64,000 bases of DNA, taken from positions 62,001 to 126,000 of the forward strand of contig JAHQIY010000034.1 in assembly GCA_019054805.1 (NCBI GenBank), in the 5' to 3' direction. The translations under genes were made by a program, and so were the position numbers. The stretch comes from Brachionus manjavacas (taxonomy: Eukaryota; Rotifera; Eurotatoria; Ploima; Brachionidae). The notes under the pieces are model-generated. The model saw nothing but the letters and a program-made list of their open reading frames with translations. It was not told the DNA's origin and searched no databases. Positions 1 through 64,000 of this stretch are shown one piece after another (positions within the stretch are counted from its first letter, which is position 1; each line of letters begins with the position of its first letter).

Positions 1-3000
1 AATAAGATCATAATCTCACAACGGCAACTGACCTGACATATTAATGGAAATTGTGCGTAAGTGGCGAGGAATTAGTCGATAATTAACTGTTTACATTTTA
101 GCAACTGTTAAATTTGTTCTATAAAAATTTTTGTCACTAAATGGACATTAAATAACAGATGTTCGTCAACAAGATCAGCATAATGCAAAATGAGATCAAT
201 ATTTGATTCTCTTTTAAAATATAAATTCTTTCTTTGACAATAAATATTGACCGTTTATTTATGAAAACTTCAATCATATCAAAAAATATAGTTTCATGAG
301 AATTTAGTAAACAATAAGAATACAAAATTTTTAAGCGATAATCTTGAAGCTTGAGTTCTAATATAACTTTTTCCTAATCATCATAAAGAAAAGTACGGTT
401 GTATCAGTTGCCGTACTTCAAGGAGTCATTTAAGAATGTTTCCTGATATTTAGGGTCATTATTAGAAGTCCAAAGGTTTCAAAGAATCAAGCTCGAAGCA
501 CGAACAATGTAAGTAAGCAAAAAACTTTCTATAGCTATCTAATTCGACCGATATCTAAAATTCAAGTACAAATAGACAAAAAGCTATGTCTTGTCTGTCC
601 GGTAATTTTAAATATGGTGACTCTACTCTTTGAAAATTTGGGTACCTTAATGTTATTCATAGTCAAATAATATTTAATCGTGTGGTCATGCAAGTTTGTA
701 CTTCCTTTTGAATATGCATGTTCAAAATCAGCTGGATTTTGTATATTTAGTGCTGAAAATAAAAATCTTCACTAATTTTCAAAATTTTTTTAAGTCTGAT
801 AATTTTTTTGTTAAATTTTATAGTTTATAGAATTTTCTTAGTTAATTATCGAAGATTTTCCTGAATGTTCAAAAACTAAATGTCCTAAAAGAAATATTTC
901 AAAAATGATAGAAGATGATAAATCAATTAAAAATTAAAGAGCCTTTCTCAAGTGTCTCTGAATTTATTAAAAGGCCTGAAAAACATTTTTTTAGTTAGGT
1001 TCGAAAATTGGATTTGGATTCCTAATTATGCTTGCTATCAAATATTATTTCGAAATCCAAAATGCGCACTCAATTTAAAATTACATTTAAAGTATATTAT
1101 TAATTTTGCTACACATTAGATTAGCTCTTAATATTTGAATTATTGAATCCATCTGTTATTTCTTTCGAATTATTTCTGTTAGGTGCATTATATTTTGGAA
1201 CCTCTTATAAATCTGCATTAAAAAAAAACCATTACGGCAGATTCAACTGAACTAAATAACGTAATTAAACTAATTTATTGAAACAATTTTTTTTTTTTAC
1301 GTTTTTAATCAAAAGCAACGTATGCACATGTCAATACTCTCTATTTTGAAACTTGATTCTAGTCCAATAATATCCTTACTTACATAGAACGCCATAAGTA
1401 ATTATAATCAATATTAAAATTATTTAAAAAAACAAAATATAATTTATGCAATATCCAGATTTAATTCTCTAATGACTTTATTTAAAATTCGACTAAAAAA
1501 TTCAAATATTTAAACATGATTGATAATTGAAGCATGTTTTTTTAAAGTATTGTTTTTTTCGCTTACTAAATGAATGGCAAATATTCGAATATTCAAGTAT
1601 AAAATAAGCAGGAAATTTGCTAATTTAGTGCTGAAAGCAGTCGAGATTAAATCTATTAACTCGATATTTAAAGTTTTAAAAGCTTCATTACCAAAATTAA
1701 TAGGGCGAATATTTAAAAATCTTTGAACACACAAGTTATAAGAATTAGTTAGTTTTTAAAACGAACTTTTTGAAAGATATATTGATAACTTTAGACAGAA
1801 GTCAAAAATGCAAGATAAATGATTCGAAGAACATGAGCTCGACTGTGTGACATAAGTAAAATAAAAGTCTCAAATCATTCTTAAATTTAATCTGAAACTA
1901 AATTTTCATTCTTGGATGTTTTAAATCTTCAGTAGGACATATTCCATGAAAATTTCAACAAATAAGATCATCATTAAATTATCAAGAACTTAAAAATTAT
2001 CAAAAACTTAACCATTATACCATTTATTTCAATATTTCATCATTTTTTTACATTATTAAGTTGTTAATATATTTTAGATCTTAATCTCAAACGAAATCTT
2101 AGTCTTTGGCTAATAAATATCAATGCTATTGAATTAATTCCATAAGACGATAAAATCGACGTGATGAATTTGTGAAATATCTAATACATTTTTAGCACAA
2201 AACCTATTCTTTCGTTCATTTAATGCAGATTAAAGATGTATTTGAGTATTTATCTTATTCATATTAAATTAAGGGAGTGTAGAATTTCCAGAAAGTTATT
2301 TCAATATTGATGTCATTCACGATTTATCCTGATAAAAATCAATTAGTTTCGCATCATTTAGCAACGTGAACTGCTGAATTAGAAATTCATTTAATAACAA
2401 ATGATTTTCCTTACCAGATATTTTGAATCTCGTGCAGGAGAAATTCCGTGAATGTTTCAAACAAATAAGATCATAATCTCACAACGGCAACTGACCTGAC
2501 ATATTAATGGAAATTGTGCGTAAGTGGCGAGGAATTAGTCGATAATTAACTGTTTACATTTTAGCAACTGTTAAATTTGTTCTATAAAATTTTTTGTCAC
2601 TAAATGGACATTAAATAACACATGTTCGTCAACAAGATCAGCATAATGCAAAATGAGATGAATTTTTGATTCTCTTTTTAAATATTAATTCTTTCTTTGA
2701 CAATAAATATTGACCGTTTATTTATGAAAACCTCAATTACATCAAAAAATATAGTTTCATGAGAATTTAGTAAACAATAAGAATACATAAATTTTTAAGC
2801 GATAATCTTGAAGCTTGAGTTCTAATATAACTTTTTCCTAATCATCATAAAGAAAACTACGGTTGTATCAGTTGCCGTACTTCAAGGAGTCATTTAAGAA
2901 TGTTTCCTGATATTTAGGGTCATTATTTGAAGTCCAAAGGTTTCAATGAATCAAGCTCGAAGCACGAACAAAGTAAGTAAGCAAAAAACTTTCTATAGCT

Positions 3001-6000
3001 ATCTAATTCGACCGATATCTAAAATTCAAGTACAAATAGACAAAAAGCTATGTCTTGTCTATCCGGTAATTTTAAATATGGTGACTCTACTCGTTGAAAA
3101 TTTGGGTACCTTAATGTCATTCATAGTCAAATAATTTTTCTTCGTGTGGTCATGCAAGTTTGTACTTCCTTTTGAATATGCATGTTCAAAATCAGCTGGA
3201 TTTTGTATATTCAGTGCTGAAAATAAAAATCTTCACTAATTTTCAAAATTTTTTTAAGTCTGATAATTTTTTTGTTAAATTTTATAGTTTATAGGATATT
3301 GTTAGTTAATTATTGAAGATTTTCTAAAATGTTCAAAAACTAAATGTCCTAAAAGAAATAATTCAAAAATGATAGAAGATGATAAATCAATTAAAAATTA
3401 AAGAGCCTTTCTCAAGTGTCTCTGAATCTATTAAAAGGCCTGAAAAACATTTTTTAAGTTAGGTTCGAAAATTGGATTTGGATTCATAATTATGCTTGCT
3501 ATCAAATATTATTTCGAAATCCAAAATGCGCACTCAATTTAAAATTACACTTAAAGTATATTATTAATTTTGCTACACATTAGATTAGCTCTTAATATTT
3601 GAATTATTGAATCCATCTGTTATTTCTTTCGAATTATTTCTGTTAGGTGCATTATATTTTGGAACCTCTTATAAATCTGCATTAAAAAAAAACCATTACA
3701 GCAGATTCAACTGAACTAAATAACGTAATTAAACTAATTTATTGAAACAATTTTTTTTTTTTTCGTTTTTAATCAAAAGCAACATATGCACATTTCAATA
3801 CTCTCTATTTTGAAACTTGATTCTAGTCCAATAATATCCTTACTTATATAGAACGCCTGAAGTAATTATAATTAATATTAAAATTTTTTAAAAAAACAAA
3901 ATATAATTTATGCAATATCCACATTTAATTCTCTAATGACTTTATTTAAAATTCGACTAAAAAATTCAAATATTTAAACATGATTGATAATTGAAGCATG
4001 TTTTTTTTTAAAGTATTGTTTTTTTTTCGCTACCTAAATTATTGGCAAATATTCGAATATTCAAGTATGAAATAAGCAGGACATTTGCTAATTTAGTGCT
4101 GAAAGCAGTCGAGATTAAATCTATTAACTCGATATTTAAAGTTTTAAAAGCTTCATTACCAAAATTAATAGGGCGAATATTTAATAATCTTTGAACACAC
4201 AAGTTTTAAGAATTAGCTAGTTTTTAAAACGAACTTTTTGAAAGATATATTGATAACTTTAGACAGAAGTCAATAAAATGCAAGATAAATGATTCGAAGA
4301 ACATGAGCTCGACTGTGTGACATAAGTAAAATAAAAGTCTCAAATCATTCTTAAATTTAATCTGAAATTAAATTTTCATTCTTGGATGTTTTAAATCTTC
4401 AGTAGGACATATTCCATGAAAATTTCAACAAATAAGATCATCATTAAATTATCAAGAACTTAAAAATTATCAAAAACTTAACCATTATACCATTTATTTC
4501 AATATTTCTTCAATTTTTTACATTTTTAAGTTGTTAATATATTTGAGATCTTAATCTAAATCTTAGTCTTTGGCTAATAAATATCAATGCTATTGAATTA
4601 ATTCCATAAGACGATAAAATCGACGTGATGAATTTGTGAAATATCTAATACATTTTTAGCACAAAACCTATTCTTTCGTTCATTTAATGCAGATTAAAGA
4701 TGTATTTGAGTTTTTATCTTATTCATATTAAATTAAGGGAGTGTAGAATTTCCAGAAAGTTATTTCAATATTGATGTCATTCACGATTTATCCTGATAAA
4801 AATCAATTAGTTTCGCATCATTTAGCAACGTGAACTGCTGAATTAGAAATTCATTTAATAACAAATGATTTTCCTTACCAGATATTTTGAATCTCGTGCA
4901 GGAGAAATTCCGTGAATGTTTCAAACAAATAAGATCATAATCTCACAACGGCAACTGACCTGACATATTAATGGAAATTGTGCGTAAGTGGCGAGGAATT
5001 AGTCGATAATTAACTGTTTACATTTTAGCAACTGTAAAATTTGTTCTATAAAATTTTTTGTCACTAAATGGACATTAAATAACACATGTTCGTCAACAAG
5101 ATCAGCATAATGCAAAATGAGATCAATATTTGAATCCCTTTTTAAATAATAATTCTTTCCTTGACAATAAATATTGACCGTTTATTTATGAAAACTTCAA
5201 TCACATCAAAAAATATAGTTTCATGAAAATTTAGTAAACAATAAGAATACATAAATTTTTAAGCGATAATCTTGAAGCTTGAGTTCTAATATAACTTTTT
5301 CCTAATCATCATAAAGAAAAGTACGGTTGTATCAGTTGCCGTACTTCAAGGAGTCATTTAAGAATGTTTCCTGAAATTTAGGGTCATTATTAGAAGTCCA
5401 AAGGTTTCAATGAATCAAGCTCGAAGCACGAACAAAGTAAGTAAGCAAAAAACTTTCTATAGCTATCTAATTCGACCGATATCTAAAATTCAAGTACAAA
5501 TAGACAAAAAGCTATGTCTTGTCTATCCGGTAATTTTAAATATGGTGACTCTACTCTTCGAAAATTTGGGTACCTTAATGTAATTCATAGTCAAATAATT
5601 TTTCTTCGTGTGGTCATGCAAGTTTGTACTTCCTTTTGAATATGCATGTTCAAAATCAGCTGGATTTTGTATATTTAGTGCTGAAAATAAAAATCTTCAC
5701 TAATTTTCAAAATTTTTTTAAGTCTGATAATTTTTTTGTTAAATTTTATAGTTTATAGGATATTGTTAGTTAATTATTGAAGATTTTCTAAAATGTTCAA
5801 AAACTAAATGTCCTAAAAGAAATAATTCAAAAATGATAGAAGATGATAAATCAATTAAAAATTAAAGAGCCTTTCTCAAGTGTCTCTGAATTTATTAAAA
5901 GGCCTGAAAAACATTTTTTAAGTTAGGTTCGAAAATTTGATTTGGATTCCTAATTATGCTTGCTATCAAATATTATTTCGAAATCCAAAATGCGCACTCA

Positions 6001-9000
6001 ATTTAAAATTACATTTAAAGTATATTATTAATTTTGCTACACATTAGATTAGCTCTTAATATTTGAATTATTGAATCCATCTGTTATTTCTTTCGAATTA
6101 TTTCTGTTAGGTGCATTATATTTTGGAACATCTTATAAATCTGCATTAAAAAAAACCATTACAGCAGATTCAACTGAACTAAATAACGTAATTAAACTAA
6201 TTTATTGAAACAATTTTTTTTTTACGTTTTTAATCAAAAGCAACATATGCACATTTCAATACTCTCTATTTTGAAACTTGATTCTAGTCCAATAATATCC
6301 TTACTTATATAGAACGCCTGAAGTAATTATAATTAATATTAAAATTATTTAAAAAAACAAAATATAATTTATGCAATTTCCAGATTTAATTCTCTAATGA
6401 CTTTATTTAAAATTCGACTAAAAAATTCAAATATTTAAACATGATTGATAATTGAAGCATGTTTTTTTTTAAAGTATTGTTTTTTTTTCGCTACCTAAAT
6501 GATTGGCAAATATTCGAATATTCAAGTATGAAATAAGCAGGACATTTGCTAATTTAGTGCTGAAAGCAGTCGAGATTAAATCTATTAACTCGATATTTAA
6601 AGTTTTAAAAGCTTCATTACCAAAATTAATAGGGCGAATATTTAATAATCTTTGAACACACAAGTTTTAAGAATTAGCTAGTTTTTAAAACGAACTTTTT
6701 GAAAGATATATTGATAACTTTAGACAGAAGTCAATAAAATGCAAGATAAATGATTCGAAGAACATGAGCTCGACTGTGTGACAAAAGTAAAATAAAAGTC
6801 TCAAATCATTCTTAAATTTAATCTGAAACTAAATTTTCATTCTTGGATGTTTTAAATCTTCAGTAGGACATATTCCATGAAAATTTCAACAAATAAGATC
6901 ATCATTAAATTATCAAGAACTTAAAAATTATCAAAAACTTAACCATTATACCATTTATTTCAATATTTCATCAATTTTTTACATTTTTAAGTTGTTAATA
7001 TATTTGAGATCTTAATCTCAAACGAAATCTTAGTCTTTGGCTAATAAATATCAATGCTATTGAATTAATTCCATAAGACGATAAAATCGACGTGATGAAT
7101 TTGTGAAATATCTAATACATTTTTAGCACAAAACCTATTCTTTCGTTCATTTAATGCAGATTAAAGATGTATTTGAGTATTTATCTTATTCATATTAAAT
7201 TAAGGGAGTGTAGAATTTCCAGAAAGTTATTTCAATATTGATGTCATTCACGATTTATCCTGATAAAAATCAATTAGTTTCGCATCATTTAGCAACGTGA
7301 ACTGCTGAATTAGAAATTCATTTAATAACAAATGATTTTCCTTACCAGATATTTTGAATCTCGTGCAGGAGAAATTCCGTGAATGTTTCAAACAAATAAG
7401 ATCATAATCTCACAACGGCAACTGACCTGACATATTAATGGAAATTGTGCGTAAGTGGCGAGGAATTATCGATAATTAACTGTTTACATTTTAGCAACTG
7501 TTAAATTTGTTCTATAAAATATTTTGTCACTAAATGGACATTAAATAACACATGTTCGTCAACAAGATCAGCATAATGCAAAACTAGATCAATATTTGAT
7601 TCTCTTTTAAAATATAAATTCTTTCTTTGACAATAAATATTGACCGTTTATTTATGAAAACTTCAATCATATCAAAAAATATAGTTTCATGAGAATTTAG
7701 TAAACAATAAGAATACATAAATTTTTAAGCGATAATCTTGAAGCTTGAGTTCTAATATAACTTTTTCCTAATCATCATAAAGAAAAGTACGGTTGTATCA
7801 GTTGCCGTACTTCAAGGAGTCATTTAAGAATGTTTCCTGAAATTTAGGGTCATTATTAGAAGTCCAAAGGTTTCAATGAATCAAGCTCGAAGCACGAACA
7901 AAGTAAGTAAGCAAAAAACTTTCTATAGCTATCTAATTCGACCGATATCTAAAATTCAAGTACAAATAGACAAAAAGCTATGTCTTGTCTATCCGGTAAT
8001 TTTAAATATGGTGACTCTACTCTTCGAAAATTTGGGTACCTTAATGTTATTCATAGTCAAATAATTTTTCTTCGTGTGGTCATGCAAGTTTGTACTTTTT
8101 TGAATATGCATGTTAAAAATCAGCTGGATTTTGTATATTTAGTGCTGAAAATAAAAATCTTCACTAATTTTCAAAATTTTTTTAAGTCTGATAATTTTTT
8201 TGTTAAATTTTATAGTTTATAGGATATTGTTAGTTAATTATTGAAGATTTTCTAAAATGTTCAAAAACTAAATGTCCTAAAAGAAATAATTCAAAAATGA
8301 TAGAAGAAGATAAATCAATTAAAAATTAAAGAGCCTTTCTCAAGTGTCTCTGAATTTATTAAAAGGCCTGAAAAACATTTTTTAAGTTAGGTTCGAAAAT
8401 TTGATTTGGATTCCTAATTATGCTTGCTATCAAATATTATTTCGAAATCCAAAATGCGCACTCAATTTAATATTACATTTAAAGTATATTATTAATTTTG
8501 CTACACATTAGATTAGCTCTTAATATTTGAATTATTGAATCCATCTGTTATTTCTTTCGAATTATTTCTGTTAGGTGCATTATATTTTGGAACATCTTAT
8601 AAATCTGCATTAAAAAAAACCATTACAGCAGATTCAACTGAACTAAATAACGTAATTAAACTAATTTATTGAAACAATTTTTTTTTTACGTTTTTAATCA
8701 AAAGCAACATATGCACATTTCAATACTCTCTATTTTGAAACTTGATTCTAGTCCAATAATATCCTTACTTATATAGAACGCCTGAAGTAATTATAATTAA
8801 TATTAAAATTATTTAAAAAAACAAAATATAATTTATGCAATTTCCAGATTTAATTCTCTAATGACTTTATTTAAAATTCGACTAAAAAATTCAAATATTT
8901 AAACATGATTGATAATTGAAGCATGTTTTTTTTTAAAGTATTGTTTTTTTCGCTACCTAAATGATTGGCAAATATTCGAATATTCAAGTGTGAAATAAGC

Positions 9001-12000
9001 AGGACATTTGCTAATTTAGTGCTGAAAGCAGTCGAGATTAAATCTATTAACTCGATATTTAAAGTTTTAAAAGCTTCATTACCAAAATTAATAGGGCGAA
9101 TATTTAATAATATTTGAACACACAAGTTTTAAGAATTAGCTAGTTTTTAAAACGAACTTTTTGAAAGATATATTGATAACTTTAGACAGAAGTCAATAAA
9201 ATGCAAGATAAATGATTCGAAGAACATGAGCTCGACTGTGTGACATAAGTAAAATAAAAGTCTCAAATCATTCTTAAATTTAATCTGAAACTAAATTTTC
9301 ATTCTTGGATGTTTTAAATCTTCAGTAGGACATATTCCATGAAAATTTCAACAAATAAGATCATCATTAAATTATCAAGAACTTAAAAATTATCAAAAAC
9401 TTAACCATTATACCATTTATTTCAATATTTCATCAATTTTTTACATTTTTAAGTTGTTAATATATTTGAGATCTTAATCTCAAACGAAATCTTAGTCTTT
9501 GGCTAATAAATATCAATGCTATTGAATTAATTCCATAAGACGATAAAATCGACGTGATGAATTTGTGAAATATCTAATACATTTTTAGCACAAAACCTAT
9601 TCTTTCGTTCATTTAATGCAGATTAAAGATGTATTTGAGTATTTATCTTATTCATATTAAATTAAGGGAGTGTAGAATTTCCAGAAAGTTATTTCAATAT
9701 TGATGTCATTCAACGATACTGATAAAAATTAATTAGTTCCGCATGATTTAGCAACGTGAACTGCTGAATTAGAAATTCATTTAATAAAAAATGATTTTCC
9801 CTACCAGATATTTTGAATCTCGTGCAGGAGAAATTCCGTGAATGTTTCAAACAAATAAGATCATAATCTCACAACGGCAACTGACCTGACATATTAATGG
9901 AAATTGTGCGTAAGTGGCGAGGAATTAGTCGATAATTAACTGTTTACATTTTAGCAACTGTAAAATTTGTTCTATAAAATTTTTTGTCACTAAATGGACA
10001 TTAAATAACACATGTTCGTCAACAAGATCAGCATAATGCAAAATGAGATCAATATTTGAATCCCTTTTTAAATAATAATTCTTTCCTTGACAATAAATAT
10101 TGACCGTTTATTTATGAAAACTTCAATCACATCAAAAAATATAGTTTCATGAAAATTTAGTAAACAATAAGAATACATAAATTTTTAAGCGATAATCTTG
10201 AAGCTTGAGTTCTAATATAACTTTTTCCTAATCATCATAAAGAAAAGTACGGTTGTATCAGTTGCCGTACTTCAAGGAGTCATTTAAGAATGTTTCCTGA
10301 AATTTAGGGTCATTATTAGAAGTCCAAAGGTTTCAATGAATCAAGCTCGAAGCACGAACAAAGTAAGTAAGCAAAAAACTTTCTATAGCTATCTAATTCG
10401 ACCGATATCTAAAATTCAAGTACAAATAGACAAAAAGCTATGTCTTGTCTATCCGGTAATTTTAAATATGGTGACTCTACTCTTCGAAAATTTGGGTACC
10501 TTAATGTTATTCATAGTCAAATAATTTTTCTTCGTGTGGTCATGCAAGTTTGTACTTTTTTGAATATGCATGTTAAAAATCAGCTGGATTTTGTATATTT
10601 AGTGCTGAAAATAAAAATCTTCACTAATTTTCAAAATTTTTTTAAGTCTGATAATTTTTTTGTTAAATTTTATAGTTTATAGGATATTGTTAGTTAATTA
10701 TTGAAGATTTTCTAAAATGTTCAAAAACTAAATGTCCTAAAAGAAATAATTCAAAAATGATAGAAGAAGATAAATCAATTAAAAATTAAAGAGCCTTTCT
10801 CGGGTGTCTCTGAATTTATTAAAAGGCCTGAAAAACATTTTTTAAGTTAGGTTCGAAAATTGGATTTGGATTCTCAATTATGCTTGCTATCAAATATTAT
10901 TTCGAAATCCAAAATGCGCACTCAATTTGAAATTACATTTAAAGTATATTATTAATTTTGCTTCACATTAGATTAGCTCTTAATATTTGAATTATTGAAT
11001 CCATCTGTTATTTCTTTCGAATTATTTCTGTTAGGTGCATTATATTTTGGAACATCTTATAAATCTGCATTAAAAAAACCATTACAGCAGATTCAACTGA
11101 ACTAAATAACGTAATTAAACTAATTTATTGAAACAATTTTTTTTTTACGTTTTTAATCAAAAGCAACATATGCACATTTCAATACTCTCTATTTTGAAAA
11201 TTGATTCTAGTCCAATAATATCCTTACATATATAGAACGCCTTAAGTAATTATAATTAATATTAAAATTATTTAAAAAAACAAAATATAATTTATGCAAT
11301 ATCCAGATTTAATTCTCTAATGACTTTATTTAAAATTCGACTAAAAAATTCAAATATTTAAACATGATTGATAATTGAAGCATGTTTTTTTAAAGTATTG
11401 TTTTTTTTTCGCTACCTAAATGATTGGCAAATATTCGAATATTCAAGTATGAAATAAGCAGGACATTTGCTAATTTAGTGCTGAAAGCAGTCGAGATTAA
11501 ATCTATTAACTCGATATTTAAAGTTTTAAAAGCTTAATAACCAAAATTAATAGGTCGAATATTAAATATTCTTTGAACACACAAGTTATAAGAATTAGTT
11601 AGTTTTTAAAACGAACTTTTTGAAAGATATATTGATAACTTTAGACAGAAGTCAATAAAATGCAAGATAAATGATTCGAAGAACATGAGCTCGACTGTGT
11701 GACATAAGTAAAATAAAAGTCTCAAATCATTCTTAAATTTAATCTGAAACTAAATTTTCATTCTTGGATGTTTTAAATCTTCAGTAGGACATATTCCATG
11801 AAAATTTCAACAAATAAGATCATCATTAAATTATCAAGAACTTAAAAATTATCAAAAACTTAACCATTATACCATTTATTTCAATATTTCATCAATTTTT
11901 TACATTTTTAAGTTGTTAATATATTTGAGATCTTAATCTCAAACGAAATCTTAGTCTTTGGCTAATAAATATCAATGCTATTGAATTAATTCCATAAGAC

Positions 12001-15000
12001 GATAAAATCGACGTGATGAATTTGTGAAATATCTAATACATTTTTAGCACAAAACCTATTCTTTCGTTCATTTAATGCAGATTAAAGATGTATTTGAGTA
12101 TTTATCTTATTCATATTAAATTAAGGGAGTGTAGAATTTCCAGAAAGTTATTTCAATATTGATGTCATTCAACGATACTGATAAAAAATAATTAGTTCCG
12201 CATGATTTAGCAACGTGAACTGCTGAATTAGAAATTCATTTAATAAAAAATGATTTTCCCTACCAGATATTTTGAATCTCGTGCAGGAGAAATTCCGTGA
12301 ATGTTTCAAACAAATAAGATCATAATCTCACAACGGCAACTGACCTGACATATTAATGGAAATTGTGCGTAAGTGGCGAGGAATTAGTCGATAATTAACT
12401 GTTTACATTTTAGCAACTGTAAAATTTGTTCTATAAAATTTTTTGTCACTAAATGGACATTAAATAACACATGTTCGTCAACAAGATCAGCATAATGCAA
12501 AATGAGATCAATATTTGAATCCCTTTTTAAATAATAATTCTTTCCTTGACAATAAATATTGACCGTTTATTTATGAAAACTTCAATCACATCAAAAAAAA
12601 TAGTTTCATGAGAATTTTGTAAACAATAAGAATACATAAATTTTTAAGCGATAATCTTGAAGCTTGAGTTCTAATATAACTTTTTCCTAATCATCATAAA
12701 GAAAAGTACGGTTGTATCAGTTGCCGTACTTCAAGGAGTCATTTAAGAATGTTTCCTGAAATTTAGGGTCATTATTAGAAGTCCAAAGGTTTCAATGAAT
12801 CAAGCTCGAAGCACGAACAAAGTAAGTAAGCAAAAAACTTTCTATAGCTATCTAATTCGACCGATATCTAAAATTCAAGTACAAATAGACAAAAAGCTAT
12901 GTCTTGTCTATCCGGTAATTTTAAATATGGTGACTCTACTCTTCGAAAATTTGGGTACCTTAATGTTATTCATAGTCAAATAATTTTTCTTCGTGTGGTC
13001 ATGCAAGTTTGTACTTTTTTGAATATGCATGTTAAAAATCAGCTGGATTTTGTATATTTAGTGCTGAAAATAAAAATCTTCACTAATTTTCAAAATTTTT
13101 TTAAGTCTGATAATTTTTTTGTTAAATTTTATAGTTTATAGGATATTGTTAGTTAATTATTGAAGATTTTCTAAAATGTTCAAAAACTAAATGTCCTAAA
13201 AGAAATAATTCAAAAATGATAGAAGAAGATAAATCAATTAAAAATTAAAGAGCCTTTCTCGGGTGTCTCTGAATTTATTAAAAGGCCTGAAAAACATTTT
13301 TTAAGTTAGGTTCGAAAATTGGATTTGGATTCTCAATTATGCTTGCTATCAAATATTATTTCGAAATCCAAAATGCGCACTCAATTTGAAATTACATTTA
13401 AAGTATATTATTAATTTTGCTTCACATTAGATTAGCTCTTAATATTTGAATTATTGAATCCATCTGTTATTTCTTTCGAATTATTTCTGTTAGGTGCATT
13501 ATATTTTGGAACATCTTATAAATCTGCATTAAAAAAAAACCATTACAGCAGATTCAACTGAACTAAATAACGTAATTAAACTAATTTATTGAAACAATTT
13601 TTTTTTTACGTTTTTAATCAAAAGCAACATATGCACATTTCAATACTCTCTATTTTGAAAATTGATTCTAGTCCAATAATATCCTTACATATATAGAACG
13701 CCTTAAGTAATTATAATTAATATTAAAATTATTTAAAAAAACAAAATATAATTTATGCAATATCTAGATTTAATTCTCTAATGACTTTATTTAAAATTCG
13801 ACTAAAAAATTCAAATATTTAAACATGATTGATAATTGAAGCATGTTTTTTTTAAAGTATTGTTTTTTTTTCGCTACCTAAATGATTGGCAAATATTCGA
13901 ATATTCAAGTATGAAATAAGCAGGACATTTGCTAATTTAGTGCTGAAAGCAGTCGAGATTAAATCTATTAACTCGATATTTAAAGTTTTAAAAGCTTAAT
14001 AACCAAAATTAATAGGTCGAATATTAAATATTCTTTGAACACACAAGTTATAAGAATTAGTTAGTTTTTAAAACGAACTTTTTGAAAGATATATTGATAA
14101 CTTTAGACAGAAGTCAATAAAATGCAAGATAAATGATTCGAAGAACATGAGCTCGACTGTGTGACATGTGTAACATAAAAGTCACAAATCATTCTTAAAT
14201 TTAATCTGAAATTAAATTTTCATTCTTGGATGTTTTAAATCTTCAGTAGGACATATTCCATGAAAATTTCAACAAATAAGATCATCATTAAATTATCAAG
14301 AACTTAAAAATTATCAAAAACTTAACCATTATACCATTTATTTCAATATTTCTTCAATTTTTTACATTTTTAAGTTGTTAATATATTTGAGATCTTAATC
14401 TCAAACGAAATCTTAGTCTTTGGCTAATAAATATCAATGCTATTGAATTAATTCCATAAGACGATAAAATCGACGTGATGAATTTGTGAAATATCTAATA
14501 CATTTTTAGCACAAAACCTATTCTTTCGTTCATTTAATGCAGATTAAAGATGTATTTGAGTTTTTATCTTATTCATATTAAATTAAGGGAGTGTAGAATT
14601 TCCAGAAAGTTATTTCAATATTGATGTCATTCAACGATACTGATAAAAATCAATTAGTTCCGCATAATTTAGCAACGTGAACTGCTGAATTAGAAATTCA
14701 TTTAATAAAAAATGATTTTCCCTACCAGACATTTTGAATCTCGTGCAGGAGAAATTCCGTGAATGTTTCAAACAAATAAGATCATAATCTCACAACGGCA
14801 ACTGACCTGACATATTAATGGAAATTGTGCGTAAGTGGCGAGGAATTAGTCGATAATTAACTGTTTACATTTTAGCAACTGTTAAATTTGTTCTATAAAA
14901 TATTTTGTCACTAAATGGACATTAAATAACACATGTTCGTCAACAAGATCAGCATAATGCAAAATGAGATCAATATTTGATTCCCTTTTTAAATAATAAT

Positions 15001-15073
15001 TCTTTCCTTGACAATAAATATTGACCGTTTATTTATGAAAACTTCAATCACATCAAAAAATATAGTTTCATGA
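1..15073 (-). repeat. 2.46-kb satellite array, left block (six full units plus a partial)
   Basis: Head-to-tail copies of one about 2.46-kb unit. A fixed anchor (aataagatcataatct) recurs at 1, 2464, 4928, 7395, 9854, 12313 and 14775, giving spacings of 2463, 2464, 2467, 2459, 2459 and 2462 bp. Units are nearly identical; those at 9854 and 12313 share private variants (for example a cgggtgtctc substitution near 10801 and 13260), which shows recent local homogenisation. The minus strand of each unit carries short 60-84-residue open stretches that correspond to decayed LINE-type polymerase sequence seen better in the right-hand array. No intact gene is present in the block; the short open frames repeat with the unit and contain no complete domain. 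The last unit is interrupted at 15073 by the transposon. Confidence 0.97.
15065..15073. repeat. 9-bp target-site duplication, left copy
   Basis: The sequence gtttcatga abuts the left terminal inverted repeat and is repeated immediately outside the right one at 33341-33349. Uninterrupted satellite units read gtttcatgagaatttag at this place, so one copy is the pre-insertion site and the other is the duplication. Confidence 0.95.
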
Positions 15074-15130
15074 GGGGTTGTGAAGTTCGTTTCAATTCGA
15101 TCATTTCAATTCAGCAAAACTTGAATAACT
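15074..15130 (+). repeat. Left terminal inverted repeat of the transposon
   Basis: Begins ggggttgtgaagttcg. It matches the reverse complement of 33284-33340 at 55 of 57 positions; the differences are at repeat positions 30 and 43. Similarity fades beyond position 57. Loosely similar AAGCAAATTT-type subterminal motifs follow at both ends. Confidence 0.95.
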
Positions 15131-16014
15131 TTTAAACGGTTTAATATTTTTTAAAAATTTTGAATCAAGCAAATTTAAGCATGTTTGCTCAATATTTTCC
15201 CAAATTTTATAAATATTATCTAATATAAGGAAGCATTATCTAATAATTTAAAAATAAAAGTGAAGTTTGTTTTGCAAATTAATAAAAAAACAAAAATAAT
15301 GTTATGTTTATTTTAAAATTAAACACTCTTTTCAAGATATTATAAGTTATTAAAATAAAAATGTCAAAAAAGTTTTTACCAAATATGAATTAACAATGAG
15401 TAAATTTGATTAAATTAGGATATAAATTAGTAGACCCTTTTAAATCGAAGTGATATATAATTTTTCATTTTAATTTATTTATAGGATTAGAAAACTTAAT
15501 TTTTTAATTGCGAGGTAATAAATATTAATCATTTTCTTTTAACTTACCTTACTTGATATAACATGTAAGTTTTATTTGTAAATAATTGTTTTTGCCTTGA
15601 TTTTCAATGTCCCCATTTAAATTGCATTTCACTATTTAACTCAACAGCTATTTTGACAATTTGCAATGTTAAATTCAGAATGAAAGCAAATAAAAATTTT
15701 TGGTGCAATTTAAATAATAAAAAAAAAATTATTTAAATAATAATAAATAAACAGTGATTTTGATTGCTCGCAACTATAATTAAAATAAAAATAATTTTTT
15801 TTTCAATTTATTAAACATATAAAAAATATAAAAAAATAGAAAGAAAATAAACTCAAAATCACTAATATTATTCTTTTTCATCAAAAAAGCGATTTTCATT
15901 TCATCTCATTGTATTACTAATAAAATATCCTTAAAATTGTTGAAAAAAATCAGCTAAATTATGTAATTTCAACAATTACAAATTTAATATTTAAAATATC
16001 TTCCTTTATCGCTT
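15131..16014. other. AT-rich subterminal region without a recognisable gene
   Basis: Very A+T-rich sequence just inside the left inverted repeat. I see no open frame with coding character on either strand. Long A and T runs and short AAGCAAATTT-type motifs are present. It probably holds transposase-binding and 3' untranslated sequence, but nothing specific can be shown. Confidence 0.6.
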
Positions 16015-16039
16015 GAAATGCTTAATGAGTAAGCATTTC
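16015..16039. promoter_or_regulatory. Perfect 10-bp palindromic arms around a 5-nt spacer
   Basis: The arms gaaatgctta and taagcatttc are exact reverse complements separated by atgag. It could be a binding site for an element-encoded factor or a short hairpin. There is no functional evidence beyond the symmetry. Confidence 0.4.
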
Positions 16040-16053
16040 CTGTTCTCTCTTAG

Positions 16054-16137
16054 TACGCTCGTTTAGATCGGGAAAAACAAGCATTGTTGGTAATAGGCAA
16101 AAAAGGACAGGATCGTGTCAAAACGAGAATTAACTGA
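16054..16137 (+). CDS. Possible plus-strand terminal exon (27 codons), unidentified
   Basis: A pyrimidine-rich acceptor (tcctgttctctcttag) is followed by an open frame of 27 codons ending in TGA. The peptide is basic (for example DREKQALLVIGKKGQ). No upstream partner exon was found on this strand, so it may be an orphan captured exon, a remnant, or chance. The opposite strand also has a protein-like stretch but lacks a usable acceptor. Confidence 0.25.
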   Translation, partial: YARLDREKQALLVIGKKGQDRVKTRIN

Positions 16138-16206
16138 ATTTCGAAAATTCAACTCTCTTTTTGTTGTAACTAACAATTCTAATTTCTTTAAGACAGGATT
16201 ACTTGT

Positions 16207-16418
16207 TTAATTCATATTGAATTTTTTAGAACATAATGATCTTTTCATCCTTTCAAAAGGCATTTTGAATACATTTAAGTTTTTCACAAAAAGAAATATT
16301 GCTTTTCTACACAAACAGTCAATAAACGATTTGGACACTTCCAATTCCTTTTTTACAGTCCCTTCCAACAAGCTGCTTATTTTTTCACTCTTCCGTATTA
16401 GCTTTTTTAACATCTGTT
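16207..16418 (-). CDS. Possible minus-strand terminal exon, about 70 residues, lysine-rich
   Basis: An open frame on the same strand as the other element genes follows a plausible acceptor (gatttctgaaag) at 16419-16420 and ends in TAA at 16207-16209. The predicted product is K/E-rich and amphipathic (segments such as KISSLLEGTVKKELEVSKS). An overlapping plus-strand frame (16217-16474) is equally long. I prefer minus because of gene co-orientation and helical composition, but neither strand has homology I can name. No upstream exon is assigned. Confidence 0.3.
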
Positions 16419-16530
16419 CTTTCAGAAATCAAAAAAGCCAGACCAATCTAATCGAGCAGATTTCCGGATTTTGAGCGAAAAAGCAGGACATTTTAAAAAT
16501 TTAAATTTGAAAGAGAGGGTTAAAAATTGA

Positions 16531-16578
16531 ATTTTTATTAGATCAGAATAGTTAATATGATTCTGATCTAATAAAAAT
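16531..16578. repeat. Perfect 19-bp inverted repeat (hairpin)
   Basis: Arms 16531-16549 and 16560-16578 are exact reverse complements around a 10-nt loop. A further aagagagg / cctctctt pair flanks the arms, with about 11 extra bases on the left side. It lies 210 bp beyond the stop of the GPxGG gene and could act in transcript 3'-end formation or be a remnant of a small fold-back insertion. Confidence 0.7.
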
Positions 16579-16787
16579 ACCTCTCTTGATGAAATTACAT
16601 TAAATAAGCTAGATTTATTCCAACTTTCTTAAAAAATTTTTAAAAGTAATACAACGGGAAAAATAAAAAACTCATTTTAGAATAAAAAGAATAATATCAG
16701 AAAATCTTCAAAGCAAGATGAAAAAAAAAAGTAAAAATAAAAACTTAAACAAAAATAATAATTAAATACAAAATAACAAGGACGTTT

Positions 16788-17212
16788 TTATATGTAGTTT
16801 TCTAAATATTTATATTCAGCTAAAAAATTTATCTGGAGTCTTTCTTTTCCACGAATATAATAAAGTGAACCACTTGGATTTTCAAGAAAAAGCCCTCCTT
16901 GTGGCCCAAGATAAACGTTTCTGCCACAGCGACTACGGCTACTCACAAATTCACCAACTTTTATTTTCTCGGATGTTCGCGTACAGAGAGGCTTTAAATT
17001 AATTTTAATTTTAAATTTTAAAAATTTTCATTTTATTAATAAATTACTCTTGTCTCTTTGGTATCTAGATGGGGAAAGGTTTTCTCATCAAATCTTTCTT
17101 TTAAAATTTTTTGCTCATTTTCCTTTAATTTAAGTAAAGTTTAACAAAGATTTTACGTGGATATTTTTCGTCTTTTTTATCGTAAATATTTTTATCAATT
17201 TTGAAATTGAAG
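16788..17212 (-). CDS. Partial gene with GPxGG basic-adaptor-like C-terminus
   Basis: Three 3' exons are phase-consistent: 17212-17157, 17097-17048 and 16991-16788, with introns of 59 and 56 bp. The last exon encodes 67 residues before TAA and contains VYLGPQGGLFLENPSG followed by SLYYI. This resembles the short VYxGPRGGxYY...G...YI module of PBCV-type basic adaptor domains found in some viral and mobile-element proteins. A cysteine/arginine-rich stretch (SSRSRCGRN) precedes it. The first visible exon must begin in phase 2, and I could not find its partner. The preceding homeodomain gene ends 156 bp upstream in a different phase, so I treat this as a separate gene whose 5' end is unresolved. 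Function unknown; nucleic-acid binding is a guess from the basic residues. Confidence 0.55.
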
Positions 17213-17368
17213 CTTTAATTTGTCTAAATTTTTCAAATTATGTCTTTAATCTTTCAAAGAAATTCAAAGAATTATGGTATCCCTTTTATATAAAAAATGT
17301 AAAAAAACAAAGTATTCAAATATAAGGATAAAAATTTCAAAGACGAAAAATTAAAAGTTTATATTTTT

Positions 17369-20300
17369 TTAAATTACCAATTGTTGAATTTTTGCTATAA
17401 GATCATCGTAATGGTTTTCATTATTTTCATTGACAAACTCTTCCTTATTATTATTCATATTCTTCAAAAATAAAATGGTCTTGAGATTATTAAAAAAAAA
17501 TTGAATTACTTTTTTATTATCTGAATTTTGTTCATCAAATAAATCGCTTTCCTCATGCAAAAAAGAAAACAAATGACTCTTTTTTAAATCTCCCGGTTTG
17601 ATAAAGTTGTTAAGATATTCATTTTCCGATTTGAGATCTTTTATTTTATCTTCGAAAAGATCCTTGTATTTGATAATTTTAGCATTGACAGGATTTTTCG
17701 GACAATTAGCAAAACTTTAAATATAATGATTACTTTGATAATTTAATAAAAATGAAATAATATCATACCAATAATGTTTATTACGACCAATCTCAGTGTT
17801 TCCAGAACCATCACAATTTTTTGAAGGACATTTTGATTGATTATTTGATATTATTGTAAAATCATTAAAATCTAGATTTTGAGATTAATTAAAATCTTAA
17901 TTTAACATTTATCAATTTAATTTGTAAAGTTAAATACCGTCGACAGAAACTGATAATTTGCTCCCATAGCCCTTTTCAAAATCATTTTTTCCAAAAATAT
18001 TCTGGTTATCAATGTCTTGCCAAAGGAAAGAGCTTTCATTTTTTTTGTTTTCTTTCAGAACTTAATTTATATTTAAAGATTTATATAAAATTGAATTAAA
18101 GAATGAAGTTAAATTGTTTTACTTGTTGATTTATATGACGAAAAATTTTGTTTTAGAGTTTTATTCACTGATTTGAGATCAGAAATCTGATTTTCTCTGT
18201 CATCAAGTGCCAATTCATATTCCTTTAGCTGTTGTTCTTTGTCCTTGAGCAAATCATCTTTATGCTTGATCTCTTAAAAATAAAAATAATAAAAAATAAA
18301 TAAATATTTCAACAATTATTCATCGAAATGTGATTATACCGTGATCTTTTGACGTTCGTAATTTTTCGAAACTGGCTTTCTGGTCCGATTCGAAATTCGA
18401 CGTCATACTTTTATTTTCTTGTATTTTTTGCTCTAATTCTTTTAGACGCTCATCTTTTGCTTTTAGTTTTTCATTGTTTTCTTTCAGAACTTAATTTATA
18501 TTTAATATTTAAAGATTTATATAAAATTGAATTAAAGAATGAAGTTAAATTGTTTTACTTGTTGATTTATATGACGAAAAACTTTGTCTTTGAGTTTTAT
18601 TTATTGATTTGAGGTCAGAAATCTGCTTTCTTAGTTTCAGTATTTCTGAATCGCTTGATGACTGCATTTTTATATGGTTGTCATTTTTAATTTCAAATTC
18701 AGAATTTAGGATAACCATATTTTCCTCAAATTCGCTTTTATATTTTTCTACATTTTTTGAAAAATTTTCCTGATTGCAAGAAATTACTTTTAAAATTATC
18801 ATTAAAATTTTTGAAATGCTAAGTAAAGATGCTGTGTCTTAATTACTTGATTCGAATTCTTCAACCGTCTTCTTAAGCTCAGTTTCATATGAATTTTTTA
18901 GTTTTTCATTATTTTTTATTGCTTCATTTAGTAGTTCCCTCAAATCGGATTTTTCTTAAATTAAAATTTGAAAAAATTAAATGAACAAACAAAAGGGAAA
19001 AAAATATTTTAAAAATATACCTTTTTCATTTTCATTGTATATTGATAAATTTTCTTTTTTGATATGTATTTCGGTTAATTGTTCTGATTCTAGAAATATA
19101 TTTTAAAAAATTAGTTTTCACAAACTTTAATTTTACCTTTTGATAACGAATCTTTTAATTCAGCAATTAACGAAGAATTATACTTTATTGTGGACTGCAA
19201 TAGTGAATTTTCTTTTTGAATATCTGCATTTGTCTTCTTTAGGTCCTCATGATCATCTTCTAAATTTTTGAATCTAATCATGCTTATCTTAAGTTGTCTT
19301 TTAATATTTGAGGTTTCTTGCTCTGATAACTCCTGTTCTTTTACAACTTTTTCATAATCCTCTGAAACATTTCTGTACAACACTTGTTTTTGAGTATTCT
19401 TGTCCTTTTGAAGAAAACTTAGGTTCAATTAATTAAATATTTATCAAAAACTAACAAGTAAAATTTTAATTTCCTCTTGTAAATCTTTTATTTTGATTTC
19501 GAGTTGCTCCTTTTCTAAAGCAAACTGCATTTTCATTGCATTCAGCATGTTTTCAACTTCAAATAAATTATCAGTGTTTTTAAAAGATGTATGCTGATTT
19601 ATTGATATTTGTTCATTTAATTGCACGTAATTTGAATGGAGAATTGACTCGATGTAAGGAAGGTCTTCTATTAGTTCATTTTTTGAAATATCAATGTAAT
19701 TTATCTTTTCGTCTTCTGTAGATAGACTTGATATATAACTATCCTTTTTCACCGTGGATGAAATATCGCCGTTGTCTTTCAATAAGCTGGAAACTTCTTC
19801 AGCAAACTGTGAGTTAAAAATTTCACCGTCCTCCTCTACAAAATCTGAAATTTCACCATCTTCTTTCTCCGAGCTAATAACTTCTTCATCATCAAACTGT
19901 GAGCATGAGATTTCACCGTCCTCCTCCACAGAATCTGAAATTTCACCATCTGTTTTCTCCGAGCTGATAACTTCTTCTTCATCTAACTTTGAGCATGAGA
20001 TTTCACCGTCCTCCTCCACAGAATCTGAAATTTCACCATCTGTTTTCTCCGAGCTGATAACTTCTTCATCAGCAAACTGTGAGCATGAGATTTCACCGTC
20101 CTCCTCCACAGAATCTGAAATTTCACCATCTTCTTTCTCCGATCTGATAACGTCTTCTTCATCAAATTGTGGGCATAAAACTTCACAGTCCTCTTCCACA
20201 GAATCTGAAATTTCACCATCTTCTTTCTCCGATCTGATAACTTCTTCATCATCTAACTCTGAGCATGAGATTTCACTATCCTCCATCACTGAATCTGAAA

Positions 20301-21230
20301 TTTCACCATCTGTTTTCTCAGAGCTGAAAACTTCTTCTTCATCTAAATTTGTGCTTAAATTACCATCATCTCTTGTTTCAATCGTTTCGAAAAATTCTTT
20401 GCTTTTTCTAGTATTTTGGTCCGCTTCTTCTTTCATGTCTATATTCATTTCAAGATTTTGCATGTTCATTAAAGATTTTTCTTTAAATCTTTTATTTGAA
20501 AACCAATTCTGGACAAAAAATTTTGGCATAATTAATGATATTTTTTTTTATAGTTTAATTAATTTATTAAATAATTAACTTACACGAATTTGTTGTTTTT
20601 GATATCGACATTCCAAATAAAGAATTATATTATTTATATCTGAATGATTTGGTTTGTTTTTACGCTCATAATAAGTATTCAGATAAATCAAATCATTCTT
20701 TTCAAAAATGCTCTTTCTACCTCTTTTTTTTTTCTGAAAAAATAAAGTTGGTGAAAGAGGTGTTTCTGATTCGGAATTGGATTTAATAACTGTCCCTTTT
20801 CTTTTTCGTCCTGTTGTTGTTGGATGTTCTTTATTAAAATTATTGAACATTTTAAAAAAATTTTAACAAAGAAAATCTTTACGAGATTGTTGATTTATTT
20901 CTGAACTTCCTTTAAAAGAATTCATTATCTTCTCTTTGATGCTCACAAAGGCTTCTAAAGGGTTTTTATCAACATATTTCTAAAAAAAATAATTAAATTT
21001 ATAATTATAATTTAATAAAACAACCTTTAAACAATTGATCGAGTTATTAAAAGATTTTTTGGGTAGTTTGCGAAAAATTTCTTTAAAACTTCTATGTATT
21101 CTTCCTGAATTTTTGGTCTCACAATATTAAATTCACTTCTCGATTTCCTTACAAATGAATTTCCAGTAATTTTCTTGGCCAAACTAGCCAAGGTTTCGTT
21201 TGACTTAGACTTCCTGAAGTTTCCGTTCAT
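17369..21230 (-). CDS. Homeodomain-acidic repeat-coiled coil-C2HC zinc finger protein (13 exons, 1033 aa)
   Basis: Exons: 21230-21033, 20979-20883, 20810-20584, 20508-19456, 19404-19137, 19089-19021, 18954-18847, 18786-18559, 18480-18340, 18272-18123, 18051-17938, 17871-17769, 17714-17369. All phases match and the sum is 1034 codons. A homeodomain spans about residues 127-188; its recognition helix QQIRNWFSNKRFKEK is assembled across an intron, with the W-F-x-N-x-R signature and about two extra residues before helix 3. Six 30-residue acidic repeats (about 231-420) follow, then a long K/E/L-rich coiled coil. A MYT1-type finger C899-x4-C904-x12-H917-x5-C923 lies near the C-terminus. Likely a nuclear DNA-binding protein of the element, perhaps recognising its ends. 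The first donor (GTTTAA) is weak; a shorter form could start at 20850 (948 aa). I know of no family with this architecture. Confidence 0.85.
18051..18640 (-). repeat. Tandem duplication of an exon-intron-exon segment inside the homeodomain gene
   Basis: The stretch 18051 to about 18205 is repeated at 18480 to about 18640 with an offset of 429-436 bp; the only indel is 7 bp in the intron. The copies include the same intron and give paired coiled-coil modules (SDLKSVNKTLKQNFSSYKST and SDLKSINKTQRQSFSSYKST), each spliced to a KN-rich exon. The duplication preserved phase and lengthened the coiled coil. Confidence 0.85.
19771..20340 (-). repeat. Six-copy 90-bp coding minisatellite (acidic 30-aa repeat)
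   Basis: A ctccga(g/t)ct-containing register recurs at 19861, 19951, 20041, 20131, 20221 and 20311, exactly 90 bp apart. Each unit encodes an acidic Ser/Asp/Glu motif of the type EKTDGEISDSVEEDGEIS. The exact multiple of three preserves the frame. Such acidic blocks often act as activation or histone-binding segments; that role is inference here. Confidence 0.93.
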
Positions 21231-21402
21231 TTTTTCGTTGGTTTAGATTTTTTAAAATCTAAATATCAAGTTTTTAAATCAAAATTGACTATCAATTGAA
21301 TTATAAAAAAAAAGTTGTTTATAAAGACAACAATATGGCAAGCAAAAAAAAAAAAAAATTTTTAAATTTATTATTTTTCAAAATTATTATTATTTTTTAG
21401 AG

Positions 21403-21408
21403 TTTATT
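21403..21408 (-). promoter_or_regulatory. Candidate polyadenylation signal of the transposase gene
   Basis: An AATAAA hexamer lies 21 nt after the TAA stop of the transposase-Ulp1-RING gene on the minus strand. The spacing is reasonable, but the hexamer is frequent by chance in this AT-rich sequence. Confidence 0.35.
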
Positions 21409-21428
21409 TGATCTTAAAAAATACATTT

Positions 21429-24400
21429 TTAAGAATGGTTGTATTTTAAGAGTAAGCAATCAATAATTTCACATTGCTCGCATTCGTTTTTTTTTAAGCA
21501 TTTTGAATGATAAGAATGAATGCAATCAAAACCTAATAATTCTTGATCGGAATCTTTCTTACCACAGATACAACATAAATTCACTTTCCCTACATATTTC
21601 AAATTTTCTTTATATAATGCATCAAAAATCACTTTTCTAAATCGATATGGGCATTTTTCTCTTATTTTTAGCTCTTTTTCTCTTACATCAACATTTAATA
21701 AGCTTTCGAAAAACATACAAACAAAAACACCACAGCTTACTCCATCATTTTGCAAAGGATGTACAAATTTCCTTAAAATCCATTTTTTATCACATAAATC
21801 CTTCCGATAGGTGCAAAACAATCTAAAAATTTTCAAAGGATTATTATATATTGAAGAAAGCAAGCTTTTTCCTATTACTTCCACTTTTCAAAATAGATAT
21901 TATCATTCTCGGCACCTAATGAATCTAAGAACGAAAAACTTTGATTCTTCACATCAACAAAGAAAAGACACCAATGATGACGGAGTGGATCATAAACCAA
22001 GCCAGCGATCATTGAATAGGAATTCAAATCCTACAAAGATAATTTAAATTATATTTAAAAATTATGTTATTTATAAAAAATTTAAATTACTTCATCAAAA
22101 ATATTCTCACTCAAGAACATACCATTAAAAATTTTACTTGTCGAAAAATAATCAATAATTCTTATGTTAAATGTTTGGCCTTTAGTTTTGAAGTAATTAA
22201 AAATAATCTAAAAAATAAAAAATTACAAATCAAATTCTAAAGCTAAAATTTTTTTAAAAAATAATATTTACTTCGTCACTTAACAGGTCATTATTTAGAA
22301 GCTCATAAACATTTTTGCAAGTCATTTTCGAATAATTTGAATAAAAAAAGATGTGGTCCCTGAAACAAATCGAAACTTCTGCTCTAAATTCGGAATTCTC
22401 AACATCAATTAATGGTATTGAAAACAATTCTGATTTTCCACGAAACTGAGTTTTGAGGGAATCTTCCTGCTTTAAATTGTCAATCCCAAAAGTAAACTTG
22501 TTAGTAAAATATATTCCTTTTTCTTTTGTTATTTTTTTTTCTTTTTTAAACTCCCATTTTTCTTCTTCCTCGGAATTGTTGTGTCCATCTTTACTTTTAG
22601 AGAAATCGATACAATCTTTTTCATAAAACTGTTTAAATTTCATAGAAAGATAGTTGTAATATGGAATTACAATTTCGCTTGGAAAAAGAAGACGCTTAAA
22701 TTTCAACCGTTTATTTATGTCTAGAATATTATTTCTGAAATATCCAAACCATGATTCTACAGGATTATTAGTCAATCGTGTTAGTTGAGATCTTTGAGGA
22801 AAATTGTCTTTATCTAACGAAATTAGAATTCCACTCCATAAAGGTACCAAATGGATCCTTTTTTCTATTATTTTCATCAAAATTGGTTTGTAAAACTCAT
22901 TTGTTTTAATAATTTGATCCTTAGACTCTTCTTTTATGCATTTTTTATAAAAACTCAGCCGTTGCTCAAAGAATTTTGTAAATGGTGAATCCAAAATATA
23001 ATTTTTAGACATATCATTTGGGAAATATAAATTTTCTATTCCAGATTCCTTTGAAGTTATCAAAAATTTTCGATCAAATTTTTTAAAAAGTTGATTCAGC
23101 CAGTCATAATTCCTAATGCTAATCTCTATATTCATTCTAACAAGCGAACGAAGTAATAACTGAGATAATTTAGGTTGACAAAAGATAGTGACCATATCTT
23201 CCAAATTCTGATTAAATTCATCAATCGATGAAGAGTTTTGAAGCATTGTAAAGCAATAAATAAATGCTGCACGCATCTTATCGGTAATTTTTCCCTTTGT
23301 TATATTAATATCATCAAGATCATCGATTATTATTTTTAAAAAATGAGTTGAACAAATATAGATTTTTGAATTTAAAATTTTCGAAAAGGAATAATCTTTC
23401 AAAACGGCAATGTTGAAGCTTAATTTCAGATATTGAATAATATCACAGTTTAAAATGATCCTCAACAGTGCGTTTATATTTGCCCAGCTAAAATCTGTAA
23501 CAATGATTTTAGGATAATAATCGGGTTTTAATTTCTTAAATGATGACGTAATTTTTAAAAGGTTGATAGATATATTTGTTGTGTCGTTTTCAGTTGAAAA
23601 AAAATCTGCTATTGGAATCAATGATTTATTTATAGGATCATAACTTACAATTGAATATAGTAGTGGCTTTTTTTGATTGAAAATAGCAGGAATAAAAAGA
23701 CCGGAAGCGTCAAAATACCAAACTGGATTTCTCTTCTGAATGCTATCCCACATTCTTAATTGAATTTCCGAATAAATGTTCATGGAGAAAGGCGATATGG
23801 ATATTTCTTGAATAAATCCTTTTATCCCTTTTTTACAACTGCTTTTAACTAGCAGGTCAAATGAAGATTTCGCTGCATCAGCATCCGATCTCACTTCATT
23901 GAATAATTTAAATCTATGTGTATGCTCGCTTGACATCTTCCTAATAACTGAATAATCGATCGGATGGTAAGTTTTGATATGATTTTGGGCTCTGAAGTTA
24001 GTAATCCCCATCGATTTAATTTCTTGAGACATTAACTCTCTTTTTTCTCCAATAATTCTTTTGTTTTTAGGGTTTACTACACACGATTTGTGATTTATTT
24101 TATATTTTTCCAAGTTGATAATTAGTTCGTCCATTTCGAAAGACGGAATATTAAGTTTGAAGGAGTTTTCACATGATATACAGGAAAATATACCATTCCA
24201 ACAATGTCCTTTTTTCCTTCCATTTTCTTTCCTAAACCAGTTTGAACCATATTTTAGCCAACACAGAATACCAATAGCCTGAAATTTCAAAGATATAAAT
24301 TCACAAAATTCGGCATTGAATCGTTTTCGACTATCCATTTTACTTGTTTGAATAAATTTTTTCAACTTTTTTTTATCCTTTTCAGAAAAACGAATAATTT

Positions 24401-24677
24401 TCTGTTCCTTTTCGAGTCTAATTTGTTTGAACTTGTTCATTACATTTGTTTTATACTTTTTGGTGTCTCTTTTCCACATTGTATGTAAAAACAGTGAATC
24501 TATAAGTACATAAGCACCAAATATAAAAAGGCAAAGCCTTCCCCATAATGTATTTTCTCCACTATATGAGCCAACAAGTTCACATGGCGTATGAGCATTC
24601 TCAATCAAAAATTGAACTGATTTATCAACAATAACGTTTAAATCAATGTTTGATCGTCCTTTTCTATTTTTACTCAT
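21429..24677 (-). CDS. DDE transposase-Ulp1 protease-RING-H2 fusion (4 exons, 1022 aa)
   Basis: Exons 24677-22272, 22207-22091, 22030-21879 and 21822-21429 are separated by introns of 64, 60 and 56 bp; all phases match and the sum is 1023 codons. The N-terminal part has Cys/His pairs (C166-x2-C169, H196-x2-C199) like MULE DNA-binding fingers. The RNase H-like core shows D323 (WYFDASG), D395 (IIVTDFSWANINAL), C442-x2-H445 and E641 (NNPVESWFGYF), the motif order of Mutator-like transposases. Splicing then adds a Ulp1/SENP (C48) domain: H859 or H860 (HHWCLFFVD), D877 (FLDSLG), Q916 and C922 (QNDGVSCGVFVC). A RING-H2 finger follows: C975-x2-C978, C992-x-H994-x2-H997-x2-C1000, C1006-x2-C1009. All catalytic residues look intact. 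It would cut and paste the element and may remove SUMO or attach ubiquitin; the last part is inference. Exon 1 alone, unspliced, would give an 807-aa transposase ending soon after the junction. Confidence 0.9.
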
Positions 24678-25238
24678 TATTTAGTTTAAATAATAATTTT
24701 TCTTAATAATTATCTAAAATATCTAAAATTTTTTAAAAATATAAAATATTTTTAGAAATTTTTTTATGTAATGAAATGGCACTGTATTAGAAAAGCAATC
24801 GTCAAAATAGATTGGGGAATGGAATTTTAAAAATTGTGTGTATTTTCATTTTTTTTCAAATATAATGTGTTTATCCCGGGCTTTTTGAATCGATCTAAAA
24901 AGCATAATTATTTAAAACAAAATTTAACTTAATCAAAATTAGTCTTTAACTACAAAATATTAAAAAATAAACAGAAGAAAAAATAAATATGGAAAAATGG
25001 AATCTATTGAAGTTTTGTATGACCCTAGACGATTAATTTTGTAAAATAGTGTTCTTTTAATACTTTATGGCTTTTATCATTTACAGAAATTCATAAAATG
25101 TAGAGAGTATTTGTTTAAACTAATCTTTAATTTTAATAAAATTTAATAATTCTTTTAAAAATTTTATGTCGAGTGTCTAACAATTTTTTTCTGATTTTAT
25201 CAAACTCTGCACTTAAATTGAAAAAAAACAAATTACAG
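24678..25238. other. Intergenic AT-rich region upstream of the transposase gene
   Basis: No coding frame seen on either strand. It should contain the minus-strand transposase promoter just above 24677, but no clear TATA or initiator can be singled out in this composition. Confidence 0.6.
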
Positions 25239-25301
25239 TGTTTATGGTTTTTGTCTGTTCGTGTCCGGACGTTCTCTCGTTTTCTTTGTTGCTGCCGGAC
25301 T
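25239..25301. repeat. 63-bp direct repeat, copy 1
   Basis: Matches 25546-25608 with a single C/T difference. The copies flank a 244-bp filler segment and share the higher-GC composition of the captured dynein-like fragment to the right, so copy 1 is probably a duplicated edge of that fragment. Confidence 0.93.
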
Positions 25302-25545
25302 ATTTCATTATATTCATTTTAATATAATGAAATTAATTATATTCATTATATTCATTTTAATTTTTATTATTATATTCATTTTCCGATTTGAGATCTTTTA
25401 TTTTATCTTCGAAAAGATCCTTGTATTTGATAATTTTAGCATTGACAGGATTTTTCGGACAATTAGCAAAACTTTAAATATAATGATTACTTTGATAATT
25501 TAATAAAAATTATATAAATATATATATATATATATAAATAAATTA
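25302..25545. other. Filler insertion with templated DNA between 63-bp repeats
   Basis: Composed of a ttcattatattcatttt-type simple repeat, an exact 139-bp copy of the element's own homeodomain gene (25372-25510, from 17615-17753), and a TA microsatellite (about 25511-25540). Two flanking 63-bp direct repeats plus patchwork copied from another locus are typical of template-switching double-strand-break repair. Confidence 0.8.
25372..25510 (-). pseudogene. 139-bp copy of exon 13 and adjoining intron of the homeodomain gene
   Basis: I see no mismatch to 17615-17753. Because it includes the exon-intron boundary at 17714/17715, it was copied from DNA rather than spliced RNA. It is too short to code for anything useful. 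The identity implies a recent event. Confidence 0.93.
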
Positions 25546-25608
25546 TGTTTATGGTTTTTGTCTGTTCGTGTCCGGATGTTCTCTCGTTTTCTTTGTTGCT
25601 GCCGGACT
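25546..25608. repeat. 63-bp direct repeat, copy 2
   Basis: Partner of 25239-25301. It is contiguous with the captured exon-bearing segment to its right, so it is probably the original copy. Confidence 0.93.
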
Positions 25609-25660
25609 CTTTTTTCTTTCTCTCCGTATTTTCGTATCTTTCCAATTGACAATAGCATAC

Positions 25661-25744
25661 CAAAGGTGTGCGTTGGTCCGATTCGTCGAACATTTTCTCC
25701 AAGTCAAGTTTAACTCCTTCGATAAATTTTTCGCCAATCGAATC
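25661..25744 (-). pseudogene. Captured exon resembling dynein heavy chain AAA6 region
   Basis: An 84-bp (28-codon) open exon lies between a possible acceptor (gttag at 25745-25749) and a GTATGC donor (25655-25660). It reads DSIGEKFIEGVKLDLEKMF followed by a DESDQRTPL segment. Dynein heavy chains have a similar stretch (FIEPP..DL...F.DS...TPLIFVLSPG) just before the AAA6 P-loop-like motif. The match is short and the diagnostic LSPG part would be in the next exon, which is absent. Keeping intron-like flanks implies capture of genomic DNA. Confidence 0.5.
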
Positions 25745-25850
25745 GCTAACTTATTTCAGATCGAAAGATAAAGAATTTTATTTAGACGGATTCTTTGCCG
25801 ATTGGAATTGAGGCTCAATCCTTCTTGACACATGATTAAGTTTTGAGATA

Positions 25851-26228
25851 TTAAAAAAACAAAAAGTCAGGTTCGGTGAATGGAATTTCGAAGGCCGATG
25901 CTTGATTGTCGGCTATGAGCTGATTTGAGGGTTGAGGCGAGTTGTTCTCTGTGTTGGACATCTGGTTGAATACCTGATTGGACTCTTTGGACTGATCAGA
26001 GTGCAGTGAATGATTGTTTGACTGGTAGAATGCCTTTTGAATGTTGCAGGAGTATTGGCCTTCTGGGCTCGAATAGTGGCTTTGGTAGTTGGTCTCAGGA
26101 ACTTTCAATAGTTCGTCGAGAACAAATTTTGAGTCTACAACGCTCAAGTCAGGTTCGGTGAATGGAATTTCTCTGATTTGAGGCGCGATTTTGAAGGACT
26201 CGATTAGGCCGGATTTGAGAAATAGCCT
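25851..26228 (-). pseudogene. Captured open fragment, Ser/Asn/Gln-rich, unidentified (about 125 codons)
   Basis: An open minus-strand frame of clearly higher GC content than its surroundings runs from a stop or acceptor-like site at 26229 (agaatag) to a TAA at 25851. The peptide includes SFKIAPQIREIPFTEPD and a low-complexity S/N/Q region. The octapeptide EIPFTEPD occurs twice, 94 codons apart, encoded by an exact 26-bp direct repeat (25864-25889 and 26146-26171). No start codon or complete gene is visible. Composition and position beside the dynein-like exon suggest captured host sequence. I do not recognise the protein. Confidence 0.5.
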
Positions 26229-26799
26229 CTATTCTATTTTGTTTTTGCAAGTCATCATTCAATATTTGTTTTTTATTTTGAGAATTTTCTGATTCTTTAA
26301 ATTTTGAATTTTTGTTAAATTAATTTTTAGAAAAAAATATTTATAAAATTAAATGGTTTGAATTTAATATATTTAATTGTTAACCAAATATATATTTCAA
26401 ATTTTATCTATAGAATTTTATTTAAAATTATTTCTTATTTTAAATTATTATTTTTTAGGCTATATTTTGATTAAAAAAAATTTCAAATTTAACTTTTGGT
26501 GTTATTTTCTAAGCCATAAAAAATTAATTTTTTTGCTAGAAAAAAAAATTGATGTAAAAAATGAATTGACTGATTGACAGTAAATGTGTTTATTATACAG
26601 ATTTTTTACCAAAAACATGAATTTAATTGTTAAATCATTAATAGATAAATTTCAAGAAAAGTTTTTGATATTATTTTAAAAATTTGAATTCATGTTTCTG
26701 ATAAAAAATCTGCTATATTTTAAAAAAGATTTCTATTGTAATAAAATATCTACTTTTAAATGACTTTTTAAAAAGATAAAAAATTATTTAAAAAAATGT
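26229..26799. other. AT-rich spacer without recognisable gene
   Basis: Homopolymer-rich sequence. A 66-codon plus-strand open frame (26377-26577) is dominated by Phe, Leu, Ile and Lys, as expected from chance translation of A/T runs. Confidence 0.6.
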
Positions 26800-27040
26800 T
26801 TACTTTGTCTTAGCTTGAAGAGATACTAGTTCAAACACCCTTTGTGCTCGAATTTTACGCTGCATTTGTGTAAACTGGATGGTGACGGATGATTTTTTTC
26901 CTTTAAATTAATAAATATTTTATATTTAGACCAAAATTACTGATATTTACTGTTTTTTGTTCGGTATCTATTTCAAATTAAAGAAAGGTTAATTTCTTCC
27001 TCTTCTTCACAGGGTAATTTCATAAATTTTAATTATTTTA
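26800..27040 (-). CDS. Possible short two-exon gene or remnant, unidentified
   Basis: The minus strand has a locally less AT-biased open stretch ending at TAA 26800-26802 (peptide FTQMQRKIRAQRVFELVSLQ). It is preceded by a possible 3' splice site (tttaaag), a donor GTAAAT about 50 bp upstream, and an ATG-led acidic start (MKLPCEEEEEINLSL). The frames of these pieces do not join cleanly, and a second frame through the last exon (EKNHPSPSSLHKCSVKFEHK) is equally open. This may be a decayed gene. Confidence 0.3.
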
Positions 27041-27180
27041 TAAGAACAAATTTGAGTGATAAATAAAATAATAAAATTTGATAAAATCTTTAATAATTTT
27101 ATTTAAATAGGATAAATTTAAATTTAACTATTTAATATAATAAGAATAATAAAAAAATCAATCAAAACAAAAATAAAAAA

Positions 27181-28515
27181 TCAGTATTTTTTAGATTTCT
27201 TTCCTAGTTTATCAAAAAAACCATCAGAAATTTCTAAGGCTTCATTCGTAGCTTTGGAAATATCAAATTTTTTCCCAAAATAAGCTCTTTTTTTCATCTT
27301 ATGATATTTTTGATAGACTTTCTGGCTATATTGTCTTACAGCTGTTGAGCAGGAACACAATGATGCACTTTCATATGTTCTAAATAATTTTTAATTTTAT
27401 TTTTAGAAGATCAAAATGTAATTTTTCTTACGGTTTATATTTGACCCTACGCTTTTTATCTGGAGCCCATTGAATTTTGAGTTCTAGCTTGTTTCTGATA
27501 CTATCAAACTTGTGGCCGATAACTTTTTCAACCTAGTAGAAAACTTATTAAAAAGAAATATTGATTGAAGTTAAATTTTAAAATTTAAAAAAGTTACCTT
27601 GAAAGATGTATCCTCAATATTAGCACCAGTTAGATCCCTATAACTTTGAGCAAGATTTCGAAGAGTACCTTTTTTGTGTATATTTTTTTTTTTTGACAAC
27701 TTTTTCTTTTTTGTCAAAGGAATCGAATTTCTTTTGCCATTATTATCACTTGAGTTTCCTTGATTTGTCAATTCTTCTGAATTAATTGGCGTTTTTGATC
27801 CCTCTGAACCAATTGGCGTTTCTGATTCGGACAGTTGTTCATTTATAATTTCTGACAAATTAATGCCGGCTGGAGCTTTTAATTTACAACTTGTTAATAT
27901 TTTTTTAAAAAATTTGATTTCTACCTTCAATTAAAGGGACATCTCCTAATGGATTTTGAATTGTTTGACTTAATTCTCCAGGAGTCTGGACTTGCAAATC
28001 ATTTTCTTTATTTTATAAGTTTATTTTTAGTTTTTAAATTTTTATTTTAAATTTTTTACTTAGAATTAATTTTTCGCTTTTTTTATCCCAGGTAATGAAG
28101 CACTTATTTTTAAACCATTCCTCGAAAGATGGCTTTTCTATGGAACCTTCTAAGAAAATAGAAAAAAAAAATTATTAATTAAAAAATTAATTAAATTAAA
28201 TCATTACGCTGAAATCTCTGACGGATTTCTCTTGTTGACAATTTTTTTGAAGATTGTTATTTGCAAATACTGAAGAGCAGACAACCAGGAATTTTTTATA
28301 AAATTTTTTGATTTGACTTGGTTTCTTAGAATAAAAGATTAGAAAAATTTTTTTTTAATTGAATAAATTACAAATTCTTCCGGATTGAAAAATCTTTGTT
28401 TTAAAGCAGTTGAGTCAATTGATTCTACTTCAGTTGAATTAACTTAAAATGAATTGTTAAAATAATAAAAAATTTTAAAATCTTTAAAGTTACATGAAAC
28501 TATGCTTTCAGCCAT
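27181..28515 (-). CDS. Basic protein with chromo-like segment (8 exons, 313 aa)
   Basis: Exons 28515-28494, 28442-28372, 28324-28208, 28132-28060, 28005-27925, 27875-27598, 27532-27432 and 27379-27181 have introns of 47-75 bp; all phases match and the total is 314 codons. The start is MAESIVS. The middle is Ser/Glu/Asn-rich, then a lysine cluster (about residues 177-193, a probable nuclear localisation signal). Residues about 213-250 resemble a chromodomain strand pattern (FKVEKVIGHKF then LELKIQWAP), with the central W236 but lacking the usual aromatic cage. The C-terminus has a Cys pair (SLCSCS) and basic residues. Splice acceptors repeatedly use the AG of an AAAAG tract, as in other genes of this element. 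A chromatin-targeting role for integration is plausible by analogy with chromodomain integrases, but the domain call is tentative. Confidence 0.75.
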
Positions 28516-29034
28516 CTTTGTATCTTAGAATAATTAAATATTTTCTAAAAAAAAATAATAATATATTAACTTATTTTATTCTATCTTTATAGAGAAACAT
28601 AGATAATAAACTAAATTAAATCGAAATCAATTATTTTTTCTTAAAGAGACTGAAGAAAGTGAATATATCTTGCTCGGAATCTTAAATTTGAATAAAGCAA
28701 TTTTCCTGCAATGATTTTGGCTGGTAAATTTTTAAATTTTCTAAATTTTTTTGGGGTTAATCAGTCATATATTCGCGCTTTATATCTAAAAAATTCATCG
28801 AATCTTTTGAAATTTTTGTGACAATATTTTAACCATTTTCATGTTTCTGCATTTAAGCCAAAATTAAAACTCGGTCAATGTTAGAAAAAAGGACTCAATT
28901 TTTTCTCATATGAATAAATTGAGTTGGATCAGACAATTAGTAAGTCAAAATCTGCAATTGCTTGTGTCGTTGTTCAAATTATCCAAGATGCCAGTTGGAG
29001 AAAAAAACGTTTTACTCACGAAGTCTTTTTATAT
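28516..29034. other. Spacer with a 9-bp hairpin, no recognisable gene
   Basis: AT-rich sequence upstream of the chromo-like gene, which should hold its promoter. A short inverted repeat (actcaattt at 28893-28901, aaattgagt at 28916-28924) is the only structure noticed. Confidence 0.5.
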
Positions 29035-30377
29035 TTCTTTGTTTTGTAAATAAAAAATTTGACATTTATCTAAAAACTAGAAAATTTTTAAACCAGAACA
29101 AAATAAAAAATATTTTTTCATTCTTTTAATTTTAGTGTAAAATATGATCAATTAATATTTATTTATGAAGCAAAAAATCTAAATCATTCGTAAATCAGAT
29201 CACGAAACATGCTTACGCATGGCTCTAGAATCGTTAAGAAAAACGATTCGTCTGGTAGAATTCAGATTGTCAGCAATTTAGATAATTTGTTTTGTAAATA
29301 AAAAAATTGACATTTATCTATAAACAAGAAAATATTTAAAACAAAAAAAAATAAAAAATATTTTTTTATTCTTTTAATTTTAGTGTAAAATATGATCAAT
29401 TAATATTTATTTATGAAGCAAAAAATCTAAATCATTCGTAAATCAGATCACGAAACATGCTTACGCATGGCTCTAGAATCGTTAAGAAAAACGATTCGTC
29501 TGGTAGAATTCAGATTGTCAGCAATTTAGATAATTTGTTTTGTAAATAAAAAAATTGACATTTATCTAAAAACTAGAAAATTTTTAAACCAGAACAAAAT
29601 AAAAAATATTTTTTCATTCTTTTTAATTTTAGTGTAAAATATGATCAATTAATATTTATTTATGAAGCAAAAAATCTAAATCATTCGTAAATCAGATCAC
29701 GAAACATGCTTACGCATGGCTCTAGAATCGTTAAGAAAAACGATTCGTCTGGTAGAATTCAGATTGTCAGCAATTTAGATAATTTGTTTTGTAAATAAAA
29801 AAATTGACATTTATCTAAAAACTAGAAAATTTTTAAACCAGAACAAAATAAAAAATATTTTTTCATTCTTTTAATTTTAGTGTAAAATATGATCAATTAA
29901 TATTTATTTATGAAGCAAAAAATCTAAATCATTCGTAAATCAGATCACGAAACATGCTTACGCATGGCTCTAGAATCGTTAAGAAAAACGATTCGTCTGG
30001 TAGAATTCAGATTGTCAGCAATTTAGATAATTTGTTTTGTAAATAAAAAAATTGACATTTATCTATAAACAAGAAAATATTTAAAACAAAAAAATAAAAA
30101 ATATTTTTTTATTCTTTTAATTTTAGTGTAAAATATGATCAATTAATATTTATTTATGAAGCAAAAAATCTAAATCATTCGTAAATCAGATCACGAAATA
30201 TGCTTACGCATGGCTCTAGAATCGTTAAGAAAAACGATTCGTCTGGTAGAATTCAGATTGTCAGCAATTTAGATAATTTGTTTTGTAAATAAAAAAATTG
30301 ACATTTATCTATAAACTAGAAAATATTTAAAACAAAAAAAAATAAAAAATATTTTTTTATTCTTTTAATTTTAGTGT
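29035..30377. repeat. 248-bp tandem repeat array, about 5.4 copies, inside the transposon
   Basis: The landmark gttttgtaaataaa recurs at 29041, 29289, 29537, 29786, 30034 and 30280 (spacings 248, 248, 249, 248, 246). Each full unit contains two small perfect hairpins: catgc-ttac-gcatg, and gaatcgtt-aagaaa-aacgattc. Copies differ mainly in an A/T tract, with two alternating variants. No coding frame spans the units. The array could be a binding array for the element's own proteins or an expanded minisatellite. Confidence 0.95.
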
Positions 30378-30438
30378 TTATCCAAAATAGAATTTTCCTT
30401 TTCTTTTTAAAAAAAATCAAAAATCTTTATAAATCTTA
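30377..30438 (+). repeat. 62-bp direct repeat, copy 1
   Basis: Identical or nearly so to 30650-30711. Begins tttatccaaaatagaatttt. It marks the end of the 248-bp array; copy 2 sits inside the fold-back structure. Confidence 0.9.
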
Positions 30439-30517
30439 ATGAATTAGTTAACACACGCCGTCTTAAATTAGTTAAATTTTAATAATTGGAGAATTATATT
30501 TAATATTTGGGGAAAAA

Positions 30518-30888
30518 AATTTTGGTTTTGTGAATTTCAAATGTAAATCGGACAAAAATTCTTCAATTTTAAAAAAATTAAAATTAAATTTGATAAAAAA
30601 TAATAGAAAAAATACCGCAACATGGTTTATTGCACCTTTTTTATCCAAAATAGAATTTTCCTTTTCTTTTTAAAAAAAATCAAAAATCTTTATAAATCTT
30701 ATTTTTTCTTTATTTTCTGTCTTTTTATACATAATTAAATTTTTTTTGGTAAAAAAGGTGCAACAAAGTATGCTGCACTAAGTTGCAGTATTATTTTTAT
30801 AAATTTTTATCAACTTTATTTTTAATTTATTAAAAAATGAAGAATTTTTGTTCAATTTGCATTTGAAATTCACAATACCAAAAAAATT
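30518..30888. repeat. Fold-back structure with about 140-bp imperfect inverted arms
   Basis: The left arm (about 30518-30655) matches the reverse complement of the right arm (about 30741-30888). Shared blocks are tgtgaatttcaaatg, acaaaaattcttca, ctgcaa/ccgcaa and ttgcaccttttttatcc/ttgcaccttttttacc. The loop (about 30656-30740) contains the second 62-bp direct repeat. This resembles a small nested fold-back or MITE-like insertion, but no flanking duplication is clear. Confidence 0.7.
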
Positions 30889-30957
30889 GTATTATTTTAT
30901 TCTAATTTTAATCGTCCTTTAAATTTTATTTTTTATAATACAATTTCGGGTACTTAC

Positions 30958-31080
30958 AGTAACCATTGTTTCCAATCTAAGCTTATGATGAATCAACACT
31001 GGCTTATCAATATTAGGCCATCTAGATTTAGAAAGCATTGACAAAAATCTATTAGTAATAGCCGAAAATTTTTTGCTAGC
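30958..31080 (-). pseudogene. Captured exon-like fragment, unidentified (41 codons)
   Basis: An open minus-strand frame (for example FLSMLSKSRWPNIDKPVLI) ends at a canonical GTAAGT donor at 30952-30957. It is fused on its 5' side to the dynein-derived segment in another frame. Base composition is less AT-rich than the element's own spacers. The intact donor implies genomic rather than mRNA capture. Confidence 0.45.
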
Positions 31081-31155
31081 TCATTGCTTTTCTCTCATTC
31101 TTTAGCTCTAGAATGCTGGTCTCAACTTCTTTTGACCAAACATAGTTCAGCCCCC

Positions 31156-32114
31156 TTCCTCAATGGTTCTCATTTTGCTCTCAAGTTCTTGTTCTTTCTT
31201 GGCCGATTTGCATATTTCCTCTATTTCATGCGAGTGCAAGTCGAGTCCAATGTCAATCAGATCGTTTAGCTTGAACACAGCGGCCTCCAGTCTAAAAGCA
31301 CTTTTGGTCACTTGCATTACTTGGAGCTAGTGGCGATTTCGGATCTATTTTTCATTTAGCAAAATAAGTATGGGCAAAACATCTATGTATTTTTTGAGAG
31401 CTTTTTCAGGTCGAAATAAGCCTCCCAATTTTCTTTTTAATTTTTCTGGCAAAGCTAAAAATTCCTCCCAATAGGTCTTGATATTGCTGAATGCTTTGTT
31501 GAAGTCCACATCGCTCCAAAGAGTGCTGCGGAATTGTTTGTCAAAGCTGAGAAAAACCTGGTACACTTTGTACATTTGATTGAGAAGATTTAGCTTTTCG
31601 CCAGTCTTGTCCAGCTCTGGAAACGGCTTGCACTGAAGTCCGAAAAGAATGCTTATGGAGTCGAGTGTTTTGCGTCTGGCGTCAAATGTGTCGCACTGTT
31701 TTTGGAATTCGTGAAGTGTTCTCAGGGCTTCGTAAGTCTCGATGCCGACAACTGAGGGCCAAGTTGCGTCAAATGTATTTCTGAATCTGATCACTTCGAC
31801 CACAAAGGTCTTCACTTGTTTGTCTAGCTCTTGTTCTAGAGTGTTTCTTTTGTCCTGGAGCAATGTGGAGCGCACTATTTCTGCATTTTTCATCAAATGG
31901 GACCAATTGTCTCTCAGACTTGACACTTGTTCAATTTCTTGTCTGGTCAGAATGAGCTCGTAGCGCTGTAGATCAGCGTTCTGCGTTCATCAGCGTTCAT
32001 ATTCTCAATTGGCAAGTAGATTTTGTCTATTTTGTTTTCCATGTCGGACAGTTCTTCCAAAAGTCGCAGGGCGTCATGTTGTTCCAGAGTTTGAACATTT
32101 ACCATGAGACGCTT
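31156..32114 (-). pseudogene. Captured dynein heavy chain linker (DHC_N2) fragment, broken
   Basis: About 320 codons of a dynein heavy chain tail/linker region. Diagnostic stretches are LNLLNQMYKVYQVFLSFDKQ, FRSTLWSDVDF, IRNRH (with the following Trp replaced by a stop), FRLEAAVFKLNDLIDIGL and EIEEICKSAKKEQELESKMR. Two in-frame TAG stops (one before IRNRH, one at the W of IRNRHW) and a 17-bp insertion caused by a duplicated 9-mer (31972-31980 and 31989-31997) break the frame. The motor domains are absent. GC content is well above that of the element genes, consistent with a host origin. No intron interrupts the segment, so I cannot tell whether it came from a large exon or from cDNA. It cannot make a functional motor. 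Confidence 0.88.
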
Positions 32115-32159
32115 TTACACATTTTCCCTATAAACAATACATTCTTGTATTATAATACA

Positions 32160-32640
32160 AAATAAGCTCAGTTTGCCAGTCAGATCATAGCCCAGTCCAA
32201 GTCATAAATGTCATTTTTGAACCAGACCAAAGAAATCAGCTCGACTCAAAGGAAGCAACCATTTTGACCTTAATCGAGAAAATAAGTCAAATGTATCTTT
32301 TTGATCATGAGCTGGCCTTCAGCACTACCTGGAACCCTAAGTATTTTTTGACTGAAATCGGCACTTCCATTGACAACATTGGTCAACGAATTAGCACTCA
32401 TTTTGCCATGATAGAGGAAAAAATTGGGGAAATCGGAAGCGTTTTGATAGCATCTCTGAAAACCTCTGCAAATTTTAAAGAAAATCAAAAATTACCCTAA
32501 ACGAAATGCTCAATTCGGAGCCTAAACTTACTTTTTTGAAGAATTTCTACTCAGAAAAGTTGTATAATGACATGCATAATTCGATCCTTAAATCCTTGCA
32601 ATTCTTGGCACAAGCTTGTGGTTAGGAATCGACAAATAAT
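32160..32640 (+). pseudogene. Captured coding-like fragment in opposite orientation, unidentified
   Basis: A plus-strand open stretch (about 32165-32500; peptide ISQMYLFDHELAFSTTWNPK) is followed in another frame by a second one (about 32482-32624; peptide LNEMLNSEPKLTFLKNFYSE) ending in a stop. The frame change and higher GC content suggest decayed captured sequence. I do not recognise the protein. It abuts the dynein fragment with inverted orientation, so the two were probably captured separately or rearranged. Confidence 0.45.
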
Positions 32641-32904
32641 TTGGTGAATATTAATCCAGATGGTGCTGATGCACTCTATTACTTGCGGCTTAAGTCAGGC
32701 GACGACTTGACACGGAACAATAATTCACAAAAAAGACCACTTTTGTCAGCTCGGTTCTCAGAGACACTGACTGGTCCGACAGCCATAAACTGGAAAAAGC
32801 ATTTCTCAAGTAAGTTAGAAAATATGCTAAATTTTACTTCTGAAAAAGATGCAAAGTTTATTTTAGAAAAAATTGAACCAGAAGTTAAATTTGATTTGAA
32901 TTAG
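32641..32904 (+). pseudogene. Captured coding-like fragment, unidentified (about 87 codons)
   Basis: A plus-strand open frame begins after a stop (peptide VNINPDGADALYYLRLKSGD, then LTGPTAINWKKHFSS). A strong GTAAGT donor occurs at 32811-32816 directly after HFSS, so the coding part probably ends there and the AT-rich remainder is intron or element sequence. I cannot name a family. Confidence 0.45.
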
Positions 32905-33283
32905 ATAAATATTATTAATTATTTTTTTAATTTTAAAACAAATAATTTGAATGCTGAATTTTTGTGGATTTTATTGAATAACATTTTTACTTTATTTATC
33001 TACATTTTGGTAATTTTAAGTTGTTTTTGTATTATATTTCGAAATTTGAGCTTATTTTTTAATTTTTTGAATTTTGAATAGTTATTTAAAAAGATCTATT
33101 TCATTTTGCAAAAATATCTGGATTTGATTTAATTTTTGTCTTTATAATTTTAATTTTTTTTTTTAAATGACACCTGAACGACTAATTAAAAAAAAAAAAA
33201 AAATTTAATTTAAATTTTTAATTAAGCAAATTTGCTTAATTTTTGAGCAAAAAAAATTAAGAAAAAAACTTATTCCTCTAAAT
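32905..33283. other. AT-rich right subterminal region
   Basis: Long A/T runs and a small palindromic aagcaaatttgctt motif near 33223-33236. No gene seen. It mirrors the composition of the left subterminal region. Confidence 0.6.
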
Positions 33284-33340
33284 AGTTATTCAAGTTTAGC
33301 TGAATTGAAACGATCGAATTGAAACGAACTTCACAACCCC
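33284..33340 (-). repeat. Right terminal inverted repeat of the transposon
   Basis: Ends ...cgaacttcacaacccc; reverse complement of 15074-15130 with two mismatches in 57 positions. Confidence 0.95.
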
Positions 33341-33349
33341 GTTTCATGA
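33341..33349. repeat. 9-bp target-site duplication, right copy
   Basis: gtttcatga directly follows the right inverted repeat and continues into normal satellite sequence (gaatttagtaaac). Confidence 0.95.
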
Positions 33350-36300
33350 GAATTTAGTAAACAATAAGAATACATAAATTTTTAAGCGATAATCTTGAAG
33401 CTTGAGTTCTAATATAACTTTTTCCTAATCATCATAGAGAAAAGTACGGTTGTATCAGTTGCCGTACTTCAAGGAGTCATTTAAGAATGTTTCCTGAAAT
33501 TTAGGGTCATTATTAGAAGTCCAAAGGTTTCAATGAATCAAGCTCGAAGCACGAACAAAGGAAGTAAGCAAAAAACTTTCTATAGCTATCTAATTCGACC
33601 GATATCTAAAATTCAAGTACAAATAGACAAAAAGCTATGTCTTGTCTATCCGGTAATTTTAAATATGGTGACTCTACTCTTTGAAAATTTGGGTACCTTA
33701 ATGTTATTCATAGTCAAATAATTTTTCTTCGTGTGGTCATGCAAGTTTGTACTTCCTTTTGAATATGCATGTTCAAAATCAGCTGGATTTTGTATATTTA
33801 GTGCTGAAAATAAAAATCTTCACTAATTTTCAAAATTTTTTTAAGTCTGATAATTTTTTTGTTAAATTTTATAGTTTATAGGATATTGTTAGTTAATTAT
33901 TGAAGATTTTCTAAAATGTTCAAAAACTAAATGTCCTAAAAGAAATAATTCAAAAATGATAGAAGAAGATAAATCAATTAAAAATTAAAGAGCCTTTCTC
34001 AAGTGTCTCTGAATTTATTAAAAGGCCTGAAAAACATTTTTAAGTTAGGTTCGAAAATTGGATTTGGATTCCTAATTATGCTTGCTATCAAATATTATTT
34101 CGAAATCCAAAATGCGCACTCAATTTAAAATTACATTTAAAGTATATTATTAATTTTGCTTCACATTAGATTAGCTCTTAATATTTGAATTATTTGAATC
34201 CATCTGTTATTTCTTTCGAATTATTTCTGTTAGGTGCATTATATTTTGGAACATCTTATAAATCTGCATTAAAAAAAAACCATTACAGCAGATTCAACTG
34301 AACTAAATGACGTAATTAAACTAATTTATTGAAACAATTTTTTTTTATTACGTTTTTAATCAAAAGCAACATATGCACATTTCAATACTCTCTATTTTGA
34401 ATCTTGATTCTAGTCCAATAATATCCTTACTTATATAGAACGCCTTAAGTAATTATAATTAATATTAAAATTATTTAAAAAAACAAAATATAATTTATGC
34501 AATATCCAGATTTAATTCTCTAATGACTTTATTTAAAATTCGACTAAAAAATTCAAATATTTAAACATGATTGATAATTGAAGCATGTTTTTTTTTAAAG
34601 TATTGTTTTTTTTTCGCTACCTAAATGATTGGCAAATATTCGAATATTCAAGTATGAAATAAACAGGACATTTGCTAATTTAGTGCTGAAAGCAGTCGAG
34701 ATTAAATCAATTAACTCGATATTTATAGTTTTAAAAGCTTCATTACCAAAATTAATAGGGCGAATATTTAATAATATTTGAACACACAAGTTTTAAGAAT
34801 TAGCTAGTTTTTAAAACGTATTTTTTGAGAGATATATTGATAACTTTAGACAGAAGTCAATAAAATGCAAGATAAATGATTCGAAGAACATGAGCTCGAC
34901 TGTGTGACATAAGTAAAATAAAAGTCTCAAATCATTCTTAAATTTAATCTGAAACTAAATTTTCATTCTTGGATGTTTTAAATCTTCAGTAGGACATATT
35001 CCATGAAAATTTCAACAAATAAGATCATCATTAAATTATCAAGAACTTAAAAATTATCAAAAACTTAACCTTTATAACATTTATTTCAATATTTCATCAA
35101 TTTTTTACATTTTTAAGTTGTTAATATATTTGAGATCTTAATCTCAAACGAAATCTTAGTCTTTGGCTAATAAATATCAATGCTATTGAATTAATTCCAT
35201 AAGACGATAAAATCGACGTGATGAATTTGTGAAATATCTAATACATTTTTAGCACAAAACCTATTCTTTCGTTCATTTAATGCAGATTAAAGATGTATTT
35301 GAGTTTTTATCTTATTCATATTAAATTAACGGAGTGTAGAATTTCCAGAAAGTTATTTCAATATTGATGTCATTCAACGATTTATCCTGATAAAAATCAA
35401 TTAGTTTCGCATCATTTAGCAACGTGAACTGCTGAATTAGAAATTCATTTAATAAAAAATGATTTTCCTTACCAGATATTTTGAATCTCGTGCAGGAGAA
35501 ATTCCGTGAATGTTTCAAACAAATAAGATCATAATCTAACAACGGCAACTGACCTGACATATCAATGGAAATTGTGCGTAAGTGGCGAGGAATTAGTCGA
35601 AAATTAACTGTTTACATTTTAGCAACTGATAAATTTGTTCTATAAAATATTTTGTCACTAAATGGACATTAAATAACACATGTTCGTCAACAAGATCAGC
35701 ATAATGCAAAATGAGATCAATATTTGATTCTCTTTTTAAATATTAATTCTTTCTTTGACAATAAATATTGACCGTTTATTTATGAAAACTTCAATCACAT
35801 CAAAAAATATAGTTTCATGAGAATTTAGTAAACAATAAGAATACATAAATTTTTAAGCGATAATCTTGAAGCTTGAGTTCTAATATAACTTTTTCCTAAT
35901 CATCATAAAGAAAAGTACGGTTGTATCAGTTGCCGTACTTCAAGGAGTCATTTAAGAATGTTTCCTGATATTTAGGGTCATTATTTGAAGTCCAAAGGTT
36001 TCAATGAATCAAGCTCGAAGCACGAACAAAGGAAGTAAGCAAAAAACTTTCTATAGCTATCTAATTCGACCGATATCTAAAATTCAAGTACAAATAGACA
36101 AAAAGCTATGTCTTGTCCAACCGGTAATTTTAAATATGGTGACTCTACTCTTTGAAAATTTGGGTACCTTAATGTAATTCATAGTCAAATAATTTTTCTT
36201 CGTGTGGTCATGCAAGTTTGTACTTCCTTTTGAATATGCATGTTCAAAATCAGCTGGATTTTGTATATTTAGTGCTGAAAATAAAAATCTTCACTAATTT

Positions 36301-39300
36301 TCAAAATTTTTTTAAGTCTGATAATTTTTTTGTTAAATTTTATAGTTTATAGGATATTGTTAGTTAATTATTGAAGATTTTCTAAAATGTTCAAAAACTA
36401 AATGTCCTAAAAGAAATAATTCAAAAATGATAGAAGAAGATAAATCAATTAAAAATTAAAGAGCCTTTCTCAAGTGTCTCTGAATTTATTAAAAGGCCTG
36501 AAAAACATTTTTTAAGTTAGGTTCGAAAATTGGATTTGGATTCCTAATTATGCTTGCTATCAAATATTATTTCGAAATCCAAAATGCGCACTCAATTTAA
36601 AATTACATTTAAAGTATATTATTAATTTTGCTTCACATTAGATTAGCTCTTAATATTTGAATTATTTGAATCCATCTGTTATTTCTTTCGAATTATTTCT
36701 GTTAGGTGCATTATATTTTGGAACATCTTATAAATCTGCATTAAAAAAAAACCATTACAGCAGATTCAACTGAACTAAATAACGTAATTAAACTAATTTA
36801 TTGAAAAATTTTTTTTTTATTACGTTTTTAATCAAAAGCAACATATGCACATTTCAATACTCTCTATTTTGAAACTTGATTCTAGTCCAATAATATCCTT
36901 ACTTACATAGAATGCCTTAATTAATTATAATTAATATTAAAATTATTTAAAAAAACAAAATATAATTTATGCAATATCCAGATTTAATTCTCTAATGACT
37001 TTATTTAAAATTCGACTAAAAAATTCAAATATTTAAACATGATTGATAATTGAAGCATGTTTTTTTTTAAAGTATTGTTTTTTTTTCGCTACCTAAATGA
37101 TTGGCAAATATTCGAATATTCAAGTATGAAATAAGCAGGACATTTGCTAATTTAGTGCTGAAAGCAGTCGAGATTAAATCAATTAACTCGATATTTAAAG
37201 TTTTAAAAGCTTCATTACCAAAATTAATAGGGCGAATATTTAATAATATTTGAACACACAAGTTTTAAGAATTAGCTAGTTTTTAAAACGAATTTTTTGA
37301 AAGATATATTGATAACTTTAGACAGAAGTCAATAAAATGCAAGATAAATGATTCGAAGAACATGAGCTCGACTGTGTGACATAAGTAAAATAAAAGTCTC
37401 AAATCATTCTTAAATTTAATCTGAAACTAAATTTTCATTCTTGGATGTTTTAAATCTTCAGTAGGACATATTCCATGAAAATTTCAACAAATAAGATCAT
37501 CATTAAATTATCAAGAACTTAAAAATTATCAAAAACTTAACCATTATACCATTTATTTCAATATTTCATCATTTTTTTACATTATTAAGTTGTTAATATA
37601 TTTTAGATCTTAATCTCAAACGAAATGTTAGTCTTTGGCTAATAAATATCAATGCTATTGAATTAATTCCATAAGACGATAAAATCGACGTGATGAATTT
37701 GTGAAATATCTAATACATTTTTAGCACAAAACCTATTCTTTCGTTCATTTAATGCAGATTAAAGATGTATTTGAGTTTTTATCTTATTCATATTAAATTA
37801 AGGGAGTGTAGAATTTCCAGAAAGTTTTTCAATATTGATGTCATTCAACGATTTATCCTGATAAAAATCAATTAGTTTCGCATCATTTAGCAACGTGAAC
37901 TGCTGAATTAGAAATTCATTTAATAAAAAATGATTTTCCTTACCAGATATTTTGAATCTCGTGCAGGAGAAATTCCGTGAATGTTTCAAACAAATAAGAT
38001 CATAATCTAACAACGGCAACTGACCTGACATATTAATGGAAATTGTGCGTAAGTGGCGAGGAATTAGTCGATAATTAACTGTTTACATTTTAGCAACTGT
38101 TAAATTTGTTCTATAAAATTTTTTGTCACTAAATGGACAGTAAATAACACATGTTCGTCAACAAGATCAGCATAATGCATAATGAGATCAATATTTGATT
38201 CTCTTTACAAATTTTAATTCTATCCTTGACAATAAATATTGACCGTTTATTTATGAAAACTTCAATCACATCAAAAAATATAGTTTCATGAGAATTTAGT
38301 AAACAATAAGAATACATAAATTTTTAAGGGATAATCTTGAAGCTTGAGTTCTAATATAACTATTTCCTAATCATCATAAAGAAAAGTACGGTTGTATCAG
38401 TTGCCGTACTTCAAGGAGTCATTTAAGAATGTTTCCTGATATTTAGGGTCATTATTAGAAGTCCAAAGGTTTCAATGAATCAAGCTGGACGCACGAACAA
38501 AGTAAGTAAGCAAAAAACTTTCTATAGCTATCTAATTCGACCGATATCTAAAATAAAGTACAAATAGACAAAAAGCTATGTCTTGTCTGTCCGGTAATAT
38601 TAAATATTGTGACTCTACTCTTTGAAAATTTGGATATTTTAATGTTATTCATGGTCAAATAATTTTTAATCGTGTGGTCATGCAAGTTTGTACTTCCATT
38701 TGAATATGCATGTTCAAAATCAGCTGGATTTTGTATATTTTGTGCTGAAAATAAAAATCTTCACTAATTTTGAAAATTTTTTTAAGTCTGATAATTTTTT
38801 TGTTAAATTTTATAGTTTATAGAATTTTCTTAGTTAATTATCGAAGATTTTCCTGAATGTTCAAAAACTAAATGTCCTAAAAGAAATATTTCAAAAATGA
38901 TAGAAGATGATAAATCAATTAAAAATTAAAGAGCCTTTCTCAAGTGTCTCTGAATTTATTAAAAGGCCTGAAAAACATTTTTTAAGTTAGGTTCGAAAAT
39001 TGGATTTCGATTCCTAATTATGCTTGCTATCAAATATTATTTCGAAATCCAAAATGCGCACTCAATTTAAAATTACTTTTAAAGTATATTATTAATTTTG
39101 CTACACATTAGATTAGCTCTTAATATTTGAATTATTGAATACATTTGTTATTTCTTTCGAATTATTTCTGTTAGGTGCATTATATTTTGGAACCTCTTAT
39201 AAATCTGCAATAAAAAAAAAACCATTACGGCAGATTCAACTGAACTGAATAACGCAATTAAACAAATTTACTGAAACAATTTTTTTTTATTACGTTTTTG

Positions 39301-39885
39301 ATCAAAAGCAACATATGCACATGTCAATACTCTCTATTTTGAAACTTGATTCTAGTCCAATAATATCCTTACTTATATAGAACGCCTTAAGTAATTATAA
39401 TTAATATTAAAATTATTTAAAAAAACAAAATATAATTTATGCCATATCCAGATTTAATTCTCTAATGACTTTATTTAAAATTCGACTAAAAAATTCAAAT
39501 ATTTAAACATGATTGATAATTGAAGCATGTTTTTTTTTAAAGTATTGTTTTTTTTTCGCTACCTAAATGTTTGGCAAATATTCGAATATTCAAGTATAAA
39601 ATAAGCAGGACATTTGCTAATTTAGTGCCGAAAGCAGTCGAGATTAAATCTATTAATTCGATATTTAAAGTTTTAAAAGCTTCATTACCAAAATTAATAG
39701 GGCGAATATTTAATAATCTTTGAACACACAAGTTGTAAGAATTAGCTAGTTTTTAAAAACGAACTTTTTGAAAGATATATTGATAACTTTAGACAGGAGT
39801 CAATAAAATGCAAGATAAATGATTCGAAGAACATGAGCTCGACTGTGTGACAAAAGTAAAATAAAAGTCTCAAATCATTCTTACA
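33350..39885 (-). repeat. 2.46-kb satellite array, resumed right of the transposon
   Basis: The interrupted unit continues to 35521. Further anchors are at 35522 and 37993 (2471 bp). These copies share variants with each other (for example an ataatctaac change in the anchor) that the left-most copies lack. At about 39885 the sequence switches from the usual short form to a version that retains an extra block. Confidence 0.95.
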
Positions 39886-41030
39886 ATCGTAAATGTTTAA
39901 AATCAAATTATGTGTTGCAAAGATAGAGATTATTATCAATTATAACTCCAAGAAGCTTAAAACTCCTGAGTTTAACAACGATTTTATTTCAATCATTCGG
40001 TCCTTAATATTGAAAATTTGAATTAACAAGCTTTAATTGTTCGTATTTTATACGTTCTACCCTTAATACAATAAAAATATGACACAACAATCATATTTAA
40101 ATTTGATTTTTCAAAGAGAAGCTTTTCTTATCATGTATTTTCGTAAACTCGAATCTAAAATTATTCGCTTTTATAATTTTTTCTAAGTTTAAAAAACTGA
40201 AATTAAATAAAGCCTTTTCAATTAAAATTCGACGATAATAATTAAAATCTTGTCGAAGTAATTAATTTTTTAAATATTTTACACATATTTAACTTATCAC
40301 TAATAACTTCACATTATTTTAATACAGATAAATGGTGTATTTGCATCATTTAACAACTTTAAATGCTTCTAAAATTAATCTGAAACTAAATTTTCATTCC
40401 CAGATGTTTTATATCTACAGAAGGAGATATTCAATGAAAATTTAAATTAATAAGATCATCATAAAATTATCAAAGAGCTAAAAATTATCAAAAACTTAAC
40501 CATTATACCAGTTATTTCAATATTTCATCAATTTTTTACATTATTAAGTTGTTAATATATTTGAGATCTTAATCTCAAACGAAATGTTAGTCTTTGGCTA
40601 ATAAATATCAATTCTATTGAATTAATTTCATAAGAAGATAAAATCGACGTGATGAATTTGTGAAATATCTAATACATTTTTAGCACAAAACCAATTCTTT
40701 CGTTCAATTTAATGCAGATAAAAGATGTATTTGAGTTTTTATCTTATTCATATAAAATTAAAGGAGTGTAGATTTTCCAGAAAGTTATTTCAATATTGAT
40801 GTCATTTAACGATTCATCCTGAAAAAAAACAATAAGTTTCGCATCATTTAGCATCCTGTTCTTCTTCATTAAAAATTATTATAATAAATAATAATTTTTA
40901 ATAAATATCTTTTTCTAATTGATTCAAAAAAATGAAAAAGGTTTTCCAAGGTTTTTATAAGAGTCGTATCATCAGCTAAAAATATCATGATGAAATCTTA
41001 ATGAATCATTTTACTACTTAGGTTTTGTCT
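39886..41030 (-). repeat. Less deleted satellite unit leading to the inversion point
   Basis: Contains a roughly 510-bp block (39886-40396) missing from the standard left units. This is the reverse-complement counterpart of the LGVIIDNKL-bearing block of the right array. It is followed by typical satellite and then, at about 40925-40990, the reverse complement of the ADDTTL-bearing block. Around 40978-41050 two oppositely oriented copies of the gtcttggaaaacctatttga region meet, marking the centre of a large inverted arrangement. Confidence 0.8.
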
Positions 41031-43603
41031 TGGAAAACCTATTTGAACTTATTCATTTTTATGAATTAATTAGAAAAAGATTTAAATGGAATTAATTCAA
41101 TAGCATTGATATTTATTAGCCAAAGACTAAGATTTCGTCTTAGATTAAGATCTCAAATATATTAACAACTTAATAATGTAAAAAACTGATGAAATATCAA
41201 TATGTCTTTCAAAAATTTCTTTTTAAAATCTAGCTAATTCTTATAACTTGTGTGTTCAAAGATTTTTAAATATCGAAAAAAAACAATACTTTAAAAAAAA
41301 ACATGCTTCAATTATCAATCATGTTTACATATTTGAATTTTTTAGTCGAATTTTAAATAAAGTCATTAGAGAATTAAATCTGGATATTGCATAAATTATA
41401 TTTTGTTTTTTTAAATAATTTTAATATTAATTATAATTACTTATGGCGTTCTATGTAAGTAAGGATATTATTGGACTAGAATCAAGTTTCAAAATAGAGA
41501 GTATTGACATGTGCATATTTTGTTTTGCTTAAAAACGTAATAAAAAAAATTGTTTAACTAAATTTATTTTAATTACGTTATTTAGTTCAGTTGAATCTGC
41601 AATAACAGTTTTTTTTTTATTGCAGATTTATAAGAGGTTCCAAAATATTATGCACCTAACAGAAATGATTCGAAAGAAAAGAAGGTAGATTCGACCATTT
41701 AATAATTAAGAGCTTTTCTAAAGTGTATCAAAAATAATAATAGACTTCAAAAATAATTTCAAATTGAGTGGGCATTTTTTATTTAGATCCCTGATAAATT
41801 GAAATTTTTGAAAAGGTTCCAAAATTGAATGTCCTTTAAAGAAATGTTTCAAAAATCAATAAAGTTTGATTTAGTAAATCAATAATAAACAGACCTCCAC
41901 AAGTGTCTCAAAAATATCAGTCGATAGAGTAGAGTCATTATAAATAATTAAAAATTTAGTGCGTTTATTGCGAATTCATGTTTTTATTATTCCAGATTTA
42001 TAGGAGCGTCGATAATTGAATGCAGCTAACAGAAATGATTCGATAAAACAGAAGATGGATTCAATAATTCAAATATTAAGAGCTAATCTAATGTGTAAAA
42101 AAAATAATAATATACTTTAAAAATAATTTAAAATCGTGCGCATTTTGGATTTCGAAATAATGTTTGATAGCTAGCATAATTAAGAATCCAAATCCAATTT
42201 TCGAACCTAACTTAAAAAATGTTTTTCAGGCCTTTTAATAAATTCAGAGACACTTGAGAAAGGCTCTTTTATTTTTAATTGATTTATCTTCTTCTATCAT
42301 TTTTGTAATATTTCTTTTTAGACATTTAGTTTTTGAACATTCAGGAAAATCTTCGATAATTAACTAACAAAATCCTATAAACTTTAAATTTTAACAAAAA
42401 AATTATCAGACTTAAAAAAATTTTTCAAAATTAGTGAAGATTTTTAATTTCAGCATTAAATAAACAAAATCCAGCTGATTTTGAACATGCATATTCAAAT
42501 GGAAGTACAAACTTGCATGACCACACGATTAACAATTATTTGACTATGAATAACATTAAAATATCCAAATTTTCAAAGAGTAGAGTCACAATATTTAATA
42601 TTACCGGACAGACAAGACATAGCTTTTTGTCTATTTGTACTTTAATTTGAGATATCGGTCGAATTAGATAGCTATAGATAGTTTTTTGCTTACTTACTTT
42701 GTTCGTGCATCGAGCTTGATTCAGTGAAACCTTTGGACTTCTAATAATGACCCTAAATATCAGGAAACATTCTTAAATGACTCCTTGAAGTACGGCAACT
42801 GATCCAACCGTACTTTTCTTTATGATGATTAGGAAATAGTTATATTAGAACTCAAGCTTCAAGATTATCGCTTAAAAATTTATGTATTCTTATTGTTTAC
42901 TAAATTCTCATGAAACTATATTTTTTGATGTAATTGATGTTTTCATAAATAAATTGTTTTTTTTCAGGATAAATCGTTGAATGACATCAATATTGAAATA
43001 TCTTTCTGGAAATTTTTCACTCCGTTAATTTTATATGAATAAGATAAAATCTCAAATACATCTTTAATCTGCATTAAATTGAACGAAAGAATTGGTTTTG
43101 TGTTAAAAATGTATCAGATATTTCACAAATTCATCACGTCGATTTTATCGTCATTAAATTTTCGAATAATAATCACAAAAGCTTTATCTATATTCAAAGA
43201 TGTTTTCTATTGGCTGCATCAAGAATATTAAAACTTCTCTTTGTAATCTCTAGTTCTAGTGTTATCGGTTATTCTGGAATCCCTTTTAAGATTCCAAAGA
43301 GTAGTTCATATAGATAAATCATAAACAAATAATAACTTATATAGCTGAATCTCAGATACTCCACAGCAATCAACATGGTTTCAGTTCAAGTTCTATGGCT
43401 GTGAAATATTTTGCCTAACATGTTTTTGCAGAAAATGAACCCAATTAAAAGCAAATTTTTATCCTTACTGTTAATCAAATCCTTATACCAAATAATAAGC
43501 TGTTTTTTTAAGATTTTTCAATCACACAACAAGAAAGTAATTTTGCAAGCAAAACTTAAGTAGTAAAACGATTCATTAAGATTTCATCATGAAATTTCAC
43601 AAA

Positions 43604-44790
43604 TTAGCTGATGATACAACTCTTATTAAAACCTTGGAAAACCTATTTGAAATTATTCATTTTTTAAATAATTAGAAAGAGATTTAAATGGAATTAATTC
43701 AATAGCATTGATATTTATTAGCCAAGACTAAGATTTCGTCTGAGATTAAGATCTCAAATATATTAACAACTTAATAGTCTAAAAAATTAATAAAATATTG
43801 AATAAACTGGTATAATGGTTAAGTTTTTGATAATTTTTAGCTCTTTGATAATTTTATGATGATCTTATTAGTTTAAATTTTCATGGAATATCTCCTTCTG
43901 TAGATATAAAACATCTGGGAATGAAAATTTAGTTTCAGATTAATTTTAGAAGCATTTAAAGTTGTTAAATGATGCAAATACACCATTTATCTGTATCAAA
44001 ATAATGTGAAGTTATTAGTGATAAGTTAAATATGTGTAAAATATTTAAAAAATTAATTACTTCGACAAGATTTTAATTATTATCGTCGAATTTTAATTGA
44101 AAGGGCTTTATTTAAATGCAGTTTTTTAAACTTAGAAAAAATTATGAAAGCGAATAATTTAAGATTCGACTTTACCAAAATACATGATAAGAAAAGCTTC
44201 TCTTAGAAATCTCAAATTTAAATATAATCGGTTCTTGTGTCATATTTTTATTGTCTAAAGGGTAGAACGTATAAAATACGAACAGTTAAAGCTTGTTAAT
44301 TTAAATTTTCGATCTTAGGGACCGAATGATTGAAATAAAATCGTTTTTAGACCCAGGAGTTTTAAGCTGCTTGGAGTAATTATTGATAACAAACTCTATC
44401 TTTGCAACACATAATTAGATTTTAAACATTTACGACTGTAGGAATGATTTAAGACTTTTATATTACTAATGTCACACAGTCAAGCTCATGTTCTTCGAAT
44501 CATTTATCTTGCATTTTTGACTTCTTTCTATAGTTATCAATATATCTTTCAAAAAGTTTGTTTTAAAAACTAGCTAATTCTTATAACTTGTGTGTTCAAA
44601 GAATATTTAATATTCGACCTATTAATTTTGGTTATTAAGCTTTTAAAACTTTAAATATCGAGTTAAAATATTTAATCTCGACTGCTTTCAGCACTAAATT
44701 AGCAAATGTCCTGCTAATTTTATACTTGAATATTCGAATATTTGCCAATCATTTAGGTATCGAAAAAAACGAATACTTTAAAAAAAAACA
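43604..44790 (+). pseudogene. Decayed LINE reverse transcriptase remnant (unit 1, right array)
   Basis: A KLADDTTLIKTLENL stretch matches the (F/Y)ADD catalytic motif C of non-LTR reverse transcriptases. Further on, KLLGVIIDNKLYL (about 44362) matches the LGVIID thumb motif of the CR1/Jockey/I group. Between and after them are many stops and frame changes. A following thumb-like tail (LSALN, NIRIFANHLG region) ends near 44790. Too decayed to function. Confidence 0.65.
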
Positions 44791-46964
44791 TGCTTCAATT
44801 ATCAATCATTTAGTTTTTGGACATTTAGTTTTTGAACTTTTGGAAAATCTTCGATAATTAACTAACAAAATCCTATAAACTTATAAATTTAACAAAAAAA
44901 TTATCAGACTTAAAAAAATTTTCAAAATTAGTGAAGATTTATATTTTCAGCATTAAATATACAAAATCCAGCTGATTTTGAACATGCATATTCAAATGGA
45001 AGTACAAACTTGCATGACCACACGATTAACAATTATTTGACTATGAATAACATTAAAATATCCAAATTTTCAAAGAGTAGAGTCACAATATTTAATATTA
45101 CCGGACAGACAAGACATAGCTTTTTGTCTATTTGTACTTTAATTTGAGATATCCGTCGAATTAGATAGCTATAGATAGTTTTTTGCTTACTTACTTTGTT
45201 CGTGCATCGAGCTTGATTCAGTGAAACCTTTGGACTTCTAATAATGACCCTAAATATCAGGAAACATTCTTAAATGACTCCTTGAAGTACGGCAACTGAT
45301 CCAACCGTACTTTTCTTTATGATGATTAGGAAATAGTTATATTAGAACTCAAGCTTCAAGATTATCCCTTAAAAATTTATGTATTCTTATTGTTTACTAA
45401 ATTCTCATGAAACTATATTTTTTGATGTAATTGATGTTTTCATAAATATACGGTAAATATTTATTGTCAAGGAAAGAATTAATATTTAAATAGAGAATCA
45501 AATATTGATCTCATTTTGCATTATGCTGATCTTGTTGACGAACATGTGTTATTTAATTTCCATTTAGTGACAAAAAATTTTATAGAACAAATTTAACAGT
45601 TGCTAAAATGTAAACAGTTAATTATCGACTTGTTCCCGTCCACTTTCGCATAGTTTCCATTAATATGTCAGGTCAGTAGTCGTTGTGTGATTATGATCTT
45701 ATTTGTTTGAAACATTCACGGAATATCTCCTGCAAGAGATTCAAAATATCTGATAGTGAAAATCATATTTTATTTTATGAATTTCTAATGAAGAAGAACA
45801 GGTTGCTAAATGATGCGAAACTAATTGTTTTTTATCGGGATAAATCGATGAATGACATCAATTTTGAAATAACTTTCTGGAAATTCTACACTCCGTTAAT
45901 TTTTTATTAAATAGATAAAAACTCAAATACATCTTTTATCTGCAATAAATTGAAAGAAAGAATTGGTTTTGTGTCAAAAATGTAGTAGATATTTCACTAA
46001 TTCAATTAGAAAAAGATATTTATTAAAAATTATTATTTATTATAATAATTTTTAATGAAGAAGAACAGGATGCTAAATGATGCGAAACTTATTGTTTTTT
46101 TTCAGGATGAATCGTTGAATGACATCAATATTGAAATAACTTTCTGGAAAATCTACACTCCTTTAATTTTATATGAATAAGATAAAAACTCAAATACATC
46201 TTTAATCTGCATTAAATGAACGAAAGAATTGGTTTTGTGCTAAAAATGAATTAGATATTTCATATATTCATCACGTCGATTTTATCTTTTTATGAAATTA
46301 ATTCAATAGCATTGATATTTATTAACCAAAGACTAAGATTTCGTTTGAGATTAAGATCTCAAATATATTAACAACTTAATAATGTAAAAAATTGATGAAA
46401 TATTGAAATAACTGGTATAATGGTTAAGTTTTTGATAATTTTTAGCTCTTTGATAATTTTTTGATGATCTTATTAGTTGAAATTTTCATGGAATATCTCC
46501 TTCTGTAGATATAAAACATCTGGGAATGAAAATTTAGTTTCAGATTAATTTTAGAAGCATTTAAAGTTGTTAAATGATGCAAATACACCATTTATCTGTA
46601 TCAAAATAATGTGAAGTTATTAGTGATAAGTTAAATATGTGTAAAATATTTAAAAAATTAATTACTTCGACAAGATTTTAATTATTATCGTCGAATTTTA
46701 ATTGAAAGGGCTTTATTTAAATGCAGTTTTTTAAACTTAGAAAAAATTATGAAAGCGAATAATTTAAGATTCGACTTTACCAAAATACATGATAAGAAAA
46801 GCTTCTCTTAGAAATCTCAAATTTAAATATAATCGGTTCTTGTGTCATATTTTTATTGTCTAAAGGGTAGAACGTATAAAATACGAACAGTTAAAGCTTG
46901 TTAATTTAAATTTTCGATATTAGGGACCGAATGATTGAAATAAAATCGTTTTTAGACCCAGGAG

Positions 46965-47400
46965 TTTTAAGCTGCTTGGAGTAATTATTGATAACAAACT
47001 CTATCTTTGCAACACATAATTAGATTTTAAACATTTACGACTGTAGGAATGATTTAAGACTTTTATATTACTAATGTCACACAGTCAAGCTCATGTTCGA
47101 ATCATTTATCTTGCATTTTTGACTTCTTTCTATAGTTATCAATATATCTTTCAAAAAGTTTGTTTTAAAAACTAGCTAATTCTTATAACTTGTGTGTTCA
47201 AAGAATATTTAATATTCGACCTATTAATTTTGGTTATTAAGCTTTTAAAACTTTAAATATCGAGTTAAAATATTTAATCTCGACTGCTTTCAGCACTAAA
47301 TTAGCAAATGTCCTGCTAATTTTATACTTGAATATTCGAATTTTTGCCAATCATTTAGGTATCGAAAAAAACGAATACTTTAAAATAAAACATGCTTCAA
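46965..47400 (+). pseudogene. Decayed LINE reverse transcriptase remnant (unit lacking the ADD block)
   Basis: Keeps the LGVIIDNKL segment and tail but has lost the ADDTTL block. The sequence around 46000 instead duplicates an aagaagaacagg... segment. It shows that the blocks are lost independently. Confidence 0.6.
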
Positions 47401-49059
47401 TTATCAATCATTTAGTTTTTGGACATTTAGTTTTTGAACATTTTGGAAAATCTTCGATAATTAACTAACAAAATCCTATAAACTATAAAATTTAACAAAA
47501 AAATTTTCAGACTTAAAAAAATTTTCAAAATTAGTGAAGATTTATATTTTCAGCATTAAATATACATAATCCAGCTGATTTTGAACATGCATATTCAAAT
47601 GGAAGTACAAACTTGCATGACCACACGATTAACAATTATTTGACTATGAATAACATTAAAATATCAAAATTTTCAAAGAGTAGAGTCACAATATTTAATA
47701 TTACCGGACAGACAAGACATAGCTTTTTGTCTATTTGTACTTTAATTTGAGATATCGGTCGAATTAGATAGCTATAGATAGTTTTTTGCTTACTTACTTT
47801 GTTCGTGCATCGAGCTGGATTCAGTGAAAACTTTGGACTTCTAATAATGACCCTAAATATCAGGAAACATTCTTAAATGACTCCTTGAAGTACGGCAACT
47901 GATACAACCATACTTTTCCTTATGATGATTAGGAAATAGTTATATTAGAACTCAAGCTTCAAGATCATCGCTTAAAAATTTTTGTATTCTTATTGTTTAC
48001 TAAATTCTCATGAAACTATATTTTTTGATGTGATTGAAGTTTTCATAAATAAACGGTCAATATATATTGTCAAGGAAAGAATTAATATTTAAATAGAGAA
48101 TCAAATATTGATCTCATTTTGCATTATGCTGATCTTGTTGACGAACATGTGTTATTTAATGTCCATTTAGTGACAAAAAATTTTATAGAACAAATTTAAC
48201 AGTTGCTAAAATGTAAACAGTTAATTATCGACTTGTTCCCGGCCACTTTCGCACAATTTCCATTAATATGTCAGGTCAGTAGTCGTTGTGTGATTATGAT
48301 CTTATTTGTTTGAAACATTCACGGAATATCTCCTGCAAGAGATTCAAAATATCTGATAGTGAAAATCATATTTTATTATATTAATTTCTAATGAAGAAGA
48401 ACAGGTTGCTAAATGATGCGAAACTAATTGTTTTTTTTCAGGATAAATCGTTGAATGACATCAATTTTGAAATAACTTTCTGGAAATTCTACACTCCGTT
48501 AATTTTTTATTAAATAGATAAAAACTCAAATACATCTTTTATCTGCAATAAATTGAAAGAAAGAATTGGTTTTGTGTCAAAAATGTAGTAGATATTTCAC
48601 TAATTCATCACGTCGATTTTATCTTCATTAAATTTTCGAATAATAATCACAAAAGATTTATCCATATTCAAAGATGTTTTCTATCTTTGGCTGCATCAAG
48701 AATATTAAAACTTCTCTTTGAAATCTCGAGTTCTAGTGTTATCGGCTATTCTGGAATCCCTTTTAAGATTCCAAAGAGTTGTTCATATTGATAAATTATA
48801 AACAAATAATCACTTATTTAGCTGAATCTCAGATACTCCACAGCAATCAAAATGGTTTCAGTTCAAGTTCTATGGCTGTGAAATATTTTACCTTACATGT
48901 TTATGCAAAAAATGAACCCAATTAAAAGCAAATTTTTATCCTTACTGTTCATCAAATCCTAATACTGAAAAAATTAGCTGATTTTTGCAGATTTTTCAAT
49001 CACACCACAAGAAAGTAATTTTGCAAGCAAAACTTTAGTTGTAAAACGATTCATTTAGA

Positions 49060-50250
49060 TTTCATCATGAAATTTTTAGCTGATGATACAACTCTTATTA
49101 AAACCTTGGAAAACCTATTTGAACTTATTCATTTTTTTGAATCAATTAGAAAGAGATTTAAATGGAATTAATTCAATAGCATTGATATTTATTAGCCAAG
49201 ACTAAGAATTCGTCTGAGATTAAGATCTCAAATATATTAACAACTTAATAATGTAAAAAATTGATGAAATATTGAAATAACTGGTATAATGGTTAAGTTT
49301 TTGATAATTTTTAGCTCTTTGATAATTTTTTGATGATCTTATTAGTTGAAATTTTCATGGAATATCTCCTTCTGTAGATATAAAACATCTGGAAATGAAA
49401 ATTTAGTTTCAGATTAATTTTAGAAGCATTTAAAGTTGTTAAATGATGCAAATACACCATTTATCTGTATCAAAATAATGTGAAGTTATTAGTGATAAGT
49501 TAAATATGTGTAAAATATTTAAAAAATTAATTACTTCGACAAGATTTTAATTATTATCGTCGAATTTTAATTGAAAGGGCTTTATTTAAATGCAGTTTTT
49601 TAAACTTAAAAAAAATTATGAAAGCGAATAATTTAAGATTCGACTTTACCAAAATACATGATAAGAAAAGCTTCTCTTAGAAATCTCAAATTTAAATATA
49701 ATCGGTTCTTGTGTCATATTTTTATTGTCTAAAGGGTAGAACGTATAAAATACGAACAGTTAAAGCTTGTTAATTTAAATTTTCGATATTAGGGACCGAA
49801 TGATTGAAATAAAATCGTTTTTAGACCCAGGAGTTTTAAGCTGCTTGGAGTAATTATTGATAACAAACTCTATCTTTGCAACACATAATTAGATTTTAAA
49901 CATTTACGACTGTAGGAATGATTTAAGACTTTTATATTACTAATGTCACACAGTCAAGCTCATGTTCGAATCATTTATCTTGCATTTTTGACTTCTTTCT
50001 ATAGTTATCAATATATCTTTCAAAAAGTTTGTTTTAAAAACTAGCTAATTCTTATAACTTGTGTGTTCAAAGAATATTTAATATTCGACCTATTAATTTT
50101 GGTTATTAAGCTTTTAAAACTTTAAATATCGAGTTAAAATATTTAATCTCGACTGCTTTCAGCACTAAATTAGCAAATGTCCTGCTAATTTTATACTTGA
50201 ATATTCGAATTTTTGCCAATCATTTAGGTATCGAAAAAAACGAATACTTT
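49060..50250 (+). pseudogene. Decayed LINE reverse transcriptase remnant
   Basis: An MKFLADDTTLIKTLENLF reading (from about 49067) is followed by LGVIIDNKL (about 49840) and the tail. Same break pattern as neighbouring units. Confidence 0.65.
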
Positions 50251-51929
50251 AAAAAAAAACATGCTTCAATTATCAATCATTTAGTTTTTGGACATTTAGT
50301 TTTTTGAACATTTTGGAAAATCTTCGATAATTAACTAACAAAATCCTATAAACTATAAAATTTAACAAAAAAATTTTCAGACTTAAAAAATTTTCAAAAT
50401 TAGTGAAGATTTATATTTTCAGCATTAAATATACATAATCCAGCTGATTTTGAACATGCATATTCAAATGGAAGTACAAACTTGCATGACCACACGATTA
50501 ACAATTATTTGACTATGAATAACATTAAAATATCAAAATTTTCAAAGAGTAGAGTCACAATATTTAATATTACCGGACAGACAAGACATAGCTTTTTGCC
50601 TATTTGTACTTTAATTTGAGATATCGGTCGAATTAGATAGCTATAGATAGTTTTTGCTTACTTACTTTGTTCGTGCATCGAGCTGGATTCAGTGAAAACT
50701 TTGGACTTCTAATAATGACCCTAAATATCAGGAAACATTCTTAAATGACTCCTTGAAGTACGGCAACTGATACAACCATACTTTTCCTTATGATGATTAG
50801 GAAATAGTTATATTAGAACTCAAGCTTCAAGATCATCGCTTAAAAATTTATGTATTCTTATTGTTTACTAAATTCTCATGAAACTATATTTTTTGATGTG
50901 ATTGAAGTTTTCATAAATAAACGGTCAATATATATTGTCAAGGAAAGAATTAATATTTAAATAGAGAATCAAATATTGATCTCATTTTGCATTATGCTGA
51001 TCTTGTTGACGAACATGTGTTATTTAATGTCCATTTAGTGACAAAAAATTTTATAGAACAAATTTAACAGTTGCTAAAATGTAAACAGTTAATTATCGAC
51101 TTGTTCCCGGCCACTTTCGCACAATTTCCATTAATATGTCAGGTCAGTAGTCGTTGTGTGATTATGATCTTATTTGTTTGAAACATTCACGGAATATCTC
51201 CTGCAAGAGATTCAAAATATCTGATAGTGAAAATCATATTTTATTATATTAATTTCTAATGAAGAAGAACAGGTTGCTAAATGATGCGAAACTAATTGTT
51301 TTTTTCAGGATAAATCTTTGAATGACATCAATTTTGAAATAACTTTCTGGAAATTCTACACTCCGTTAATTTTTTATTAAATAGATAAAAACTCAAATAC
51401 ATCTTTAATCTGCATTTAATTGAACGAAAGAATTGGTTTTGTGCTAAAAATGTATTAGATATTTCACAAATTCATCACGTCGATTTTTTCGTCATTAAAT
51501 TTTCGAATAATAATCACAAAAGCTTTATCTATATTCAAAGATGTTTTCTATCTTTGGCTGCATCAAGAATATTAAAACTTCTCTTTGAAATCTCGAGTTC
51601 TAGTGTTATCGGCTATTCTGGAATCCCTTTTAAGATTCCAAAGAGTTGTTCATATAAAAAAATCATAAACAAATAATCACTTATCTAGCTGAATCTCAGA
51701 TACTCCCCAGCAATCAACATGGTTTAAGTTCAAGTTCTATGGCTGTGAAATATTTGGCTTAACATGTTTATGCAAAAAATCAACCCAAATAAAAGCAAAT
51801 TTTTAGCCTTACTGTTCATCAAATCCTTATACTGAAAAAATAAGCTGTTTTTTGAAGATTTTTCAATCACACCACCAGAAAGTAATTTTGCAAGCAAAAC
51901 TTTAGTAGTAAAACGATTCATTTAGATTT

Positions 51930-53120
51930 CATCATGAAATTTTTAGCTGATGATACAACTCTTATTAAAACCTTGGAAAACCTATTTGAACTTATTCATT
52001 TTTTTGAATCAATTAGAAAGAGATTTAAATGGAATTAATTCAATAGCATTGATATTTATTAGCCAAGACTAAGAATTCGTCTGAGATTAAGATCTCAAAT
52101 ATATTAACAACTTAATAATGTAAAAAATTGATGAAATATTGAAATAACTGGTATAATGGTTAAGTTTTTGATAATTTTTTAGCTCTTTGATAATTTTTTG
52201 ATGATCTTATTAGTTGAAATTTTCATGGAATATCTCCTTCTGTAGATATAAAACATCTGGGAATGAAAATTTAGTTTCAGATTAATTTTAGAAGCATTTA
52301 AAGTTGTTAAATGATGCAAATACACCATTTATCTGTATCAAAATAATGTGAAGTTATTAGTGATAAGTTAAATATGTGTAAAATATTTAAAAAATTAATT
52401 ACTTCGACAAGATTTTAATTATTATCGTCGAATTTTAATTGAAAGGGCTTTATTTAAATGCAGTTTTTTAAACTTAGAAAAAATTATGAAAGCGAATAAT
52501 TTAAGATTCGACTTTACCAAAATACATGATAAGAAAAGCTTCTCTTAGAAATCTCAAATTTAAATATAATCGGTTCTTGTGTCATATTTTTATTGTCTAA
52601 AGGGTAGAACGTATAAAATACGAACAGTTAAAGCTTGTTAATTAAAATTTTCGATATTAGGGACCGAATGATTGAAATAAAATCGTTTTTAGACCCAGGA
52701 GTTTTAAGCTGCTTGGAGTAATTATTGATAACAAACTCTATCTTTGCAACACATAATTAGATTTTAAACATTTACGACTGTAGGAATGATTTAAGACTTT
52801 TATATTACTAATGTCACACAGTCAAGCTCATGTTCGAATCATTTATCTTGCATTTTTGACTTCTTTCTATAGTTATCAATATATCTTTCAAAAGTTTGTT
52901 TTAAAAACTAGCTAATTCTTATAACTTGTGTGTTCAAAGAATATTTAATATTCGACCTATTAATTTTGGTTATTAAGCTTTTAAAACTTTAAATATCGAG
53001 TTAAAATATTTAATCTCGACTGCTTTCAGCACTAAATTAGCAAATGTCCTGCTAATTTTATACTTGAATATTCGAATTTTTGCCAATCATTTAGGTATCG
53101 AAAAAAACGAATACTTTAAA
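51930..53120 (+). pseudogene. Decayed LINE reverse transcriptase remnant
   Basis: ADDTTL motif at about 51946 and LGVIIDNKL at about 52705. A near copy of the preceding unit. Confidence 0.65.
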
Positions 53121-54814
53121 AAAAAAACATGCTTCAATTATCAATCATTTAGTTTTTGGACATTTAGTTTTTGGACATTTAGTTTTTGAACATTTTGGAA
53201 AATCTTCGATAATTAACTAACAAAATCCTATAAACTATAAAATTTAACAAAAAAATTTTCAGACTTAAAAAAATTTTCAAAATTAGTGAAGATTTATATT
53301 TTCAGCATTAAATATACATAATCCAGCTGATTTTGAACATGCATATTCAAATGGAAGTACAAACTTGCATGACCACACGATTAACAATTATTTGACTATG
53401 AATAACATTAAAATATCAAAATTTTCAAAGAGTAGAGTCACAATATTTAATATTACCGGACAGACAAGACATAGCTTTTTGTCTATTTGTACTTTAATTT
53501 GAGATATCGGTCGAATTAGATAGCTATAGATAGTTTTTTGCTTACTTACTTTGTTCGTGCATCGAGCTGGATTCAGTGAAAACTTTGGACTTCTAATAAT
53601 GACCCTAAATATCAGGAAACATTCTTAAATGACTCCTTGAAGTACGGCAACTGATACAACCATACTTTTCCTTATGATGATTAGGAAATAGTTATATTAG
53701 AACTCAAGCTTCAAGATCATCGCTTAAAAATTTATGTATTCTTATTGTTTACTAAATTCTCATGAAACTATATTTTTTGATGTGATTGAAGTTTTCATAA
53801 ATAAACGGTCAATATATATTGTCAAGGAAAGAATTAATATTTAAATAGAGAATCAAATATTGATCTCATTTTGCATTATGCTGATCTTGTTGACGAACAT
53901 GTGTTATTTAATGTCCATTTAGTGACAAAAAATTTTATAGAACAAATTTAACAGTTGCTAAAATGTAAACAGTTAATTATCGACTTGTTCCCGGCCACTT
54001 TCGCACAATTTCCATTAATATGTCAGGTCAGTAGTCGTTGTGTGATTATGATCTTATTTGTTTGAAACATTCACGGAATATCTCCTGCAAGAGATTCAAA
54101 ATATCTGATAGTGAAAATCATATTTTATTATATTAATTTCTAATGAAGAAGAACAGGTTGCTAAATGATGCGAAACTAATTGTTTTTTTTCAGGATAAAT
54201 CGTTGAATGACATCAATTTTGAAATAACTTTCTGGAAATTCTACACTCCGTTAATTTTTTATTAAATAGATAAAAACTCAAATACATCTTTTATCTGCAT
54301 TAAATTGAACGAAAGAATTGGTTTTGTGTTAAAAATGTATTAGATATTTCACAAATTCATCACGTCGATTTTATCGTCATTAAATTTTCGAATAATAATC
54401 ACAAAAGCTTTATCTATATTCAAAGATGTTTTCTATCTTTGGCTGCATCAAGAATATTAAAACTTCTCTTTGAAATCTCGAGTTCTAGTGTTATCGGCTA
54501 TTCTGGAATCCCTTTTAAGATTCCAAAGAGTTGTTCATATTGATAAATCATAAACAAATAATCACTTATTTAGCTGAATCTCAGATACTCCACAGCAATC
54601 AAAATGGTTTCAGTTCAAGTTCTATGGCTGTGAAATATTTTGCCTTACATGTTTATGCAAAAAATCAACCCAAATAAAAGCAAATTTTTAGCCTTACTGT
54701 TCATCAAATCCTTATACTGAAAAAATAAGCTGTTTTTTGAAGATTTTTCAATCACACCACCAGAAAGTAATTTTGCAAGCAAAACTAAAGAAATAAAATA
54801 ATTCATTAAGATTT

Positions 54815-56000
54815 CATCAAAAAATTTTTAGCTGATGATACAACTCTAATTAAAACCTTGGAAAACCTATTTGAACTTATTCATTTTTTGAATCAATTAG
54901 AAAGAGATTTAAATGGAATTAATTCAATAGCATTGATATTTATTAGCCAAGACTAAGAATTCGTCTGAGATTAAGATCTCAAATATATTAACAACTTAAT
55001 AATGTAAAAAATTGATGAAATATTGAAATAACTGGTATAATGGTTAAGTTTTTGATAATTTTTAGCTCTTTGATAATTTTTTGATGATCTTATTAGTTGA
55101 AATTTTCATGGAATATCTCCTTCTGTAGATATAAAACATCTGAGAATGAAAATTTAGTTTCAGATTAATTTTAGAAGCATTTAAAGTTGTTAAATGATGC
55201 AAATACACCATTTATCTGTATAAAAATAATGTGAAGTTATTAGTGATAAGTTAAATATGTGTAAAATATTTAAAAAATTAATTACTTCGACAAGATTTTA
55301 ATTATTATCGTCGAATTTTAATTGAAAGGGCTTTATTTAAATGCAGTTTTTTAAACTTAGAAAAAATTATGAAAGCGAATAATTTAAGATTCGACTTTAC
55401 CAAAATACATGATAAGAAAAGCTTCTCTTAGAAATCTCAAATTTAAATATAATCGGTTCTTGTGTCATATTTTTATTGTCTAAAGGGTAGAACGTATAAA
55501 ATACGAACAGTTAAAGCTTGTTAATTTAAATTTTCGATCTTAGGGACCGAATGATTGAAATAAAATCGTTTTTAGACCCGGGAGTTTTAAGCTTCTTGGA
55601 GTTATAATTGATAACAAGCTCTATCTTTGCAACACATAATTAGATTTTAAACATTTACGACTGTAGGAATGATTTAAGACTTTTATATTACTAATGTCAC
55701 ACAGTCAAGCTCATGTTCGAATCATTTATCTTGCATTTTTGACTTCTTTCTATAGTTATCAATATATCTTTCAAAAAGTTTGTTTTAAAAACTAGCTAAT
55801 TCTTATAACTTGTGTGTTCAAAGAATATTTAATATTCGACCTATTAATTTTGGTTATTAAGCTTTTAAAACTTTAAATATCGAGTTAAAATATTTAATCT
55901 CGACTGCTTTCAGCACTAAATTAGCAAATGTCCTGCTAATTTTATACTTGAATATTCGAATTTTTGCCAATCATTTAGGTATCGAAAAAAACGAATACTT
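54815..56000 (+). pseudogene. Decayed LINE reverse transcriptase remnant
   Basis: ADDTTL motif at about 54831; the LGV segment at about 55590 carries additional changes (cttcttggagttataattga). Confidence 0.6.
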
Positions 56001-57694
56001 TAAAAAAAAACATGCTTCAATTATCAATCATTTAGTTTTTGGACATTTAGTTTTGGACATTTAGTTTTTGAACATTTTGGAAAATCTTCGATAATTAACT
56101 AACAAAATCTATAAACTATAAAATTTAACAAAAAAATTTTCAGACTTAAAAAAAATTTCAAAATTAGTGAAGATTTATATTTTCAGCATTAAATATACAT
56201 AATCCAGCTGATTTAGAACATGCATATTCAAATGGATGTACAAACTTGCATGACCACACGATTAACAATTATTTGACTATGAATAACATTAAAATATCAA
56301 AATTTTCAAAGAGTAGAGTCACAATATTTAATATTACCGGACAGACAAGACATAGCTTTTTGTCTATTTGTACTTTAATTTGAGATATCGGTCGAATTAG
56401 ATAGCTATAGATAGTTTTTTGCTTACTTACTTTGTTCGTGCATCGAGCTGGATTCAGTGAAAACTTTGGACTTCTAATAATGACCCTAAATATCAGGAAA
56501 CATTCTTAAATGACTCCTTGAAGTACGGCAACTGATACAACCATACTTTTCCTTATGATGATTAGGAAATAGTTATATTAGAACTCAAGCTTCAAGATCA
56601 TCGCTTAAAAATTTATGTATTCTTATTGTTTACTAAATTCTCATGAAACTATATTTTTTGATGTGATTGAAGTTTTCATAAATAAACGGTCAATATATAT
56701 TGTCAAGGAAAGAATTAATATTTAAATAGAGAATCAAATATTGATCTCATTTTGCATTATGCTGATCTTGTTGACGAACATGTGTTATTTAATGTCCATT
56801 TAGTGACAAAAAATTTTATAGAACAAATTTAACAGTTGCTAAAATGTAAACAGTTAATTATCGACTTGTTCCCGGCCACTTTCGCACAATTTCCATTAAT
56901 ATGTCAGGTCAGTAGTCGTTGTGTGATTATGATCTTATTTGTTTGAAACATTCACGGAATATCTCCTGCAAGAGATTCAAAATATCTGATAGTGAAAATC
57001 ATATTTTATTATATTAATTTCTAATGAAGAAGAACAGGTTGCTAAATGATGCGAAACTAATTGTTTTTTTTCAGGATAAATCGTTGAATGACATCAATTT
57101 TGAAATAACTTTCTGGAAATTCTACACTCCGTTAATTTTTTATTAAATAGATAAAAACTCAAATACATCTTTTATCTGCATTAAATTGAACGAAAGAATT
57201 GGTTTTGTGTTAAAAATGTATTAGATATTTCACAAATTCATCACGTCGATTTTATCGTCATTAAATTTTCGAATAATAATCACAAAAGCTTTATCTATAT
57301 TCAAAGATGTTTTCTATCTTTGGCTGCATCAAGAATATTAAAACTTCTCTTTGAAATCTCGAGTTCTAGTGTTATCGGCTATTCTGGAATCCCTTTTAAG
57401 ATTCCAAAGAGTTGTTCATATTGATAAATCATAAACAAATAATCACTTATTTAGCTGAATCTCAGATACTCCACAGCAATCAAAATGGTTTCAGTTCAAG
57501 TTCTATGGCTGTGAAATATTTTGCCTTACATGTTTATGCAAAAAATGAACCCAATTAAAAGCAAATTTTTATCCTTACTGTTCATCAAATCCTTAAACTG
57601 AAAAAATAAGCTGATTTTTGAAGATTTTTCAATCACACCACAAGAAAGTAATTTTGCAAGCAAAACTTTAGTAGTAAAACGATTCATTTAGATT

Positions 57695-58275
57695 TCATCA
57701 TGAAATTTTTAGCTGATGATACAACTCTTATTAAAACCTTGGAAAACCTATTTGAACTTATTCATTTTTTTGAATCAATTAGAAAGAGATTTAAATGGAA
57801 TTAATTCAATAGCATTGATATTTATTAGCCAAGACTAAGAATTCGTCTGAGATTAAGATCTCAAATATATTAACAACTTAATAATGTAAAAAATTGATGA
57901 AATATTGAAATAACTGGTATAATGGTTAAGTTTTTGATAATTTTTAGCTCTTTGATAATTTTTTGATGATCTTATTAGTTGAAATTTTCATGGAATATCT
58001 CCTTCTGTAGATATAAAACATCTGAGAATGAAAATTTAGTTTCAGATTAATTTTAGAAGCATTTAAAGTTGTTAAATGATGCAAATACACCATTTATCTG
58101 TAAAAAAATCTCGACTGCTTTCAGCACTAAATTAGCAAATGTCCTGCTAATTTTATACTTGAATATTCGAATATTTGCCAATCATTTAGGTATCGAAAAA
58201 AACGAATACTTTAAAAAAAAACATGCTTCAATTATCAATCATGTTTACATATTTGAATTTTTTGTCGAATTTTAA
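57695..58275 (+). pseudogene. Truncated LINE reverse transcriptase remnant at the array edge
   Basis: The ADDTTL motif is at about 57711. The LGVIID block is deleted: 58109 joins directly to the tail region (ISTAFSTKLANVLLILYLN...). The 68-codon frame crossing the junction is accidental. Confidence 0.6.
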
Positions 58276-59400
58276 ATAAAGTCATTAGAGAATTAAATCT
58301 GAATATTGCATAAGTTATATTTTGTTTTTTTAAATATTTTTAATATTAATTATAATTACTTATGGAGTTCTTTGTAAGTAAGGATATTATTGGACTAGAA
58401 TCAAGTTTCAAAATAGAGAGTATTGACATGTGCATATGTTGCTTTTGATTAAAAACGTAATAAAAAAAAATTGTTTTACCAAATTTATTTTAATTACGTA
58501 ATTTAGTTCAGTTAATTCTGCCGTAATAGTTTTTTTTTATTGCAGATTTATAAGAGGTTACAAAATTATATGCACCTAACAGAAATGATTCGAAAGAAAA
58601 GAAGGTGGATTCAACAGTTCAAAATTTAGAAGCTTTTCTAAAGTGTTTCAAAAATTTAATAGTTTCGAAAATAATTTCAAATTGAGTGAGCATTTTAGAT
58701 TTAGATCCTTGATAATTTGATATTTTTGAAAAGGTTCCAAAATTAAATATCATTTAATAAAATGTTCCAAATATCAAATAAGTTTGATTTAGTTATTCAA
58801 AAATAAACCGAATTCCTCAAGTGTCTCAAAAATATCAGAGTCGTTATAAATAATTTAAAATTAAGTACGTTTATTGGGAATTCGCTTTTTATTATTGCAT
58901 ATTTATAAGAGCGTCTAAAATTGAATGCACTTAACAGAAATGATTCGAAAAAATAGAAGATGGATCCAGCTTTTCAAATATTAAGAGCTATTTAACCAAC
59001 CAAAGTGAGTTCTAGAATTCGTAGAAGGGGAAATGAATATTTGCAATCACAATCAGTCATTGGTCCCTTTTTCATTAAGCCGATCATGTTAACGAAACTT
59101 GTTTATATGACCTTTTGTTTGTTTCACAAATTTTTTATAACTAAACTATCAATTGCTGAAATTTAAACAGTAGACAATTTTATGTAAAAGCCATTCTCTC
59201 GTGAATACTTTATCTCTGATTAATCAGATTGAAAAGATTGAAAGATTAAAATTATCTTTCTTTAACCGCCTCCGTTCGTATAATTTCTTTTAAAATGAAA
59301 TTTAAGTTTCAAAGGCATGATGATTCTGATTTGTTTGAAATATTTCTAAGGGCTTTAACCAAATTCGGTTTTTTAAAATGAGATATAATTATGGGCAAAT
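58110..59400 (+). other. Degenerate transition between the two satellite classes
   Basis: Starts with satellite tail sequence, including the about 1-kb block absent from other right-array units, but increasingly diverged. It then holds successive imperfect copies of a motif combining ctcaagtgtctcaaaaat, attgagtgagcatttt and aaggttccaaaatt. These resemble reverse-complemented monomers of the 180-bp satellite that follows. No gene seen. Confidence 0.7.
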
Positions 59401-62400
59401 TTTTGAGTAAAGCTTGCTTGACTTTTTTTTTTGTTGTTGAATTTATCTTCTTTCATTCTTGAAACATCTTTTTTAGAAGCATTCACTTTTGTAACTTTTT
59501 TTAAAAGCTTCAATAATAAAGTAACGAAATCCGAAAAAATCAACTCAAATTGATAATATTTTTAAGGACTGTAGTAAGTTTCGAGAAACTTCAAAAAGGT
59601 CTTTTTTTTGAATGGTTTAATCTTTATCCCTTAATTCTTCAAATATCTCTCTTGGACGCTTTGATTTTGGAACTTTTTTTTTAAATCTTCAATAATTAAG
59701 AAATGAAAACCTAAATGCGCACTCAAATAAAAAAAAAATTTTTGAGGTCTCTACTTAATTTTACGATACTTCAGAAAAGCTCTTTTTTGAATGGTTGAAT
59801 CTATATTCTTTAATTCTTCAAACTTTTCTTTTGGACGCATTCACTTTTTTAATTTTTTTTTGAAAACATCAATTATTTAGCAAAAAAATTCAATAAACTT
59901 ACTCAATTTAGAAATATTTCTAATGACTGAAATAAGTTTCGATACACTTCAAAAAGGTCTTTTTTTTGAATGGTTTAATCTTTATCCCTTAATTCTTCAA
60001 ATATCTCTCTTGGACGCTTTGATTTTGGAACTTTTTTTTTAAAATCTTCAATAATTAAGAAACGAAATCCTAAATACGCACTCAATTAAAAAAAAAATTT
60101 TTGAGGTCTCTACTAAATTTTGGGACACCTCAGAAGAGCTCTTTTTGAAAGGTTGAATCTAAATTCTTTAATTCTCTAAACATTTCTTTTGGACGCATTC
60201 CCTTTTCTTCAAATATCTCAAATATCTCAATTCTTCAAATATCTCTTTTGAAAGAATTCACTTTTGGAACTTTTTTAAAATCTTCAATAATAAAGAAACG
60301 AAATCCTAAAGGCGGACTCTATTTGAAAAAATATTTTTGAGGTCTCTACTAAATTTTAGGATACTTCAGAAAAGCTCATTTTTTAGTGGTTGAATCAATC
60401 TTCTTTCATTTTTGAACCTCTCTTTTAGTAGCATTCACTTTTCGAACTTTTTTTGAAATCTTCAATAATTAAGAAACGAAATCCGAAAAAATTAACTCAA
60501 TTTAGAATATTTTATAGGATTTAATAAGTTTCGAGACACTTCAGAAAAGCTTCTTTTCATTGAATGGTTGAATCTATATTCTTTAATACTTCAAAAATCT
60601 CTCTTGGACGCTTTGATTTTTGAACTTTTTTTTTAAATCTTCAATAATTAAGAAACGAAATCCTAAATGCGAACTCTATTAAAAAAAATTTTTTTGAGGT
60701 CTCTACTAAATTTTGAGACACTTCAGAAGAGCTCTTTTTTGAATGGTTGAATCTAAATTCTTTAATTCTTTAAACATTTTTTTTTGACGCATTCTCTTTT
60801 TTTAATTTTTTTTTGAAAACATAAATAATTTAGAAATAAAATTCAATAAACTAACTCAATTTAGAAATATTTCTAACGATTGTAATAAATTTCGAGACAC
60901 TTCAGAAAAGCTCTTTTTTTTGAATGGTTGAATCTATATTCTTTAATACTTCAAAAATCTCTCTTGGACGCTTTGATTTTTGAACTTTTTTTTTAAATCT
61001 TCAATAATTAAGAAACGAAATCCTAAATGCGAACTCTATTAAAAAAAATTTTTTTGAGGTCTCTACTAAATTTTGAGACACTTCAGAAGAGCTCTTTTTT
61101 GAATGGTTGAATCTAAATTCTTTAATTCTTTAAACATTTTTTTGACGCATTCTCTTTTTTTAATTTTTTTTTTGAAAACATAAATAATTTAGAAATAAAA
61201 TTCAATAAACTAACTCAATTTAGAAATATTTCTAACGATTGTAAAAAATTTCGAGACACTTCAGAAAAGCTCTTTTTTTTGAATGGTTGAATCTATATTC
61301 TTTAATACTTCAAAAATCTCTCTTGGACGCTTTGATTTTGGACCTTTTTTTTTAAATCTTCAATAATTAAGAAACGAAATCCTAAATGCGAACTCTATTA
61401 AAAAAATTTTTTTTGAGGTCTCTACTAAATTTTGAGAGACTTTAGAAGAGCTCTTTTTTGAATGGTTGAATCTAAATTCTTTAATTCTTTAAACATTTTT
61501 TTTTGACGCATTCTCTTTTTTTTATTTTTTTTTGAAAACATAAATAATTAAGCAATAAAATTGAATAAACTTACTCAATTTAGAAATATTTCTAATGACT
61601 GAAATAAGTTTCGATACACTTCAAAAAGGTCTTTTTTTTGAATGGTTTAATCTTTATCCCTTAATTCTTCAAATATCTCTCTTGGACGCTTTGATTTTGG
61701 AACTTTTTTTTTTAAAATCTTCAATAATTAAGAAACGAAATCCTAAATACGCACTCAATTAAAAAAAAATTTTTGAGGTCTCTACTAAATTTTGGGACAC
61801 CTCAGAAGAGCTCTTTTTTGAAAGGTTGAATCTAAATTCTTTAATTCTCTAAACATTTCTTTTGGACGCATTCCCTTTTCTTCAAATATCTCAAATATCT
61901 CAATTCTTCAAATATCTCTTTTGAAAGAATTCACTTTTGGAACTTTTTTTAAAATCTTCAATAATAAAGAAACGAAATCCTAAAGGCGGACTCTATTTGA
62001 AAAAATATTTTTGAGGTCTCTACTAAATTTTAGGATACTTCAGAAAAGCTCATTTTTTAGTGGTTGAATCAATCTTCTTTCATTTTTGAACCTCTCTTTT
62101 AGTAGCATTCACTTTTCGAACTTTTTTTGAAATCTTCAATAATTAAGAAACGAAATCCGAAAAAATTAACTCAATTTAGAATATTTTATAGGATTTAATA
62201 AGTTTCGAGACACTTCAGAAAGGCTTCTTTTCATTGAATGGTTGAATCTATATTCTTTAATACTTCAAAAATCTCTCTTGGACGCTTTGATTTTTGAACT
62301 TTTTTTTTAAATCTTCAATAATTAAGAAACGAAATCCTAAATGCGAACTCTATTAAAAAAAATTTTTTTGAGGTCTCTACTAAATTTTGAGACACTTCAG

Positions 62401-64000
62401 AAGAGCTCTTTTTTGAATGGTTGAATCTAAATTCTTTAATTCTTTAAACATTTTTTTTTGACGCATTCTCTTTTTTTAATTTTTTTTTGAAAACATAAAT
62501 AATTTAGAAATAAAATTCAATAAACTTACTCAATTTAGAAATATTTCTAATGACTGAAATAAGTTTCGATACACTTCAAAAAGGTCTTTTTTTTGAATGG
62601 TTTAATCTTTATCCCTTAATTCTTCAAATATCTCTCTTGGACGCTTTGATTTTGGAACTTTTTTTTTTAAAATCTTCAATAATTAAGAAACGAAATCCTA
62701 AATACGCACTCAATTAAAAAAAAAATTTTTGAGGTCTCTACTAAATTTTGGGACACCTCAGAAGAGCTCTTTTTTGAAAGGTTGAATCTAAATTCTTTAA
62801 TTCTCTAAACATTTCTTTTGGACGCATTCCCTTTTCTTCAAATATCTCAAATATCTCAATTCTTCAAATATCTCTTTTGAAAGAATTCACTTTTGGAACT
62901 TTTTTTAAAATCTTCAATAATAAAGAAACGAAATCCTAAAGGCGGACTCTATTTGAAAAAATATTTTTGAGGTCTCTACTAAATTTTAGGATACTTCAGA
63001 AAAGCTCATTTTTTAGTGGTTGAATCAATCTTCTTTCATTTTTGAACCTCTCTTTTAGTAGCATTCACTTTTCGAACTTTTTTTGAAATCTTCAATAATT
63101 AAGAAACGAAATCCGAAAAAATTAACTCAATTTAGAATATTTTATAGGATTTAATAAGTTTCGAGACACTTCAGAAAGGCTTCTTTTCATTGAATGGTTG
63201 AATCTATATTCTTTAATACTTCAAAAATCTCTCTTGGACGCTTTGATTTTTGAACTTTTTTTAAATCTTCAATAATTAAGAAACGAAATCCTAAATGCGA
63301 ACTCTATTAAAAAAAAAATTTTTTTGAGGTCTCTACTAAATTTTGAGACACTTCAGAAGATCTCTTTTTTGAATGGTTGAATCTAAATTCTTTAATTCTT
63401 TAAACATTTTTTTTGACGCATTCTCTTTTTTTAATTTTTTTTGAAAACATAAATAATTTAGAAATAAAATTCAATAAACTAACTCAATTTAGAAATATTT
63501 CTAACGATTGTAATAAATTTCGAGACACTTCAGAAAAGCTCTTTTTTTTGAATGGTTGAATCTATATTCTTTAATACTTCAAAAATCTCTCTTGGACGCT
63601 TTGATTTTGGACCTTTTTTTTTTAAATCTTCAATAATTAAGAAACGAAATCCTAAATGCGAACTCTATTAAAAAAATTTTTTTTGAGGTCTCTACTAAAT
63701 TTTGAGAGACTTTAGAAGAGCTCTTTTTTGAATGGTTGAATCTAAATTCTTTATTTCTTTAAACATTTTTTTTTGACGCATTCTCTTTTTTTTATTTTTT
63801 TTTGAAAACATAAATAATTAAGCAATAAAATTCAATAAACTTACTCAATTTAGAAATATTTCTAACGATTGTAATAAATTTCGATACACTTCAAAAAGGT
63901 CTTTTTTTTGAATGGTTTAATCTTTATCCCTTAATTCTTCAAATATCTCTCTTGGACGCTTTGATTTTGGAACTTTTTTTGAAATCTTCAATAATTAAGA
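59400..64000. repeat. Higher-order satellite of about 180-bp monomers (359-bp dimers, 237-bp variants)
   Basis: The landmark gaggtctctact recurs at 59744, 60103, 60339, 60696, 61056, 61415, 61775, 62013, 62370, 62731, 62969, 63326 and 63685. Spacings are 359, 236, 357, 360, 359, 360, 238, 357, 361, 238, 357 and 359. Dimers consist of two related monomers sharing cttcagaa-agctctttttt and attcttcaa blocks. Blocks of 956 bp (61775-62731) recur with high identity, giving a higher-order pattern. The array runs off the end of the window. No coding capacity. Confidence 0.95.

What the first reader, a model, noticed from the sequence alone, without database searches (positions are those of the whole stretch)
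15074..33340. An exactly bounded 18.3-kb MULE-like transposon carrying several intron-rich genes
The ends are certain: near-identical 57-bp inverted repeats, a 9-bp duplication, and dozens of empty sites in neighbouring satellite copies. Autonomous MULEs are usually a few kb with one or two genes; this one carries at least four co-oriented multi-exon genes plus captured exons. The combination looks undescribed.
Basis: partly seen in the sequence, partly recalled or inferred. Interest (0 to 1): 0.92.

Follow-up and report, generated by a model that had tools for sequence, protein, structure and literature searches.

The report
Giant multi-gene jumping gene in rotifer
An 18-kilobase jumping gene, probably from a small aquatic animal (a rotifer), appears to carry its own cutting enzyme joined to a protein-trimming enzyme, a DNA-binding homeodomain protein and a third recurring gene, plus scraps of a host motor-protein gene, which is an unusually large cargo for this kind of element in an animal.

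Summary
Of 7 copies in which two facing ends were found, 5 (4.1-21.5 kb) have perfect, different 9-bp duplications and 2 do not; one, 21.5 kb, repeats ends and gene order but its transposase frame is broken. MITEs of 356 bp share the ends. The transposase is MULE-like: DDE triad, best re-ranked fold match an IS256-family transposase, weak MULE-domain hits in 4 of 15 aligned proteins, none in its own. I support three co-oriented multi-exon genes, not four: transposase-Ulp1-RING, homeodomain/coiled-coil, and chromo-like (weak label). Their order recurs: 8 of 19 close transposase loci have all three, 0 of 21 distant ones has either accessory gene. A decayed axonemal dynein fragment is 89-92% identical to a host gene. 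Ulp1-bearing, multi-gene and very large MULEs are known in plants; a giant animal MULE with a recurring homeodomain gene was not among the papers listed by my searches. What the accessory genes do is inferred.

The parts
15065..15073 (.). left copy of the 9-bp target site duplication GTTTCATGA
15074..15130 (+). left terminal inverted repeat, 57 bp
   Evidence: 55 of 57 match the right end; 7 left ends at 99-100% over 327 bp including this one; shared by 356-bp MITEs
18032..18629 (-). two units of a 429-bp tandem repeat, each holding a modelled in-phase coiled-coil exon of about 50 aa
   Evidence: seed counts: 2 in this copy, 10 in C29, 20 in C19
18839..20850 (-). homeodomain / acidic 90-bp repeat / coiled-coil gene; model exons 20850-20584, 20508-19456, 19404-19137, 19089-19021, 18954-18839; it may begin further upstream at 21230 and continue further downstream
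   Evidence: gene models; Homeodomain PF00046 E 1e-7, 32.1 bits against cutoff 22.9, across a modelled splice junction; 60 matches in 30 genome loci
21429..24677 (-). transposase-Ulp1-RING gene as modelled, exons 24677-22272, 22207-22091, 22030-21879, 21822-21429
   Evidence: homologue P0008 has both parts in one predicted protein; C48 31.7 bits against cutoff 20.7; exon frames checked; no RNA evidence
22272..24677 (-). transposase exon, 802 codons, proposed DDE residues D323, D395, E641 and C442/H445
   Evidence: alignment A1; model and fold match
25864..26171 (-). short ORF segment between 26-bp direct repeats, possible second captured fragment
   Evidence: 81-87% match to C1:5483557-5483827; repeats
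27181..28440 (-). chromo-like gene; homology blocks 28440-28351, 28324-27923, 27822-27226; model exons 28149-28060, 27851-27598, 27532-27432, 27379-27181; the second block is frame-broken in this copy
   Evidence: Brachionus plicatilis homologue P0017, 50% identity over 91% of the model; Chromo PF00385 below cutoff
29038..30377 (.). 248-bp tandem array without an assigned gene; seed counts 6 here, 8 in C23, 2 in C29, 1 in C28
30941..32147 (-). captured dynein heavy chain linker fragment, frameshifted, lacking about 1 kb of the host exon
   Evidence: PDB axonemal dyneins E 9.1e-22; host donor on C2 at 89.8-92.0%
32243..32890 (+). captured stretch from just upstream of the same host region, inverted relative to the linker part in this copy
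   Evidence: host C2:1106860-1107506 at 89%; opposite orientation in C28 and C41
33284..33340 (-). right terminal inverted repeat, 57 bp
33341..33349 (.). right copy of the 9-bp target site duplication

Best explanation
This is a full-size member of a recently active family of very large MULE-type cut-and-paste DNA transposons in what is probably a rotifer genome. Shown: exact ends, 9-bp duplications, empty sites, further copies, internally deleted derivatives and end-sharing MITEs; a DDE-type transposase frame followed in frame by modelled exons for a Ulp1-type protease and a RING-like finger; a homeodomain/coiled-coil gene and a chromo-like gene found in the same order in diverged copies; a decayed fragment of a host dynein gene. 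Inferred: the transposase cuts at the 57-bp ends and pastes with 9-bp staggered cuts, moving deleted copies and MITEs in trans; the homeodomain protein binds element DNA (ends, promoters or the 248-bp array) and the Ulp1/RING part and chromo-like protein act on host SUMO- or chromatin-based silencing, much as VANC-type proteins do for plant VANDAL elements; the dynein fragment is a passenger.
Confidence: 0.78

Rival explanations
1. An ordinary smaller MULE (transposase-Ulp1 only) that picked up host gene pieces, Pack-MULE style; the homeodomain and chromo-like genes are passengers like the dynein fragment.
For: The dynein part is plainly a decayed passenger with a host donor; MULEs are known to capture genes (PMC13317346, passages). 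In one search dynein gives Ka/Ks about 1 in 2 of 4 comparisons (of the other 2 one has no change and one no synonymous change), with 1-2 frame-breaking indels in each. The 21 distant transposase loci show neither gene.
Against: The two genes recur in the same order in diverged copies, a chromo-like homologue is 50% identical in Brachionus plicatilis (whether it lies in an element there is unknown), and homeodomain Ka/Ks is 0.18-0.90.
Confidence: 0.17
2. A non-MULE superfamily with a similar RNase H core (hAT, P, Ginger, or unclassified) that happens to make 9-bp duplications.
For: No MULE Pfam hit for the window protein; Hermes ranks first in Foldseek and P element and Hermes follow ISCth4 closely in the re-ranking; Ginger1 transposases also carry Ulp1 (PMC2836005, passages).
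Against: 9-bp duplications, MULE-domain hits in 4 of 15 aligned proteins, IS256-family transposase as best aligned structure.
Confidence: 0.12
3. A satellite or segmental-duplication artefact or misassembly, not a mobile element.
For: It lies in a satellite array; C28, C33, C2 and C7 show local duplications.
Against: Five copies with different perfect 9-bp duplications, empty sites, and 356-bp MITEs with the same ends at other places.
Confidence: 0.01

Closest known systems
Ulp1-carrying MULEs: plant Kaonashi/VANDAL elements and hydra and lancelet MuDR elements (PMC13317346, PMC2836005, PMC5735166; passages read)
   Same: MULE with a Ulp1 protease in the same element; the Arabidopsis Kaonashi group is said to hold three coding genes; VANDAL elements have tandem repeats that vary between copies and VANC anti-silencing proteins; VANDAL20 is called 'monstrous' in a cited title.
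   Different: Here Ulp1 is modelled as spliced to the transposase, the ends are inverted repeats (the Kaonashi group is non-TIR), the accessory genes are a homeodomain and a chromo-like protein, and the host is probably a rotifer.
Animal MULEs such as Phantom, Ghost, Spectre (PMC6446971, section 6 with table 1 and passages) and arthropod MULEs (PMC13359780, passages)
   Same: 9-bp or 8-10-bp duplications in several groups, TIRs of tens of bp in several groups, MULE transposase.
   Different: The table gives 1 or 2 ORFs where a number is given and lists no rotifer; arthropod full-length MULEs are 1.4-10.0 kb, mostly 2.5-5.0.
Ginger1 transposons (PMC2836005, passages)
   Same: Transposase with C-terminal Ulp1 in many families, one also with a PHD finger; introns; TIRs.
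   Different: Gypsy-integrase-like catalytic domain; listed lengths 2.6-7.1 kb.
Enlarged En/Spm (CACTA) elements of Chondrus crispus, as told in PMC6431247 (passages)
   Same: Cut-and-paste elements of 16-20 kb with 4-5 ORFs.
   Different: Another superfamily, in a red alga.
Pack-MULEs (PMC6431247, PMC13317346; passages)
   Same: Host gene fragments carried between MULE ends.
   Different: Those of Jiang et al. are said not to exceed 7 kb and to be moved by a transposase given in trans; this element has its own.

Membership tests
MULE superfamily | 8-11 bp target site duplications | tested here: met
   5 of 7 copies with facing ends have perfect 9-bp duplications, C14 and C30 not; range from a PMC6446971 passage
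MULE superfamily | terminal inverted repeats | tested here: met
   55 of 57; not universal in MULEs
MULE superfamily | DDE transposase with a C..H motif before the E (motif recalled) | tested here: met
   D395, C442, H445, E641 invariant and D323 nearly so in 15 aligned sequences
MULE superfamily | match to PF10551 MULE transposase domain | tested here: inconclusive
   window protein 0 hits; 4 of 15 aligned proteins hit at E up to 0.1; the three seen are below the curated cutoff
MULE superfamily | catalytic fold closest to the IS256 family (relationship recalled) | tested here: inconclusive
MULE superfamily | placement in a transposase tree with named MULE clades | not tested
   no reference set of MULE proteins was gathered
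Ulp1-carrying MULEs | Peptidase_C48 domain encoded by the element | tested here: met
   31.7 bits against cutoff 20.7 for the spliced model
Kaonashi/VANDAL subgroup | non-TIR ends | tested here: not met
   57-bp TIRs
Kaonashi/VANDAL subgroup | VANC-type anti-silencing protein binding its own motif arrays | not testable with these tools
   needs binding and chromatin assays; k-mer scan found only simple AT-rich words
Pack-MULE | captured host gene fragment | tested here: met
   dynein heavy chain donor on C2
Pack-MULE | no transposase of its own | tested here: not met
   uninterrupted 808-codon transposase frame
Polinton/Maverick | DNA polymerase B and capsid genes | tested here: inconclusive
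   none seen in the ORFs and models scanned with Pfam; not every frame was scanned (searches failed)
Homeodomain proteins | full PF00046 match with WFxNxR helix (motif recalled) | tested here: met
   E 1e-7, profile 2-56 of 57, for the spliced model; reads WFSNKRF
Chromodomain proteins | PF00385 above cutoff | tested here: inconclusive
   16.4 and 15.4 bits in two homologues against cutoff 25.1

The most novel reading that the evidence does not exclude
A clade of giant animal MULEs that has kept, as one unit, a transposase-SUMO-protease fusion, its own homeodomain DNA-binding protein and a chromatin-associated protein, i.e. a self-contained sequence-specific anti-silencing system that evolved independently of the plant VANDAL/VANC one.
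Probability: 0.3. Interest if true: 0.85.

Novelty: new variant of a known kind. Interest (0 to 1): 0.62.

Why it matters
Full-length MULEs in arthropods run 1.4-10 kb and a MULE survey tabulates one or two ORFs per group (PMC13359780, PMC6446971). An 18-21 kb animal MULE with a recurring three-gene set and a homeodomain protein would raise the size and coding range known for this superfamily in animals, and gives a concrete animal system in which to ask whether transposons carry their own sequence-specific counter-silencing factors, as VANDAL elements do in Arabidopsis. The near-identical copies, deleted derivatives, MITEs and empty sites make its movement directly testable.

Tried and rejected
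Motif enrichment for a possible binding site of the homeodomain protein: only (AT)n and A/T-rich words came up. Homologues of the homeodomain protein in the 5.8-billion protein set: none at E up to 0.01 among 466 candidates. Structure of the chromo-like homologue P0017: pLDDT 35.5, unusable, not searched. Chromo-like region against PDB: no hit alone or as a two-row profile. The ORFs at 32.2-32.9 kb had no convincing Pfam or PDB match and were explained only by the host DNA match. Host as Brachionus asplanchnoidis was considered and not adopted: that assembly is 230.1 Mb in 455 contigs (PMC8447722, passages), this one 114.17 Mb in 61; species not determined. The automatic gene model with looser settings cut the transposase exon in two and mis-joined Ulp1; I used homology-checked exons instead. 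In some searches two Ulp1 exon ends were set wrongly (corrected), so the Ulp1-RING query is partly out of frame and is not used for counts, and the Ulp1 row is not used.
Full report
Check of the observation. The ends at 15074 and 33340 are inverted repeats matching at 55 of 57 positions, flanked by a perfect 9-bp duplication. The joined flanks match 14 other satellite units in the window, 13 over the whole 120 bp; the satellite is a 2.46-kb tandem unit. The assembly (114.17 Mb, 61 contigs) holds 7 left ends at 99-100% identity over 327 bp, this one included (that tool scores only its best candidates, so counts are lower bounds). Of 11 stretches scanned, 7 show two facing ends. Five of these 7 have perfect and different 9-bp duplications: C34 (the window), C23 (10,689 bp), C28 (10,852 bp to its nearest right end, with tandem copies of its right part), C29 (21,489 bp) and C41 (4,092 bp). 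C14 and C30 have none; in C30 the second end is left-type. C12, C19 and two C33 stretches showed no facing end. C29 aligns to the window element in blocks of about 95-100% over its main parts, with changed tandem arrays, some gaps and an extra insert, and has the same gene order; its transposase frame is broken. C23, C28 and C41 lack internal parts. MITEs of about 356 bp carry the same ends: 19 of 20 fetched stretches show both, 14 of 19 with 9/9 duplications; the 20th was off-centre.

Host. Of 16 transposase homologues, the 4 with a named organism are from Brachionus calyciflorus, and the one chromo-like homologue is from B. plicatilis, so the host is most likely a monogonont rotifer of or near Brachionus; the species is not settled.

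Genes, all on the minus strand. (1) 24677-21429: an 802-codon transposase exon followed by three modelled exons for a Ulp1-type cysteine protease and a RING-like finger. The junctions keep the frame, and the B. calyciflorus protein P0008 holds both parts in one predicted chain: Peptidase_C48 at 49.4 bits, above cutoff, and MULE and RING matches below cutoff. The window's C48 scores 31.7 bits against a cutoff of 20.7; its RING-like hits are below cutoff. (2) 20850-18839 or longer: a homeodomain (PF00046, E 1e-7, above cutoff, spanning a modelled splice junction), acidic 90-bp repeats and coiled-coil exons. Downstream lies a 429-bp unit with an in-phase exon of about 50 aa; seed counts are 2 here, 10 in C29, 20 in C19. 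A small upstream frame (21230-20863) may be its first exons. (3) 28440-27181: a multi-exon gene 50% identical to a B. plicatilis protein over 91% of my 220-aa model; it hits Chromo below the cutoff. In the window copy one early block is frame-broken; the C29 model reads on there.

The gene set as a unit. In this assembly the homeodomain query has 60 matches in 30 loci and the chromo-like query 53 in 16 loci; three weak homeodomain loci (C1, C16, C8:4.84 Mb) may be host genes. The transposase query has 64 matches (56 of 262 candidates scored) in 40 loci. I split these after the search by best matched piece: 19 close (60% identity or more) and 21 distant (43% or less). Of the 19 close loci 14 have the homeodomain gene downstream on the same strand within 12 kb, 9 the chromo-like gene upstream, and 8 have all three in order; 3 (C30:352, C54, C58) have a homeodomain locus nearby only on the other strand. 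Of the 21 distant loci 0 has either, though diverged versions could escape these queries. Of 16 chromo-like loci 12 have the homeodomain gene downstream within 20 kb, against 0.003 expected per locus under uniform placement. Some loci are local duplicates (C2, C23). The set is therefore a feature of one transposase clade in this genome.

Selection. In one search, against C30, C23b, C2, C58, C54, C37, C56, C12 and C19, Ka/Ks is below 1 in 17 of 18 comparisons printed, with z of 2 or more in 6 of 18; the exception is the homeodomain C-part against C30 (1.32). Comparisons with under 8 differences or little sequence were not printed, which includes all with C26, C29 and C14 and all for dynein. Several compared copies carry stops or frameshifts. 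In one search the acidic region gave 2.49 (C12), 1.29 (C19) and 0.90 (C29) between near-identical copies against 0.21 with C30. Taken with the between-species homologue of the chromo-like gene, this points to constraint on the three genes but does not prove it.

Captured host DNA. 31345-31986 encodes a piece of axonemal dynein heavy chain (PDB E 9.1e-22). The host gene lies on C2: an open frame of 818 codons from 1109501 matches the element in two blocks at 89.8% and 92.0%, and about 1 kb of the host frame between them is missing in the element. The 32.2-32.9 kb segment matches C2:1106860-1107506 at 89%, about 2 kb upstream; that it is the same gene is inferred from this closeness. It is inverted in the window copy relative to C28 and C41. 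The fragment is frame-broken and gives Ka/Ks near 1 where it can be computed (2 of 4): a passenger. A second candidate is 25864-26168, 81-87% to C1:5.48 Mb.

How it most likely works. Shown: a mobile unit with exact ends, near-identical copies, deletion derivatives and end-sharing MITEs. Inferred: cut-and-paste by the DDE enzyme at the 57-bp ends with 9-bp staggered joins; internal deletions by incomplete gap repair; MITEs moved in trans. The homeodomain protein is the best candidate for a sequence-specific binder of element DNA; Ulp1/RING and the chromo-like protein would act on SUMO or chromatin. The plant parallel is VANDAL, where VANC proteins bind motifs in changing noncoding tandem arrays and undo silencing (PMC5735166, passages) and some carry Ulp1 (PMC13317346, passages); this element also has a 248-bp array with seed counts from 1 to 8 in the four copies that have it. 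No binding motif was found, so this stays a hypothesis.

Known or new. Ulp1 in MULEs is known in plants, hydra and lancelet, and a plant MuDR-like family is called 'monstrous' in a cited title (PMC2836005, passages); the Kaonashi group has three coding genes (PMC13317346, passages); enlarged CACTA elements of 16-20 kb with 4-5 ORFs are known in a red alga (PMC6431247, passages). Arthropod MULEs are 1.4-10.0 kb (PMC13359780, passages); the MULE table gives 1-2 ORFs and no rotifer (PMC6446971, section 6); Pack-MULEs of Jiang et al. are put at 7 kb or less (PMC6431247, passages). Searches for MULE with homeodomain, Ulp1, giant size or rotifers showed no such element among the rows listed, which were capped (for example 15 of 174); Repbase and Dfam could not be searched, and most subscription papers are not held. 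I file it as a new variant of a known kind.

Noticed in passing
window 1-39887 and 40361-58702: A 2.46-kb satellite unit in direct array (about 96-100% identical to one unit) changes orientation near 41 kb into a diverged, rearranged array (about 89-96% in pieces).
   Followed up: partly
window 59436-64000: A separate tandem array with a 179-bp unit and a clear 358-361-bp higher-order period.
   Followed up: no
L013, L014, L017, L018 (C19 and C29 copies): The 429-bp unit carrying an in-phase coiled-coil exon of about 50 aa has expanded to 20 and 10 seed matches, so the encoded protein may differ greatly in length between copies.
   Followed up: partly
C28:771790-793422: The right end of the C28 copy recurs with about 5.39-kb spacing, and the copy holds a long ORF that looks by eye like a LINE reverse transcriptase (no domain search made).
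   Followed up: partly
Five of seven copies with near-identical left ends lie within 100 kb of a contig end, against 2 of 20 MITE stretches by the coordinates; contig lengths differ, so this is only suggestive.
   Followed up: partly
e.g. C17:320764, C27:304199, C9:3845482, C3:1167435: 21 distant transposase loci (best piece 43% identity or less), some with open frames of 764-831 aa, suggest further MULE-like families in this genome without the accessory genes found here.
   Followed up: no
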